Shown one piece after another: positions 1 to 64,000 of a stretch of DNA of 64,000 nucleotides. The stretch spans positions 2,475,001 through 2,539,000 of the forward strand of contig NC_014551.1 of the NCBI RefSeq assembly GCF_000196735.1, given 5' to 3'. The notes under the pieces were generated by a model. It saw nothing but the letters and a program-made list of their open reading frames with translations. It was not told where the DNA came from and made no database searches. Position numbers and translations under genes: made by a program. Each line of letters starts with the position of its first letter. Position 1 is the first letter of the stretch. The stretch is from Bacillus amyloliquefaciens DSM 7 = ATCC 23350. Its GTDB lineage: Bacteria; Bacillota; Bacilli; Bacillales; Bacillaceae.

Positions 1-2104
1 ATTCAATCCGGGAGTGGAAAATTCCTTTTAAAGTCGCACATAGTGTTTTTGCGATCGTATCCAGCTCTCGGAATGTGAGATCACATTCTGAGAACTGCCC
101 GTCCTGAAGCTTGTCGGATATAATCCCCCGCACCAGTTTTTCAATACGTTCGGGATTGGGATTATGCATGGAACGGACGGCGGCTTCGACACTGTCGGCC
201 ACTGAGATAATAGCCGCTTCTTTTGATTGCGGCTTCGGTCCCGGGTAGCGGAACTCTTTCTCTGTAATCTGGTCGCCTTTTTCTTTCGCTTTATAATAAA
301 AGAATTTTAAAAGGGACGTTCCGTGATGCTGCTCCGCGATATCCACAAGCTCTTTCGGAAACTTGTAGCTTCTGAGCATATTCGCACCGTCTGTCGTATG
401 TGCGATGATGATATTTTTGCTGAGCTGAGGAGACAGCTTATCATGCGGATTATCCATATTCATCTGATTTTCAATAAAATATTGCGGGCGTTTCGTTTTG
501 CCGAGATCGTGATAATACGCTCCGACCCGTGCTAAAAGACCGTTCGCCCCTACAGCTTCACAGGCCGCCTCCGACAGATTTGCCACCATGACGCTGTGAT
601 GATATGTACCTGGTGTTTCCGTTAAAATCTTGCGAAGCAGGGGATGGTTCGGATTAGACAGTTCAATCAGCCTCATCGTTGAAAGAATCCCGAATCCCGT
701 CTCAAAAAACGGCATCAGGCCGATAATCAAAACGGATGAAGCAAGCCCCGAGACGACCCCCATCAGCATCAGCGTTCCGATTTCAACAGGTGACAGCGCC
801 GTATTTTGTATTAGCAAAAGCGACAGCACGATAATCATATTAATAAATGATACAAACAGTCCCGCCTGCAATATCTTTGATCTCGCGTTATGTTTTCCCA
901 AAAACAGAATGCCTGAAATGCTGCTTATTAAATAGTAAATACCGATCACATAATTAAACGTTCCCGTCACGCCTTGATTAAACATCATACTGCCGCAAAT
1001 CGCCAAAATGATGCTTCCTAAAATAGCGAGCCTTTCATTAAGCAGCAGCCTGAATAATATGGCGCCGGCGGCGATCGGAACTAAATAACCGATATTCGTG
1101 TATTCGATTTTTTGAAACAGGCTGACGACTTCCATTATGACAAGAATCAGCGTTGTAATAATGGAAAATAACAAAAGTGATTTATTTTTCAGCTTAAGTT
1201 CCTGCTGCTGTTTCTCAAAATAGTAGACAAGCGTAGCAATGAACAGACCGATCATCAGAAGGAGACCGCTGATCGGTTTTAACAGGTTGGAATTGTTCAA
1301 AAGTCCCGTTAATTCGAGCTTTCTGTATACTTCCCGATCGATCAGGTCATTCTCTTCAACAAGAACCTGTCCTTGTTTGATTTGAACCGGCTGGACACTG
1401 TCTGACGCTTCCTGGCGCTTTGCATCAGTCGCTTTCGGATCAAATACGTAATTCGGGATGACCGCATATTTTCCGATTTCAGTTGCCGCTGACAAATACT
1501 TTGACGGCACGGAAGCGCTTTTCAGCTCTTTTGCGACTTTTTCCTTCGCTTCCGCTAATTTTTCGGACGGTATCTCACTGCTCATCACCGTATTTACCGC
1601 AGTAATGACGGAATCTCTTACAAATGAGAAATCTTCATTGTTCGCATGGAGAAGCGATGTAATAGCATCTTCCGAGATGGATTCATTGACATCCTGTGTC
1701 AGCTTGCTTTTCACCGCTTTTACCAGCGATTTTTCCGAAGGTGACTTTTTGTCTTTATCCGCATCTTGTTTCACTTCACCGATGCTGTCAAAAATGGAAG
1801 TGATCAGGTCAAGCCGGTTGTCGGTATAGCCTTTTTTCAGAGTGTACTGATCTTCCACCGCATCTTCGGCCGCCTGTTTTTTCGCTTCCGTCGCCTGCTG
1901 GTCTTCCACGGTGGCGGGCGCGTAAATCGTCTTATCACTGACTGAAAACAAATCCAAATTAAGTGATTCAGGTTTTACATGAATAAAGAGCAAACCAAAC
2001 ATGATCGCTGAAAGCAGCAGATACAGCAGCACATGGGCTGAGCGGGCATGTCTGAAACTGCGGAACCGTTCCCGGGCGCCTTTACCCTTTCCCTTCTTTT
2101 TCAA
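1..2104 (-). CDS. yqfF: HD-domain membrane phosphodiesterase PgpH/YqfF (3' end cut by window)
   Basis: Polytopic membrane protein of the PgpH family, which hydrolyses cyclic di-AMP in the cytosol. About 700 codons are visible, close to the usual family length near 710, so only the last few residues are missing. A TTG start at 2104 follows a strong GGGAGGAGG ribosome site. The order is a basic N-terminus, one membrane segment, a long extracellular domain, a block of membrane helices, and a C-terminal HD domain with HHSVM, YYHDLGK and EQHHGTS metal-ligand motifs. It lies downstream of phoH, separated by a terminator. Family function is known; identity rests on sequence and gene order. Confidence 0.95.
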   Translation of the reverse strand, partial: MKKKGKGKGARERFRSFRHARSAHVLLYLLLSAIMFGLLFIHVKPESLNLDLFSVSDKTIYAPATVEDQQATEAKKQAAEDAVEDQYTLKKGYTDNRLDLITSIFDSIGEVKQDADKDKKSPSEKSLVKAVKSKLTQDVNESISEDAITSLLHANNEDFSFVRDSVITAVNTVMSSEIPSEKLAEAKEKVAKELKSASVPSKYLSAATEIGKYAVIPNYVFDPKATDAKRQEASDSVQPVQIKQGQVLVEENDLIDREVYRKLELTGLLNNSNLLKPISGLLLMIGLFIATLVYYFEKQQQELKLKNKSLLLFSIITTLILVIMEVVSLFQKIEYTNIGYLVPIAAGAILFRLLLNERLAILGSIILAICGSMMFNQGVTGTFNYVIGIYYLISSISGILFLGKHNARSKILQAGLFVSFINMIIVLSLLLIQNTALSPVEIGTLMLMGVVSGLASSVLIIGLMPFFETGFGILSTMRLIELSNPNHPLLRKILTETPGTYHHSVMVANLSEAACEAVGANGLLARVGAYYHDLGKTKRPQYFIENQMNMDNPHDKLSPQLSKNIIIAHTTDGANMLRSYKFPKELVDIAEQHHGTSLLKFFYYKAKEKGDQITEKEFRYPGPKPQSKEAAIISVADSVEAAVRSMHNPNPERIEKLVRGIISDKLQDGQFSECDLTFRELDTIAKTLCATLKGIFHSRIE

Positions 2105-2148
2105 AACAAGAACCTCCTCCCTGAAACATCAGGAACACATCATATAAA

Positions 2149-2178
2149 AATGACCCGATAACGGGAGATCGGGTCATT
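2149..2178 (-). terminator. Rho-independent terminator after phoH
   Basis: Perfect 11-bp stem AATGACCCGAT/ATCGGGTCATT with an 8-nt loop. On the minus strand it is followed by a short T-rich stretch. It separates phoH from yqfF. Confidence 0.8.
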
Positions 2179-2183
2179 TTGCA

Positions 2184-3143
2184 TTACTTTTGCTTATCAT
2201 AAGCTTCAATAATTTTTGCAACAAGCGGATGTCTGACCACATCTGTCTGGTCAAGTTCAATCACGGAAATGCCGTTTATGTCCTTCAGCATATCCCTCGC
2301 TACTGCAAGTCCCGATGTGACGCCTTTCGGCAGGTCAATTTGGCTTACGTCGCCCGTAATGATCATTTTAGAGCCAAAACCCAATCTCGTCAAAAACATT
2401 TTCATTTGAGCGGGGGTGGTATTCTGGGCCTCATCAAGAATCACATACGCGTCGTCAAGCGTCCGCCCTCTCATATAGGCGAGCGGGGCGATTTCGATAA
2501 CCCCTCTTTCCATAAGACGTTCCGTATGGTCGCTTCCGAGCACATCATGGAGCGCGTCATACAGCGGGCGCAGGTAAGGATCTACTTTTTCCTTTAAATC
2601 TCCGGGCAGAAAACCGAGGCTCTCGCCGGCTTCCACAGCGGGTCTTGTTAAAATGATTTTTTTAATGTGGCCGTTTTTTAAAGCATGCACCGCTTTTACG
2701 ACCGCCAAATATGTTTTGCCGGTTCCCGCCGGCCCGATGCCGAACACCATGTCGTTTTTCTTCATCGCCGCGACATATTCTCTCTGGCCGAGGGTTTTGA
2801 CACGGATCGGTTTGCCTTTTGCCGTTTTCGTTATTTCTTCTTCATACATGCTTTCAAAATAGTCCAGTTCATCTTTCTTTGCCATTTTCACGGCATACAG
2901 CACATCACGTTCCGAAATCTCGATCCCCTTGCGAATTAAAGTAAGGAGCGAGCCCAATAATCTGTCAGCAATCTCAAAAGACTCATCATTGCCGGAAACG
3001 TAAATGGTTTCACCGCGTGTGATGATGCTTACGCCCAGATCCTTCTCCATCAAATGTAAAAAGGCGTCTTGGCTGCCGAACAAAGAAAGTGCTTCGTCCG
3101 GGCTTTTCAGTTTGTGATTCATCGCAAGTAAATGTTCTGCCAT
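2184..3143 (-). CDS. phoH: PhoH family ATPase
   Basis: Cytoplasmic P-loop ATPase of the PhoH family, 319 aa, full length. It has an N-terminal KH-like region and then a Walker A (GPAGTGKT, about residues 137-144) and Walker B (VILDEAQN). The LTRPAVEAGE segment is typical of PhoH. Such proteins are linked to RNA metabolism and often sit beside ybeY, but the exact reaction is not settled. The start at 3143 lies 3 nt after the yqfD stop, which suggests coupling with yqfD. Confidence 0.93.
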   Translation of the reverse strand: MAEHLLAMNHKLKSPDEALSLFGSQDAFLHLMEKDLGVSIITRGETIYVSGNDESFEIADRLLGSLLTLIRKGIEISERDVLYAVKMAKKDELDYFESMYEEEITKTAKGKPIRVKTLGQREYVAAMKKNDMVFGIGPAGTGKTYLAVVKAVHALKNGHIKKIILTRPAVEAGESLGFLPGDLKEKVDPYLRPLYDALHDVLGSDHTERLMERGVIEIAPLAYMRGRTLDDAYVILDEAQNTTPAQMKMFLTRLGFGSKMIITGDVSQIDLPKGVTSGLAVARDMLKDINGISVIELDQTDVVRHPLVAKIIEAYDKQK

Positions 3144-3146
3144 TCT

Positions 3147-4337
3147 TTAGTCTCCCTGAACAATAGGTGTGGTTTGAACGATATCTTCTATAACTTGGTA
3201 GAGAATAATCAACTTTACTTTACCATTCTCAACGGATTGGTGCAAAACTTTTTCACTTTCCACCTCTCCGCTGCCGCTTAATCGCTTTTCTACGTCTTGC
3301 CTGCCCATTTTGATGCCGGCCTGAACCGCTTCGTCTTTTTTATAAGTCCGCACGGATGTTTCGCTTTCTCTTATATGTTCTTGGACGTAAGAAACAGGGA
3401 GCTTTAACCCCAGAAATTGAAACGGGTGCTTTTCTTCCTCGGTTTTCGGATGTTTCAGCGGCTCTTCATTAAACCCGAAGCCCCAAAAAGGCACGCCCCA
3501 TGATCCGAAAGACAGCTTGTGCTTCGTCCTTACTTTACCCGTATATAGCGTAAATGATGTTTCAAGAGGCACGGTTACTTCAGACTTGTACCATGTTTCT
3601 CCGTAAATTTCCGCTTTTGAGGTGACTTTCTTCTGCTGCTCTTCATTACCGATCAGACCTGAGACAAGGAGCTGGCCTTTGTCAACATGATCGTTCACAA
3701 AAGCCATCGGCTGACCCTTTTGCACGAACATTCTTTTGATGACCGCTTTCTTTTTGGCAACAATATGGCGGGGGCTCAAGTATTTTTCTTTTGTCGGTTC
3801 ATTTTTTTCGACCACTTTCATATGAAGGGCTGTCCCGTTCAATTCCACACCGACCCACGTAATATTTTCGATGCCGTTTGTTAATGATTTTTGAATTTTC
3901 TCCGGCGTCATCATTAAAAATTGCAAACGGCCTTTTTTCACACCGATTTCTTCAAGGTGCTTTACCATCTGATGCTCAGTTTCGGGCTTGGCCCCTTTAA
4001 TATCGATTTCCCAAATCATGTTGGACAAAAGGAACAATATAATGAAAAAAATCACAAACCCCGCGGTAAAGCCTATGTTTAATTTAGATTTGAGAAGCAG
4101 AAAGGGCAGGCCCTTTCTTTTTGTAAAGCTTGCTTTGCATTCATGGTTTCTGATGACTCTTCTGAAAGCATGTACATCCTGAAGCTGAATCATAAGCATT
4201 ACACAGTCTTGCTTTTTTTTCACCGCAAAGATAGCAATTCCGTTTCTTGTACATTCATTAAGCAGCCGTTCAATTCCTTTTCCTTTGACTTCCATTTGGA
4301 CTTTACCCGAAAAAAATGACAGCCATTTGTTTTTCAC
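3147..4337 (-). CDS. yqfD: Sporulation protein YqfD
   Basis: 396-aa protein matching YqfD, a sporulation stage IV-type membrane protein of Bacilli. A membrane helix lies near residues 85-105 (FVIFFIILFLLSNMIWEI), followed by a large domain likely outside the cytoplasm. The N-terminal 75 residues are cytoplasmic and basic. It follows yqfC, and the two genes appear to form a forespore/mother-cell expressed pair, as in B. subtilis. The molecular role is unknown. Confidence 0.92.
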   Translation of the reverse strand: MKNKWLSFFSGKVQMEVKGKGIERLLNECTRNGIAIFAVKKKQDCVMLMIQLQDVHAFRRVIRNHECKASFTKRKGLPFLLLKSKLNIGFTAGFVIFFIILFLLSNMIWEIDIKGAKPETEHQMVKHLEEIGVKKGRLQFLMMTPEKIQKSLTNGIENITWVGVELNGTALHMKVVEKNEPTKEKYLSPRHIVAKKKAVIKRMFVQKGQPMAFVNDHVDKGQLLVSGLIGNEEQQKKVTSKAEIYGETWYKSEVTVPLETSFTLYTGKVRTKHKLSFGSWGVPFWGFGFNEEPLKHPKTEEEKHPFQFLGLKLPVSYVQEHIRESETSVRTYKKDEAVQAGIKMGRQDVEKRLSGSGEVESEKVLHQSVENGKVKLIILYQVIEDIVQTTPIVQGD

Positions 4338-4354
4338 ATTATTTCCCCCCGGCT

Positions 4355-4636
4355 TTATGAATCGACATATCGTACGTGATCTATCGTGCCTTCCAAAAGA
4401 ATTTCCTCAGGAAGGATTGCCTTAATGACCAAGTTTTTTCCTGATATGATACATTGCCCCTGCTTGAGCATCAGCCTGACTTCTTCTTCGCTGAACAGCA
4501 AGAGGCCTCTGTGATTCTCTATGTAGATATGAAGTCTGCCGACCATCGTAATACGAGGCAGATCCATCATAACGTCCGGGGGAATTTCCAATGCTCTTGT
4601 CAGCCATGCCTTTACACGATTCTTTCTTTGCCCCAT
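4355..4636 (-). CDS. yqfC: Sporulation protein YqfC
   Basis: Small 93-aa YqfC family protein, found with yqfD in spore formers; function unknown. I chose the ATG at 4636. The upstream in-frame ATG at 4657 is ATGAAAGGGGG, so it would consume its own ribosome site. The site GAAAGGGGG is also the 3' arm of a terminator hairpin (4643-4686). Confidence 0.9.
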   Translation of the reverse strand: MGQRKNRVKAWLTRALEIPPDVMMDLPRITMVGRLHIYIENHRGLLLFSEEEVRLMLKQGQCIISGKNLVIKAILPEEILLEGTIDHVRYVDS

Positions 4637-4642
4637 AAAAAA

Positions 4643-4686
4643 AGAACCCCCTTTCATCTCATATGTATGATTAGAAAAGGGGTTCT
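4643..4686 (-). terminator. Terminator of the yqfB operon whose 3' arm is the yqfC ribosome site
   Basis: On the minus strand AGAACCCCTTTTC pairs with GAAAGGGGGTTCT across an 18-nt loop and is followed by seven T. It is a classic terminator just after the yqfB stop. The right arm carries GAAAGGGGG, the only good Shine-Dalgarno for yqfC, so read-through RNA would mask yqfC translation. Confidence 0.75.
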
Positions 4687-4692
4687 AACACT

Positions 4693-5127
4693 TTATTTTT
4701 TACGGATGCTCCGCATGGTCCGGTGAGGTTTTTTCGCACGGGGCGGGCCTAAAATCTCACTGAATATGATGCCTTGCACCGCAGTTTCTTTCTTTATTTT
4801 GAGGGCTGGTTTCTTCAGAGTCGTATTTCGTTGGCGTGCAGATGTCAGCAGATGTTCAAGCCCATTGAACATCTGCTCTGTCTCCGCAAGCCGCTTTTCA
4901 GCTTCCCTTCTTTTTTTCTCAAAAGGGTTCTCTTCTGAAACGGCAGGCATTTCTTCCGCTTCCGGCTTGTGCTCTTTATGCGGCTGTTTGTGCTCCTGCT
5001 TTTTTGCCTGATTCTCGGGACGTGTGCCCGGCGGACGTTTTTCATCTTTGTTTTTCTTGCCGAATATTGCCGATATAATGCCGATGACGGCGGCAATGAC
5101 GAGCGGATTTGTCAGAATCTCGTGCAT
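4693..5127 (-). CDS. yqfB: Conserved hypothetical protein YqfB
   Basis: 144 aa with one N-terminal membrane segment (LVIAAVIGIISAIFG). A long charged, Lys/Glu/Pro-rich low-complexity middle and a basic C-terminus follow. It is the third gene of the yqeZ-floA-yqfB operon, preceded by SigW-type promoter sequence. No enzymatic motif is seen. A link to flotillin-rich membrane regions is inference from context. Confidence 0.85.
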   Translation of the reverse strand: MHEILTNPLVIAAVIGIISAIFGKKNKDEKRPPGTRPENQAKKQEHKQPHKEHKPEAEEMPAVSEENPFEKKRREAEKRLAETEQMFNGLEHLLTSARQRNTTLKKPALKIKKETAVQGIIFSEILGPPRAKKPHRTMRSIRKK

Positions 5128-5154
5128 ATAGCGGCTCCCTCCTTAATAGAGAGG

Positions 5155-6147
5155 TTATTGTTGGTCTTCATCTTGCTGGTCATTCGTCAGCTTGCCGATA
5201 GAATCCCTCATGTCCGTGTCAGCGTCGATATTTTTTATGTTCATATAATCCATGACACCGATGTTGCCTTCACGCAATGCTTCAGCCATCGCAAGCGGAA
5301 CTTCCGCTTCGGCTTCCACGACTTTCGCACGCATTTCTTCTACGCGTGCGCGCATTTCCTGCTCTTGGGCGACGGCCATGGCGCGGCGCTCTTCCGCTTT
5401 GGCCTGCGCAATGTTTTTGTCTGCTTCTGCCTGATCTGTCTGAAGAATCGCTCCGATGTTTTTACCGATATCAACGTCGGCGATGTCAATCGAGAGAATT
5501 TCAAATGCAGTGCCTGAATCCAGCCCTTTGCCAAGGACGGTCTGTGAAATCATATCAGGGTTTTCAAGCACTTTTTTATGATTATTCGAGGAACCGATTG
5601 TCGAGACAATCCCTTCTCCGACACGGGCGACAACCGTCTCTTCTCCCGCTCCCCCGACAAGACGGTCGATATTGGCTCTTACCGTGATTCTGGCTTTTGC
5701 TTTTACTTCAATTCCGTCCATGGCGACACCCGCGATAAACGGTGTTTCAATAACCTTCGGATTTACGCTCATCTGTACGGCTTCCAATACGTCGCGCCCG
5801 GCCAGGTCAATGGCTGCGCATCGCTCGAATGACAGCTCAATATTGGCGCGCTGTGCCGCAATCAGGGCATTAACCACCCTGTCGACATTACCTCCGGCCA
5901 GATAGTGGCTTTCGAGCTGATTTGTTGTAGCGGCTAGGCCTGCTTTATGCGCTTTGATTAACGGATTGACAACGCGGCTTGGTATAACGCGGCGCAGCCT
6001 CATCCCGACCAAAGTGAAAATACTGATTCTGACTCCTGCTGCAAGCGCCGAAATCCATAGCATCACCGGTACAAAGGTGAAGAATATGGCTAACACAATA
6101 ATGGCAGCTGCAACTAATGCTAAAATCGCCAAACTTGACAGTTCCAT
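5155..6147 (-). CDS. floA: Flotillin-like protein FloA
   Basis: 330-aa bacterial flotillin (YqfA). An N-terminal membrane hairpin (residues 1-40) precedes an SPFH domain and an Ala/Glu-rich coiled-coil C-terminus ([15 protein letters not shown] region) that drives oligomerisation. FloA organises membrane microdomains and fluidity. It follows the NfeD protease partner YqeZ, the standard NfeD-flotillin pairing, and belongs to the SigW envelope-stress operon. Confidence 0.95.
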
Positions 6148-6171
6148 CTAATTCCTCCTCAAGGTTATCAT

Positions 6172-7488
6172 CTATATTTCTCTCACGACAATGCGTGAGC
6201 CTTCCACTTTCACTACTTTCACCTGTCTGTCTTTTTCAGTGAATGACCCTTCCGAAACAACATCCAGACGTTCATCATCAATAATGACGGTGCCTGACGG
6301 TCTGAGGGCTGTAGCGGTAACGCCGACTTTCCCCAATAGCTCCGTCCGGTTCTGATTTGAGACATAACCGCTCTCCGTGCTTGTTGAATCAGTTAATATC
6401 AATTTCTTAAAGAATTTCATCCGTTTCCCCAACACCCTTGTTAATATGATAAAGGCTGTAATAGACACAGCAAAGGCGATCAAGAGAGAAACCGCCATTA
6501 CAGTAAAGCTGCCCGCAGCGAGAAAGAGACTTGCGATGACGCCCGCAATCCCGATAAGGCCGATTATACCCCCGGGCAGAAAAATCTCTAAAAGGATAAA
6601 CACCAAGCCCGCGCAAAATAAGAATATACTGTCATAGCCGGCAAATCCGGCTGCGATATGGCCGGCGAAAAACAGCAGCAAGGCTGTCAGTCCGACGGCA
6701 CCCGGTATTCCGAGGCCCGGCGAAAACAATTCAATGGTCAAACCAAGCAAAGCAAGCGTTAATAAGACGGGGACAACAAACGGATTCGTCAGCCATCTGC
6801 TTAATTTGCCGACAAAACCCTCTTTTGCATGATGAACATCCGATTTATCAAAACCGAGCTTTGTATATAAAGCATCAAGGTTTGAAACCGTACCCTCCGA
6901 ATATCCGACTTCCTTGGCTTTTTCAGCTGTCAGTGTCAGCAGCTTTCCCTTAGGAGCCCCCGCTTCTTTTGCATTGATGGCGGGGTCTGCCATGGCCAGG
7001 GCGTATTTCGGATTTCGGTTGTTTTTAGCCGCTGCGTCCTCCATTTCTGCATGCCACAGCGATTGGGCCTTTTTGTCTGCCGCGTTTCCTTTTCCGTCGA
7101 TGATGGCTGCGGCACCCATTTTTCCGCCCGGCGCCATATAGATTTCATCTGCCTGAAGCGCTATATAAGCTCCGGCAGAAAGCGCCCGTTTATTCACGTA
7201 AGCGGTAACAGGCACATCCGAACCGCCGATGATATCTGCAATATCCAAGGCTGATTGAACGGCTCCTCCCGGTGTATTGATGTCAAGGATAATGTGTGAC
7301 GCACCGGATTCCTTCGCATCTTTGAAAGAACGCGATAAAAACGAGGCGAGCCCCTGTTCGACATTTTTCTCAACCGGGATGACATACACCGATGGATGAT
7401 CAGCTTTTGCGTTCAACTGAACCCCTAATAAAGATAATACAAATAAGCCAAATAGAGCAACAGCAATTCCGGTTTTTTTTCGGAACAA
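6172..7488 (-). CDS. yqeZ: NfeD-type membrane serine protease YqeZ
   Basis: 438-aa long-form NfeD. It has a signal peptide, a ClpP-class serine protease domain (catalytic Ser in SAGAYIALQAD), a block of membrane helices and a C-terminal OB-fold domain. Long NfeD proteins work with flotillins/stomatins in membrane quality control. It is first in the yqeZ-floA-yqfB operon, with a SigW-type promoter at 7528-7553. Confidence 0.93.
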   Translation of the reverse strand: MFRKKTGIAVALFGLFVLSLLGVQLNAKADHPSVYVIPVEKNVEQGLASFLSRSFKDAKESGASHIILDINTPGGAVQSALDIADIIGGSDVPVTAYVNKRALSAGAYIALQADEIYMAPGGKMGAAAIIDGKGNAADKKAQSLWHAEMEDAAAKNNRNPKYALAMADPAINAKEAGAPKGKLLTLTAEKAKEVGYSEGTVSNLDALYTKLGFDKSDVHHAKEGFVGKLSRWLTNPFVVPVLLTLALLGLTIELFSPGLGIPGAVGLTALLLFFAGHIAAGFAGYDSIFLFCAGLVFILLEIFLPGGIIGLIGIAGVIASLFLAAGSFTVMAVSLLIAFAVSITAFIILTRVLGKRMKFFKKLILTDSTSTESGYVSNQNRTELLGKVGVTATALRPSGTVIIDDERLDVVSEGSFTEKDRQVKVVKVEGSRIVVREI

Positions 7489-7527
7489 GGCAAATATACC
7501 CTCCTTCCTGCTTCATTCTTCTTTATA

Positions 7528-7553
7528 TACGTAACAAATGTACTTTAGTTTCA
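7528..7553 (-). promoter_or_regulatory. SigW-type ECF promoter for yqeZ-floA-yqfB
   Basis: The minus strand reads TGAAAC, a 16-nt spacer, then CGTA, which is the consensus layout of Bacillus SigW promoters. It sits about 40 bp ahead of yqeZ. The B. subtilis yqeZ operon is a known SigW target. Confidence 0.85.
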
Positions 7554-7566
7554 TTTTTTTATGTAT

Positions 7567-7602
7567 AAAAAAAGACATCTCTCCAGGAAAGATGTCTTTT
7601 TC
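7567..7602. terminator. Terminator after yqeY
   Basis: Inverted repeat AAAAGACATCT/AGATGTCTTTT with A and T runs on both sides. It ends the rpsU-yqeY transcript and may work in both directions. Confidence 0.85.
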
Positions 7603-7609
7603 TTGTCAA

Positions 7610-8056
7610 TTAGGATAATTGACTGCTGACAAGTCTGTTAATCACACTGCCGTCAGCTTTACCTTTTACTTTAGGCATAATAGCACTCATCACTTTGCCC
7701 ATGTCCGCTTTAGAGCTCGCACCGACTTCAGCGATGGTTTCATTTACGATTGTCTGCAGCTCTTCTTCAGAAAGCTGCTTCGGTAAATAAACTTCTAAAA
7801 TGTCCAGCTCTTTTTGAACTTTATCTACTAAATCTAAACGATTAGCGTTTGAAAATTCATGGAGGGAGTCTTTACGTTGCTTAAGTTCACGAGATAGGAC
7901 AGTAAGTTCCTCATCCTCGGTCAAACTGTCTTTCTTAAGCTTAATTGCTTCGTTTTGAAGTGAAGCTTTCACCATTCGAACGACAGTCAGTTTGTCTTTC
8001 TCACGGCTTTTCATATACAGCTTCATATCTTGGTTAAGTCGCTCAAGAAGACTCAT
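7610..8056 (-). CDS. yqeY: GatB/YqeY domain protein
   Basis: 148-aa stand-alone YqeY protein, related to the tail domain of the GatB amidotransferase subunit. That domain binds tRNA, but the function of free YqeY is not firmly known. It has a helical N-terminal bundle and a C-terminal domain ending [11 protein letters not shown]. It lies directly after rpsU in one transcript, the usual arrangement. Confidence 0.93.
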
Positions 8057-8070
8057 AAATCCACCCTCTT

Positions 8071-8244
8071 TTAGAATTTGCGTTTTCTAGCAGCTTCTGA
8101 CTTTTTCTTGCGCTTTACGCTAGGTTTTTCATAAAATTCGCGCTTTCTTGCTTCTTGCAAAGTACCTGTCTTTGATACACTGCGTTTGAAGCGACGAAGA
8201 GCATCTTCAAGCGATTCGTTTTTTCTAACGACCGTTTTTGACAT
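8071..8244 (-). CDS. rpsU: 30S ribosomal protein S21
   Basis: 57-aa S21, very basic, ending in a Lys/Arg-rich tail. The start was set at [11 protein letters not shown] (8244), after CGGAGGGAGGG. The longer open frame upstream adds 18 residues not found in S21. S21 sits on the 30S platform and helps in mRNA start-site selection. First gene of rpsU-yqeY. Confidence 0.97.
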
Positions 8245-8415
8245 TCTCTTTCCCTCCCTCCGAATACACCAATCGACTACCTTTAAAAAGATACACATAT
8301 AAACATGTACTTTGACATTATAATATAAGCCATCAGTCAGGTCAACTAAGTGAGTTCACTTTTCCGGCATGAAACAGGTGGCTTGTCTATATAATGACGG
8401 AAAGGGGTGTTTCGT

Positions 8416-9342
8416 TTGCTGATACTGATTCTTTTCACTGCACTTATCCTGATTTTTTTACTCGGAATGAGCCTGCTCAGACAGGGACTGATCGCATTAA
8501 CGTATTCAAAAATTGAGAAGAGCCTGCTCTTGTTTACCGACCACCCGTTGAAAGCTTTTCTCATTAGCATCGTATTCACGGGTTTTCTTCAGAGCAGCTC
8601 AGCCTTTATGGTCATTGTTATCGGCTTTGTCAGTGCAGGCGCTTTACCTTTTAAACGGACGATTCCGATGATTCTCGGCACGAATGTCGGCTCCACATTT
8701 ACGACGGAATTTTTGGCCATAAAAATGGATGTGCTCATTTGGGTTCTTTTTATCGGCGGCCTTGTGCTGATTCTCATCCGTAAATACCCGTTCAGGCAGA
8801 TCGGCATAAGCTTCCTCGGTCTCGGCATCATCTTTTTTTGCATCACATGCTTCAGCCGTCTTGCCGTTCCGCTGACAGAAATGAAGGCGGGAGCGGAGGT
8901 ATTGCGCCATGTAAATGATTCAAGCTGGTCCGCTCTTTTTATCGGCATGATATTGACTGCAATCATTCATTCAAGCTCCGTCTGCATCGGCATTTTAATG
9001 AGCTTTATGAACGAAGGGATGATCGGCATTGATCAGGCGGTCAGCGTCGTTTTGGGATCTAATATCGGGACATGCGTCACGGCCGTCATGGCTGCTGTTT
9101 CAGGCGGCTATGCCGCCAGACAGACCGCCGGCGCTCACGTTGTCTTTAATATTCTCGGCGTACTCCTCGTGTTTCCCTTCCTGTCCGCAACAGCGGATTT
9201 TACGGAGCGGCTGTCTGACGATCCCGCGCAAAAGATCGCGCATTTCAGCCTTTTGTTTAATGTTGTCACCGCCTTATTGTTTCTCCCGTTCACTCATTTG
9301 TTTTACCGGCTGATTGACAGGCTGATCCCTGCGAAACCGTAA
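8416..9342 (+). CDS. yqeW: Na/Pi-cotransporter family protein YqeW
   Basis: About 308-aa membrane protein of the Na+/phosphate cotransporter II family. It shows the internal duplication typical of the fold: QSSSAFMVIVIGF with GTNVGST, then HSSSVCIGILMSF with GSNIGTC. The start is probably the TTG at 8416, 8 nt after AAAGGGG; a GTG at 8407 lies inside that ribosome site. It is transcribed away from rpsU. The substrate is likely phosphate, from family membership. Confidence 0.9.
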   Translation: MLILILFTALILIFLLGMSLLRQGLIALTYSKIEKSLLLFTDHPLKAFLISIVFTGFLQSSSAFMVIVIGFVSAGALPFKRTIPMILGTNVGSTFTTEFLAIKMDVLIWVLFIGGLVLILIRKYPFRQIGISFLGLGIIFFCITCFSRLAVPLTEMKAGAEVLRHVNDSSWSALFIGMILTAIIHSSSVCIGILMSFMNEGMIGIDQAVSVVLGSNIGTCVTAVMAAVSGGYAARQTAGAHVVFNILGVLLVFPFLSATADFTERLSDDPAQKIAHFSLLFNVVTALLFLPFTHLFYRLIDRLIPAKP

Positions 9343-9374
9343 AAAAACCGATGCGCGAGGGCATCGGTTTTTTT
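9341..9374. terminator. Bidirectional terminator between convergent yqeW and mtaB
   Basis: AAAAAACCGATGC/GCATCGGTTTTTT stem with a short loop, A-rich before and T-rich after. It serves both converging genes. Confidence 0.88.
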
Positions 9375-9379
9375 ATCTG

Positions 9380-10735
9380 TTATGAAGACATGCGCATGTT
9401 CTGAGTCATTTCTTCCTCAACGACGCGGACGAATTGTCCTTCATTGTACGGATAGCCTGCTTTTTGAATTTTGACTTTAACAAGTTTGCCGATTAAATCT
9501 TCCGTGCCTTTGAAGACGACTTTCATGTAATTGTCCGTATAGCCGACGAACATGCCGTCTTCATCAGACTCTTTAAACGTCTCCTCCGGAATGATTTCCA
9601 GAACCTCTCCTTCGTAATCAGAGGCATATTCTTTGGCAAGCTGGTCAGACAGGGCAATCAGCTTGTGCACCCGTTCATTTTTCACATTCTCGTCAACCTG
9701 GTCTTCCATTCTGGCCGCAGGTGTTCCGGTGCGTTTGCTGTAAGGGAATACATGAAGCTCAGAAAACTTATGTTCTTTAATGAACCGGTATGTTTCCATA
9801 AATTCTTCTTCTGTTTCACCCGGGAAACCGACGATAACATCAGAAGTTACGGCAAGACCCGGCAGTGCTTCTTTCAGCTTATTTAAACGGTCAGCGAAAA
9901 ATTCCATCGTATATTTTCGTCTCATCCGTTTCAGCACGGTGTTTGATCCTGATTGAATCGGGATGTGAAGGTGGCGGACGATTTTATCAGACGCATCCAG
10001 CACTTCAATCACTTCATCAGTGATTTGGCTTGCTTCAATAGATGAAATTCTGATCCGTTTCAGTCCCTCTACACGTGTATCCAACTCACGAAGAAGCTTG
10101 GCAAAATTATAATCTTTCATATCTTCGCCGTAGCCGCCCGTATGAATCCCAGTCAGAACGATTTCTTTATAACCGGCATCCACCAGTTGCTGCGCCTGTT
10201 TAATGACTTCTTCAGGATCGCGGGAACGAAGCAGGCCGCGCGCCCAAGGAATAATGCAGAACGTACAGAAGTTGTTGCAGCCCTCTTGGATTTTCAATGA
10301 CGCTCTTGTCCGGTCAGTAAAAGCGGGAACATCCAGCTCTTCAAACACGCGTGCTTTCATAATGTTGCCGACACCGTTGATCGGCTGGCGCTCTTCCCTG
10401 TACTGCTCAATGTAGCCGAGCATTTTTTCACGATCCTGCGTGCCGACGACAATGTCAACACCCGGGATGGCCATAATTTCTGCCGGAGATGTTTGCGCAT
10501 AGCACCCTGTTACGCAGATTACGCCGTCAGGATTTTGGCGGATCGCCCTTCTGATGACTTGACGGCTTTTTTTATCTCCCGTGTTTGTTACCGTACATGT
10601 ATTAATGACATATACATCTGCTGTCTGTTCGAATTCTTTTCGTTCATAACCCGCATCTTTAAACAGCTGCCAGATTGCTTCTGTTTCATAATGATTGACC
10701 TTGCAGCCAAGGGTATGAAAAGCAACAGTTGCCAT
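9380..10735 (-). CDS. mtaB: tRNA t6A37 methylthiotransferase MtaB (YqeV)
   Basis: 451-aa radical-SAM methylthiotransferase. It has an N-terminal MTTase domain (CKVNHYE, INTCTVT, GCYAQ cysteines), a radical SAM CNNFCTFC motif, and a C-terminal TRAM domain. It converts t6A to ms2t6A at position 37 of tRNA, stabilising codon reading. The start codon overlaps the rsmE stop by one base, so it ends the hrcA-dnaK operon. Confidence 0.93.
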   Translation of the reverse strand: MATVAFHTLGCKVNHYETEAIWQLFKDAGYERKEFEQTADVYVINTCTVTNTGDKKSRQVIRRAIRQNPDGVICVTGCYAQTSPAEIMAIPGVDIVVGTQDREKMLGYIEQYREERQPINGVGNIMKARVFEELDVPAFTDRTRASLKIQEGCNNFCTFCIIPWARGLLRSRDPEEVIKQAQQLVDAGYKEIVLTGIHTGGYGEDMKDYNFAKLLRELDTRVEGLKRIRISSIEASQITDEVIEVLDASDKIVRHLHIPIQSGSNTVLKRMRRKYTMEFFADRLNKLKEALPGLAVTSDVIVGFPGETEEEFMETYRFIKEHKFSELHVFPYSKRTGTPAARMEDQVDENVKNERVHKLIALSDQLAKEYASDYEGEVLEIIPEETFKESDEDGMFVGYTDNYMKVVFKGTEDLIGKLVKVKIQKAGYPYNEGQFVRVVEEEMTQNMRMSS

Positions 10736-11505
10736 TACTGATCACCTCTTAATAACTCTGTATGATAGGAAACTGCGCTTAACGCGTAAAGCGGCGCAGT
10801 TTCAGTCCGTAAAATTCTCGGTCCGAGGCCGCATAAGACGGCGCCTTTTTCTGAAAGCTGCTGAACTTCAGACTCAGTCAGACCGCCTTCAGGGCCGAAT
10901 ACGATTAAAAGAGACGAACCTTGCGGAAGGCTTTTGAGTTCCGCGGCGAAAGCGCCCGTTTCTCCCTGCTTTGATGACTCCTCGTATGCAACGACACATT
11001 TATCGACATTCTCCGCCATCTCAAGCAGCTGCCGGAATGTATGAACGGTTTTCACTTCGGGAATTTCATTGCGGTACGATTGCTCCGCCGCTTCCTTCGC
11101 GATTTTCGCCCATCTCTCCCGCTTTTTCTTTGCCTTTTTGTCGTCAAGCTTAACGACGGATCGGGCGCCTTGAAAAGGGATGAACATACTTGCCCCGAGC
11201 TCGGTCCCTTTTTGGATAATCCACTCAAGCTTATCGCCTTTCGGAAGGCCGCTGGCGATCCTGATCTTTAACGGCAGTTCACGGTTTTCCCCCGTCCATT
11301 CAGCGACGCTGCATGATATATGATCTTTAGAAATCTCTTTGAGCAGGCATAGCGCTTCATGGCCGTCTTTCGAACAGCAGATAATCCGGCCTCCCGCACT
11401 CATTCTCATGACGTTGGCAATATGGTGGACGTCTTCCCCCGTGATGTGAAAATCGGGGGTTTCGTCCATCTCCTGCTTCGTGAGCTCGATAAAATATCGT
11501 TGCAT
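10735..11505 (-). CDS. rsmE: 16S rRNA m3U1498 methyltransferase RsmE (YqeU)
   Basis: 256 aa, SPOUT-class methyltransferase. It has an N-terminal PUA-like domain and a C-terminal knotted domain with VFGPEGGLTESE and LGPRILRTETAPLYALS. It methylates U1498 in the decoding centre. I chose the ATG at 11505, with AGGTG 9 nt upstream; a GTG at 11517 overlaps that site. Confidence 0.93.
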   Translation of the reverse strand: MQRYFIELTKQEMDETPDFHITGEDVHHIANVMRMSAGGRIICCSKDGHEALCLLKEISKDHISCSVAEWTGENRELPLKIRIASGLPKGDKLEWIIQKGTELGASMFIPFQGARSVVKLDDKKAKKKRERWAKIAKEAAEQSYRNEIPEVKTVHTFRQLLEMAENVDKCVVAYEESSKQGETGAFAAELKSLPQGSSLLIVFGPEGGLTESEVQQLSEKGAVLCGLGPRILRTETAPLYALSAVSYHTELLRGDQ

Positions 11506-11527
11506 ACGCTGTGACACCTACTAACTG

Positions 11528-12463
11528 TTATTTTTTCGCGATGATGCTGACCCAATCTTCCATAGACAGAATTTCTATGATGGTAAAGCCGGCTTTTTCC
11601 AACGCTTCTTTTACTTCCTGTTTTTTCTGGCCGATAATGCCTGAAGTAATAAAATGGCCTCCGTCTTTGAGCAGGTTGTACGCCTGCGATGTAAAGCGGA
11701 GAATCACTTCAGCCAAAATATTTGCGACAATGACATCATGTTCGCCCGTGATGCCGTCTAACAAATTATTCTGCTTCACTTCGGCCGTATCGCTCACTTT
11801 GTTCAATTTCACATTCAGACGCGCGCTTTCAACAGCGACCGGGTCAAGATCATACGCATGAACCGATTCAGCCTTAAGCATGGCGGCTGCGATGCTCAAA
11901 ATTCCAGAACCCGTGCCGACATCAATGACACGGTCTCCTTTTTGAACGATACGCTCAAGCGCCTGAATGCACAGAACGGTTGTCGGATGCGTTCCCGTAC
12001 CGAATGCCATGCCCGGATCCATTTCGATAATCAGTTCATCCGTATGCACCGGTGTATATGTTTCCCATGTGGGAACGATCGTGAACTTTTCAGAAATTTT
12101 CACAGGATGGTAATACTTTTTCCAAGCTGTCGCCCATTCCTCTTCATTAACCTCAGAAATGGTGATTTTGTTTCTGCCCAAATCAATATCGTACAGCAGC
12201 AGATTATTAATCGTCTCTTTAATGCCGTCGACCGTTTCGCCCAGGAAACTGTTGATCGGCAGATACGCTTTGACAATGACACCCTCATCGGGGTAATCAT
12301 TGGGGTCGAGCTGGTAGATTTCCCCGTAAACATTCTCACGCTCTTTCATTAAATCAAGCGGATCTTCGATGACAACCCCGCTCGCACCAGCTTCATGCAA
12401 AATATTTGAGATGGGTTCGACCGCTTCATGTGTTGTGTGAATGCTGATTTCGGACCATTTCAA
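11528..12463 (-). CDS. prmA: Ribosomal protein L11 methyltransferase PrmA (YqeT)
   Basis: 311-aa SAM-dependent methyltransferase. It has an N-terminal L11-binding region and a Rossmann catalytic domain with [10 protein letters not shown] and NNLLDG. It methylates ribosomal protein L11. A TTG start at 12463 with AGGAG 9 nt upstream gives the family length. It lies in the heat-shock operon after dnaJ. Confidence 0.93.
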
Positions 12464-12486
12464 AACTACCAACTCCTATCCAATCA

Positions 12487-13614
12487 TTACTCGCCTTTAA
12501 ATGCGCGTTTTACTTTGTCAAAGAAACTCATTTCTTGTTCATCCAGCAGGTTACCGCTCACTTCAGCAAACTCGCGGATGATGTCTTTTTGTTTATCTGT
12601 CAGATTTGTCGGTGTGACGACGCGGACGACAATGTGCTGGTCGCCTTGTCCGTAGCCCCGGACATTCTGCACGCCTTTGCCTCTTAATCTGAATTTTGTG
12701 CCGGTTTGTGTGCCGGCAGGAATTTTCAATTTCACTTTTCCGTGAAGCGTCGGCACTTCCACTTCGTCTCCGAGTGCCGCTTGGGCAAACGTTAACGGCA
12801 TTTCACAGTAAATATCATCTCCGTCACGCTCAAAGAACTCGTGGGCGCGCACATGGAATACGACAAACAGATCTCCCGGAGGACCTCCGTTTACACCCGG
12901 TTCACCTTGACCCGGAACGCGCAGCTGCTGTCCGTCGTCCACACCGGCAGGGATCGTAACGTTGATTTTTTTCCGTTTTTTCACTTTGCCCGTGCCGCCG
13001 CAGTCCGCACACTTGTTTTTGATGATTTTCCCTGTTCCTTCACAGTGGTGGCAGACTCTTCGGTTAAGCACTTTGCCAAACGGCGTGTTCTGTTCGACAT
13101 TCAGCTGGCCTGAACCTCCGCAGTGCGAGCACGTTTCCGGCTTTGTTCCCGGCTTTGCGCCAGAGCCTTTACATGTTTCGCAATTCTCTTCGCGGGGAAT
13201 TTCAATGATCGTCTCTTTTCCGAAAGCCGCATCTTCAAATGACAGTGTCATTGTATACTGCAGATCAGCGCCTTGCCGCGGTGCATTCGGATCACGGCGT
13301 CTCGTGCCGCCGCCGAAAATGCTTGAGAAGATGTCATCGAAACCGAAACCGCCGAAGTCTCCCCCGCCGCCGAATCCGCCTCCGAAGCCCTGATTAGGGT
13401 CAGTATGGCCGAATTGATCATATTGAGCGCGTTTTTGGTCGTCTGAGAGCGCTTCGTATGCTTCTTTTACCTCTTTGAATTTTTCATCTGCTCCGGATTC
13501 TTTATTGATATCAGGATGATATTTTTTTGAAAGCTTCCGATAGGCTTTTTTGATTTCATCCTTTGAAGCGCTCTTACTTACTCCAAGCACTTCATAGTAA
13601 TCACGCTTACTCAT
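12487..13614 (-). CDS. dnaJ: Chaperone protein DnaJ
   Basis: 375-aa type I Hsp40: J domain with HPD (about residue 33), Gly/Phe-rich linker, and four CxxCxGxG zinc repeats ([32 protein letters not shown]). A beta-sandwich substrate domain completes it. It delivers clients to DnaK and stimulates its ATPase. Fourth gene of the hrcA operon, separated from dnaK by an internal hairpin. Confidence 0.98.
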
Positions 13615-13700
13615 CTCGCTTCACTCTCCCGAATTTCTCACATAAATTAGATTGTATCATTTTGAATTATGTTTTTTCAATTCCTTTTATCCCGGGCAAG

Positions 13701-13739
13701 AAAAAAAGTCAAAGCCAAGAGATGCCTGACTTTGACTTT
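13701..13739 (-). terminator. Hairpin between dnaK and dnaJ
   Basis: AAAGTCAAAG/CTTTGACTTT stem followed on the minus strand by a T run. It is likely a partial terminator that lowers dnaJ and downstream expression relative to dnaK. Confidence 0.75.
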
Positions 13740-13793
13740 CTGTCTGTTGAATCAGAATATGCTGTGTGTTCTTCCGCTTTCTGCGGAAAGAAC

Positions 13794-15638
<1,845 letters not shown>

Positions 15639-15656
15639 TTACCTCCTGCTATGTAG

Positions 15657-16223
15657 TTATTGATTCACTTTTACCATTGAAGGACGGATAACGCGATCCT
15701 TCAGTTTGTAGCCTTTTTGCAGTTCTTCGATAACAATATTGCTGCCGAAGTTTTCATCTTCGACCTGCATTACGGCTTGGTGAAGGTTCGGATCAAATTC
15801 CTGACCGACAGCTTCGATGGCTTCAACGCCTTCTTTTTCAAGGGCGTCTATCAGCTGGCGGCGGACCATTTCCATACCTTGCAGCAAGCTTTTTGTCTGC
15901 TCGCTTTCAGCTTCTACCTGTAAAGCCCGTTCAAAGTTGTCGAGAGCCGGAAGGATTTCCGTTACGACGTTTTGAGAACGGTATTTCTGAGCAGCTTCCA
16001 TTTCAAGGCGGCTGCGTCGTTTATAGTTTTCAAAGTCTGCTTGAACACGCAAAAGCTTGTTTTCTTTTTCATCAAGCAAACCCTGCAATTCATCAATTTG
16101 GTGCTGAAGGTCTTCTTCCTGACCAACGGTTTCTTCATGCTGTTCTTCTGAAGCGGCTTGTTCTGTCATTTCTTCTTGTTCTGCTGCTTCAACCTGTTCT
16201 GCGGTTTGTTTTTCTTCTGACAT
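15657..16223 (-). CDS. grpE: Nucleotide exchange factor GrpE
   Basis: 188 aa with a charged Glu/Gln-rich N-terminus, a long coiled coil and the C-terminal beta domain ([16 protein letters not shown]). It releases ADP from DnaK. The start at MSEEKQT (16223) follows GAGGGAGGTG; the longer open frame adds six unlikely residues. Confidence 0.97.
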
Positions 16224-16282
16224 TGTGTTCACCTCCCTCAAATGCTGTAAAAAGATGACTGAAAATGATTGCCAAAATTCCC

Positions 16283-17314
16283 TTATTCATCATACAAACT
16301 TGTGAATGCTTTTGACAAGTCCGAAGTCACGTGCTGCAGCAGGCTGACGACTCTTGAATAATTCATGCGTGTCGGCCCGATGATGGCGATTGATCCGATC
16401 TGCTTCGTATCAACAGTATAGGTGGCCGTGATTAAGCTGCAGTTTTCCATTTCTTCGTAGTCATTTTCTTTCCCGATTTTGATTGAAATCCCGGCTTTTG
16501 ATGACTGAAACAGCTTCAGAACATCCTGCTCTTTTTCAATTAAGGATAAGAGCGAGCGGACCCGTTCAATATCGTGGAACTCCGGCTGATTCAGCATATT
16601 GATTTTTCCGCCGAAAAACAATTTCTCAACATGGGTCGCCGGATGGAATGTGGATCGGAGCGATTCGAGAATGCTGTCATAGTTGGCAATATGCTGCCTT
16701 AAATATGTGACAACCTCTTTAAAAATACGCTCATTCAGTTCGTCCATCGGCACGCCCGCTAATCGATCGTTTAATATATTGACCAGTTTTTCAATATCGG
16801 CCAAATCCACTTTAGCCGGAAAATTGATGGTGCGGTTTTCGACATGACCCGTGTTCGTGACGAGGATGGCGACCGCCTTATCCGGCTGGATCGGAACGAT
16901 TTGAATCTGTTTAAGATAGTTCTCGCTCAGCGTCGGCCCGAGGACAATCGATGTGTAGTTTGTCAGATCGGACAGGATTTGCGCTGATTTTTGGACTGTT
17001 TTTTCCAGCTCGAAGATTTTTTCTTTAAATATCGAGTGAATTAAATCCAGATCGGTTTTTGTCAGCTTGACGGGTGACAGCAAATGATCGACATAATACC
17101 TGTACCCTTTTTCCGACGGAATCCGTCCTGAGGATGAATGGGTTTTTTCAATAAAGCCCAATTCCTCCAAGTCAGCCATCTCGTTTCTGATCGTTGCAGA
17201 GCTGAATGTAATCTCGTCTTTTTTTGAAAGAGTTCTTGATCCTACAGGCTGCGCTGATTGTATAAAATCATTAATAATCACTTGCAGGATCAACAGCTGA
17301 CGATTTGTTAACAT
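16283..17314 (-). CDS. hrcA: Heat-inducible transcription repressor HrcA
   Basis: 343-aa repressor. An N-terminal winged helix ([32 protein letters not shown]) binds CIRCE and is followed by a GAF-like domain. First gene of the class I heat-shock operon. The start at 17314 gives the known family length; the upstream ATG at 17335 would overlap the CIRCE operator. It represses its own operon and depends on GroEL for activity in Bacillus. Confidence 0.97.
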
Positions 17315-17328
17315 CATCATCACCCCTG

Positions 17329-17355
17329 TTAGCACTCAAGGTCAGCGAGTGCTAA
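17329..17355. promoter_or_regulatory. CIRCE operator of the hrcA-grpE-dnaK-dnaJ operon
   Basis: Perfect CIRCE: TTAGCACTC, 9-nt spacer, GAGTGCTAA. It sits between the hrcA start and an upstream TTGACA (-35-like, 17389-17394 on the minus strand), so HrcA binding would block transcription and lie in the 5' leader RNA. Confidence 0.98.
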
Positions 17356-17394
17356 TTCTATATCAAAAGTAACAAACCAAAAGAAAAATGTCAA

Positions 17395-18534
17395 TTATAA
17401 CTCACCCAAAAAAGCGCCAAAAACCTCATTTCCTAATAATTTGCCCTCATGCGTTAATGCAACCGATTCTTCCGTGTCACAGATCAGGCCTTTTTCGGTT
17501 AAATCTTTGAGAACATCGGGAAACAGTTCGTCAACCGAGCGTCCGAATTTATCGAGAAAAGCTTGCTTTTGTACGCCGGACATTTTTCTGAGACCGAGGA
17601 ACATTTCTTCTTCAATCTGCTCCTCACGTGTCACCTCGTGCGTGTCACGATAAGGCAGCCCCTTTTCTTCGATGAGCTGAATGTAATGTTTCACAGGCCC
17701 GGCGTTGACGGTGCGCGTGCCGCTGATATACCCGTGAGCGCCTGCGCCAAAACCGAAATACGCTTCATTGCTCCAATACGTCAGATTATGCTGCGACTCG
17801 TATCCGGGCTTTGCAAAGTTACTGATCTCGTATTGACGGATGCCCGCTTCACTCATCTGCCTCATGACCGTTTCATACATCTCGGCCTCTTGTTCTTGCG
17901 CCGGGAGATGCAGACGGCCTTTTTGCATTAAATTATAAAACACCGTTTTCGGCTCTACGATCAGCGAGTAAACGGAATAATGCTCCGCATCAAGAGACAA
18001 AGCCGTTTTGACGGAATTGTCAAGGTCGGCCAGCGTCTGACCCGGCAGGCCGAACATCAAATCGAGACTGATGTTGTCGAAGCCGAGAGCCCTCGCTCGT
18101 TCAAAGGAAGTGAATACGTCCTTTTGTTTATGCACTCTGCCGATTTTTTGTAAAAGCTCATCTTCAAAGGTTTGAACACCGAAGCTCAGCCTGTTGACAC
18201 CGGCATTTTTCATGATTTTTAATTTTTCCGGGGACAAATCATCCGGATTCGCTTCCGCGGCAAATTCTATGAGTCCGTCAGAAGGTTTCAGCACACGGTG
18301 AATGGAATCCATCAATTTTTCCAGCTGGTCGGGTGAGAGCGATGTCGGCGTGCCTCCCCCGATAAAAATCGTGCGGAGATCGGGGCGTCCCGTCCGTTCT
18401 ATTGTGTTTATCATTTCCTTTTCGAGTGAGTTTAAGTACTCATCGACAGGCTGGCTCTGAATAAAATATTTATTGAAATCGCAATAGTGGCAGATATGCT
18501 CACAAAACGGAATATGAATATAAGCTGATTTCAT
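17395..18534 (-). CDS. hemW: Radical SAM heme chaperone HemW (HemN-like)
   Basis: 379 aa. The radical-SAM motif is CEHICHYC near residue 10, with the following Phe-rich segment and GGGTPTSL, AEANPDDL and LMFGLPGQT. The cysteine spacing and length fit HemW, which handles heme, rather than true coproporphyrinogen dehydrogenase. It sits between lepA and hrcA, as in other Bacilli. Confidence 0.92.
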   Translation of the reverse strand: MKSAYIHIPFCEHICHYCDFNKYFIQSQPVDEYLNSLEKEMINTIERTGRPDLRTIFIGGGTPTSLSPDQLEKLMDSIHRVLKPSDGLIEFAAEANPDDLSPEKLKIMKNAGVNRLSFGVQTFEDELLQKIGRVHKQKDVFTSFERARALGFDNISLDLMFGLPGQTLADLDNSVKTALSLDAEHYSVYSLIVEPKTVFYNLMQKGRLHLPAQEQEAEMYETVMRQMSEAGIRQYEISNFAKPGYESQHNLTYWSNEAYFGFGAGAHGYISGTRTVNAGPVKHYIQLIEEKGLPYRDTHEVTREEQIEEEMFLGLRKMSGVQKQAFLDKFGRSVDELFPDVLKDLTEKGLICDTEESVALTHEGKLLGNEVFGAFLGEL

Positions 18535-18559
18535 TTTGAAACACCTTCTTCTTTACAGA

Positions 18560-18592
18560 AAGAAGCCGCAGCGCGGGACTGCGGCGGCTTCC
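18560..18592 (-). terminator. GC-rich hairpin after lepA
   Basis: GAAGCCGCcG/CTGCGGCTTC-type stem just past the lepA stop on the minus strand, followed by TTTCTGT. It is a probable terminator or attenuator before hemW. Confidence 0.65.
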
Positions 18593-18593
18593 G

Positions 18594-20429
18594 TTATTTT
18601 TTCGGGCTGTCATCCATTTTAAGAACGGCCATAAACGCTTCCTGCGGCACTTCTACCGAGCCGACCTGCTTCATCCGGCGTTTTCCTTCTTTTTGTTTTT
18701 CAAGAAGCTTCCGTTTCCGCGAGATGTCTCCTCCGTAACATTTTGCAAGGACGTTTTTCCGCATGGCCTTAATGGTTGAGCGGGCCACGATTTTCTGTCC
18801 GATCGCTGCCTGTACGGGCACTTCGAATTGCTGGCGGGGAATCAATTCTTTCAATTTTTCGACGATGACTTTCCCGCGCTCGTATGCGTAATCGCGGTGC
18901 ACGATAAATGACAGCGCATCAATTTTTTCTGCATTCAGCATAATGTCCATTTTGACGAGTTTGGACGGTTTGTAGCCGATCAGCTCGTAATCGAAAGAGG
19001 CGTACCCTTTCGTGCTGGATTTCAGCTGATCAAAAAATTCATATACGATTTCCGCAAGAGGCATCTCATATACAATGCTGACCCGGTTGGCGTCTAAGTA
19101 CTGCATATCGATAAAGTTGCCCCGTTTCCCCTGGCAAAGCTCCATAACCGCTCCGACGTAATCGTTCGGAACCATCATCGTCGCTTTGACATAAGGTTCT
19201 TCCACCCGCTCTATTTTTTGCGGGTCAGGCATGTTTGACGGGTTATCCACGATGATCTTTTCGCCGTCCGTCATATAAACGTCATAAATAACGCTCGGCG
19301 CGGTCGTAATAAGGTCAATTTTAAATTCCCGTTCAATCCGCTCTTGAATGATTTCCATGTGAAGCATTCCTAAAAAACCGCAGCGGAAACCGAAGCCGAG
19401 GGCTTGTGACGTCTCCGCCTCGTATTGAAGAGATGAATCGTTCAATTCAAGTTTTTCCAGAGCTTCGCGCAAATCATTATATTTGGCTGTGTCAATCGGA
19501 TAAAGTCCGCAGTATACCATCGGATTGAGTTTGCGGTAGCCCGGAAGCGCTTCTGCCGCAGGCTTAACCGCGCTCGTGATCGTATCACCGACACGGGTGT
19601 CGCCGACGTTTTTGATTGCGGCTGTCAAATAGCCTACGTCACCGACTGTCAATTCGTCAGCCGGCTGCGCTTTCGGCGTAAAGACGCCGACTTCAATGAC
19701 TTCAAACTCTTTTCCGGTTGCCATCATTTTAATTTTCTGGCCCGGTTTGACCGTTCCTTCTACGACTCTGATATACGCGACGACTCCGCGGTACGCGTCA
19801 TAAAGCGAGTCAAAGATGAGCGCTTTCAGCGGAGCTTCCGGATCTCCCGCGGGAGCCGGCACTTTTTCTACGATCTGTTCTAAAATGTCTTCGATGCCGA
19901 TGCCCGCTTTCGCTGAAGCGAGGACGGCGTCTGAAGCGTCAAGGCCGATAACGTCCTCAACCTCTTGACGCACACGTTCTGGCTCTGCGCTCGGAAGATC
20001 GATTTTATTAATGACAGGAAGAATCTCAAGATCATTATCAAGCGCCAGATAGACGTTCGCCAATGTCTGCGCTTCTATTCCCTGAGCCGCATCAACAACG
20101 AGAATCGCGCCTTCACAGGCAGCCAGGCTTCGCGAAACTTCATATGTAAAGTCGACGTGTCCGGGCGTGTCGATGAGATGGAATATATATTCTTCTCCGT
20201 CTTTTGCTTTGTATTTCAGCTGAACGGAATTTAATTTGATGGTAATTCCCCGTTCGCGTTCAAGGTCCATTGAATCAAGCAATTGTTCTTTCATTTCCCG
20301 CTGGGTGATCGCCGATGTTTTTTCTAAAATCCGATCCGCCAAGGTCGATTTGCCGTGGTCTATATGGGCGATGATGGAGAAATTCCGGATTCTTGACTGC
20401 CTCTCTAAACGCTTTTCTTTATCTGTCAC
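18594..20429 (-). CDS. lepA: Elongation factor 4 (LepA)
   Basis: 611-aa translational GTPase: AHIDHGKST (P loop), DTPGHVDF and NKIDLPSA, then EF-G-like domains and the LepA-specific C-terminal domain ending near [20 protein letters not shown]. It acts on ribosomes, in back-translocation or assembly. Full length. Confidence 0.98.
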
Positions 20430-20513
20430 AATCTATCACTCCTACTATTAAACGCAAAATACACTAGCTTAGATTATATCAATAGGATTGTAAACATTCA
20501 ATTAAAACAAGAA

Positions 20514-20552
20514 AGAGAAAAGCTTCCTTTAAGGAATCATCCGCTTTTCTCT
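20514..20552 (-). terminator. Terminator after yqxA
   Basis: AGAGAAAAGC/GCTTTTCTCT stem with a T-rich tail on the minus strand, just downstream of the yqxA stop. Confidence 0.78.
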
Positions 20553-20561
20553 TCATCAATG

Positions 20562-20900
20562 CTATCGGTTCAGTTTCGAAACCCACTCGTACATCGCCTG
20601 CGCCGAGTCCGTCACGGTATTTGAAAGGGTTTCTCCCGCTTTTGAAAACAGGTTGAAGGTTTCCGCCTGTTCCAGCTGTTTTTGTTTTTCTTCCAGATCT
20701 TTCGCCGTAACGGTTTGCCCCAAAATGGAAGCTTCTTTTTCCTGTCCTTCTCCGCCGCCGAGCGTGAATGCTCCTTTTAAGGAGGGATCTTTGTATCCTT
20801 TCATATCAAGCATTCCGCTGTTTGCCTGCTGCATGCCGAACAAAACGCCGAAAAACATGACAATGGCGATCAGCAGGCATTTGCCGGTAAAACGGATCAT
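20562..20900 (-). CDS. yqxA: Hypothetical membrane-anchored protein YqxA
   Basis: 112 aa with one N-terminal membrane segment (CLLIAIVMFFGVLFG) and a soluble Gln/Glu/Lys-rich remainder. The ATG at 20900 with an AGGTG site gives the B. subtilis length; the longer open frame overlaps spoIIP. It is co-transcribed with spoIIP, suggesting sporulation expression. Function unknown. Confidence 0.88.
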   Translation of the reverse strand: MIRFTGKCLLIAIVMFFGVLFGMQQANSGMLDMKGYKDPSLKGAFTLGGGEGQEKEASILGQTVTAKDLEEKQKQLEQAETFNLFSKAGETLSNTVTDSAQAMYEWVSKLNR

Positions 20901-20916
20901 TCGAATCACCTGATTT

Positions 20917-22110
20917 CTATTGTTTTTTCTTCTCTCCTGATTGCGAGCTGACCTTGTCTGCATCCCAGTACAGTTCGCTGAACACATCGGCCACGGCATC
21001 TGATGCGCGCCTCAGTTCTTCAAGATTGTTATCCACGCCCCCGAATTCCAGCAGAAGCGACCTGTCGTTTAAATCCTGGTTGTATACTCCATTATCTCCC
21101 GGAGAGCCTTTTGATAAAACACCGACGCTTAAGCCGGGGTATTTTTTCTCCATCAGCTTATGAAGTTCACTTGCGAGTTTATAGTTTTCTTCAAAATTAG
21201 CGCTTTTTTTGCCGACCACGATGGCGACTCTGGCATAGCTTTTTCCTTTGATGTCGGCTGTCGTATTTTTCTTGCGGCGGGAATCCCGGTGAATGTCTAT
21301 GGTATATTGCAGATTTTTATTTTTGGCGAGCGCGCTTTTTACGACCGGCCTTGATTCGTCATAGCTTCGCGCATAATTTAAGCCGTCTTTGTTCAGGCGG
21401 GCCTGAATGTCGGTTTTATCTACGGTCGCTCCTACACCTTGCGCTTCAAGCGCTTTTCCGAACATATCTCCGACAAGCGTGACATTGGCCTTCGAATGGC
21501 GGGCGTTATCAGGATTTGTTTCCCCCTTTAACAGAGGAAGATAAGATTCGGTATTATGAGTGTGGTAAATAAAAACGACTTTTTTGCTGCCTGTTGAATG
21601 TTTCGGCGGCGCCGTTTCTTCTTTTTTCGTTTTGTTTTCGATTTCTGCCAGGTTCACTTCTTTTTCTTTTTCCATCACCTTCGACGGCGGCGGAGATTCA
21701 GCAGGCATATTCGTATAATCCGTCCCCTGCCCCGCCAGAAGGATCTCCGTATCGTATTGGGCAAATCCCGGCAGCTCACGTCCCAAGAAACTCCGCGGGT
21801 CTTCCATATTAATACTTGTCGCCAGTTTTAAGGAAAGCCGGGACAACTGAAAAGAGTCTTTTTCAGGAAGCTCTGAGGCGAAATAATGATTTTCCATACC
21901 GAGGAGGTGTGCAAACGCGTCACCCGGAAGTTCTCCGGCAATTCCGTGAAGAGAATCCGAAGAAAGCCTCAGTTCAGGGCGAAGCGATGTGAGCACACCC
22001 GATAATACGAAAATAACGATAAGGCTTGTCATAAACAAAAACATGCCCTTGAGCGCATTTCCACCGTTTACTGCAACGACAATTTGACGGTTTCTGCGTT
22101 TTTTTCTCAT
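20917..22110 (-). CDS. spoIIP: Stage II sporulation protein P (peptidoglycan amidase/endopeptidase)
   Basis: 397 aa. An N-terminal membrane anchor (MFLFMTSLIVIFVLSG) precedes an extracytoplasmic SpoIIP domain with zinc-ligand motifs YHTHNTES and DIHRDS, plus LLEFGGVDN. With SpoIID and SpoIIM it thins septal peptidoglycan and drives engulfment. It follows gpr, as in B. subtilis. Confidence 0.96.
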   Translation of the reverse strand: MRKKRRNRQIVVAVNGGNALKGMFLFMTSLIVIFVLSGVLTSLRPELRLSSDSLHGIAGELPGDAFAHLLGMENHYFASELPEKDSFQLSRLSLKLATSINMEDPRSFLGRELPGFAQYDTEILLAGQGTDYTNMPAESPPPSKVMEKEKEVNLAEIENKTKKEETAPPKHSTGSKKVVFIYHTHNTESYLPLLKGETNPDNARHSKANVTLVGDMFGKALEAQGVGATVDKTDIQARLNKDGLNYARSYDESRPVVKSALAKNKNLQYTIDIHRDSRRKKNTTADIKGKSYARVAIVVGKKSANFEENYKLASELHKLMEKKYPGLSVGVLSKGSPGDNGVYNQDLNDRSLLLEFGGVDNNLEELRRASDAVADVFSELYWDADKVSSQSGEKKKQ

Positions 22111-22177
22111 GATTTGAATCCCTCCAGCGCTTGTCTAGTAATTACTCTATGAACAAGCTAGAGGAGGTAGAACCATT

Positions 22178-23284
22178 TTAATGATTATAAGAACCTTTGT
22201 TATCTTGTGACACTTTTTCATGAAGGGCGGTGTTTAACCCGTTTGCAAGCACGTTCGCCATATCATCAATAAAGGTGTCAATCTCCTTCGGCGTGACCAT
22301 CAGATTATGGCCGAGCGGAGAGAGCACTTCGTGAATCAGCTGGCGTTTTTCGTTTTCGTCCAGCGTGCCGACAATACCGAGAAAGGATTGGCGTTCTTTT
22401 TCTCCGGGAAGATCTTCGTCTGTCAGCACCTTCTTTTTGCCGAAGTTCATTCCGGCGGGCACCAGAGATCTTGACGGGCTGTCATCTTTCATCTCTCTGC
22501 CGAAATGCTTTAATATATAATCCACCGTATCGCTCGCGATCGTAACCGCATCAACGACAGTCGGTACCCCGATTGCGATGACGGGGATGCCGAGCGTTTC
22601 CTTGCTTAATTCTTTTCTCTTATTGCCGACGCCTGATCCCGGGTGAATGCCCGTATCAGAAAATTGGATGGTCGTGTTCACCCTTTCAACGGCTCTTGCC
22701 GCAAGAGCGTCTACCGCAATCACAAAATCCGGCTTTGATTCTTTGATCACACCTTGAATAATATCGCTCGTTTCAATTCCCGTTAATCCCATCACACCGG
22801 GAGCAAGCGCGCTGACCGGCCTGTACCCTTCCTGTACGTTTTCCGGCTGAAGCCTGAACAGATGCCTTGTCACAAGAAGGTTTTCGGTCACGAGAGGGCC
22901 GAGCGCATCCGGCGTCACATTCCAGTTGCCGAGACCGACGATCAAACAGCTTGCATCCTTTGGAATCTTTAATGCCGACAGATAGGCGGAAAATTCCTCG
23001 GCAAACACTTCCGTTACTTTTTCCTGCATGTCAGAGTCGTGTTCCCGAACCCCTTGAGCCTCGATCGTGACATAGCGTCCCTGCTTTTTCCCCGATAGCT
23101 CGGCGCCTTCTTTGGTAATATCGACGGTTCTGACTTTAATGCCGCCCTTGTCGCGTTCTTTTTCAATAAACCCGTTTATTTCTTTTGTCTGACCGGCTTG
23201 TCCGTCTTTTACCGCCTGTTTCGTTTCTACCGCTAAATCCGTCCGTATCAGAAATTGATTGACATCCAGTTCGTTGTTTTTCAC
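22178..23284 (-). CDS. gpr: Spore protease GPR
   Basis: 368-aa aspartic-type protease that degrades small acid-soluble proteins at germination. It is made as a zymogen; the propeptide region RTDLAVET is near residue 12-20. [14 protein letters not shown] and [10 protein letters not shown] are conserved core motifs. A GTG start at 23284 after GAAGGAGGTC gives the exact family length; the ATG at 23302 lies in the ribosome site. Confidence 0.96.
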
Positions 23285-23474
23285 AGGAAAGACCTCCTTC
23301 AATCATCGTGGTATATAGTGTGACCATTTACAAAACGAATCATGCGAATTTACCCATCAACGAAAAATACTTTACATTTATATTGCAATCTAAAGTTCTG
23401 TTTGATAGAATACAATTTGTTCTATTGTGAAGAAGATTTAACCTTAAGACACTGTGCTACAGGTTGTATCTTAG

Positions 23475-23753
<279 letters not shown>

Positions 23754-23756
23754 TAC

Positions 23757-23788
23757 AAAAACGATCCCTTTAACGGGGATCGTTTTTT
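23757..23788 (+). terminator. Terminator after rpsT
   Basis: AAAAACGATCCC/GGGGATCGTTTTTTT stem-loop directly after the stop codon. It also faces the 3' end of convergent holA. Confidence 0.92.
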
Positions 23789-24811
23789 TCATTCAGTCCC
23801 GAGAAGCTCAAGGAGAAAGAGCTCCAGCAAGAGCTGCTTGTCCTTTTTCCCCGTTTTCATTTCATAATCCATCACTGCGAGCCTTTCTATAATACGCCGC
23901 AGCTCTTCTTCAGAAAATAGCCTCGCCTGATCCATCGCCAGCTTTACCCGGAAGGGGTGCACCTTTAAGTTGGAAGCGATTTGCTTTTGGCCGTATCCTT
24001 GTCCCGCAAAATACTTTGTCTGCATAATCAGACGGAATTGGTTGGCGATCAGCGCCATAATTTTGATCGGTTCTTCGTTTTGTTTTAAAAGATCATAAAA
24101 TATTTGAAGACTTTCCGTCCGTTTTCGGTTCACGATTTTGTTGATCAGCTCAAAAATATTCTGCTCCAAACTTCTTGCGACAAGCTCCCGGACATCTTCA
24201 AGCGTGATCTCATGTCTGTCACCGGTGTAGGCGGAGAGTTTTTGTATTTCCTGATATATGGAAGACAGATGGCCGTTTGCAAGCAGAACCAAATGCTCGG
24301 CAGCTTCTGTATCCATCGTTTTATTTTCGGATTTCGCCAGATTAATCGTAAAATCAGTCGTCTCCTTTGCATTCAGCTCCTTAGCTTCAATCATAAGGGC
24401 TTTTTGCTTCAGCGCTTTCGTCAGCTTTTTCCGTTCGTCCAGCTTTTCATACGGAGCCACAATCACAAAGACCGTATAAGGCGCAGGCTCCTTCAGGTAA
24501 GTCTCCAAAGCGCTTGTATTATGCTCTATTTTTTCTTTCTTTTTTTCCCCTGTTAAAAAAGACGGATTTTTTACGATAACCAGCCGCTTCTCTCCCATAA
24601 ACGGAAACGTTTCCGCATCGGTTATGGCCTGGTCAAGCGGATCCTCTTCAAGATCAAAAACAGACAGGTTAAAATCTTTAGTCTCCTCATCAACGACAGC
24701 TTGTCTGATCCGGCTGACAGTCTCTTGGAGCAGATACGTTTCTTTTCCGTATAAGCAATAAACGGAGCGGACATCCCCTTTTTTCAGGGCTTTCCAAACA
24801 TCAAATACCAT
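23789..24811 (-). CDS. holA: DNA polymerase III subunit delta (HolA, YqeN)
   Basis: 340-aa clamp-loader delta subunit: AAA+-like N-terminal domains (CLYGKETYLL, FPFMGEKRLVIVKN) and a helical C-terminal collar domain (ELINKIVNRKR to LLELFLLELLG). It opens the beta clamp during loading. Stands alone, convergent to rpsT. Confidence 0.94.
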   Translation of the reverse strand: MVFDVWKALKKGDVRSVYCLYGKETYLLQETVSRIRQAVVDEETKDFNLSVFDLEEDPLDQAITDAETFPFMGEKRLVIVKNPSFLTGEKKKEKIEHNTSALETYLKEPAPYTVFVIVAPYEKLDERKKLTKALKQKALMIEAKELNAKETTDFTINLAKSENKTMDTEAAEHLVLLANGHLSSIYQEIQKLSAYTGDRHEITLEDVRELVARSLEQNIFELINKIVNRKRTESLQIFYDLLKQNEEPIKIMALIANQFRLIMQTKYFAGQGYGQKQIASNLKVHPFRVKLAMDQARLFSEEELRRIIERLAVMDYEMKTGKKDKQLLLELFLLELLGTE

Positions 24812-25045
24812 GATCGTATGACTTCCTCTCTTTCTTGATCCCCTTCTATCCTAAATTGAGTTCGGCAAATAGTAAAGAGGAAGCTTTAAAAAGGACAGCT
24901 TCCTCATTTATAATAAACGCCTGATTCACAAGCTCCCGGGTCTGCTTGTAAAAAGGCGATAATCACAAGAACAGAAAACGTTACCATCACTTCTAGATTT
25001 TTCAAAACAATTCCAGTATACTTAGGGAAGTCAGGAGGGATGAAA

Positions 25046-25180
25046 TTGAATGATTTTGAAAAAAACGTTCAAAGCAAACGAAATGATGCTGTTGACTCAG
25101 CTGTCGGTTTTGTCGTGTCCTTCGGATTTTTCGCCTTTTTGTTCGTGATGGCAACAGCCATCCATCTTATCGGCTCTTAG
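25046..25180 (+). CDS. yqzM: Small membrane protein YqzM
   Basis: 44 aa, below usual gene-calling length. TTG start at 25046, 7 nt after AGGAGGG. The charged N-terminus (KNVQSKRNDAVDSAV) is followed by a single hydrophobic helix to the end (FGFFAFLFVMATAIHLIG). It lies between comEC and holA on the opposite strand, as in B. subtilis. Function unknown. Confidence 0.85.
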   Translation: MNDFEKNVQSKRNDAVDSAVGFVVSFGFFAFLFVMATAIHLIGS

Positions 25181-25198
25181 CCGCATTCCGGGCTGCTG

Positions 25199-27550
25199 TC
25201 AATCGGCAGTCTTTTTTACTTCTTGCGCCCTGGTTTCTTCTATATCATATGGAGGGAAGACGGAAAACGTTCCGGCGCCTTTTTCAAATCTGTATTGAAT
25301 CGTTCCGCTGATATCGGTGCGAAGCACATTGACAGAGTACGCCTTCAAACGATCCAGCACTTCTTCATGCGGATGATGGTATCGATTCTCTTTTCCTGCT
25401 GAAATCAGCGCTGCTTCCGGCTGAAGCTGTTTCAAAAAGGCTTCACTCGTTGAGCTTTTGCTGCCGTGATGACCCGCCTTCAATATATCAGCCTTCAGTT
25501 TCGGATACGTTTTCAGCACTTCTGTTTCGCCGTCCGATTCTAAATCTCCCGTCAAAAGCCAGCTCACTCCGCCTAAAACCGTCCAAAGCACCAGTGATGA
25601 ATCATTTTTACTCTTTCCGTCAGATGACTCCGGAGACAGCACCTGAAACTGAAGATCACCCGCTGTAATGGTGTCGCCCCGCTTTGCTTCGGCAACGGGA
25701 ATGTTGTTTTCTTTCGCCATTTTTAATATGTTCTGATCCTTCGGTTCTTTTACGAATCCCACGGGGACAATTAACCGTTTGACTCTATGATTTTTGATTA
25801 ACACTCCGGCTTCTCCGATGTGATCCTGATCCGCATGGGTTAAAAACAGCGCATCCAGCTTTTTCACCCCTTTTCCGTTTAAAAACGGAATCAAAACCTT
25901 CTCGCCGATAGAATACGGGTGGCGTTTTTCTTTCCATGATTCTCCGGGATAAGCAATCACTCCCCCTGTATCAACCATTACGGTCCCTTTGCGGTGCGGC
26001 GCGCTTATAAACAGCGAGTCTCCCTGCCCGATATCAAGCATATCCGCTTCTCCCCATGGACTGAAATACGGACGGCATATTAAATAAGCCAAAACCGCGC
26101 AGAAAAAAAGAGCCGATTTCCTGAGTTTTAAAAAACCTCCCTTTTCCAAAGCCGCAAAAAGCGTAAAAACGGAAACCGCAAGCAGAAGAAGGGAAAGAAA
26201 GTCAGGCTTTGACACAATCATAGTAAATAAATCAACGGATGCCGCATATGTAATGAAATCATGCACAGGCTTCATCACAAGGTCAAACATATCAAACAAA
26301 CATTCTCCCATCTGCCTTGAAAGCAAAAGAAGAAGGAAGCCGATGACAGAAACCGGAATGACAAATAACGTATAAAATGGCACCATCACCATGTTCATCG
26401 GAAAACTGACAAGTGAAATTTGCTGAAAATGATAGAGAAGAAACGGAAGTGAGCTGAGCTCTGCAATGAATGAGGCCATCGCAAGCCCGGCAAGTCTGCT
26501 TTTCCCCGCTTTCTTTAAAATGGAGGATGACAGAATTAAAGAGGCGCTTACCGCAAAGGAAAGCTGGAAGCCCGCCTGCCAAAGGAAGTAAGGATTAAAC
26601 AGCAGGAGCAGCAGATAAGACAGAGACAATGCAGCAGAGGAATGAATGCCGCGTTTAACAAGAGTTCCGGCGATATAAAATCCCAGCATGAGGGATGCGC
26701 GCAATACGGATGGGGCGGCACCGCTCAGCAGCGTATACACCGGCAAAAACAGCAGCAGCAACATCCCCGCCTTTTCTCTTGTCAGCCCGATTCTGATCAG
26801 AGCATAAAATAGTCCCGCCGTAATAAGACCGACATGCATTCCGGAAATCGCCATTAAATGAACGACTCCCAAATTTTGATATGCACTCAGTATATCGTCC
26901 TCTATAGAAAATCTTTCACCTAAGGTCAGCGCTTCAACAATTCCGGCGGAAGATTCAGGTACGTGATTCCGAATGATTGAAATCAAATTTTTTCTGAAGT
27001 TCAGCAGTTTAAACAGCGGCTGTTTGGATTTTTCACACTGCTCAATGGAAGTCACGGAAAATAACCAGTGAATCTGCTGAGAGTAAAGATATTCCTTATA
27101 ATCAAAACCTCCGGGAATCGTCGCATGTGCAGGCTGTTCCAGAGAGCCTGTAAACGTGCAACGCATCCCCGGTTCAAGCTGTTCAATGAGTCTCTTTTCC
27201 TCAAGAGACCGGATTTTATACGAAGCCGCCCATTTTTCCTTGTCATGTGTACGGATAACGGCTGACATTTTCGCTCCGTCAACCTTCGGAATATTAGTGA
27301 TGACGGCCTGTTCAGTATAACTGCCGGCCTGATACCGCGTTACATTCGCAGCGTCACAAACCGTATAAAGAAAGAAATAAACACAAAAAGAAACGAGGCA
27401 GACAACAACCGGAGCAGGCTGCTTTGTTTTTATCATAATAAAGAGAAGATACAGAAGAAAAAGGAGCAGAACCCAGAAGACATGAGCGGCGGCAATTCCC
27501 GCAGTTGCAGAAACCGCCGCCAGAGGCAGAAGAAGGTATTTATATTTCAT
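25199..27550 (-). CDS. comEC: DNA uptake channel ComEC
   Basis: 783-aa polytopic membrane protein: N-terminal OB-like domain, competence domain with about ten helices, and a C-terminal metallo-beta-lactamase-like domain with DIGQGDSLFI, LTHADQDHIGE and GHHGSKSSTS. It carries single-stranded DNA across the membrane in transformation; the C-terminal domain may degrade the non-transported strand. It starts immediately after the comEB stop. Confidence 0.96.
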   Translation of the reverse strand: MKYKYLLLPLAAVSATAGIAAAHVFWVLLLFLLYLLFIMIKTKQPAPVVVCLVSFCVYFFLYTVCDAANVTRYQAGSYTEQAVITNIPKVDGAKMSAVIRTHDKEKWAASYKIRSLEEKRLIEQLEPGMRCTFTGSLEQPAHATIPGGFDYKEYLYSQQIHWLFSVTSIEQCEKSKQPLFKLLNFRKNLISIIRNHVPESSAGIVEALTLGERFSIEDDILSAYQNLGVVHLMAISGMHVGLITAGLFYALIRIGLTREKAGMLLLLFLPVYTLLSGAAPSVLRASLMLGFYIAGTLVKRGIHSSAALSLSYLLLLLFNPYFLWQAGFQLSFAVSASLILSSSILKKAGKSRLAGLAMASFIAELSSLPFLLYHFQQISLVSFPMNMVMVPFYTLFVIPVSVIGFLLLLLSRQMGECLFDMFDLVMKPVHDFITYAASVDLFTMIVSKPDFLSLLLLAVSVFTLFAALEKGGFLKLRKSALFFCAVLAYLICRPYFSPWGEADMLDIGQGDSLFISAPHRKGTVMVDTGGVIAYPGESWKEKRHPYSIGEKVLIPFLNGKGVKKLDALFLTHADQDHIGEAGVLIKNHRVKRLIVPVGFVKEPKDQNILKMAKENNIPVAEAKRGDTITAGDLQFQVLSPESSDGKSKNDSSLVLWTVLGGVSWLLTGDLESDGETEVLKTYPKLKADILKAGHHGSKSSTSEAFLKQLQPEAALISAGKENRYHHPHEEVLDRLKAYSVNVLRTDISGTIQYRFEKGAGTFSVFPPYDIEETRAQEVKKTAD

Positions 27551-28120
27551 TTATACGTAACTGGTAAACAGCTCATTGGCCTGTTCATGAATTTTTTTCA
27601 GTTCATCTGCCTTAACTCCCGCATCAGATAATTGCTGAATCAGACCTGCTACAAAAGACAATTTTTCGCGGTTTTTCAGATCGATGATCATTTCATCAAG
27701 TTCGACCTGCTCCACCTTGACTCCGGCTTGGCTGAACAGCTCTTTTGCATAAGGCTGTGTTTTGTAATCTTCGGCATAATAGACCGTTTTGATGCCTGCC
27801 TGGATAATTGATTTGCAGCATTGAATACAAGGATAATGCGTCACATAAATTTCGGCGCCCTCCGTCGGAACACCGAACTTAGAACATTGCAGAATCGCAT
27901 TCATCTCTGCATGTATGGTCCTCTGGCAATGATTATCTATTAAAAGGCATCCTTCATCAGCGCAATGGACGCCGCCGGCAATTGAGCCGTTGTATCCGCC
28001 GGCAATCATCCGCTTATCTCTGACTACGGTTGCCCCGACTGACAGTCTCGGACATGTGCTTCTCAGCGCCAGCAAATGGCTTTGCGCCATAAAATATTGA
28101 TTCCATGAGATTCGTTCCAC
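27551..28120 (-). CDS. comEB: dCMP deaminase-like late competence protein ComEB
   Basis: 189-aa deoxycytidylate deaminase family protein. The zinc site is HAEMNAILQ with PCIQCC. It would convert dCMP to dUMP; its deaminase is dispensable for transformation in B. subtilis. The GTG start at 28120 follows TGGAGGGA and gives the family length. Middle gene of comEA-EB-EC. Confidence 0.94.
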   Translation of the reverse strand: MERISWNQYFMAQSHLLALRSTCPRLSVGATVVRDKRMIAGGYNGSIAGGVHCADEGCLLIDNHCQRTIHAEMNAILQCSKFGVPTEGAEIYVTHYPCIQCCKSIIQAGIKTVYYAEDYKTQPYAKELFSQAGVKVEQVELDEMIIDLKNREKLSFVAGLIQQLSDAGVKADELKKIHEQANELFTSYV

Positions 28121-28186
28121 AAGTGTTCCCTCCAAAAAGTCTTGTTGCTTTTCTAAGTTTACATAGATTTAAGCAGAACCGTCAAT

Positions 28187-28801
28187 TCACTTTACCGTAA
28201 TGGAAGTTTTTATCCGCTCAAATGACTTTTCTCCAAAGCCTGATACATTCATCAAATCTTCAGCAGTCTGAAACCGTCCGTTTTCTTCTCGGTAGGCGAT
28301 AATGGCTTCCGCTTTTTTCTGCCCCACCCCGGAAATCGCCTGAAGTTCGTCCAAAGATGCCGTATTGATATTGACAGCTGCATTCTCCTTTTCACCCGCT
28401 GCTGTTTTCGGGTGATTCTCTTCTTCGCCTTCACTCGGAATATAAACAATCGTCCCGTCCTGCAGCTGCTCTGCTAAATTAACATTCAATTCATCCGCCT
28501 TTTTCTTCAGGCCTCCGGCTTTTTCAATGGCTTGCGTCACTCTGTCTCCCGCTTTCATTTCATACACGCCGGGATTTCGGACCGCACCTTTCACATCAAT
28601 CATAATCTTATCGTCTGCGGTGTCTTTTTTGTCCGCGACGGAGGCTGAGGCTGTTTGGCCGAGCACGGACTGCTGTTTGACCGGCTCTTCCTTTTCAGAA
28701 CGAAACAGCCAAATACAGATAAAAACCGCCCCTGCCGCAAGACAAGCGCCCAGAATTTTCAGGTTCCGCCGCAGCCGCTCCGTCATCATCGCTTTCGTCA
28801 T
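28187..28801 (-). CDS. comEA: Competence DNA receptor ComEA
   Basis: 204 aa. An N-terminal membrane anchor (ILGACLAAGAVFICIWLF) is followed by a SLBB-like domain (IDVKGAVRNPGVYEM) and two helix-hairpin-helix motifs at the C-terminus (INTASLDELQAISGVG, LMNVSGFGEKSFERI) that bind double-stranded DNA. It pulls DNA to the ComEC channel. Divergent from comER. Confidence 0.95.
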   Translation of the reverse strand: MTKAMMTERLRRNLKILGACLAAGAVFICIWLFRSEKEEPVKQQSVLGQTASASVADKKDTADDKIMIDVKGAVRNPGVYEMKAGDRVTQAIEKAGGLKKKADELNVNLAEQLQDGTIVYIPSEGEEENHPKTAAGEKENAAVNINTASLDELQAISGVGQKKAEAIIAYREENGRFQTAEDLMNVSGFGEKSFERIKTSITVK

Positions 28802-28859
28802 ATTGCATTGCCTCCCCGCATAAGGTTTAGAGGATTAAGGGAAAAAGGAGGGGAATTCA

Positions 28860-29681
28860 TTGAAAATAGGCTTTATCGGCACCGGAAACATGGGAACGAT
28901 CCTGATTGAATCGTTTATCGAATCAAACGCTGCCGATCCCTCACATATCACCATCACAAACAGAACAATCGAAAAAGCATTAAAACTAAAAGAACGTTTC
29001 AGCGGCATCCATGTCATTGAGGATCAGGAAAAGCTCGTACAGGATAATGAAATAATATTCATTTGTGTAAAACCGCTGGATATATATCCTTTGCTGAAAA
29101 AACTCACACCGCATTTACGGAAAGATCACATTTTAATCTCCATTACCAGCCCCGTTCAGACGGATCAGATTGAACATACGGTTCCGTGTCAGACGGCCCG
29201 CGTCATTCCGAGCATTACGAACCGCGCCTTGGCCGGCGTCTCGCTTGTTACGTTCGGCAAAAGCTGCAGCGAGGCAGCAAAAGCAGATATTCAAACACTG
29301 TTCACTCATATTTCAAAACCTGTGGAAATCAGCAGCGGCATTACAAGAGCGGCGTCAGACATTGTCAGCTGCGGGCCCGCTTTTATGAGTTATCTCGTTC
29401 AGCGCTTTATTGACGCGGCAGTGGAAGAAACGGACATCACCAAAGAAGAAGCCGTGATTATGTCGACAGAAATGCTTGTCGGTCTCGGAAAGCTTCTTGA
29501 AACGGGGCATTACACGCTTCCCGCCTTGCAGGAAAAAGTATGCGTAAAAGGCGGCGTCACCGGAGAAGGACTGAAGGCTCTCGAAAGCGGTGTTCAGGAT
29601 ATGTTCAATCGTGTCTTTCAGCGTACACATGACAAATACGATGAAGATATATCGTTAGTGAAGAAGCAATTTCACGTGTAA
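28860..29681 (+). CDS. comER: ComER, pyrroline-5-carboxylate reductase-like protein
   Basis: 273-aa ProC-family protein with Rossmann motif GFIGTGNMGTIL and the C-terminal ProC region (KGGVTGEGLKALESGVQ). TTG start after AAGGAGGGGA. It lies opposite comEA. It is not needed for transformation; in related Bacilli it has been tied to sporulation and biofilm timing. Enzymatic activity is unproven. Confidence 0.93.
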   Translation: MKIGFIGTGNMGTILIESFIESNAADPSHITITNRTIEKALKLKERFSGIHVIEDQEKLVQDNEIIFICVKPLDIYPLLKKLTPHLRKDHILISITSPVQTDQIEHTVPCQTARVIPSITNRALAGVSLVTFGKSCSEAAKADIQTLFTHISKPVEISSGITRAASDIVSCGPAFMSYLVQRFIDAAVEETDITKEEAVIMSTEMLVGLGKLLETGHYTLPALQEKVCVKGGVTGEGLKALESGVQDMFNRVFQRTHDKYDEDISLVKKQFHV

Positions 29682-29732
29682 CTGAGTATGCCATAAAGAG
29701 CTTTATCGCGCCAATCGCAAAAAATGCATTTT

Positions 29733-29766
29733 AAAAACCATCGTTCCGTTTAAACGATGGTTTTTG
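29733..29766. terminator. Bidirectional terminator between comER and yqeM
   Basis: AAAAACCATCGTT/AACGATGGTTTTT stem with a short loop, serving both convergent transcripts. Confidence 0.9.
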
Positions 29767-30487
29767 GTTTGCCTGCCGTAAAGAAAAGACGTTCAGACTC
29801 TGTTGAAGGAGGCCGGTCTGTAAAATCAGCCGTCACCTTCTTCAGTTCAAATCCGGTCTCTGCAAGCATTTGTTTATATTCTTCAATGTAAAATGTTTTT
29901 TGCTCATGCGTCTCGTCATAGCGGTCATAAGATTGTCCGTTCCATACGAAAAAGGACATATCATGGATGACAGAAAGCTCTTCATCGCCGGCAAAGCTTT
30001 GCCAGATATAGCTGATCTGCTCATCCTGATCCGCATGGGTGCTGTCCGGAAAAAGCTCCGTCATTTTATACGGGGAATGGACGTCAAACAGAAGCAGGCC
30101 GCCCTCCTTCAAAACTTGAAAAACACTTTTGAAGGTGCTTAAGACATCATTTTTCGTTTTTAAGTAATTTAGGGAATCACAGCAGATGACTACGGCATCA
30201 AACTGTTCTTCAAAACCGGAAAGCTTTCTCATATCCTGCTGGAGAAAAAGAATCGGCTTTCCCGTTTTTTTCTGCTGGGCACAGCTCAGCATATCTTCAC
30301 TCAAATCAATCCCCGTGACTTCGCAGCCTTTTTCAGCAAGCCTGATGGATATTTCTCCGGTTCCGCAGGCAAGATCAAGCACCCTTCCCTTTTCCGGAAG
30401 AGACGCTTCGATCCAGCCCGCCCATTCATCATACGGCGCATGTGACATTAACTCGTCATATACACCGGCGAAGCCTTGGTAAATCAT
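29750..30487 (-). CDS. yqeM: Class I SAM-dependent methyltransferase YqeM
   Basis: 245 aa with the Rossmann methyltransferase motif LDLACGTGEIS, VTGIDLSEDML and a CDSLNYL acidic loop. The substrate is unknown. The start ATG overlaps the rsfS stop (ATGA), so it is translationally coupled as the last gene of the yqeG-yqeM operon. Confidence 0.9.
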   Translation of the reverse strand: MIYQGFAGVYDELMSHAPYDEWAGWIEASLPEKGRVLDLACGTGEISIRLAEKGCEVTGIDLSEDMLSCAQQKKTGKPILFLQQDMRKLSGFEEQFDAVVICCDSLNYLKTKNDVLSTFKSVFQVLKEGGLLLFDVHSPYKMTELFPDSTHADQDEQISYIWQSFAGDEELSVIHDMSFFVWNGQSYDRYDETHEQKTFYIEEYKQMLAETGFELKKVTADFTDRPPSTESERLFFTAGKPKTIV

Positions 30488-30840
30488 GAGTTCAAGCCGA
30501 GTTCAAGCTCTGCGAGCGGCGCGTCGCCCCATAGCTTTTCAAGATTATAGTAGCTTCTTTCATCTTTATGGAAAACGTGGACAATGACGTCGCCGAGATC
30601 AACTAAAACCCAGCGAGCCTCATCAAACCCTTCCATCTTTTTGACATCAATGCCGTTTTCTTCTGCCTGATCTTTAATTTCACGCGCAATGGCCTGAACC
30701 TGTTTATCAGAATTCCCGTGGCAGATTAAAAAGTAATCCGCTACAAGTGAGATTCCTTCCATGTCCAGCGCTAAAATATCTTCTGCACGTTTATCGTCGC
30801 ATGCTTTTGCCGCGATTTTTAATACGGAAGCTTGATTCAT
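30484..30840 (-). CDS. rsfS: Ribosome silencing factor RsfS (YqeL)
   Basis: 118-aa Iojap/RsfS protein with the conserved DYFLICHGNSDKQVQ and WVLVDLGDVVVHVF-like segments. It binds ribosomal protein uL14 and blocks subunit joining in poor nutrients. The ATG at 30840 follows ACAGGAGGA. Confidence 0.95.
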   Translation of the reverse strand: MNQASVLKIAAKACDDKRAEDILALDMEGISLVADYFLICHGNSDKQVQAIAREIKDQAEENGIDVKKMEGFDEARWVLVDLGDVIVHVFHKDERSYYNLEKLWGDAPLAELELGLNS

Positions 30841-30857
30841 TTTCCATATTCCTCCTG

Positions 30858-31418
30858 TCATTTTTGAGACACCAGCCAGTTATAGGTTGCAAACGTCTCC
30901 GGAAAGACCGGCTGGTTTTTTTTCATCAGAAATATCATTGTATTTTTCATCGCTTGTATGAGCGCTTCGTTCAGATCTGTTTCCGCCAGACGGCGCACCT
31001 CTTCCACTCCGGGAAAATGGCGGCCGGGTTCAATGTAATCCGCAACGTAGATGACTTTGTCTAAAAGGGTCATTCCGGGACGCCCTGACGTGTGATAGCG
31101 GATTGCATCCAAGATCTCAGGATCAGTGATCCCCGCTTCTTTCTCAGCCAAATACGCTCCCACAGGGGCATGCCACAGCTCGGCATTGTAATCCAAGAGC
31201 TCAGCCGGCATTTTTTCCCGCACGATGATCTGCTTCATTTCTTCTTTCGGCCGGAATTTCGCATAATCATGAAAAATAGCCGCCATTTCCGCTTTTTTCG
31301 TATCTGCTCCGAACCGGCCTGCGAGAATAACCGCCGTATCTGTCACGCCGATTGTGTGGATGTAGCGATGCTCGGTCAGCTGTTCTTTGACGCAGGCAAG
31401 TGCTTCCTCACGATTCAT
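30858..31418 (-). CDS. yqeK: HD-domain hydrolase YqeK (Ap4A-type)
   Basis: 186-aa HD superfamily phosphohydrolase with [14 protein letters not shown] (HD pair) and [13 protein letters not shown]. YqeK family members cleave diadenosine tetraphosphate symmetrically. The start at MNREEAL (31418) overlaps the nadD end by about ten bases. Confidence 0.92.
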
Positions 31419-31977
31419 ATAAATCATTCTCCTCTATATACTGCCTCACTTTATTCGGCATTAAGTATTGCGTCGGCTTTTTTGCTTTGAGACGTTCTCT
31501 CAGCATCGTTGACGAAACGTCAAATTCCGGAACGTCGGCAAAAAGCAGCGGGTACGGTGTCTCAATATGATACCCCGGGCGCCGCACTCCGATAAATTGA
31601 ATGAGCGTGAGCAGTTCGTCCAGTTTGTACCATTTCGGCAGATATTCAATCATATCCGCCCCGATAATAAAGAAAAGCTTGTCGTTCGGGTGCCGCTCCT
31701 TCAGTAAACGGACGGTATCATAGGTATAAGAAGGGCCTTTCCGGTCCATTTCCGCAAGCTCAAGCTTAAAGAAGGAATTAGAGCTGATGGCAAGCTTCAG
31801 CATCTCCACCCGGTGCCGGCTGTCTGTAAAGTCTTCATTCTGCTTATGCGGCGGGATTTTATTGGGCATAAACCAAATCTCATCGAGCTCCGCCTGATGA
31901 AGGACTTCATTAGCCATCAGAAGATGTCCGTTGTGCGGAGGGTCAAATGTGCCCCCGAATATTCCGATTTTCTTCAT
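31408..31977 (-). CDS. nadD: Nicotinate-nucleotide adenylyltransferase NadD (YqeJ)
   Basis: 189 aa. The nucleotidyltransferase motifs [13 protein letters not shown] (HxGH) and SSTMLRERL are both present. It makes deamido-NAD from NaMN and ATP, an essential NAD step. ATG at 31977 after AGGTGG. Confidence 0.96.
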
Positions 31978-31987
31978 GTCAACCACC

Positions 31988-32278
31988 TTACGGAAGCTCG
32001 ATTTGTTTATTTTCCTTTGATTCCTTATACAATACGATCGTATTTCCGATCGTCTGCACCAATTGTGAGCGGCTGCCTTTCACAAGCGCTTCTGCGACAT
32101 CGTTTTTATCGTCTTCGCAGTTTTGAAGCACGCTGACTTTAATCAGCTCTCTTGCTTCTAAAGCCTCGGCAATCTGTTTCACCATGTTTTCGTTGACTCC
32201 GCCTTTTCCCACTTGAAAAATAGGCGTTAAATGATGCGCTTTTGAACGCAAAAACCGTTTTTGTTTTCCTGTTAACAT
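31988..32278 (-). CDS. yqeI: YhbY-family RNA-binding protein YqeI
   Basis: 96-aa CRM-domain protein with the hallmark [10 protein letters not shown] loop. It binds pre-50S ribosomal particles in other bacteria. Its start overlaps the aroE stop by 7 bases, so coupled translation is likely. Confidence 0.93.
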
Positions 32279-33114
32279 TGTGTTCCTCCTAGTTTTCCTT
32301 CAACAATTGCTCTCATTAAGCTGCTGTCAGGCTCTTGTTCCGTCCACAGCTTGAAAGACAGTGCAGCCTGTTCCACAAACATGCCGACACCGTCAAGGGT
32401 TGTTAAACCTCTTTTTTCAGCTTCTTTTAAGAACGCCGTTTGAATCGGGTTGTATACGATATCACAAACGATGGCGCCCGTTTTGGCCCGTTCCAATGAG
32501 AGCGGCACGGCATCCGTTTTCGGATACATGCCGACAGATGTTGTATGAATAATGACGTCATATTGTTCAAGCTGATTTTCAGCTTCTTTTAAAGTAAGGG
32601 CGCGTTTCTGCTGAAAAGAGGGAGCAGCAGCAATCAGACTTTCTGCTTTTTCCGGCGTGCGGTTGCAAACGTCAAATTGTTTCGGCTCTCTGCGGACGAT
32701 CGTCGTAAAAATCGCTCTTGCCGCTCCTCCCGCCCCAATCATGAGGATGGAGAGCTCTGATATCGGTTTGTCCAATACTTTGACTAAGGATTTATAAAAC
32801 CCATCTCCGTCAGTATTATACCCGATGAGCCTGTCTCCCTCTCTTTTGACGGTATTTACGGCCCCGAGTACTTTCGCGCTTTCATGTATTTCATCCAGAT
32901 GCTCCATGATCGCGACTTTATGCGGGACTGTGACGTTCACTCCGCAGATGCCAAGCGCCTTGATTCCGTTAACGGCGTCCTTGAGATGACGAGGTTCCAC
33001 CTGAAACGCAAAATACTGCCCGTTGATGTTCTTATCTTGCAAAGCTGCGTTATGAATATCGGGTGACATTGAATGCCCGATCGGATTTCCGATTACTCCG
33101 TACAATTGTTTCAT
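32272..33114 (-). CDS. aroE: Shikimate dehydrogenase (AroE)
   Basis: 280 aa, NADP-dependent reduction of 3-dehydroshikimate. It has an N-terminal substrate domain (GNPIGHSMSP, NVTVPHK) and a Rossmann domain (IGAGGAARAI, NRTPEKA). It supplies chorismate, the substrate of both the core pathway and the anthranilate synthase in the distant cluster. Named aroD in some Bacillus annotations. Confidence 0.95.
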   Translation of the reverse strand: MKQLYGVIGNPIGHSMSPDIHNAALQDKNINGQYFAFQVEPRHLKDAVNGIKALGICGVNVTVPHKVAIMEHLDEIHESAKVLGAVNTVKREGDRLIGYNTDGDGFYKSLVKVLDKPISELSILMIGAGGAARAIFTTIVRREPKQFDVCNRTPEKAESLIAAAPSFQQKRALTLKEAENQLEQYDVIIHTTSVGMYPKTDAVPLSLERAKTGAIVCDIVYNPIQTAFLKEAEKRGLTTLDGVGMFVEQAALSFKLWTEQEPDSSLMRAIVEGKLGGTQC

Positions 33115-33133
33115 GCTCCCTCTCCCCTTCTCT

Positions 33134-34234
33134 CTATATTAATGAACGGCGGACAAATACGTGTACGCCTTTCGGAGCATATGCCGTTATTTTTTTATCT
33201 GCTTGCTGCACCGTGACCCAGCCGAGTCCGGAAAAAACGATATCCGTCTTTCCTTCTTTAATCGTAAACGTGTGGGCCGTAAGCTCCGGAAATTCATCCA
33301 AATGATCTTTTCCGGGCGGGGTAAGCAGTTCTCCCGCATGCTTTTCGTATAAAGCATCAGCATTTTCAAGCTTTGTTCTGTGAATCATCAATTCATTCGG
33401 CATATAGCAGACAAACGCCGTTTTATCGCCTGATACATAGTCAAACCGGGCAAGCCCGCCGAAATAAAGCGTTTGTTTTTCATTCAGCTGAAAAGTGCGC
33501 GGCTTCAGTTCTTTTTTCGGTGTCAGCACCTTTAAGTCACGCTTGTCCACGTAATGCGCCATCTGGTGATGGTTAATGATTCCCGGCGTATCATAAAGCG
33601 CAGATCCGTCATCAAGCGGGATTTCAATTGCATCAAGCGTCGTGCCCGGAAATTGAGAGGTGGTAATAATATTCTCTTCCCCTGAGACCTCTTTAATAAT
33701 CCGGTTGATAAATGTGGATTTGCCGACATTGGTACAGCCCACCACATACACATCGCGCCCTTCGCGGTAATGTTCAATGGCGTCAATGACTTCCTTCATC
33801 CCTTGTCCGCGGGAAGCGCTGATTAAAAAGACATCAAGGGGTTTTAAGCCGTATTCTTTCGCTTCGCGTTTCATCCATTGGACGAGCCGTTCCCGCTTTA
33901 CGGATTTCGGCAGGATATCGGCCTTATTACCGACAAGAATGATCGGATTACCGCCGACAAAGCGGTTCAGCCCGTTTATCCAGCTTCCGTTAAAATCAAA
34001 AATATCAACGACTTTGACAATTAGAGAGTCAGTATCGCCGATTGTGTGCAAGATATTTAAAAAGTCATCATCCGTTAATGAAACATCTTGAATTTCATTG
34101 TAATTTTTCAGTCTGAAGCAGCGCTGACAAATGACATTCTCCTTCGTGAGCGATGCCTTTGGCGCGTATCCGAGACCTTTTTTATCCTCGGTCTGGATCG
34201 TTACTCCGCAGCCGATGCAAACAACCTTTTCCAT
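33134..34234 (-). CDS. yqeH: Ribosome biogenesis GTPase YqeH
   Basis: 366-aa circularly permuted GTPase. An N-terminal zinc finger (CIGCG, CQRCF) precedes GNKADIL (G4) before GCTNVGKST (G1) and YDTPGI (G3). A C-terminal RNA-interaction domain follows. It is needed for 30S maturation. ATG at 34234 after TGGGAGGA, next to the yqeG stop. Confidence 0.95.
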   Translation of the reverse strand: MEKVVCIGCGVTIQTEDKKGLGYAPKASLTKENVICQRCFRLKNYNEIQDVSLTDDDFLNILHTIGDTDSLIVKVVDIFDFNGSWINGLNRFVGGNPIILVGNKADILPKSVKRERLVQWMKREAKEYGLKPLDVFLISASRGQGMKEVIDAIEHYREGRDVYVVGCTNVGKSTFINRIIKEVSGEENIITTSQFPGTTLDAIEIPLDDGSALYDTPGIINHHQMAHYVDKRDLKVLTPKKELKPRTFQLNEKQTLYFGGLARFDYVSGDKTAFVCYMPNELMIHRTKLENADALYEKHAGELLTPPGKDHLDEFPELTAHTFTIKEGKTDIVFSGLGWVTVQQADKKITAYAPKGVHVFVRRSLI

Positions 34235-34236
34235 TC

Positions 34237-34755
34237 CTAATCCTCCCACTGAATATGGCCTTTACGTTTCAAAGAACTCAATATTCTCCGTTCAATCCGG
34301 CGGTTAAAGCGCGTCATGACTCCGTCAGAGGAAGCGACAGGCACGACGAGGATCGTATGATACCCGTTTCTGTTTCCGCCGAGAACATCAGTAAGCAGCT
34401 GATCGCCGATGACCACACAGTCTTCTTTTTTCAGATCCATGCTGCTGACGGCTCTTTTAAAGGCGCGCCCCATCGGTTTTCTTGCCTTATAAATAAACGG
34501 TATGCCAAGCGGCTCCGAGAATAATTTCACTCTTCGTTCATTATTATTGGAGACGATCGTGACTTTAATGCCGTGCTCCTTCATTTCTTCAAACCACTCG
34601 ATTAATCGAGGTGTCGCACTCGGTCTGTCCCACTCCACAAGCGTGTTGTCAAGGTCTGTAATAATCCCTTTCACATTGCGTTCCTTGAGCTTTTCCGGTG
34701 TGATATGAAATATATTTTTCACAAATTCGTCAGGTAAAAAAAACTTTTTTAACAA
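34237..34755 (-). CDS. yqeG: HAD-family phosphatase YqeG
   Basis: 172 aa, HAD phosphatase subfamily IIIA: DLDNTLVEWD nucleophile motif, VSNNNE and GDQLLTDVLGGN. It resembles phosphatidylglycerophosphate phosphatases, but the substrate is unproven here. TTG start at 34755 after GGAAGGGTG gives the family length. First gene of the yqeG-yqeM operon. Confidence 0.92.
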   Translation of the reverse strand: MLKKFFLPDEFVKNIFHITPEKLKERNVKGIITDLDNTLVEWDRPSATPRLIEWFEEMKEHGIKVTIVSNNNERRVKLFSEPLGIPFIYKARKPMGRAFKRAVSSMDLKKEDCVVIGDQLLTDVLGGNRNGYHTILVVPVASSDGVMTRFNRRIERRILSSLKRKGHIQWED

Positions 34756-34868
34756 AACCCGCACCCTTCCTTTTCTTTCTATCATCTATATGTCGAAACC
34801 TGTCAGATTTAAAAACAAAGTCGGACTCAGTAAAAAAATTTCGACAAAAATTGGGTTTCTTCACCAGT

Positions 34869-34968
34869 TGTGGATAAAATTACACACATTATCCACTCTT
34901 ATTACATCCGGATTTATCCAGATTATAAACAAGATACTAACAAGTTATCCACTTACGAGTGTGGATAA
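34869..34968. promoter_or_regulatory. Cluster of five DnaA boxes upstream of sda
   Basis: TGTGGATAA at 34869-34877 and 34960-34968, TTATCCACT at 34889-34897 and 34945-34953, TTATCCAGA at 34914-34922. Two match the DnaA consensus in full and three differ by one or two bases. They lie between divergent yqeG and sda, matching the known DnaA control of sda in B. subtilis. Confidence 0.9.
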
Positions 34969-35079
34969 CAGAACGATTGTTCTTATTTGTATTTCATGGT
35001 AGATTAAAGATAACCTCACCATGATTGAAACGCAACCTTCCATCATATGCTTGCGTCTGATGATTGATTACAATTGTAA

Positions 35080-35253
<174 letters not shown>

Positions 35254-35261
35254 ACAGAAAA

Positions 35262-35288
35262 AATTCCCGGGCGAATTTCCTTTTTTTA
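35262..35288 (+). terminator. Possible terminator after sda
   Basis: AAATTC-CCGGGC-GAATTT followed by CCTTTTTT, a few bases past the sda stop. Confidence 0.5.
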
Positions 35289-35344
35289 CTCAGATGACTG
35301 ATATTATATCACTTCGGTTATGCGCATTACTACCACTTTCAACA

Positions 35345-35371
35345 AAAAACACCCCTAAAATAGAGGTGTTT
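35345..35371 (-). terminator. Terminator of the 44-aa membrane protein gene
   Basis: AAACACCTCTA/TAGGGGTGTTTTTT stem-loop on the minus strand, 14 nt beyond the stop codon. Confidence 0.8.
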
Positions 35372-35384
35372 AAGAGGACGGCTG

Positions 35385-35519
35385 CTATATATTGAACCAA
35401 TACAGACCGCCCAGGACGAGAATGACGACGAGCAGCACAACAAAAAATGCGTACCAGTACCCCGCATTCACCCGAGGAGGCGGGCATACAGGATATTGCG
35501 GAGGGAAACCGCGGTTCAT
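35385..35519 (-). CDS. Small Pro-rich single-pass membrane protein
   Basis: 44 aa beginning MNRGFPPQYPVCPPP, followed by one strong membrane helix (FFVVLLVVILVLGGLYWF) at the very C-terminus. GGAGG sits 7 nt before the ATG and a clear terminator follows, so it looks like a true monocistronic gene. The architecture recalls small sporulation or coat-associated membrane proteins of Bacillus, but I do not recognise the family. Confidence 0.75.
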   Translation of the reverse strand: MNRGFPPQYPVCPPPRVNAGYWYAFFVVLLVVILVLGGLYWFNI

Positions 35520-35593
35520 AGCAATCGCCTCCAAAAGATGTTTTTTCTACAGCCTATGAAGCAGAAGCAAAACGGTTTAGGCAGCTGACGGCG

Positions 35594-36325
35594 TCAGCGT
35601 TCCAAAACCCGCCCATTTTTTATGCCTTCAATTAAGATTCTGGCGCCTTTTGGCGTCATATGATTTCCGGAGGGATCTATCAGTCCGGATTGGATCAGCG
35701 CCCGGTCTGTATCTTTGCCGCCGTCCGCGCGTATAAAGTGTTTCCAGTTATCCACCAGCGGCACTTTCAACTCAGCTGCAACCTGCCTCGTAACGCCGTT
35801 ATAGGAATTATGCCATGTTCTCGCGCCGCCTTTTTCTTTAAAGGCTGAGGCTTTATATCTCGAATAGTAATAGAGATGATGCGTTCCGTTTCCTTCTATA
35901 ACCGGGATGCACGTCATTAAAATCGGCTTTATGCCGTGATTTCTGCTTTCGTTTATGAAATAAGTCAGGTTTTCTTTAAACCGTTTCTTTGATACTCGCG
36001 GCTGATCTCCCGTCAAAATGCCCGCATCATTTGTTCCGAACATGATAAATAAATATTGGGGCTTACGCTCCAGCACATCGCTTTGAAAGCGCAGGCGCGC
36101 ATCCTCAGTCGTCTGGCCGCCTATTCCCGCATTTATAACCGTAAGACGGCCGCGTTCCGCTGTTTTTAAAATGTTTACCCACTGCTGCGCCTTCGGATAA
36201 TCACGATAATCCCAGTTGGAACCGCGCGTATTGCTGTCGCCGAACGCGACAACACTTTTCTCTTTGCCCGCAGCGCATCCTGATAACAGACAGGTTATCG
36301 TAATAAAAAGAACAGCAAACTTCAT
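35594..36325 (-). CDS. yqeF: SGNH/GDSL-hydrolase lipoprotein YqeF
   Basis: 243 aa. A lipoprotein signal with lipobox LLSGC precedes an SGNH hydrolase domain (block I FGDSNTRGS, FGTNDAG, C-terminal HMTPKGA with the catalytic His region). It is probably an exported esterase; the substrate is unknown. ATG at 36325 after GGAGGGAGAG. Confidence 0.9.
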   Translation of the reverse strand: MKFAVLFITITCLLSGCAAGKEKSVVAFGDSNTRGSNWDYRDYPKAQQWVNILKTAERGRLTVINAGIGGQTTEDARLRFQSDVLERKPQYLFIMFGTNDAGILTGDQPRVSKKRFKENLTYFINESRNHGIKPILMTCIPVIEGNGTHHLYYYSRYKASAFKEKGGARTWHNSYNGVTRQVAAELKVPLVDNWKHFIRADGGKDTDRALIQSGLIDPSGNHMTPKGARILIEGIKNGRVLER

Positions 36326-36394
36326 TTTCTCTCCCTCCAAACCTTACCTCCTATGGTACACATCTCTTTGGCGGCTTTCAACGCGGCGCTCTCT

Positions 36395-37129
36395 TTACTG
36401 GATATGAAAAGGACCGGAATCCTGTCCGATCAAATCCGAAACCTTAACAAACGTGTAGCCCTGCTTTTTCAGCTGGGGAATGATTTCTTTCAAAGCCTCC
36501 ACCGTCTGGCGCCGGTTTCCTCCGCCGTCATGCAGAAGAACGATATCTCCATCTCTGGCATGTGAAACAACGTGCCTGACGATTTTTCCTTTTCCGGGCC
36601 TTTTCCAGTCCCTCGGATCTTGGTTCCATGACCACATGATGATATGATAGCCCTCTTTTAAGATGCTTTTGAAAGCCGTCTGATTCAACGACCCTCCCGG
36701 CGGGCGGAATAACTTGTCCCCTTCCGGCTGCAGCGATCTGATATGATGCGCGGAGCTGTGAAGCTCTTGTAAAATGTCTTTGCGTTTTAAACGGTGAAAA
36801 TAAACATGGTTCATCGTATGGTTGCCGATTTCATGTCCTTCTTCAACGATGCGTTTTGCCGTTATGGGGTATTTGTCTATACGGCTCCCGATACAAAAAA
36901 AGGTTGCTTTAACATTGTGCTGTTTCAGCACGTCTAACACAGCCTCCGTATAGACAGGATGGGGGCCGTCATCGAAGGTTAAAGATAGCTTCTTTTTTTC
37001 AGACCTTATATCCCAGTACACGTTTCCCGTCTTCTCCATGTCACTTCTTTTTAAAGATTTCGCATCGGCGGACACGGCAGTGAGACTCGTGAGGACGCAT
37101 ATCATGATGATCAGATGAAAGCATCTCAA
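36395..37129 (-). CDS. Polysaccharide deacetylase (NodB domain)
   Basis: 244 aa with a signal peptide (residues 1-24) and a NodB homology domain: LTFDDGPHPVYT, GNHTMNH metal site, FRPPGGS and a closing LLHDGGG. It probably removes acetyl groups from peptidoglycan or another glycan outside the cell. It occupies the neighbourhood where B. subtilis has the amidase gene cwlH. Exact substrate unknown. Confidence 0.88.
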   Translation of the reverse strand: MRCFHLIIMICVLTSLTAVSADAKSLKRSDMEKTGNVYWDIRSEKKKLSLTFDDGPHPVYTEAVLDVLKQHNVKATFFCIGSRIDKYPITAKRIVEEGHEIGNHTMNHVYFHRLKRKDILQELHSSAHHIRSLQPEGDKLFRPPGGSLNQTAFKSILKEGYHIIMWSWNQDPRDWKRPGKGKIVRHVVSHARDGDIVLLHDGGGNRRQTVEALKEIIPQLKKQGYTFVKVSDLIGQDSGPFHIQ

Positions 37130-37362
37130 CGTTTACACCTCCAGTAAACACTACTGTTAACGTGTCCCCTTTTATAAAAAATTATTCTCTGCATCAAATG
37201 ATGTACATCCCCGCTTCCCGCTTGTTTTTGTCCAAATCCGGGTGCAGCCGTTTCTCATCAAACGGCAAATGCTGATAAACAAGTACGCTTATCGGACAGC
37301 TTATTTTAATAGAAGGAGATAGATTTGTGCTGTATACTAATTGAAAAGAGGTGAACGTACAG

Positions 37363-37989
37363 ATGATAAAAAAGGGATTCAGTCTTGCCGTCATCATTGC
37401 TGTCGTGATGATCGGCTTTATGCAAAAAGACGTCTGGCTCAGCATGATTCGCGCGGGCGGCATGTACGCCGTGCTTATGAGTATCCTTCTGGTCGCAGCT
37501 GACGTATTTTTTCCGATCGTTCCATTCGCCATTATCGCAGCCTTAAACGGAGCGGTTTTCGGGATTGTAAACGGAGTGTGGATTACATTGTCAGGCGCGA
37601 TGCTCGGAACAATGGCATTGTTTTTTCTCGTCCGGTACGGATTCAGAGACTGGGCCAGAAAAAAGCTGGCGGCTTACCCGGCCGCGGCTCAATATGAAGA
37701 TTCATTTCATCAGCACGCGTTTACGGCGGTGCTTTTCGGGCGGCTGATTCCGATTATACCGTCGCTTGCCATGAATACCGTCTGCGGGCTGAGTAACATA
37801 CGATGGCCGATCTTTTTTTCTGCGTCGGTGCTCGGCAAAATTCCGAACATTGTGATCGTGACCGTCGCAGGCGCTTCATTTACAAGCAACAAACTGCTGT
37901 CTTTCGGGATTTACGGAATGTATATGCTCGTCTTAATGGCGGTCATTTATAAGAAGTTTCCCGGTCTTTTAAAAACAACGAGAAAATGA
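37363..37989 (+). CDS. yqeD: DedA/SNARE-associated membrane protein YqeD
   Basis: 208 aa, VTT/SNARE-associated (TVP38/DedA-like) membrane protein. The central motif FGRLIPIIPSLAMN is flanked by hydrophobic helices. Some DedA relatives flip lipid carriers. ATG at 37363 with AGAGGTG upstream; a GTG at 37351 lies in the ribosome site. Confidence 0.9.
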   Translation: MIKKGFSLAVIIAVVMIGFMQKDVWLSMIRAGGMYAVLMSILLVAADVFFPIVPFAIIAALNGAVFGIVNGVWITLSGAMLGTMALFFLVRYGFRDWARKKLAAYPAAAQYEDSFHQHAFTAVLFGRLIPIIPSLAMNTVCGLSNIRWPIFFSASVLGKIPNIVIVTVAGASFTSNKLLSFGIYGMYMLVLMAVIYKKFPGLLKTTRK

Positions 37990-38004
37990 AACGCGTACCG
38001 CCCC

Positions 38005-38475
38005 CTATTCCGGCGGTACGGCTCCTCTCATTCTGAGAACTTTTCCGTTACATTCTGAACCGATCACTTCCATGTTTTTCTTTCTGTAAAATGACAGAGC
38101 CGCTTCATTGCCCGGCGAAACTCTCAGGTGATATTCCGAAACACCGTTCGCTCTGAAAACTGATTCGCGTATTGATGCAGTTTTGTTCCGCACCCTCTTC
38201 CCCTCTGCTGCTCAGTCATATAGTAAAGGTGCACATAACCCGATTTTTTGGCTGCGGTAAAATTTGATGGAAGCTTCAAGCTGTCCGATCGGCTGCCCGT
38301 TATGAAGAAGCAGCTTAAAATTGTCGGGTGAGCATTAGATTTGGGATGACAGCCATATGAGATATTCATCCTTATTAAAATGATCCGCCGTGCCAAAGCT
38401 GACGAAAAACGAATCCTCACGAAATGAAACGGCCGTCTCTTTATGTTTGTTTAAATTGATCCGCTTGAAATACAT
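38005..38475 (-). pseudogene. Broken GNAT acetyltransferase gene
   Basis: A strong start (AAAGGAGGA, then ATG at 38475) inside the MFS 3' end opens MYFKRINLNKHKETAV... and hits an in-frame TAA at 38335-38337. The same frame continues (CSPDNFKLLLHNGQPIG), then shifts to a second frame with the acetyl-CoA loop TEQQRGRGCGTKL. It shifts again to ANGVSEYHLRVSPGNEAALSFYRKKNM, a typical GNAT end. At least one stop and two frameshifts mean no functional enzyme. Confidence 0.85.
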
Positions 38476-39697
38476 CGGGAGTCCTCCTTTTTGAGGCCGC
38501 AAATAAGAACGAGCATAAAATGGCTGCCAACGCCAGCATAACAGCAGCCCCTGCGATGACGATGCCGCGGACGGAAGAACTGACAGCCGCCGCTCCGAAA
38601 ACCGCCGTTACCACTATAATGAAGACGGCTTCGACTAATGAATAAAAGCTCCCCACTCTCCCCATAATGTCCACCGGAACATTTTTTTGATAAAATGTCT
38701 GAAATCCCGTATTGGCAAACGCCAGAAAAAAAGCGAGAAGGAAAAATCCGAAAGCAGCCGTCCAAAAAACGTCAGAAAACGCATAAATCATATATCCTGC
38801 CGCTGTGAATAAAGAGCCCATTCCCATCAATAAAGAAGCCGGCATTTTTTTATTAAAGAACACATTGACAAGCGCCCCCGCAATAACCCCTGCCCCTGAG
38901 ACACTGACGAGAAAACCGTAATCGGCATCAGTCAGCTGAAGAACCTCTTTTGCAAAAGCGGCTTCAAGCGAATCAAGCGCGGATGGCATAACGGTCATGA
39001 CCAGACTGAATAAAAAATAAATGATCATGACGTTTCGCGCCGTTCGGCTGAAGCGATAGACGAGCTTCCAATCTTCTTTGTACACTGCCAAAGAAAGCTT
39101 CTGTGCGGGAGAATGTACGTGGGGCTCATTTTCAAGGCTCGGCAGCATCATCGTGATGAAACCGGACAGCACCAAAGCCGCCGCATTCACCCAAATCGCA
39201 AAAATCGGCGTGCCGGCGATAAAAAGCAGCCCGGCCGCAGCCGGCCCGAGGAGAAAAGCCCCTGATTCCGACAAAGCCCTTAGTGAATTGAATCGTTTTC
39301 TCCTTTCAGCCGGAATAAGCATCGTCACATACGCCATGGAACACGGACGAAACATCGCATTGGCCATTTGAATCAAAAACACGATACAATAAATGGAAAA
39401 TAAAGACCATACAGTAAACATCAACGGCAGAACGGCAATGAATGCAGCCCGGATGAAATCAAGCGACATCATCATATTCCGTTTGTTACACCGGTCGATG
39501 ATGCTGCCCGACCACCCATTTGTCATCAATACAGCCGCAGGCCTGATTAAATAAAGGATGGAAACCGCAAAAGCAGACCCCGTTTCTTTTAAGACAATAA
39601 GATTAAGAGACAAAAAATAAATCCATTCACCAATATTTGCTATCCCGATTCCGGTTAACAGAAGCATCGGGTACCGCCAAGACTTCAGGTTTTTCAT
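38441..39697 (-). CDS. MFS transporter (drug or metabolite efflux type)
   Basis: 418 aa, 12 predicted membrane helices, with loop SGSIIDRCNKRNMM after helix 2 typical of the H+-antiporter MFS. It resembles the enterobactin exporter/macrolide efflux class. GGGAGGG precedes the ATG. Its leader RNA is a T-box riboswitch (39723-39970), so expression should rise when a specific tRNA is uncharged; that suggests amino acid or peptide-derivative transport rather than drug efflux. Substrate unknown. Confidence 0.85.
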   Translation of the reverse strand: MKNLKSWRYPMLLLTGIGIANIGEWIYFLSLNLIVLKETGSAFAVSILYLIRPAAVLMTNGWSGSIIDRCNKRNMMMSLDFIRAAFIAVLPLMFTVWSLFSIYCIVFLIQMANAMFRPCSMAYVTMLIPAERRKRFNSLRALSESGAFLLGPAAAGLLFIAGTPIFAIWVNAAALVLSGFITMMLPSLENEPHVHSPAQKLSLAVYKEDWKLVYRFSRTARNVMIIYFLFSLVMTVMPSALDSLEAAFAKEVLQLTDADYGFLVSVSGAGVIAGALVNVFFNKKMPASLLMGMGSLFTAAGYMIYAFSDVFWTAAFGFFLLAFFLAFANTGFQTFYQKNVPVDIMGRVGSFYSLVEAVFIIVVTAVFGAAAVSSSVRGIVIAGAAVMLALAAILCSFLFAASKRRTPDVFQADQFKQT

Positions 39698-39722
39698 CTT
39701 ATCCCTCCCTTAGAAATAAAAA

Positions 39723-39970
39723 ACGCCCTCAAGACAATAAAGTCTTGAGGACGGGAAACAGCCCGCTATGCCAGAATCAATTCGGTTTGGTGCCGGCCTA
39801 AGCCGGGTACAAAGCTTACTCGGTAACAGAAGTATCCGCCGCATCATCCTCGTTTTTCATGATTCCGATGCGAAGCTAAGAGGTTTGTTTCAACACATCC
39901 ATTCATACTCCTTCACAGCTCCCGGAGCTCTCTGTCATGAATGATATCTGTCTACTCGTCTCTTCAGCGC
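39723..39970 (-). promoter_or_regulatory. T-box riboswitch upstream of the MFS gene
   Basis: The leader has a paired stem I base (GCTGAAGAG with CTCTTAGC), a loop-E AGTA, and the stem I AGAGAGCTCCGGGAGCTG arm. An antiterminator element TGGCATAGCGGG lies at 39762-39773 and a terminator at 39725-39750 (CCTCAAGAC/GTCTTGAGGGC, T run). By analogy with glyQS, the specifier after GAAA reads CAA (Gln, 39885-39887); AAC (Asn) is the other register. TGGC would pair with a GCCA tRNA end, which suits Gln or Asn tRNA. The antiterminator departs from the usual TGGNACCGCG. Confidence 0.75.
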
Positions 39971-40104
39971 TTTTCGTTATATTCTTTTCACCCTTACTTT
40001 TTTTAACAATATACCGGCTCAATCAGCAAAAATCAAGAGGCTGTAAGAAATAAAACCTGCCTTTGATTAATTTCCCTGTACAGACACAAACAGCCTGACT
40101 GCCA

Positions 40105-40112
40105 CATACAGT
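40105..40112 (+). promoter_or_regulatory. SigE-type -10 element of sigK
   Basis: CATACAGT matches the SigE -10 consensus CATACANT, about 40 bp upstream of the sigK start. B. subtilis sigK is first transcribed by SigE. No clear -35 was assigned. Confidence 0.5.
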
Positions 40113-40153
40113 TACATATAGGCTTTTGCCTACATAACTTTGTGGAGGTGAGG

Positions 40154-40879
40154 ATGGTGACAGGTGTTTTTGCAGCGCTCGGGTTTATTGTGAAAGAACT
40201 CGTGTTTTTAGTATCATACGTGAAAAATAATGCCTTTCCACAACCGCTCTCAAATAGTGAGGAGAAAAAATACTTAGACCTTATGGCCGAAGGAGATGAA
40301 CACGCCCGCAATATGCTGATCGAACATAATCTCCGTTTAGTCGCCCATATTGTAAAAAAATTCGAAAACACGGGAGAAGACGCAGAAGATCTGATCTCCA
40401 TCGGTACAATCGGGCTGATCAAAGGAATTGAAAGCTACTCAGCCGGAAAAGGCACGAAGCTTGCCACATATGCCGCACGATGTATTGAGAATGAGATTTT
40501 AATGCATCTGCGCGCATTGAAAAAAACGAAAAAAGACGTCTCCCTTCATGACCCGATCGGCCAGGATAAAGAAGGGAATGAAATAAGCCTGATTGATGTT
40601 CTCAAGTCGGAAAGCGAAGATGTGATCGACACCATTCAGCTCAACATGGAACTTGAAAAGGTCAAAAAATATATTGATATTTTAGACGACCGCGAAAAAG
40701 AAGTCATCGTCGGCCGCTTCGGGCTTGATTTAAAAAAAGAAAAAACGCAGCGCGAGATCGCAAAGGAGCTCGGCATTTCAAGGAGTTATGTGTCGCGGAT
40801 TGAAAAACGCGCATTGATGAAGATGTTTCATGAGTTTTACCGGGCGGAAAAGGAGAAGCGGAAGAAGAAGGGAAAGTGA
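40154..40879 (+). CDS. sigK: RNA polymerase sigma factor SigK, uninterrupted
   Basis: 241-aa late mother-cell sigma factor. It begins [20 protein letters not shown], the hydrophobic pro-sequence of about 20 residues removed by SpoIVFB, then mature SYVKNNAF... with region 2 ([17 protein letters not shown]) and region 4 ([22 protein letters not shown]). The ATG at 40154 follows GGAGGTGAG; a GTG at 40142 is inside that site. The reading frame is whole, so no skin element interrupts it, unlike B. subtilis 168. Confidence 0.97.
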
Positions 40880-40882
40880 GCG

Positions 40883-40912
40883 AAAAGCCGGATCTGACAT
40901 CCCGGCTTTTTC
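40883..40912 (+). terminator. Terminator after sigK
   Basis: AAAAGCCGG/CCCGGCTTTTTC stem-loop starting 4 nt past the stop codon. Confidence 0.88.
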
Positions 40913-41011
40913 TATTTTCTTTTCAATAGAGGAAGAATATTTGAAAAAGAGATGTACCAGTTATGAAAATCATTTTTCTAATTATTGCGGTATGATTGAT
41001 GGCTCAATGAT

Positions 41012-41243
41012 CTATTTCCGAGAAAGACGGTCAGGATCGTAGCAGATGACTTGACTAATAAGTCCCTTGCTTGCATCCTCCCTCAGGCCATTCAACGCCG
41101 GACGTTCTAAAAGCTCCGCAGAAAATCCATCAACGGCATACTGCAGCACATCCTTAGTCCCTGCTTTCTTTATGCAGGCCTCGATCTGGCTGTTAATGCT
41201 TGATCACTTGTTCCTCGGTCGATGACACCACATATATTCCCAT
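41012..41243 (-). pseudogene. spoIVCA: Decayed 5' fragment of the skin recombinase gene spoIVCA
   Basis: Reading leftward, MGIYVVSSTEEQVIK is followed by a small deletion/frameshift. A long match to the SpoIVCA serine-recombinase N-terminus then follows: INSQIEACIKKAGTKDV, FSAELLERPALNGLRED, and ASKGLISQVICYDPDRLSRK ending in a stop. Only about 75 codons remain of some 500, and the rest of the gene is gone. It lies beside sigK on the opposite strand, its expected place at the skin junction. Confidence 0.9.
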
Positions 41244-41499
41244 AAACCCAGATCTTCTTCCTATAAAGTTTTATTAAATAATGATAGAGCAATCGTTAAT
41301 GCGTTTATCAGCTTGCAGTCCTTCGATGATTATTATCTTTTGTTTAACTACAGTAAATATGAGAGCAAATTAGAAATAGTTTGTTTATATACTCAATATA
41401 AATATTCACAGTGGATAATCTTAATCCTTTCTACTACACTAATTACTATGGGTAACAATAGGCTGTTTGGTTAAACCTTTCATGAACCCGCAGATAATT
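41244..41499. other. AT-rich intergenic stretch
   Basis: About 250 bases between the spoIVCA fragment and the OLD nuclease 3' end. No coding frame, clear hairpin or repeat was seen. It likely marks the start of newer accessory DNA. Confidence 0.5.
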
Positions 41500-43314
41500 T
41501 CACCATTTATATACAAAATCAAATAAATCCTTCAACCTAGGAAATTTCTCTAATTCTTCTCGGTTTTCCATAAGATCATTTATCCTTTTCCAAGTTCGAA
41601 AGGGTTTATCTTTTGAAGGAATCTTAGTCCCCTTCTCCCAAAGGAGATTTTCTAGGGTATCTTCAACTAAGAAAATTTGTTCTCCATCAGCTGCAATTCT
41701 AATCTGTTCATTAGCCTTATAAGGGTCTATGCCCCTAATAGACTCCAATTCTTCATCTGTCCTATCCTTTCTGTCGCAATCATGTACGATCCTAAATGGA
41801 ATTTTAAATGCTTTTAGCAATTTTGCAAAAGGCACAATAGTCCATTTTCCTCCACAAGAAACAATTGTTGTAGTATTAAATACTTCCTCAGATATTTCAT
41901 AATGTTCATGAACCCTTAATCTATGATTAAATAAACTTTTTTCAGTATCGCCCTCAACTAAAACAACTCTTTTTGCAAAGAAAGCTTGATTAACTGTAGG
42001 GTGAAAATCTAAAGAAGCTCTTAGAGCATTTTTTTCACTTTCTATATTGATACCCTTTTCAAAAGGATCTTGTTTTAACTGATTGATATATGGGGCTTCA
42101 CTTGAATTTTTTCTATTTAAAATAGCTAGTGACATTGGATTTTCTACAACATCAATCAAAAAAGGAGAATGAGTGCTGATTAATACTTGCCACTGGGTTT
42201 GCTTTGATATATATTTCAATGCATTTTTCAATCTAATCATTAAATGAGGATGAAGGTACAATTCAGGTTCTTCAAAGAGTAAAATTGTAGACCTAGTCAT
42301 TTCTTCTGAAGTATTCTTTGAAGAATGGTTAGCAAGAACTTCAATTAAGGCAAATATTAAGGCCCTCTGAGAGCCATGTCCCTGTCTTTCAATCGTTGTC
42401 TCCACGCCATCGTCCATTAATAGGGTTGTATAATTTCCAACGAATTTATTTGTATCGGGAGTGGACATTGCAAACTTTATCTTAGATTCAATGATTGAAG
42501 ACATTCTATTTGAAATATCGTTGGTTAATTGACTGATAATCGGTGTCTCTTCTTCTAATTCACCGGATAATTTTTTAGAAAGGAGTTCAACATTTTCCAT
42601 TAGGTTTCTATATTCGTTCATATTTTGAATAGCAGGTAAGATTATTTGTTTTAAAAGTGTACCAAAAATCGTAGTATTGGTTGGTTTTAGTTCATCTGAA
42701 GCATCTTTAACAGCTGGAATTATTACTGCATTAGGCAAAGCCTGCTTTAAAGCTGGGGCAATACTAATATTTTCAGAAGTCCAATCCTCTTCAGAGAGAG
42801 TCACTAACTCTGGATTTGTTTGTTTTATCTCCTCTTTAACTCTTTCTCTATTCGCTTTCGTCCTCCATTTTGTTCCGTCAATTCCTAATGAAGTAGCTAT
42901 TTGTTTGATTGTATGCGAATTCTCGCTCCACTTCTCCTGAAATCCATTAATTTCGTATTGTTTTATGTATGCTTCATAGAAACTTTCCACCTTGCCATCT
43001 TTTAAACTAGCTCTTAGCCGAAGTTTTATTTTACCATCATTCACCAACCCCGCAACACCAGGAGTATCCCTTTCCCAGTCTAAGATATGATCAAATACAC
43101 CTTCTATTATTATTTCTTCATTTTCAAAACCTTTTCTCCACTCATCAATACTAGGTTTAGATTGGTTTAGAAAAATTTCGATTGCTCGTATTATTGAAGA
43201 TTTTCCACAGTTATTAGGCCCTATTAAACTTGTAAAGTCAAATAAATCAACTTCTATTTTTTCTATACTTCTAAAATTACTGACCCTTAGATATGAAAGA
43301 TTTATATTTGCCAA
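41500..43314 (-). CDS. OLD-family ATP-dependent endonuclease (AAA ATPase plus TOPRIM)
   Basis: 604 aa. The N-terminal ABC-type ATPase has Walker A GPNNCGKSS (about residue 33), a signature-like GHGSQRALIFALIE, Walker B TILLFEEPELYLHP and H-loop STHSPF. The C-terminal TOPRIM domain has VLVEGDTEK (catalytic Glu) and VHDCDRKD (Asp pair). This is the plan of OLD/GajA nucleases. No UvrD/GajB-like helicase lies beside it, so it fits class 1 OLD rather than Gabija. The gene is markedly AT-rich and alone, probably acquired; a phage-defence role is inference. Confidence 0.88.
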   Translation of the reverse strand: MANINLSYLRVSNFRSIEKIEVDLFDFTSLIGPNNCGKSSIIRAIEIFLNQSKPSIDEWRKGFENEEIIIEGVFDHILDWERDTPGVAGLVNDGKIKLRLRASLKDGKVESFYEAYIKQYEINGFQEKWSENSHTIKQIATSLGIDGTKWRTKANRERVKEEIKQTNPELVTLSEEDWTSENISIAPALKQALPNAVIIPAVKDASDELKPTNTTIFGTLLKQIILPAIQNMNEYRNLMENVELLSKKLSGELEEETPIISQLTNDISNRMSSIIESKIKFAMSTPDTNKFVGNYTTLLMDDGVETTIERQGHGSQRALIFALIEVLANHSSKNTSEEMTRSTILLFEEPELYLHPHLMIRLKNALKYISKQTQWQVLISTHSPFLIDVVENPMSLAILNRKNSSEAPYINQLKQDPFEKGINIESEKNALRASLDFHPTVNQAFFAKRVVLVEGDTEKSLFNHRLRVHEHYEISEEVFNTTTIVSCGGKWTIVPFAKLLKAFKIPFRIVHDCDRKDRTDEELESIRGIDPYKANEQIRIAADGEQIFLVEDTLENLLWEKGTKIPSKDKPFRTWKRINDLMENREELEKFPRLKDLFDFVYKW

Positions 43315-43393
43315 CCCCTATCCCGATTTTTTTACACATCCATTATAAATTTCTGCAAAAAATGCCATTTTCCTTCAAAGAAAAAAACAGTTA

Positions 43394-43417
43394 TATAGAT
43401 GTGTTTTTACATCTATA
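43394..43417. promoter_or_regulatory. Perfect inverted repeat upstream of the OLD gene
   Basis: TATAGATGT and ACATCTATA arms of 9 bp around a 6-nt centre, about 80 bp before the OLD start codon. It could be a dyad operator or a hairpin; no T run follows directly. Confidence 0.5.
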
Positions 43418-43429
43418 GATACTTCATCT

Positions 43430-43890
43430 AGTTAATCCAGAGAAAAAGACGATGCGATATAATGCCGATATCTCCTCTCTTTAAATAAAGTGATGCTATG
43501 GACAGATTAAATCTTTGATGCACAGGGATTCAGACCGTGTGAAGTTTTGACTACCCAAGCATTTTTCAGTTCGTTTCTTCATTCTTCCATGGTAATATTT
43601 CGTTGAAGTTTATCGTATGATTGGTCATGAGTGTTTTCGAAGCAAACAGCCTGCTGGCCACAGCCAAGCAACGCGCGGGTGAATCCAAGAATCTCTGCGG
43701 CCAGATAGTCAATTAAGAGAACGTTTCACGGTATGGCTAACCTAGGTGATAATGACTTCTCTGGCCGAAGCGCCGACAACATCGAAGTTTTTTCCAGACT
43801 ACGCCAGCGATAGACAGCTGGCTTGATCTGATTGATATGAAGATCGCATTTCTTATAAGCCTTTTCTGCACGACTGAGCTGAATACATCC
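43430..43890. other. Degenerate sequence with short coding fragments
   Basis: No intact gene. The minus strand holds scattered protein-like fragments in different frames. One is a 43-codon stretch around 43579-43710 reading AAEILGFTRALLGCGQQ and ending ITMEE-stop. Another is a 50-codon stretch around 43740-43890. I could not place either in a family. The mixed frames suggest remnants of genes damaged during insertion or deletion at this hotspot. Confidence 0.4.
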
Positions 43891-43893
43891 AAA

Positions 43894-43917
43894 TAAAAAA
43901 GAAGCCTCTGAGGCTTC
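43894..43917 (-). terminator. Terminator after the thermonuclease remnant
   Basis: GAAGCCTC-T-GAGGCTTC palindrome followed on the minus strand by TTTTTTATTT, 8 nt past the remnant's stop codon. Confidence 0.85.
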
Positions 43918-43924
43918 AAAATTT

Positions 43925-44318
43925 TTAATTCTTTTCACACACAAAGTTGTCATGATCTGAATCCATTTTAGATGAATAAACAGGGTGAGTACTTGGTACA
44001 TCATGCGGATATTTCTTTCTCAACTCTGTACAGTTTGCAAAGTAATCTGTTCCGTCAGTCAAAGAGGAAGCAGCTTGTATAGAGTTAGAAGAGCTACTTG
44101 ATGCTGAATTATTTGAATATGAACTACTCGAGTTGGGATTTATGTATCTCTGATCGGTGTGTTGTTACTGATTTTTGAACCGGCTTAGATACAGTTACTG
44201 ATTTTTTCAGTTTAGTTACACAACCATTAAACCCTTTTTCAGTCGCATATCCACTCATACTCCAAATCTTCAAGCCCTTGTCTTTAGCATCTTTCTTATA
44301 CTTGTCTAAATACTTCAT
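43925..44318 (-). pseudogene. Truncated and frameshifted thermonuclease with Excalibur domain
   Basis: The fragment starts at MKYLDKYKKDAKDKGLKIWS, then GYATEKGFNGCVTK, the C-terminal end of an SNase-fold nuclease. After VTTH the frame is broken; one frame over it resumes as TDQRYINPNSSSSYSNN, a Ser-rich linker. A complete Excalibur calcium-binding motif follows (FANCTELRKKYPHDV, MDSDHDNFVCEKN) and then the stop. The catalytic N-terminal part is missing. The truncation falls about 75 bp from the biosynthetic cluster and may mark its insertion edge. Confidence 0.85.
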
Positions 44319-44393
44319 GCGGCACTATACACTACCCCCGCACAAATAGCCACACGATAGATGGCTCTCTATTTCTCCTCTATTGAGTCGTAA

Positions 44394-45125
44394 CTAGCCA
44401 ACGAACATCGCCCCGTTGACATCAAGTATTGCGCCACAAATGTAAGAGGCATGCTCGCTACACAAAAAACAGATCGTTTCAGCCTGCTCTTGCACAGTAG
44501 ACGGGCGTCCAATCGGGATCCGCTCTAGGATCGATGCTCGCTTCTCCTCATTGTATTCCGCCCACATTGACTCCACTCGTTCAGTGAGCGTCAGTCCAGG
44601 GGCTACGGCGTTCACGGTGATCCCATAGGGGGCCAACTCAAACGCGCATTGTCGCGTAAAACCAATAACAGCTGCTTTGGCAGCGGTGAAGTCTGCTCCA
44701 CCGAAGAAGGTGTAGGTTCTTCCAGCAACAGCCGTGATGTTGACCACTCGCCCCCAATCACGCTTTTTCATATCAGGAATTGCGGCACGCGTACAATTAA
44801 ACACGCTTCGTAAATTCAATTCAAACGTTGTGTTCCAGTCGCTATCCTCTATCGTCTCGATTAATTTCGAATGTTGACTTCCACCCACTGCGTTCACCAG
44901 AATATCTATCCGCCCAAGTTCTTTGTTTACAGACTGGAATGCCTGATGAACTTGGTCACTGTTAGTGACATCAACCTCGCAACGCATCGAACCATCTTGC
45001 GAGCCAAGGCTGTCGATATTCTTGTCTAGTAACGCAACTTGACATCCACTTGTCACTAACTGTGCCGCAACGGCACGTCCGATCCCATGTGCTGCACCAG
45101 TAACAATTGCTACGCGCCCTTTCAT
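44394..45125 (-). CDS. Short-chain dehydrogenase/reductase of the biosynthetic cluster
   Basis: 243-aa classical SDR with cofactor motif TGAAHGIGRA, NAVGG and a C-terminal PYGITVNAVAPG. The catalytic Tyr of YxxxK is not seen in the usual place: the segment reads FFGGADFTAAKAAVIG, with Phe before the TAAK lysine. That substitution questions ordinary alcohol oxidation. It resembles EntA/DhbA-type dehydrogenases and 3-oxoacyl reductases. It is the last gene of the cluster; GGAGGGGG precedes the ATG. Likely an NAD(P)-dependent tailoring or dihydroaromatic step; substrate unknown. Confidence 0.75.
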   Translation of the reverse strand: MKGRVAIVTGAAHGIGRAVAAQLVTSGCQVALLDKNIDSLGSQDGSMRCEVDVTNSDQVHQAFQSVNKELGRIDILVNAVGGSQHSKLIETIEDSDWNTTFELNLRSVFNCTRAAIPDMKKRDWGRVVNITAVAGRTYTFFGGADFTAAKAAVIGFTRQCAFELAPYGITVNAVAPGLTLTERVESMWAEYNEEKRASILERIPIGRPSTVQEQAETICFLCSEHASYICGAILDVNGAMFVG

Positions 45126-45338
45126 TTGACCCCCTCCTTATTGGTAAAAAACTTTCAGATCTCAATTCTTTACGTTATTTGGGATATTCTATAGTTGGGA
45201 AAACTGGCTCGACCTAAAATTTGTTACAAAACCTCAGGCGATCTCAGTCTTTTATATTCTCCCGCTCCAAGCATGCAACGAGGTATGCCATTTGTAGAAT
45301 GTCGAACAAGTATACTTCAAAGAGCAATAAGCAATACC

Positions 45339-46614
45339 CTAATTTGAATTGAGACTATTTAAGCCTTTGATCATATGTTCAATTACCTGCTCGACTTGCC
45401 CGTCGTACGCTTCCACGTCCATATCGATCCGTCCTGAAATATATTCAGAGTGCTCATCGAGAGTGATTTCGAAGCCTGCCCTACACGTACCGTTTGGTAG
45501 CAGACGGAGATACATCCATTCCGTTTTACCCAGAGAGATTTCGGTTCCATCACGTTGAGAGTTCCATGCGTTGAACAACTGGGGGAAAGGAAGGTCATAA
45601 TCCACGTTCCGAGGTGAGGTACCTTCGGGATAGAGTGCAGTCGTCTCGATATTCTGGCGTTCAGCTGCTCTAATCACCGCGCGTTGCACTTGATTAAGCA
45701 CCGCGACTAGCGGTTCCCCCAGCTCATGGTGGGTTGTGATCGGAACTGTGTTCGATAGGGGACCGACCACGGTGTGATCATCAGGATGCCGACGGTTTGC
45801 GAATGGGACTCCTAACAACGGTTTTGACTCCACTCACCGCACTTACCGCACGCTGGAAAGCTGCGAATAATAGTACGAATGGTGTAACACGGTAGGCTCT
45901 CGCGCAGGTTAAAACCATGCTACGTGGTATAGGAGAGTCGAACCGTACACTTTGTGTATGTCCTACAGTACCGCGCGGAGTGGCGCGAACTGCATCAATG
46001 CCGTATGGCCCTGGCACAGGGTAAACATTAACCCGAGTCCGTGAGTCTAATACTTGCTTTACTGTTTGAGTGACCTCCATCTGGGCATACTCCTCCCAGC
46101 TCCGTGACGATTTCAAGGACTTGCCAAGGTAGCGATTAGCAATTTCCTCGATTAGTAGGTCGATTGATGCCCCATCGCAAGTATAGGTCCAAAATCCAAT
46201 CCACACGTGTAACCCATTATCATCCGAAACTGACGCTAGCCTAAGTCCTGGCTCACTAGATTGTCTTGCACGATGCGCAAGAAACGCCTCATTAGTAATA
46301 CCAGTGTGCTTGGTGCGCATTTGCTCCCTGAGCACTTCACGCAGACTAGACTCTGTGGGGGCATAGCCGACAAGGATGTCACCTTCAATCTGGAAGTGGG
46401 CGGCTAGGATTGGATGCCGGGCCAACGTATCAGCTACAGCGTTGAGAGCTTTATCTGATTCGCAACTCGGTGAGAAGTCGAGGCGTAATGCTCCAGCATA
46501 GGCGCGGCCCGTTTTGTCAAGCATTGCTCCGACCCATTTTTCACGTAGCCCCGCCGTGCTAGGGACTGTTATGAGCTGGCGTCCTACAGGTGGGACTAGG
46601 TATTTCTGCTGCAT
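45339..46614 (-). pseudogene. Stand-alone condensation-domain gene split by a frameshift
   Basis: Reads as one NRPS condensation protein of about 425 aa if one base is skipped near 45820. The N-terminal half ends VSGVK-TVV... in the first frame. The second frame continues KPLLGVPFANRRHP and VGPLSNTVPI, the classic late C-domain motif. The shift lies at an AAAA run (GTC AAA A CCG). The HHxxxDG motif reads FWTYTCDGAS, so both His are lost even without the frameshift. It may be a non-catalytic partner, a dead gene, or hold a sequencing error. Start at 46614 after GAGGAGG. Confidence 0.75.
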
Positions 46615-46639
46615 CTGAATATCCTCCTCTCTCATTAAA

Positions 46640-46935
46640 TATTTTCTTCGTTTTTCTCGCTTTTTCGTAGCCTTTCAGATCAACGCTATCAATCAAATCA
46701 AGTCAGACTATTCATCCACCAAAAAATAGCTTTCTTATTGCTGAAACTATCTGTATCGGGCGTTTTGCTACTACAGACTCGGCTGTTACAGATGTCCTCG
46801 CATTTCCTCAACTTTTCCATTAGAAGTTGGATCCTTTGCCTTTGACTCACAGATATAAGCCCAAAGGTCATCTTTGACGATGCATCTACTTTACGCCTCG
46901 ATCAAAAGGCTGTACCTAGGGAAACCCCCTCTGCC
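46640..46935. other. Intergenic gap inside the cluster
   Basis: About 300 bases between the transporter stop and the condensation gene. One minus-strand frame is open for some 30 codons (KDDLWAYICESKAKD, ending RGHL-stop near 46797) but lacks a start and matches no family I know; it is not a clear MbtH protein. No strong terminator was seen. Confidence 0.4.
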
Positions 46936-48384
46936 CTATGATTCCCTTCCATCGGTTAAGCTCTCCTGGTTGTCTGGAGATGATGCTAGAGCACTCCCTC
47001 TAACCAAAATAAGAACTGCCCCGCAGATTATTGCCACAGCGGCTAGCACGAATGAAACAATGAATCCTTTTGGATTGATTATTGTAGATGCGCCAGTACC
47101 GTCCGTAATACTAATAGCAACGGCCGCAAGAAGGGTCACTCCCCCTACGTTAAACAGTTGCTGGATCGTTGACGTAATGCCTGAACCGGCTCCTGCATCC
47201 ACCTCAGAGAGCCCGAAAGTTGCGAGATATTGAGAGACTGGTGAAACACAGCCAAAGCCGACAGACGTCACAATCATTGCTGGCATCATCCCAACCCAGT
47301 AGCTTTGTGTAGTTACTCCAACTGCAAACAGTAAGAAACCTAAGGCTGAGACTGTGAGACCAACAAGAGCAGCCGCCCTTGAACTCCACCGTTTTATAAT
47401 AAACTGAAAAAGGAATAAGCCTGGGAAAAAGCCGAGGCAAAATGGCAGCCAAGCCATACCTGCTTGCATTGGGGTCATGCCAAGGGAATCTTGCAATAGT
47501 AGGACACCAAGGTAAAACAAAGCACCAGATGTACCGGCTAAGATTGCAACAATGGCATAACCAATGATCCGCGGCGAACGAGCCATTAGCCGGGCGGGTA
47601 TAATGCCGTCACCAGACCGTTTGCAACGTTGAAGCACCCCGATGATGCCGAGCATACCCAAGAGAGACAATGTGACGCGGAGCCATAATAGCTGCTCAAT
47701 GCCTGAACCAATGATGCCCAAAACTATCACAGAAACCGAAAATGCCAATACCAAAGCATTACCAATGTCCAACCGCGCGGTTGCCTGGTTGGATAACTTC
47801 GGGACCAACAGCACAACAGTCACATAGAGGATCAAGATGATTGGGATGTTGATCCCAAAGACCCAGCGCCACGACAGATATTCAGTTAGTACACCAGATA
47901 GCATAACCCCGACGATTGACCCGAATCCACCGAGAGCCGCCCAGATCGAAAATGCTTTGCCACGTTCAGGGCCTGAAGGGAACAATAAGGATACCATCGC
48001 TAAACCAGTTGCAGCAGTGAGAGCCTCACCCACCCCCTGACCAGCGCGTCCTACAATAAGCATGCTCGCGTTAGAGGATAAAGTTGCCACGAGTGAAAAT
48101 ACACCGAAAACTGCGATACCTATTTGGAAGGTACGTCGCAACCCAAAGGCATCACCGATTCGACCACCTAGCAGTAGCAGCGATCCGGCAGCTACGAGGT
48201 AAGCATTCACCACCCACGTTAAGGACGCAGCAGTGAATCCTAAATCCTGCTTTATATGCGGTAATGCCACATTAACCACAGTGGCGTCAAGCAATAGTAT
48301 GAACTGGATGATCGAAATAACAGCAAGGGCCTTCCATCGCACCTCACTTATCACTTCAATTTCGTTTTTTGATGTCTGTATCAT
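46936..48384 (-). CDS. MFS exporter, DHA2 (14-helix) type
   Basis: About 482 aa with 14 hydrophobic segments. It has DHA2/EmrB-like motifs: LDATVVNVALPHIKQDLG in helix 1, GGRIGDAFGLRR after helix 2 and GRAGQGVGEALTAATG in helix 4-5. The ATG at 48384 follows TTGGAGTTAAAAG. It is probably the exporter of the cluster's product and a source of self-protection. Proton-driven efflux is a family trait; the substrate is inferred from position. Confidence 0.85.
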   Translation of the reverse strand: MIQTSKNEIEVISEVRWKALAVISIIQFILLLDATVVNVALPHIKQDLGFTAASLTWVVNAYLVAAGSLLLLGGRIGDAFGLRRTFQIGIAVFGVFSLVATLSSNASMLIVGRAGQGVGEALTAATGLAMVSLLFPSGPERGKAFSIWAALGGFGSIVGVMLSGVLTEYLSWRWVFGINIPIILILYVTVVLLVPKLSNQATARLDIGNALVLAFSVSVIVLGIIGSGIEQLLWLRVTLSLLGMLGIIGVLQRCKRSGDGIIPARLMARSPRIIGYAIVAILAGTSGALFYLGVLLLQDSLGMTPMQAGMAWLPFCLGFFPGLFLFQFIIKRWSSRAAALVGLTVSALGFLLFAVGVTTQSYWVGMMPAMIVTSVGFGCVSPVSQYLATFGLSEVDAGAGSGITSTIQQLFNVGGVTLLAAVAISITDGTGASTIINPKGFIVSFVLAAVAIICGAVLILVRGSALASSPDNQESLTDGRES

Positions 48385-48567
48385 TTCTTTTAACTCCAAT
48401 CTTTTTGGTAATTGCATCATTATATAATCTGAGGTGGATCCCATTGTTTAGACCTGATCCACCGCTATACTCAGTTAGAATAAGCCAACCCTAGGACTAT
48501 ACCTATGTTATTTCCAACAAGAAAGAACTAGAAAAGAATTATTGTCGGTATAATCTGGCCGAAGTAA

Positions 48568-49161
48568 TCAGCTCGACATTAAGCTAGGGTAGTTAGCCAA
48601 CGCCAGCGAGTTCCGTATCATTGTGATCCCGTGCTCCGTTCCGATACTCTCGGGGTGAAACTGCACACCTTCGATTGGTCTCGTACGATGACGCACCCCC
48701 ATTACCACGCCATCTTCTTGAGAAAATGCGGATGTAACCAGTTCGTTTTCCGTACCGGGATCGGTGATAGCCAGTGAATGGTACCGGACTACAGTGACGG
48801 GCGATGGGACATGGCAAAAGATACCTTGTCCGTCGTGTTGCACCTGAGCTTTCTTGCCGTGCTCGATAGTAGGTGCATTTTTGAGCTTACAGCCAAAAAA
48901 CTCCCCAATAGCTTGGTGGCCCAAACAGACGCCGAATATAGCTTGATGTTCACCTGCTGCACGAATTATTTCTGGGTATCCATGTTCCTGCGGTGTTCCT
49001 GGACCTGGCCCCAGGACTAGAAGTTGAGGCTTCCACCGCTGGTACTGACTTATTGGGTCATCATTCACACGTACCACCTTCGTGTGTGCGCCAACCTTTG
49101 CGTAATACTGTGCAATGACGAATACAAAGCTATCAAAGGCATCTACCAATAAAACTCTCAT
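48568..49161 (-). CDS. Anthranilate synthase component II-like glutamine amidotransferase
   Basis: 197-aa TrpG/PabA-type class I amidotransferase. The nucleophile motif is GVCLGHQAIGEFFG, with the closing HPES triad part (VQFHPES) and oxyanion segment LGPGPGTP. It supplies ammonia from glutamine to the partner chorismate enzyme. The ATG overlaps the component I stop (ATGA) and its ribosome site AGGAGGG lies in that gene's end, so the two subunits are made together. A dedicated copy inside the cluster points to secondary metabolism. Confidence 0.88.
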   Translation of the reverse strand: MRVLLVDAFDSFVFVIAQYYAKVGAHTKVVRVNDDPISQYQRWKPQLLVLGPGPGTPQEHGYPEIIRAAGEHQAIFGVCLGHQAIGEFFGCKLKNAPTIEHGKKAQVQHDGQGIFCHVPSPVTVVRYHSLAITDPGTENELVTSAFSQEDGVVMGVRHRTRPIEGVQFHPESIGTEHGITMIRNSLALANYPSLMSS

Positions 49162-50558
49162 ACGCTCCCTCCTATCGCTCTGGCAAACGACCGTATTTTC
49201 GCTCCCGCCTCGTCCCATTCAGCCGATGCCTTCGAGTCAGCCACAATACCCGCAGCAGCTCGCAATACGTAGCGACCAGAGTCACCGACGATTGTTCTGA
49301 TGGTCAGGGCAAGCACACCACTGTTCTCTCCATTGATATACCCAGCGCAACCAGTGAACAACCCTCGTGCAGTATCTTCGAGCTCGGCGATAATCTCCAT
49401 CGCACGGACTTTGGGTGCACCTGTCATTGTGCCCGCCGGAAAATTTGCTTCAATCAAGTCCCATATGTCGGAATCTGCACGGACCGGAGTCTCAACAGTC
49501 GAGACCAAGTGAAAAAGTGGACCGTATGCATCCATCTGCATAAACGAGGTTACATCCACACCTCCTGGGATAGCGCAACGTGCTAAATCATTGCGCGCCA
49601 GATCCACAAGCATCAGATGCTCGGCCGCCTCTTTGGGAATGTGGTCCAAGCGACTGCCCCGCTGATCTTCCTGCGCCATTGTTCCCGCGATGGGGCGAAC
49701 TTGAGCACCACCATCACCACTACGGATCATGAGCTCTGGGCTGGAGGACACCACATGCCGGTCGCCAAGGTCCAAGTAATACATATACGGAGCCGGATTA
49801 ATTGATGCGAGTCTTTCATAGAGGTCTAATGGGGGAATCCTCGCACTCGATATTGCGCACCGACACAACTGAACCTGATAGATGTCACCAGCACGAATAT
49901 GTTCTTTGGCACGGTTCACCGCATCGCAGAAGGTGCTCCGCTCCGTTAAACCCTGAATAACTCCTAAATCCCATGGACCACGTGGAGCCAGATCTATTTC
50001 GGGATCGGTAAGAGTTGCGATTAAAATTTCGGTATCTGTGACCTCATCGTGTCTACACTTCAATACATCGACTTGGGCACCTCCTTCAGCACCGTTGTAG
50101 CGCACGACGTGTCTGTAGACGCGCAATACCACCTCCGGTTCTCCCTTTTCAATAGCTATCCGCGGTAGATGTTCAACAAAACGAGCTGCACTATACCCCA
50201 GAACCAACACGAGCGGGAAACCCTCCGGCAACGCAAGGATCTGTGTCACCTTTCTCATGCGCTCCCATAAGGGCTTAGTGTGATCATTAACTACCTCGCT
50301 ACATTCGCTGGTTTTCATCTCAAAAGGACCACTGCCGAATACTTGCCAAGTGCCATCTACTAGTATGAGCTCAAACAGCAAATCAACCATGAACATTGTT
50401 TGTTTACCATCGACAGCTTGAAAACCAGTCCCCGTCTCAAATAAGGCCGATCGAGGGTATAAACTTAATACACGCCGCCGCACTTGTGCTACCGGCGCGG
50501 CTTCAGGAACCACACTTTGCTCGACGACCCATGAATCTTTCTGTTCTTGCGTATTCAT
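49158..50558 (-). CDS. Anthranilate synthase component I-like chorismate enzyme
   Basis: 466-aa TrpE/PabB/PhzE family enzyme. The decisive motif reads RPIAGT (Ala), as in anthranilate or aminodeoxyisochorismate synthases, not PIKGT with the Lys nucleophile of PabB. Other core motifs are DLARND, LFHLVSTVE and GTMTGAPKVRAMEIIAELE. The LLES tryptophan-feedback motif of TrpE is replaced by ALFETGTG, consistent with release from feedback control. The ATG at 50558 overlaps the PaaK-like stop, with GGAGG 8 nt before. The product is most likely anthranilate; ADIC cannot be excluded. Confidence 0.87.
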   Translation of the reverse strand: MNTQEQKDSWVVEQSVVPEAAPVAQVRRRVLSLYPRSALFETGTGFQAVDGKQTMFMVDLLFELILVDGTWQVFGSGPFEMKTSECSEVVNDHTKPLWERMRKVTQILALPEGFPLVLVLGYSAARFVEHLPRIAIEKGEPEVVLRVYRHVVRYNGAEGGAQVDVLKCRHDEVTDTEILIATLTDPEIDLAPRGPWDLGVIQGLTERSTFCDAVNRAKEHIRAGDIYQVQLCRCAISSARIPPLDLYERLASINPAPYMYYLDLGDRHVVSSSPELMIRSGDGGAQVRPIAGTMAQEDQRGSRLDHIPKEAAEHLMLVDLARNDLARCAIPGGVDVTSFMQMDAYGPLFHLVSTVETPVRADSDIWDLIEANFPAGTMTGAPKVRAMEIIAELEDTARGLFTGCAGYINGENSGVLALTIRTIVGDSGRYVLRAAAGIVADSKASAEWDEAGAKIRSFARAIGGSV

Positions 50559-51877
50559 AGTGTAGGCCTCCAATCTCGGATTCGGGCGTGTTTCCAGGAA
50601 ATATAAGCTCCAGTCTCCGTCCGCGGATCCAAACAATCTTGCAACACCAACCTTACCGGGACACCAAAATGATCCGCTATCTCCTTTTGAATCTGATCAA
50701 AAGACTGATTCCCGACCTCAGCAACCATCGCTACTTCTAATTCGTCAGTGCCATTGTTCGAAATCCTGATATCGACCTGATATCCCCAAACCCTATCGGC
50801 TGCCCTTAAAACAGCCGATTCGATTGAAGCAGGAAACATCTGGCAGCCACCGATTGTCATAACGTCGTCGACCCGACCAAATATCCGTATACAGCGGGAC
50901 GGATTTCCACACCCACAAACACTTGACGGGTATAGGCTTGCTAAATCCCCTGTACGAAATCGGATTAACGGCTTAGCACCAGGGACGAGCATGGTAAGGC
51001 ACAACTCACCTACATCACCATCAAGCCCATTTATCGGTATAGTCTCAACAATATAGTTCGTTTCAGAAAGATGTAGATTTCCTTCTGAACAACCTGTAGC
51101 TACTGCATGTGTCTCTTGCGACCCATACAGACCATGAGTACAATTTGCACCCCAAATCCGAGATATGTTTGAAAGCATCTCAGGAGTGCATAACTCTCCT
51201 AACACAAGGATCTGACTCACCGGAGTCTTGCAGGGATCGATTCCAAGGCTCTTATAGAACCGAGCAAGGGCAAGGGCAACAGCAGGTGAGCATATTAATG
51301 ACTTTACACCAAGACCCGTAATGAGATCAGCAGCTTTTTCAAGACCGACTCGAGGGCTCTCCGGCCATAACCGCACGAATGGAATACCTAGATTCCGACA
51401 TACTTCACCATACGTATCCCCGAAGGCATATAACTCTGATGGCCCCATGATTGCAGTGAGAGCATGCATCGTACCGAATGTTGATTGGTATACTTCCTTA
51501 ACAGCATTCTGAACGTATGCCCCGCTAGTCTCGACGTCAATTGAAGCTCGTGGGCACGGCGTTGATTTCCCCGTAGTCCCAGTCGTCTCATAATACGCAG
51601 CGATTTCATCCATCGGGACACAACAGACCTCCGTACCAGCAGAACGAAGGTCACTCTTGGTAGTGAAAGGTATTCCATCCAGAACCTTGAACTCACTTGT
51701 GAAACCCACTTGGGTACGCAGATGTTCACGGTAGAATGGTGATTGCACCTCAACGTACTCTAATATTTCTTGCCCGCGCAACTCAACCTTCTCGTGTAAC
51801 CCTTGTAGTTTAGTTTGTCCATTCAGATATGCCTCTACATATTCCGGCCATTCTAGATACAATTGTTTTTTGTTCAT
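50555..51877 (-). CDS. PaaK-like adenylate-forming enzyme
   Basis: 440 aa, phenylacetate-CoA ligase family. AMP-binding motifs are YYETTGTTGKSTPCPR, GLYGSQETHA, RFRTGDLASL and GRVDDVMTIGG. A CxCxxxxxC-like cluster (VCGCGNPSRC) sits before the last motif, as in many PaaK proteins. Such enzymes activate aryl acids as adenylates for CoA or carrier-protein loading. Here the partner is probably a carrier in the cluster and the substrate an anthranilate-type acid (inference). Its start overlaps the NRPS stop (ATGA). Confidence 0.85.
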   Translation of the reverse strand: MNKKQLYLEWPEYVEAYLNGQTKLQGLHEKVELRGQEILEYVEVQSPFYREHLRTQVGFTSEFKVLDGIPFTTKSDLRSAGTEVCCVPMDEIAAYYETTGTTGKSTPCPRASIDVETSGAYVQNAVKEVYQSTFGTMHALTAIMGPSELYAFGDTYGEVCRNLGIPFVRLWPESPRVGLEKAADLITGLGVKSLICSPAVALALARFYKSLGIDPCKTPVSQILVLGELCTPEMLSNISRIWGANCTHGLYGSQETHAVATGCSEGNLHLSETNYIVETIPINGLDGDVGELCLTMLVPGAKPLIRFRTGDLASLYPSSVCGCGNPSRCIRIFGRVDDVMTIGGCQMFPASIESAVLRAADRVWGYQVDIRISNNGTDELEVAMVAEVGNQSFDQIQKEIADHFGVPVRLVLQDCLDPRTETGAYISWKHARIRDWRPTL

Positions 51878-54800
51878 AGCTTCATCCTTTCCGCAAGCTC
51901 ATTGGCAAACTCACCAATCGTCTCAGTCAGCATGATGCTCTCAAGTGAAACTGTTATCGATAATTTGGACTCCAATTCGATTTTGAGATTCATAGCGGTC
52001 AGCGAGTCTCCACCTAATTGAATAAAATTGTCCTCTGGTAGTATTACTGGTTGGGCGAGTTGGACCGATATCACGCGTATGACCTCTCGTAGAATGGTTC
52101 TTCGATCCCCAGTATTTAACTCTTTTGTGTCGGTCTTTAATAATCTTTCACGCAATGCTCTTACATCCACCTTTCCGTTTTTTGATAGGGGTAGATTCGG
52201 TACTTTTTTAATAGTCTTTGGCACCATGTAGTTAGGTAAGCGATGTGTGAGCTCCTTGATTATTGCATCATCGAGATTGGATTCTCCGATATAAGCTAGC
52301 CCGATCTGCTTTGGCCTTCCATCTTGGCCAGGCAATGCAACGGCGCACGCTCTCGATACCCCGTCACAGGCTTCGGCCGCTCTCTCGATTTCACCAAGCT
52401 CGATCCTGATTCCTTTTATCTTGATCTGGTTGTCGACACGTCCGAGGATCTCTATCTCACCATTGGGAAGGTAACGGCCCAAGTCTCCTGTGCGGTACAT
52501 CTGGCGTCCGGTCCGAGGGTGATAAACGAATACGCACTGCGTGAGTTCAGGCTTTCCAAGGTACCCACGTGCCAATGATATATCACTTTCTACCAGCATT
52601 TCGCCAGGCACCCAGTCAGGGCGGTCAATCCAGTTCTCGCTAACAATGTGATATTTGGAATTCCGCATCGGTGAGCCATAAATGACCGAACGACAGATAC
52701 TACCTTCGTCTTCGTTGATTTCATGGATTACTGACCAGTTTGTAGTCTCAGTTGGGCCCCCACATGAGTACATCCGAGCAGACGGGAAAACAGACCTAGC
52801 TCGCGGTAGTAGGGACAGTGGGATCCAGTCACCAGCCATCACGATATTGGTTACAGACTCAATCGGGTGTACCGTAAGCGCTGTTTCAGCCACGGAGCAT
52901 ACTAGATCCATAACAGCGGGGACACATGCCCAAAATGTCACCCTACATTGGCGATGTAGTCTCAGCCAAGCTTCTGGAGTAGGGCCAGCTGCAGGTTCGG
53001 GTACCACAACGGAACCTCCATGCACTAAGGGGCCGAAAACATCGAAGACAGACATATCAAAGTGTAGTGCAGCTGTGGCGAGATGTCGGATAGACTTATC
53101 CAGACCGAAGCGTTCAACAACATCGAAAATATGGTTTACCACAGCGGCTTCCGGAATCTCAACGCCCTTCGGTTCGCCAGTTGAGCCTGATGTGAAAATT
53201 ACATACGGTGAATAGTCTTCTGAGACAGGTTCAATAACAAAGTCAGTATTTTGTTGCATCCAACTACCGGGGCCAGCAGTCACATGTTCGATCTTGTGGA
53301 CACCAACAGGCACCATAGTATCAGGTGATGCAATCACAATGCGTACTCCTGCCTGTGCGAGTATAGTACGCACCCGCTCTTGAGGTAGATCGATATCTAT
53401 AGGAACGTAGCCAATCCCAGCCAACAGACAACCATAAACCGCCTCATATTGTGCGACCCCCTTAGGTAGCATGATCCCCACAAACCGATCACTTGAGTTA
53501 CAAACCCGCTGGATCATCATTTTAACGTGCGTAGCTGCACGACCAATCTCATCCCAGGTGTATTCACCATGGATATCAATGACGGCTGGTTCGTTCGCAC
53601 TATCTCTGAGGCGCTCTAGTAGCAAATCACGTAAGTGAACTTCGGGAACAGGTTCCTCCGTTGCATTGACCTCGTTTCGTACAGCTATCTGCGACGCTGG
53701 TCGAAGATCTAGCCAAGTACGTTTCCAAACTTCGGAATCATCCGTAAGCTGTTGCAGCAGATTACTGAACGCACCAAACATCGCCTCAATCACGTCAGGT
53801 CGAATGACTCCAGTTAGGTAGTCCCATTTGAAATACAGTGTGCCCTCTGACTCTCGAACCTGGACATCAAGCGTCACCTGTGGAGTTTGTGAAACCCCGA
53901 ATACCTCCCGACCCAACAGGGAAACATCGTGTCGACCTGGATGTCCGAGAAGGCTTGTCAATACTACTGGCATCAGTGGTTCACGACCAGAGCGGCGGAT
54001 TCGAGCCAACTCACGCAATACCTCTACCCCAGTAAAAAGTCGATGGTCAAGTGCCTCCCAAATCGCATCCTGTAACCGTCGGCCACGAGCTTCAAACGTA
54101 TCTTCGACCTCAGTTTCGTAAGGGACAAGCAATGTATTCGTAAAATCCCCGACCACTAAATCAATGTCATCACTGACCGGCATCCGGTCTGAGACCGGAA
54201 AATTCAATGTAAACCAATCTTCTTCGCTCCAGCAACGTAACACTTCACACAAAACTAAAGCCACAACCCCAGAGGGCGATATCCTTCTCTCTTGGGCTTG
54301 AGCTTTGAGCCGAGCCCAAGACTCTTGTTCAAGCTTGCCTTCATGTCTTTCGAACCTTACAGGCGCTGTAGTCTCCCCTGGTTCGAGCTGCGGCAACTTT
54401 GGAGCAGCTGGCAACTCCTTGATTTTTTCTAACCAATACTCGCGGTGCGCAAGGTATTGTGCACTCTGCCTTAGCTTGTTCCGATACGCGACATAATCGT
54501 GGAATGTGGTCTGGAGCTGCGGCAGTTGTGACTTTTCATTAATATAAAAGTCAATCAAATCAGGAATGATTACTTGGAAGATCGACCATGCATCGGCGAT
54601 CAGCATGTCAATGCACAAATGAATCCTGCTTAAATGCGTGCTAATCCGGCTCACGACAAATCGGAATAGGGGCCACTGCGTTGTCCCGATTTCGTCGTTT
54701 GCCATACGTCGACGCAACTGGTTAATCTCGTTGCTAATCTCGACCGGTGAAAGCTCTCTTAGATCTATATACTCAACGGCCTGCCTTCCATCGACTGTAT

Positions 54801-57402
54801 TGATTCTTTGGCGACCAGCATCATCAATTGTCATCCTAAGCATTGGATGGCGGTCTACCAACAAGCCGACCGCGCGCACAAACCGATCATGATCTAAATT
54901 CTCCACTTCCCACTCAAAGTATCCTTGACACCCGACACCGCCGTAGTTGAAGTCAGAGCCGCGACCAATCCATAAAGCCTGTTGGCTTTCATTTAGCTCG
55001 AAGGGCTCTAATTGTTGATCAGTTGGCAGGTGCTCAAATGCTGGCAAATCGACATTGAGAGAAGCATTAGCCAAGCATATAAGGTTTGATAATACCGGGT
55101 TCTCAAGAAAAGGACTCATCTCAATGTGGATACCATACTTGCAAGATAATTCACCCATCATGCGCATAGCCCGCAAAGAGTCTCCACCAGAGTGAAAGAA
55201 ATTAGACTCAAGAGTTGCCTCATCACATCGAGTCCACTTCAACCAGCAGTCGTGCAAAGCTATCTCGGTTTTCGTAGTCGGGAAAAAGACTGTGTGCGTT
55301 GTATCTCGCTCGAACTGATAGTCGCGTAACGCGGTATAGTCTACCTTACCGTTGCGTCCTAGCGGCAACACTATCGTATTGATTTGGCTCGGTTGAGCAG
55401 CGGGAGGCAATTGTTCCCTAAGATACTTACGTACCGCACCCTTAACATTCTTAGCATTGGAAGACTGCTCAAGGAAAAGTACCAGTATTTCCCCAGCATC
55501 ATCGGTGAAGCAAACGGCAGCGGCTTTTGTCACACCTAGAACTTTAAGCGCAGTAATCTCTACTTCAGCTAAGTCAACCCGATGCCCACGAATTTTCACA
55601 AGTGCGTCAGATCTGCCAAAAATCTCGACGGTTCCATCCAAACCTATCCGTGCTCGGTCACCGGAAATGTATTGCAGCGGTGAAGTTTCGTCGAATGTGT
55701 TCGGACGGAAAGATCTTTTAGTCTCATTGCAATCTATGTAACCCGTCGAAAGCGTTTCACCAGTGATGATTAGTTCCCCGACGCAGCAAGCTGGTAACTC
55801 CTGGCCGGCACTATCAACCACGTACATGTTTGCACCAGGCACCGCCCGTCCTACTGTGGGCAACAATGTGCGACGAGGACCAGATAAATCCTCTACTGAG
55901 ACAACAGCCGCTTCCGCAGAGCCATAGACGTTGAAAACTCGGTAATTCAGATCAGCAGGCGGCCACTGCTTGCACCGCTCACCAGCAATTAACATAGTGT
56001 CCAAACCAGTTTGCCATCCATCAGCCCAAAGCGTTTCAGCGATTGATGTCATAACCAATGTGTGCGTAACATTGTTCTTGATGAACCAGTTTGTCAGCAT
56101 TCGTACATCTTGCAAGACATCAGATGAGGGGATGCAGACCGTTCCGCCTGAACATAGCACCGGTAGCGGATCTACTTCGATCATCCCGTATCCTGGGGAC
56201 GACAGCCATGAACCTCGAGTGTTTCCCCCTAGCTTGGCAGCGTCGATGATAGCGTCAATTGTAGAGGCCATCCCACGGTAGGATAGACAGGCTGCCTTGG
56301 GTCGCCCGGTAGTTCCGGAGGTTCCAGCGATGAAGCACACTTCATTTTTAGTTTCGACCCACTCGCCACCTCCCCACTTGACTAGCGGATTCAGAATTAG
56401 CCTATTGTCTAAGTCCAGCACGGGGTATGCACCTAGACAACGTGCCCTGTCTGTCAAGGTGCCTGCAGTAATTACGGCGTCAGGTTTGGATTCGTCTAGT
56501 AAAGCTCGTATCCGATCATCGGGATGCGTGGAGTCAATCAGCACGCAGGTACCGCCCATACGTTGGACAGCGATGATAGAGACTAAGTATCTCCAACCTC
56601 GTTCCATGAAGAGCGCGAGTCTGAAATGTGACTGATTTGTGGTTACTTGTTCGCTCACCTGCTGAACTATTGCCTCAGATGCATCCCAAAGTTCGGCATA
56701 GGTCAAGGTTTGGCCACTCGTGTTATCCACGATCGCTAGGTCCATTGGCTTCGTCTGCTTGTGTATGAAGATGCGTTCGACCAGCGACTTACGCTGACGC
56801 TGTTCATGTGTAGTGTGGGTAGGTAAGGCATCAAGCGCGGGAATTGCCTTTGGATCCAAGGCCCTGGCACACGCAAAGGCCGTGATTTTGCATAGATGCA
56901 TAAACATGGCCTTCTCAATTCGGTCTTCCCGCACTGACAGAACACACCGACCATCTTGAACTAATAACCATACCAGTGACTCCGCAATTGGGTAGCTCTG
57001 CCCATCAGTCACCTCAATGTCCATAGGAACTGACACATTATGTCTTGGTAGTTCTGCGGTCTGGCGCAGATCAAAGATGTAAGTGCGAGCGTCATCAGCA
57101 TCGAGCAGTTTGGTCGCATCGACCTCAAGGCAAGTTGCTGATCCATTGGCGTGTATCCCAACGGTTACCCGACCTTCGGGACTGACCAGCGAGCCCAGTA
57201 TCGAGGCGACCACAATAAGATCGTCAATCGATGCAGTAAGCCCATCAGGTAAAAAAATCTCCTCTTCCAATCGCTCAGCCATTGTTGACTGGCCGGATGC
57301 ATAGCGTTCGAATGCGTCCCATATCGACCGATTAATACTTGGAATCTCCTTCATCAATCCACTTTCCAATTGCTGTGTGTTCAGTTTGGAATTTTCCGAC
57401 AT
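51874..57402 (-). CDS. Non-ribosomal peptide synthetase, A-T-Cy-A-T
   Basis: 1842 aa. Residues 1-200 are unassigned. A1 (about 205-700) has AGTSGTTGRPK, YGSAEAA, SGDRAR and NGKVDY. T1 has GGDSLRA (Ser near 742). A heterocyclization domain (about 800-1230) shows DMLIADAWS, the DxxxxDxxS form that replaces HHxxxDG, plus LPAAPKLP and GDFT. A2 (about 1260-1750) has FTSGSTGEPKG, GGPTETTNW and YRTGDLG. T2 has LGGDSLTAM and ends the protein. In A1 the usual Asp235 position reads Gly, as in aryl/anthranilate-activating domains; A2 keeps Asp (FDMSVFDVF). No release domain is present. ATG at 57402 with AGGGAG. Confidence 0.93.
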   Translation of the reverse strand: MSENSKLNTQQLESGLMKEIPSINRSIWDAFERYASGQSTMAERLEEEIFLPDGLTASIDDLIVVASILGSLVSPEGRVTVGIHANGSATCLEVDATKLLDADDARTYIFDLRQTAELPRHNVSVPMDIEVTDGQSYPIAESLVWLLVQDGRCVLSVREDRIEKAMFMHLCKITAFACARALDPKAIPALDALPTHTTHEQRQRKSLVERIFIHKQTKPMDLAIVDNTSGQTLTYAELWDASEAIVQQVSEQVTTNQSHFRLALFMERGWRYLVSIIAVQRMGGTCVLIDSTHPDDRIRALLDESKPDAVITAGTLTDRARCLGAYPVLDLDNRLILNPLVKWGGGEWVETKNEVCFIAGTSGTTGRPKAACLSYRGMASTIDAIIDAAKLGGNTRGSWLSSPGYGMIEVDPLPVLCSGGTVCIPSSDVLQDVRMLTNWFIKNNVTHTLVMTSIAETLWADGWQTGLDTMLIAGERCKQWPPADLNYRVFNVYGSAEAAVVSVEDLSGPRRTLLPTVGRAVPGANMYVVDSAGQELPACCVGELIITGETLSTGYIDCNETKRSFRPNTFDETSPLQYISGDRARIGLDGTVEIFGRSDALVKIRGHRVDLAEVEITALKVLGVTKAAAVCFTDDAGEILVLFLEQSSNAKNVKGAVRKYLREQLPPAAQPSQINTIVLPLGRNGKVDYTALRDYQFERDTTHTVFFPTTKTEIALHDCWLKWTRCDEATLESNFFHSGGDSLRAMRMMGELSCKYGIHIEMSPFLENPVLSNLICLANASLNVDLPAFEHLPTDQQLEPFELNESQQALWIGRGSDFNYGGVGCQGYFEWEVENLDHDRFVRAVGLLVDRHPMLRMTIDDAGRQRINTVDGRQAVEYIDLRELSPVEISNEINQLRRRMANDEIGTTQWPLFRFVVSRISTHLSRIHLCIDMLIADAWSIFQVIIPDLIDFYINEKSQLPQLQTTFHDYVAYRNKLRQSAQYLAHREYWLEKIKELPAAPKLPQLEPGETTAPVRFERHEGKLEQESWARLKAQAQERRISPSGVVALVLCEVLRCWSEEDWFTLNFPVSDRMPVSDDIDLVVGDFTNTLLVPYETEVEDTFEARGRRLQDAIWEALDHRLFTGVEVLRELARIRRSGREPLMPVVLTSLLGHPGRHDVSLLGREVFGVSQTPQVTLDVQVRESEGTLYFKWDYLTGVIRPDVIEAMFGAFSNLLQQLTDDSEVWKRTWLDLRPASQIAVRNEVNATEEPVPEVHLRDLLLERLRDSANEPAVIDIHGEYTWDEIGRAATHVKMMIQRVCNSSDRFVGIMLPKGVAQYEAVYGCLLAGIGYVPIDIDLPQERVRTILAQAGVRIVIASPDTMVPVGVHKIEHVTAGPGSWMQQNTDFVIEPVSEDYSPYVIFTSGSTGEPKGVEIPEAAVVNHIFDVVERFGLDKSIRHLATAALHFDMSVFDVFGPLVHGGSVVVPEPAAGPTPEAWLRLHRQCRVTFWACVPAVMDLVCSVAETALTVHPIESVTNIVMAGDWIPLSLLPRARSVFPSARMYSCGGPTETTNWSVIHEINEDEGSICRSVIYGSPMRNSKYHIVSENWIDRPDWVPGEMLVESDISLARGYLGKPELTQCVFVYHPRTGRQMYRTGDLGRYLPNGEIEILGRVDNQIKIKGIRIELGEIERAAEACDGVSRACAVALPGQDGRPKQIGLAYIGESNLDDAIIKELTHRLPNYMVPKTIKKVPNLPLSKNGKVDVRALRERLLKTDTKELNTGDRRTILREVIRVISVQLAQPVILPEDNFIQLGGDSLTAMNLKIELESKLSITVSLESIMLTETIGEFANELAERMKL

Positions 57403-57478
57403 CCGAATGATCACTCCCTAATATAAATTGCAGCGTGTTTCGTTTAAAATTTTCCAACATCCGAATGATTACTCCCCA
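57367..57478. repeat. 54-bp imperfect tandem repeat over the NRPS translation start
   Basis: 57367-57420 and 57425-57478 match at roughly 80%. Each copy carries a ribosome site (GGGAG), ATCATTCGG, an ATG and the next 14 codons. The downstream copy is the true NRPS start. The upstream copy holds the stop codon of the preceding gene and a second ATG at 57460 in another frame. Confidence 0.88.
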
Positions 57479-58605
57479 GTTGTAGGCTCTTCCCCATTCG
57501 TTTCGTGGTCATAAATGGCTCCGATTTGGTTTGCCCAGGTCAAGACCGATTCTTGAAGATCTTTTCGTTCCTTACCTACAAAAGATGAGAGATCGAGCGA
57601 GATTAAGCGCTTGGAGCCACTTCTCATGATGCGCCAGGTAGTCACCGCCCGGCTACCGATTAACACGACAGGACGCCCATTTCCTGCAGCGTCGTACCCA
57701 CCAATCTGGTTAAGCCCTAGGCAGTCGCGCTGTCTCGAGCCGGGCGCGTACCCCATCAAAAGCGGATCCCAAGCAGGCAAAAACCGTACGCCTGTAGCTG
57801 AGTGCTGACCTGCGTGCAATACGAACTCTTCAAACTTATCCTTTTGATTGGCACTCAGCCAAATTCCTGATCCAATCTCGTATGCTCCGGCCCTTTCCAA
57901 GAGCAAGCGCGCTGTCTTCTTTGAAATGGCCATCCACCAAGCAAGGTCATCGACTGATACCGGCCCATAATTTTGAATATAACGGCGAGCGATGTCCAAC
58001 TGTAGGCGTTCACGGTCAATTGGTGTATCATCGCTTTGAAGCAGACCGTTAGGCGCGGCGGTATACAACCACCGATTGGACCAAGGATTCGACGAGGGAA
58101 TCCGAATTAATGCTCCATCATATGTCGCTACAGTGGTGCACGCGCGGGTCTGGGGGCCACTCAATCCCAAGGCATCCCCAATATCTTTTAGCCGGACAGG
58201 AGAGCCTGTAGTGAGCTCGGTAAGGCTTGGTAGTATTCGCCGATAGTCGGCCAATGTGAGCTTGACATCGCGTAACCGCCACTCGTGGTCGGCAAGAGAT
58301 AGACGGGTAACACCAAAAACCGTAGCCGCCAGAGACTGGGGAAGTAAGAATTTTGAACGTCGCATTCCTGGTATTCGCACCAAAGCTGGATCAGTTTCCA
58401 TGGAGAGAACTTCGGTTCGATCAATACTTCGATTGCGGGCTAGGACGGCTAGCCAGCTAGTAGGCCGAGTTGAATAAACTCCGATATATGCCTCCGCGAT
58501 TTCAGCCAGAGTTGAGTCTTCGAAACGCTCAAAATGTTCTGACACAATCCATTCGGCTAGGAGCTCGTTAGGCAGCTCATCCCAGTACGTTTTGCCGCTC
58601 ACCAT
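57469..58605 (-). CDS. Winged-helix protein of the AlkZ/YcaQ DNA-glycosylase superfamily
   Basis: 378 aa matching the HTH_42 winged-helix family: SWLAVLARNR, YGPVSVDDLAWW and the signature RFLPAWDPLLMGYAPGSR. AlkZ and YcaQ excise bases alkylated or cross-linked by natural toxins, and AlkZ protects the azinomycin producer. The catalytic QxQ-type motif of AlkZ is not obvious at the expected place, so this could be a binding-only or differently acting member. Position between the SHMT-like gene and the NRPS suggests self-resistance. ATG at 58605 after AAGGTGAG. Confidence 0.72.
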   Translation of the reverse strand: MVSGKTYWDELPNELLAEWIVSEHFERFEDSTLAEIAEAYIGVYSTRPTSWLAVLARNRSIDRTEVLSMETDPALVRIPGMRRSKFLLPQSLAATVFGVTRLSLADHEWRLRDVKLTLADYRRILPSLTELTTGSPVRLKDIGDALGLSGPQTRACTTVATYDGALIRIPSSNPWSNRWLYTAAPNGLLQSDDTPIDRERLQLDIARRYIQNYGPVSVDDLAWWMAISKKTARLLLERAGAYEIGSGIWLSANQKDKFEEFVLHAGQHSATGVRFLPAWDPLLMGYAPGSRQRDCLGLNQIGGYDAAGNGRPVVLIGSRAVTTWRIMRSGSKRLISLDLSSFVGKERKDLQESVLTWANQIGAIYDHETNGEEPTTGE

Positions 58606-58658
58606 TTTCTCACCTTGGTGTTGAGACAGAACCTGGCAGTTATTTTTGATACTTCCAT
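58599..58658 (-). CDS. Possible 19-aa leader peptide coupled to the glycosylase-like gene
   Basis: ATG at 58658 lies 7 nt after a perfect AGGAGG, the strongest ribosome site in this gap. It encodes MEVSKITARF... and its TGA overlaps the next start (ATGGTGA). It could bring ribosomes to the glycosylase-like start. It may be chance; no attenuation signature (repeated codons) is seen. Confidence 0.35.
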   Translation of the reverse strand: MEVSKITARFCLNTKVRKW

Positions 58659-58760
58659 GCATTAACCTCCTAACAATAGTTTTCACTGACTTTAACGCAA
58701 TCCTCGTTTTGAGTGGAATCAATCTGTAGGACTGCAACCTAGACAGTCCCGATTGGGAAA

Positions 58761-58800
58761 AGGGCGCTTAACATACCGCCCTATCAGCCCAAAACGGGCT
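58761..58800 (-). terminator. Tandem hairpins between the SHMT-like and glycosylase-like genes
   Basis: On the minus strand AGCCCGTTTTGGGCT is followed by AGGGCG...CGCCCTTTTCCC. The second stem has a short T run, so it may be a weak terminator or an mRNA stabiliser inside the operon. Confidence 0.45.
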
Positions 58801-58936
58801 AGTTCGCACCTACTTCCTTCAAAATCGGTCGAGCACCACGATTTGGGATCAGAACGATGAGCATGCATAAAAACTTGTTTATATTCAGTTCGTTTAATTA
58901 GCAGCTTACGTTCAAATTTCCTTACTCCTGAACGCA

Positions 58937-60289
58937 TCACTCCGTATAATCTATAAGCGGATAAATTGAGCACAACGCTTCAATCTCTGAACGAAACTGC
59001 TCCCTCAAAGTTGGATCCAATTCGTACTCCTTATCGCCAAGCGGTGTCACTTTGTCTAAGATCCGGCAAACTAAATCAACAATTTGACGGCACCCCTGTT
59101 CGTCGACGCGACGTTGCGCCAGGGAACCGGTACCAATGCGCAATCCACTAGTGACGAATGACGACCGGGTCTCTCTTGGAACACGATTTTTATTCACTAT
59201 AATCGAGCACTGTTCTAGCGCCGACTCAGCGATGGCACCAGTAATGGCACCATGCAAACGAATCAGAATTGTGTGGTTCTCAGTACGTCCTCCTATAACA
59301 TCATAGCCTTTTTCCTGAAACGCACTTGCTATGGCATTAGCTGTGGTCCGAATTCGCTCTATGTATGCGTCAAACTCCTGTGACATTGCATAGCCGAACG
59401 CAGCAGCCTTCGCAGCTATTATGTTGACGGCTGGCGCTCCCTGCATCCAGGGAAATACTGACTGTTGCAAAGCACGGCTGAAGGTTGTCTCCCTGCCAGG
59501 AACCTTTTCTTTAGCATCACGTCCGGACATAATCAGACCACCACGTGGTCCTGCGAGTTGCTTATGCGTACACGTTGTAGTTACGTGTGCAGCGTTAATC
59601 GGGCTTGGGTGTCGTTTAGTCGCAACAAGTCCGGCGATATGCGAAATGTCAGCGAGCAAGATCGCCCCTATCTCATCGGCAATCTCACGGAACCTCTCGA
59701 AATCCACGACCCGCGAATAGGCAGTCGCACCACAGATGATCATGCGCGGGCGATGATCGTGGGCCAGTCTACGCACCTCGTCATAATCAATGACGCCTTC
59801 AGGAGTCGTGCCGTATCCAATCGCCCGGTAATACGTGCCTGAAAATGTGACTGGGCTGCCGTGAGTGAGGTGCCCACCGTGATCGAGATTCATTCCGAGC
59901 AGAGTATCCCCGGGCTGAAGTAGTGCCGAAAGCACTTGGTAGTTCGCACTCGACGCTGAATGTGGCTGGACGCCTGCGTACTGGGCACCGAACAGTTCAC
60001 GAGCTCTTTGGATTGCCAGAGACTCGACCAAATCAACGTTCTCACATCCTGCGTGGTACCGTCTACCAGGAGTTCCCTCTGCCGTAACGTTGACCAAGGC
60101 AGAAGCTGACGCTGCCAAGGCTCGGGGCGTGACTGCACAGCAGGAGGCGACCAGTGACAGTGTTCGATGCTGACGCCTTACTTCGGCATCCAAGATGCTC
60201 TCCAGTTCGGGGTCTTGTATCCCTAGGTCTGTCAAGCCTCGCTGTAGCAGGTGAGCTTGGCTCCCAAGCAGTTTATTTTTAATCGTCAT
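58937..60289 (-). CDS. SHMT-like PLP enzyme of the biosynthetic cluster
   Basis: 450 aa, fold type I PLP enzyme. The PLP lysine is in THKQLAGPRGG (Lys243), with HGGHLTHGSP, NKNRVP and TSGLRIGT as in serine hydroxymethyltransferase. Active-site changes stand out: the KYAEG tyrosine is Thr (NVTAEG, Glu kept), RYYGG reads RYHAG, and HSGSQAN reads HSASSAN. This is unlike a housekeeping glyA. Relatives in NRPS clusters make alpha-methylserine or act as threonine transaldolases; either would supply a beta-hydroxy amino acid. ATG at 60289 lies one base after the upstream stop, with GGAGGG. Confidence 0.85.
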   Translation of the reverse strand: MTIKNKLLGSQAHLLQRGLTDLGIQDPELESILDAEVRRQHRTLSLVASCCAVTPRALAASASALVNVTAEGTPGRRYHAGCENVDLVESLAIQRARELFGAQYAGVQPHSASSANYQVLSALLQPGDTLLGMNLDHGGHLTHGSPVTFSGTYYRAIGYGTTPEGVIDYDEVRRLAHDHRPRMIICGATAYSRVVDFERFREIADEIGAILLADISHIAGLVATKRHPSPINAAHVTTTCTHKQLAGPRGGLIMSGRDAKEKVPGRETTFSRALQQSVFPWMQGAPAVNIIAAKAAAFGYAMSQEFDAYIERIRTTANAIASAFQEKGYDVIGGRTENHTILIRLHGAITGAIAESALEQCSIIVNKNRVPRETRSSFVTSGLRIGTGSLAQRRVDEQGCRQIVDLVCRILDKVTPLGDKEYELDPTLREQFRSEIEALCSIYPLIDYTE

Positions 60290-60290
60290 C

Positions 60291-61283
60291 TCATTTCCCT
60301 CCATTCCTGTTATCCGCTGCGAACGACAGAACGATATCAGCGACCTCTTGCGCATGGGTACGTATGAAATAGTGTCCCCCACCAGATAAAATTGCTGACT
60401 TAGTGACATCGATAAAACTTCGCCATTTATTCACTACGTCATTGGGCTGAGGTGTAGCCGGGTCTTCGTCACCTAACAACACCAGTGCTGGCATTCCACG
60501 TGCTTGAAGGTGTGTCAGCGTTCGATATGCCTCGGTTGCTATCAGGTGGTCCCTCCTGCCTCTGGCTAACATCCCATCGACCTCCTCGTCGGTTAGCCCG
60601 GTGAACGCCCCCAAAGACCGTAGATATTGGCCCCATTCATAATCTGAGGTCGTCTCGGCTTCACGCAATGCAGCGTCTGGGTTATCTATTGGCTGCGATG
60701 CCGCGACCACTAAGGTGAGGGAACTGACTGTGGGTGCTATAGCCGAGGCGATACAGGCCGCTGTTGCTGCTCCAGCGCAATGCCCATAAATAATGAGTTG
60801 GTCTGCATCGATTTTTTCAATCTCGGTTATGAGTTTGTTAATCAATTCAGAAAAGTCCGACGTTTCTTTTACTTCTAAATCACCGAAGTCTACCCCGAAG
60901 ACACGCACGTCCTGATTTCCGCGAAATATATCTCGGTATGCGGTCGGATCGCCACCACCGAACGGGACGGCAACCACTGCAATCGACCCATCGGCTGTAG
61001 ACTCGTCGTGTAGCGGGACGAGTCGCACATCACGCCTAATAGAATTATGTAGGATGTACCTAGCTAGTTCCTCTGCGGTTGGGTGCTCAAAGATGGCAAC
61101 AATCTGCAAATTGCCACCCAGACGCGACATCACGCGGACAGCATCGAAAGAATCGCCACCAAGCTTGAAAAAGTTATCACCTGGGCTTACGTATTCGATA
61201 CCAAGAACTTCACTGAACGTCGCAGTGATTCGCTCTACTTCCCCCGCAAAAGTTTTCTCATCTAATTCAACTCTGTCTGTCAT
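60291..61283 (-). CDS. Carrier protein-thioesterase fusion with Cys nucleophile
   Basis: 330 aa. N-terminal carrier domain FKLGGDSFDAVR (Ser45) is fused to an alpha/beta-hydrolase thioesterase from about residue 85. The nucleophile elbow reads GHCAG (Cys169) instead of GHSxG; Asp274 (GDEDPATP) and His304 (GGGHYF) complete a triad. It is probably the final carrier plus release unit. A Cys nucleophile makes a more activated thioester and is known in TEs that form strained rings, such as the obafluorin beta-lactone TE. It lacks an adenylation domain of its own. Confidence 0.87.
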   Translation of the reverse strand: MTDRVELDEKTFAGEVERITATFSEVLGIEYVSPGDNFFKLGGDSFDAVRVMSRLGGNLQIVAIFEHPTAEELARYILHNSIRRDVRLVPLHDESTADGSIAVVAVPFGGGDPTAYRDIFRGNQDVRVFGVDFGDLEVKETSDFSELINKLITEIEKIDADQLIIYGHCAGAATAACIASAIAPTVSSLTLVVAASQPIDNPDAALREAETTSDYEWGQYLRSLGAFTGLTDEEVDGMLARGRRDHLIATEAYRTLTHLQARGMPALVLLGDEDPATPQPNDVVNKWRSFIDVTKSAILSGGGHYFIRTHAQEVADIVLSFAADNRNGGK

Positions 61284-61335
61284 CTCATTCTCCTTTGTAA
61301 TAAAATTTGTAATAAATAATCATTGAACCAAAATG

Positions 61336-62406
61336 TTATTTATTCTTTTCCTTCTTATCCGAGAGGATATCAGCAAGCTCATTGAGTAAGTCGTTAGCAG
61401 CAATCTTGCTGCAAAATTGGCCCTCGAACTCGAGTCGGAACTCCGAGGCACTTATTCTCCTAATATCCATACCCACAGGGAATGTCGCGCTTATCACTTG
61501 CGACGCAGGGATTCCCCGCGGGGCTGCACCATTGATAAACAGTTCGGACGCTCGGCAGCACTCTAGTGCCTCACGGGCGTCTGAGTTGTGCCGTGCACGG
61601 GCCTCCAGGCTTGTCCGAAACTGAGTCGGGGCATTTTGGATCTGCTCGATAGGCATTGCAATGAGGCCGGTCATCATACCGATAGCCCCTGACTCGTGAG
61701 GTAAACGCCAACACCGGGACAAGCATACCGTATCGCCCTCCGACACCACGTTTGTGCCGCATAGCAACGCTAGGACTTCGGTGATAGGTAGTTTATCAGC
61801 ATTCTCAATCCGTACGACTCTGCTCAGGGATACCCGTTTTGCTTGCGCGCTCCACGCAAGCCGCCCAGATTCCGACAGTCTCACGGGCTTCATCGGTTTT
61901 CTGCGTAACTCCTTTGACGCAACATCTTCCTTTGCTATCGCGAGCTGACGTTCCACATAACTGTAGTAGGCTTGCCGCCCTTGATTAATGTCGTGCAGCG
62001 CTAAGTCTAGCATTCCTACATGCGCCAACTGAACTAAACTGCTAACAACATTGAGGGTCTGCTCATCTGCAAGAGCATGGTGGATTGACAGATAGAAGCG
62101 TTGGTTACTACCTGTCCTCACGTTGCAAACTGCGAATAGAGCAGCGCCGGACCTAACTGCTAACTGTACTAGACGGAGGGCTTCGTAGTCCGTTGCACCC
62201 CGAGCCTCAATTATCTCAATATATTGGCCAAGCTGCTCACTCCACCCGGCAATCACAAGCTCTCGCAAGAATTCCCGATTGAAGGCTATCCCCTCCTTCA
62301 GGTTTATGACGGTGGAGACCTCTGGTGCAATGCCCGTACAATACGTTTGAGCTACCACTGCTTTCGCTTCGGCACTTAGCGGTACATTGGCTAATGCATG
62401 TATCAC
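61336..62406 (-). CDS. Stand-alone condensation-domain protein
   Basis: 356 aa with HHALADEQ near residue 118, a variant HHxxxD core with Glu in place of Gly. The C-terminal half (SGAIGMMTGLIAMPIEQI, PASQVISATFPVG) also resembles a C domain. Shorter than the usual 430-450 aa, mainly at the N-terminus. It probably catalyses one amide or ester bond between carrier-bound units. First gene of the operon, with TAGGAGG before its start and a promoter candidate upstream. Confidence 0.72.
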   Translation of the reverse strand: MIHALANVPLSAEAKAVVAQTYCTGIAPEVSTVINLKEGIAFNREFLRELVIAGWSEQLGQYIEIIEARGATDYEALRLVQLAVRSGAALFAVCNVRTGSNQRFYLSIHHALADEQTLNVVSSLVQLAHVGMLDLALHDINQGRQAYYSYVERQLAIAKEDVASKELRRKPMKPVRLSESGRLAWSAQAKRVSLSRVVRIENADKLPITEVLALLCGTNVVSEGDTVCLSRCWRLPHESGAIGMMTGLIAMPIEQIQNAPTQFRTSLEARARHNSDAREALECCRASELFINGAAPRGIPASQVISATFPVGMDIRRISASEFRLEFEGQFCSKIAANDLLNELADILSDKKEKNK

Positions 62407-62954
62407 GATTCCTTGTCCTCCTAAAGTTCTTTTTGGGATAATCGCTTTAGTTTAAAGAGGCATATAGTATTAACACGGTGACTTAATATTCAAGTTTTGT
62501 ATGATGAATATTATTGACCCCCCCAATTTATTGCATTTTAGGACCAATCCATGCATATTTTATCAAAAATCGCCAATCCTCTTTCGTTATTAAAGCACCA
62601 CTTATTTACATGGTAATCAACTGTTTTTTTGAAAAGTTACCAATCTTTATAATATTTAGGGATTTAAAATATAATTATTATCATTAAATCAAAAATAATC
62701 CAATCCTCCTTGTTTTTTTCTTGTCCGAACACGTTAAAATAAGGAGTATGTTTAATGAATTATATAGACTCATTTCAATAGAATAGGGAAAACACAATCG
62801 TACAATTCAAGAATATATAAAATTGGTTGTGGCATTGGGAAAATGGGTAGTCGAAAGACTGGTAAAAACTTCGATATGGGTTTCTTACATCTAGGAACCT
62901 ACATGAATGGGTATCTTTTATAAAAACAAAAATTCCATATAGAGGTGAATTTGT
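62407..62954. other. Divergent intergenic region between cluster and regulator
   Basis: About 550 AT-rich bases with no gene seen. It should hold the promoters of both the cluster (left) and the WYL regulator (right), and likely the regulator's operator. A CCCCCC run at 62519-62524 follows the putative cluster promoter. Confidence 0.6.
62464..62493 (-). promoter_or_regulatory. Candidate SigA promoter of the biosynthetic operon
   Basis: Minus strand TTGAAT, 18-nt spacer, TACTAT (or TAATAC with 16 nt), about 60 bp before the first cluster gene. The only good match I found in this region. Confidence 0.5.
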
Positions 62955-63917
62955 ATGCCTAAAATTGATAATATGCTGGCAATTCTATGGATGCTTAGTT
63001 CAAGTGAAAAAATTACCGCAAAACAAATTTCAGAAAAGTTAGAGATAAGTATAAGGACTGTGTATCGTTATATTGATACACTTTCAACAAGTGGTGTACC
63101 TATAATTTCAGACACAGGACATAACGGTGGATACACTCTATTGAACAATTTTATTGAAGCTCCTCTTATTTTTGATTTAGAGGAGCAAATCTCACTATTT
63201 CACGCTGCTGTTTTTGCAGAAGAAGCCGGATATTATGGAGGTGAAGCACTAAATAGGGCTATTTCAAAGCTCAGCAAATATTCAAATCAAGAGCAGGAAA
63301 CAAAGATAAACCAACATTTAACCAGTCTTGAAGTAATAAGACGATTAAGTTCCCTCTCAATGGAACCTTTATTAAAGGAGTTGGAGCAGGCCGTAACTGA
63401 TAGATACTCTGTAAAAATTCTATACAATAAAAGTGGTGGAGAGCAATCAAAGGATAGATTGGTTGATCCGTACAGAATTCTTTATTGGAATAATAAGTGG
63501 TATGTGATTGGATTTTGTCATCTTAGGAATGATATTCGTAGTTTTAGAGTAGATCGAATTGAAAGTCTAATGCTAACCGAAAATAAGTTTAACCAGCCAG
63601 AAAATTTTTCAGCACGTGACTTTTTTATGAAAAACCTCCTTCCAACTATAGAAGATAAGGAAGGGATTATCCCTTTGGTTATTAATGGGGATGCAAGGGC
63701 GTTGGGTGATATTTGTAAACATTGGTTTTTAGGACATTATTTACAAGAACGGACTTCAAATCAAGCAGTATTTCTTCTCGAAAAAAATATGATACATACA
63801 TATGTACCTTATTTACTTTTACCGTATGGTAAATCTATTCAAGTTATTAAGCCAATAAGTCTTAAGAAAAGATTTATTGAAGTTCTGTCTGAATTAATAA
63901 AATTTCATCAAGCATGA
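62955..63917 (+). CDS. HTH-WYL transcriptional regulator (YafY/YobV type)
   Basis: 320 aa: N-terminal HTH_11 winged helix (ITAKQISEKLEISIRTVYRYIDTLS) and a WYL-type ligand domain (VDPYRILYWNNKWYVIGFCHLRNDIRSFRVDRIES) with a C-terminal extension. It is divergent from the cluster and AT-rich, unlike the cluster genes. Local control of the cluster is a position-based inference; it may instead regulate the gene beginning past the window end. ATG at 62955 after AGAGGTG. Confidence 0.85.
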   Translation: MPKIDNMLAILWMLSSSEKITAKQISEKLEISIRTVYRYIDTLSTSGVPIISDTGHNGGYTLLNNFIEAPLIFDLEEQISLFHAAVFAEEAGYYGGEALNRAISKLSKYSNQEQETKINQHLTSLEVIRRLSSLSMEPLLKELEQAVTDRYSVKILYNKSGGEQSKDRLVDPYRILYWNNKWYVIGFCHLRNDIRSFRVDRIESLMLTENKFNQPENFSARDFFMKNLLPTIEDKEGIIPLVINGDARALGDICKHWFLGHYLQERTSNQAVFLLEKNMIHTYVPYLLLPYGKSIQVIKPISLKKRFIEVLSELIKFHQA

Positions 63918-63918
63918 T

Positions 63919-63949
63919 AACTTCCCTGACGTTATCTGTCAGGGAAGTT
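63919..63949 (+). terminator. Terminator after the WYL regulator
   Basis: AACTTCCCTGAC/GTCAGGGAAGTT stem with a 7-nt loop, followed by TATATTATAA. The T run is imperfect. A new frame may start at the ATG at 63991-63993, too close to the window end to call. Confidence 0.75.
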
Positions 63950-64000
63950 ATATTATAATACTCTATATTAATTGTGATTGGAGTGTTATTGGATGCAAAC

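What the first reader, a model, noticed from the sequence alone, without database searches (positions are those of the whole stretch)
44394..62406. Unrecognised NRPS cluster joining anthranilate synthase, a heterocyclization module and a DNA-glycosylase relative
Eleven minus-strand genes, mostly with coupled starts, combine a dedicated TrpE/TrpG pair, PaaK-like ligase, A-T-Cy-A-T NRPS, carrier-TE, SHMT-like enzyme, SDR, DHA2 exporter and an HTH_42 (AlkZ/YcaQ) protein. I know of no described Bacillus product with this set. Adenylating units (A1, A2, PaaK-like), carriers (T1, T2, carrier-TE) and condensation-type units (C, Cy, split C) each number three, which predicts a three-unit product with an aryl amine and an azoline ring.
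Basis: partly seen in the sequence, partly recalled or inferred. Interest (0 to 1): 0.93.

Follow-up and report, generated by a model that had tools for sequence, protein, structure and literature searches.

The report
Benzobactin-type biosynthetic gene cluster
This is another copy of a known gene cluster that makes benzobactins, small molecules built on a rare DNA-binding ring; its oddities are a probable swapped-in oxidation enzyme, a broken joining gene and a DNA-repair-like protein that lacks the usual catalytic residues.

Summary
In detail: eleven minus-strand genes at 44394-62406 with the domains described. The cluster is not unrecognised. In order, its genes match the studied benzobactin cluster xvb of Xenorhabdus vietnamensis at 57-82% protein identity, and the paper on that family (PMC10098953) names Bacillus among its hosts. 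Signature residues of the 2-hydroxymethylserine synthase and of the ring-closing acyl-AMP ligase are present. The expected product is benzoxazolinate joined to one or two 2-hydroxymethylserines; an aryl amine is unlikely and no azoline is reported for the family.

Three things differ or stay open. (1) The flavin dehydrogenase PbzC/XvbC was not found in cluster or genome. An SDR without the usual catalytic Ser and Tyr occurs here and in a collinear Staphylococcus epidermidis plasmid cluster, but was not found in four proteobacterial clusters; I infer that it replaces PbzC. (2) The free-standing condensation gene (PbzI homologue) is frameshifted, so benzobactin A may not be made. (3) The AlkZ-like protein lacks the published glycosylase motifs in all five sequences aligned.

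Verdict: known system, variant member, moderate interest.

The parts
61336..62406 (-). Condensation-like first gene (356 aa, HHALADE motif); 57% identical to the first gene of xvb
   Evidence: fold assignment weak (low-confidence model)
60291..61283 (-). Carrier plus thioesterase-like protein (PbzA-type T-TE), 65% identical to xvb
58937..60409 (-). SHMT-like enzyme (PbzB type, TAEG--RYH); homology begins near residue 41, so the true start is probably about 60289
   Evidence: 82% identical to xvb, best PDB match 7qcw at 784 bits against 397 for the next
57469..58662 (-). AlkZ-like (HTH_42, PF06224) protein without the published catalytic motifs; start chosen at the ATG after AGGAGG
51874..57414 (-). 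NRPS A1-T1-Cy-A2-T2 (PbzD homologue), 68% identical to xvb; A1 lacks the amino-acid-binding Asp
50555..51877 (-). PaaK-like acyl-AMP ligase (PbzE/XsbC homologue) with C263, H269, C321, C323 and K429; 76% identical to xvb
49158..50636 (-). TrpE-like, proposed ADIC synthase (PbzF homologue), 72% identical to xvb; probable start near 50561
48568..49218 (-). TrpG-like glutamine amidotransferase (PbzG homologue), 70% identical to xvb
46936..48444 (-). MFS (DHA2-like) exporter, 72% identical to xvb
45339..46635 (-). Free-standing condensation gene (PbzI homologue) broken by a frameshift, seen as ORFs 46635-45781 and 45833-45339; pieces 62% and 69% identical to xvb
44394..45125 (-). SDR with Ala and Phe at the catalytic Ser and Tyr positions; proposed replacement for PbzC

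Best explanation
The locus is a benzobactin-type biosynthetic cluster. The TrpE/TrpG-like pair turns chorismate into 2-amino-2-deoxyisochorismate (ADIC). ADIC is oxidised to 3-enolpyruvoylanthranilate (OPA). The PaaK-like acyl-AMP ligase closes the ring to benzoxazolinate, which A1 loads on T1. The SHMT-like enzyme makes 2-hydroxymethylserine from serine or glycine; A2 loads it on T2 and, as proposed for pbz, on the carrier of the T-TE protein. The Cy-type domain joins the two, the free-standing condensation enzyme adds a second 2-hydroxymethylserine, and the MFS protein exports the product. These steps were shown or proposed for P. chlororaphis, Xenorhabdus and C-1027; here all are inferred from homology. 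Specific to this locus: PbzC is missing and the SDR probably does the ADIC-to-OPA step (inferred, about 0.5). The PbzI homologue is frameshifted, so the product is probably benzobactin B-like unless the frameshift is a sequencing error. The AlkZ-like protein is probably not a standard glycosylase; its role is open.
For: Same gene order as xvb at 57-82% identity, also in Brenneria and two Pseudomonas genomes. PbzB-type motif in the SHMT-like protein. Zinc tetrad and Lys429 in the ligase. A1 without the Asp; A1, A2 and Cy motifs shared by all six clusters looked at. Cy-A-T best PDB match is FmoA3 6lta, 629 against 488 bits for the next. PMC9177418 (passages) and PMC10098953 (parts 1-4 of 5) tie xvb and pbz to benzobactins and name Bacillus among hosts.
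Against: No PbzC/XvbC homologue in cluster or genome, so one pathway step has no proven enzyme. The TrpE-like protein shares PIAGT and HLVS with SgcD; I did not find residues that tell ADIC synthase from anthranilate synthase, so an anthranilate product is not excluded by sequence. The condensation gene is broken. No metabolite data.
Confidence: 0.85

Rival explanations
1. A decayed benzobactin cluster: it lost PbzC and the condensation enzyme and makes no finished product; the SDR is a bystander.
For: PbzC not found; PbzI homologue frameshifted. The SDR lacks the usual catalytic Ser and Tyr, so its activity cannot be read from the family.
Against: The other ten genes are open frames at 57-82% identity to xvb. 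The same SDR (58% identical, same residue changes) sits in the same place in the collinear S. epidermidis cluster, which also lacks PbzC but has an intact condensation gene.
Confidence: 0.3
2. A related but different product: anthranilate or alpha-methylserine units with a 4-methyloxazoline, made in the manner of JBIR-34/35.
For: Cy-A-T is closest among solved structures to FmoA3; per PMC10098953, FmoH shares the TAEG--RYH signature with PbzB; without PbzC the TrpE-like enzyme might supply anthranilate.
Against: The SHMT-like protein is 82% identical to XvbB and the ligase 76% to the xvb ligase, and the ligase keeps the zinc tetrad; pocket motifs equal those of xvb.
Confidence: 0.08
3. PbzC's step is done by an unrelated enzyme elsewhere in the genome, and the SDR tailors the product.
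For: In X. szentirmaii and P. chlororaphis unclustered phenazine genes feed the pathway, so crosstalk has precedent.
Against: SgcG and XvbC queries found nothing in the own genome. In the six clusters compared, XvbC and SDR were never found together, although one cluster was read only about 0.9 kb past its condensation gene.
Confidence: 0.25

Closest known systems
Benzobactin clusters xvb (Xenorhabdus vietnamensis) and pbz (Pseudomonas chlororaphis subsp. piscium)
   Same: Gene order, NRPS domain order, SHMT and ligase signatures, A1 pocket, atypical condensation motif
   Different: Window has no PbzC/XvbC, has an SDR, and its PbzI homologue is frameshifted. pbz itself was known to me only through the paper, not by sequence
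Collinear cluster on Staphylococcus epidermidis plasmid NZ_CP070059.1
   Same: Same order; SDR in place of PbzC; same SDR active-site changes
   Different: 28-64% identity; separate ACP; extra PPTase, DJ-1/PfpI, thioesterase and DAHP synthase genes; ligase without the zinc residues; intact condensation gene. No product known to me
Benzoxazolinate genes of C-1027 (SgcD, TrpG-like, SgcG, PaaK-like)
   Same: TrpE-, TrpG- and PaaK-like genes adjacent; ligase 41% identical
   Different: C-1027 has SgcG and an enediyne; no NRPS Cy module in the stretch fetched
FmoA3/FmoH of JBIR-34/35
   Same: Cy-A-T architecture and PbzB-type SHMT
   Different: Alpha-methylserine and oxazoline there; 2-hydroxymethylserine and ester proposed in pbz
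AlkZ/YcaQ DNA glycosylases
   Same: PF06224 above cut-off; gene inside a biosynthetic cluster
   Different: None of the three motifs given in PMC9040887 at the aligned site

Membership tests
Benzobactin cluster | Bimodular NRPS A-T-Cy-A-T with A1 lacking the amino-acid Asp | tested here: met
Benzobactin cluster | PbzB-type SHMT with TAEG--RYH | tested here: met
Benzobactin cluster | Acyl-AMP ligase with Cys-His-Cys-Cys tetrad and C-terminal Lys | tested here: met
   motif taken from PMC10098953
Benzobactin cluster | TrpE-like gene able to make ADIC | tested here: inconclusive
   72% identical to the xvb protein; no residue found that separates ADIC from anthranilate synthase
Benzobactin cluster | FMN/Fe-S dehydrogenase PbzC/XvbC/SgcG | tested here: not met
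   no match in cluster or genome, with three positive controls. I therefore call it benzobactin-type, a variant
Benzobactin cluster | T-TE protein and free-standing condensation enzyme with atypical C3 motif | tested here: inconclusive
   both homologues present and motif FWTYTCDG found, but the condensation gene is frameshifted
Benzobactin cluster | Production of benzobactins | not testable with these tools
   needs metabolite analysis
AlkZ/YcaQ DNA glycosylase | PF06224 domain | tested here: met
   101.7 bits
AlkZ/YcaQ DNA glycosylase | Catalytic motif Q-Phi-D, (Q/H)-Phi-Q or (H/Q)-Phi-(S/T)-(D/E) | tested here: not met
   Y-S-(T/S/A)-R in five of five aligned proteins where one Rhodococcus homologue has H-A-T-D; the placement rests on that one remote alignment, and hhalign with YcaQ-like proteins gave nothing significant
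Canonical SDR oxidoreductase | Rossmann SDR fold family | tested here: met
Canonical SDR oxidoreductase | Catalytic Ser and Tyr with Lys | tested here: not met
   Ala and Phe, Lys kept, in window and S. epidermidis (alignment to FabG; motifs; which FabG residues are catalytic is recalled)

The most novel reading that the evidence does not exclude
Gram-positive benzobactin-type clusters make OPA with a new kind of ADIC dehydrogenase: an SDR without the catalytic Ser and Tyr that aromatises ADIC by taking a hydride directly, in place of the flavin/Fe-S enzyme SgcG/PbzC. With it goes a conserved AlkZ-like protein without glycosylase residues that may protect by binding DNA or the intercalating product rather than by excising bases.
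Probability: 0.4. Interest if true: 0.6.

Novelty: new variant of a known kind. Interest (0 to 1): 0.42.

Why it matters
Benzoxazolinate gives C-1027 part of its grip on DNA, and the known route to it needs a flavin/Fe-S dehydrogenase. A cluster that keeps the rest of the pathway without that enzyme names a candidate replacement that one assay can test. A collinear cluster on a Staphylococcus epidermidis plasmid suggests related chemistry in a human skin commensal. An AlkZ-like protein that is conserved with the pathway but lacks the catalytic residues raises the question how producers tolerate such compounds.

Tried and rejected
A wholly new product class was rejected after the match to the published xvb cluster. 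The alpha-methylserine / 4-methyloxazoline idea, my first guess from the FmoA3 match, was set aside for 2-hydroxymethylserine because the SHMT-like protein is 82% identical to XvbB; FmoH shares the same motif according to PMC10098953, so the motif alone does not separate the two. A designed split of the condensation gene was rejected because intact homologues exist. A remnant of PbzC in the 275-bp gap between the SHMT-like and AlkZ-like genes: none found (protein hits were at chance level, E 1.1 or worse, and the one DNA hit is the SHMT tail).

More Gram-positive clusters: the ligase alignment rang only in the own genome in 397 (order), 398 (class) and 398 (phylum) genomes, samples that overlap; the Firmicutes hosts named in the paper were not reached. 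In 149 genomes of the family of the Xenorhabdus genome only that genome rang. In 298 genomes of the Pseudomonas genus 11 rang at E <= 1e-90; two of these (G046, G799) at about 1e-256, and the nine weaker ones were not examined. Trees of ligase and TrpE-like proteins are unresolved and cannot say whether the PbzC/SDR swap happened once or more.

AlphaFold models were poor (mean pLDDT 51 and 47); only the first was compared with the PDB (TM-scores near 0.2). A first attempt to align with YcaQ proteins picked wrong ORFs and hhalign with the right ones found no significant match. L014 (Pseudomonas spelaei) matched only the SHMT-like query and was left out of the six-cluster comparison. The other 76 of the 80 loci (L015-L090) match at 50% identity or less and were not examined. 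The PDB code printed in the paper for PbzB is 7QWZ; my best hit is 7qcw, and I could not confirm that they are the same protein; a text search for 7QCW found no paper. A text search on ADIC and short-chain dehydrogenase listed only general SDR papers (12 of 3,544 listed). An empty site in related genomes was not tested.
Full report
OBSERVATION. Searches confirm the families. The cluster has 49.5% G+C, against 46.0% for 1-40 kb of the window and 36.9% and 31.9% for its immediate flanks. A search with the ligase found a match in 1 of 44 genomes of the genus, the own one. Both facts fit acquired DNA; an empty site was not tested.

IDENTITY. A protein search with the ligase in the plasmid collection hit a 28.4-kb Staphylococcus epidermidis plasmid whose cluster is collinear. 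The SHMT-like query then retrieved X. vietnamensis DSM 22392 (82%), Brenneria (80%), Pseudomonas sp. BCA17 (79%) and P. spelaei (73%) loci. PMC9177418 (passages) assigns the X. vietnamensis cluster xvb to benzobactin A, which had an IC50 of 19.0 ug/ml on HepG2 cells. PMC10098953 (parts 1-4 of 5) works out the pathway in pbz and xsb and names Bacillus, Paenibacillus, Halobacillus and Clostridium as Firmicutes hosts. Figures and supplements were not available, so I do not know which Bacillus it draws or whether it drew an SDR.

GENE BY GENE. Window against xvb: first condensation-like gene 57%, T-TE 65%, SHMT-like 82%, AlkZ-like 62%, NRPS 68%, ligase 76%; TrpE-like 72%, TrpG-like 70%, MFS 72%, condensation pieces 62% and 69%. 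DNA identity to xvb is 68-73% in the six aligned blocks. Brenneria and two Pseudomonas clusters keep the order. The S. epidermidis proteins are 28-64% identical.

DIAGNOSTIC RESIDUES. The SHMT-like protein has TAEG--RYH in window, xvb and S. epidermidis, which the paper gives as the PbzB-type signature against YAEG--RYY of GlyA. Its best PDB match is 7qcw with 784 bits against 397 for the next. The ligase has C263, H269, C321, C323 and K429, matching the zinc tetrad and lysine that the paper cites; the S. epidermidis ligase lacks the zinc residues. A1 reads SPGYGM with Gly where LgrA has Asp. The A1, A2 and Cy motifs searched for occur in all six clusters. The condensation gene has FWTYTCDG, fitting the paper's remark that PbzI lacks the usual His/Asp.

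WHAT DIFFERS: THE DEHYDROGENASE. XvbC (100% self, 83% and 82% in the other two control genomes) has no match in the own genome or the S. epidermidis plasmid, nor has SgcG in the own genome. No remnant lies between the SHMT-like and AlkZ-like genes. L108, a second Pseudomonas cluster, has XvbC at 83%. The SDR gives no match in L011-L013, L091-L093 or L108; L108 was read only about 0.9 kb past its condensation gene. The best SDRs anywhere in genomes G044-G047 are 36-40% identical and lie outside the clusters (G799 was not searched for the SDR). So four clusters have XvbC and no SDR found, and two have the SDR and no XvbC. This suggests replacement; n is small, and the trees allow one single event. 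The SDR aligns with FabG but has Ala for the catalytic Ser and Phe for the Tyr, keeping the Lys (same in S. epidermidis). An enzyme that aromatises a cyclohexadiene need not protonate an oxygen, so this fits direct hydride removal; that is inference.

WHAT DIFFERS: THE BROKEN GENE. The condensation gene changes frame around 45781-45833, and both pieces are still conserved, so the change is recent or an assembly error. In P. chlororaphis, deletion of pbzI abolished benzobactin A and the dimers, while deletion of pbzA still left benzobactin B. A B-like product is therefore expected if the frameshift is real.

WHAT STAYS OPEN: THE ALKZ-LIKE PROTEIN. A PF06224 protein lies in all six clusters. In the five aligned, the site reads Y-S-(T/S/A)-R where a Rhodococcus homologue has H-A-T-D. 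The motifs given in PMC9040887 (passages) are not met. The placement rests on one remote homologue; hhalign with YcaQ-like proteins gave nothing significant and the structure model was too poor to help. It is the only PF06224 protein found in the own genome. The main text of PMC10098953 does not contain the words glycosylase, winged, resistance, short-chain or transporter.

AGAINST MY READING. The TrpE-like protein shares PIAGT and HLVS with SgcD, and I found no residue that tells an ADIC synthase from an anthranilate synthase. One pathway step has no proven enzyme. A broken gene and a missing gene together also fit a cluster in decay.

PRINT STATUS. Searches for 'benzobactin' (6 papers) and 'benzoxazolinate' (5 papers) in the held open-access library showed no title or abstract start on the Gram-positive clusters' SDR or on S. 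epidermidis. Apart from PMC10098953 and PMC9177418, those papers were seen only in the listing. Most subscription papers and all supplements are outside this check.

VERDICT. A known system, in a host group already named for it, with one probable enzyme replacement, one broken gene and one unexplained protein. Interest is moderate.

Noticed in passing
L007 4698-24666 (NZ_CP070059.1): S. epidermidis FDAARGOS_1361 plasmid carries a collinear benzobactin-type cluster with its own PPTase, DJ-1/PfpI, extra thioesterase and DAHP synthase/chorismate mutase; its ligase lacks the zinc tetrad.
   Followed up: partly
window 41500-43314 (-): OLD-family ATPase/TOPRIM nuclease next to the cluster; best PADLOC model Old, 288 bits.
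   Followed up: partly
window 43781-43800 and 62856-62875: 20-nt inverted repeat, 90% complementary, on either side of the cluster, 19,055 nt apart; may be chance or a trace of insertion.
   Followed up: no
window 57368-57418 and 57426-57476: 51-nt direct repeat, 84% identical, at the junction of the AlkZ-like and NRPS genes.
   Followed up: no
window 62955-63917 (+) and L109 2979-3626 (+): Divergent WYL regulator beside the cluster, followed by a DJ-1/PfpI protein; the S. epidermidis cluster also has a divergent DJ-1/PfpI gene.
   Followed up: no
window 25199-40879: Left of the cluster: competence protein, YqeH-like GTPase and a sigma-70 family factor, which look like core genome.
   Followed up: no
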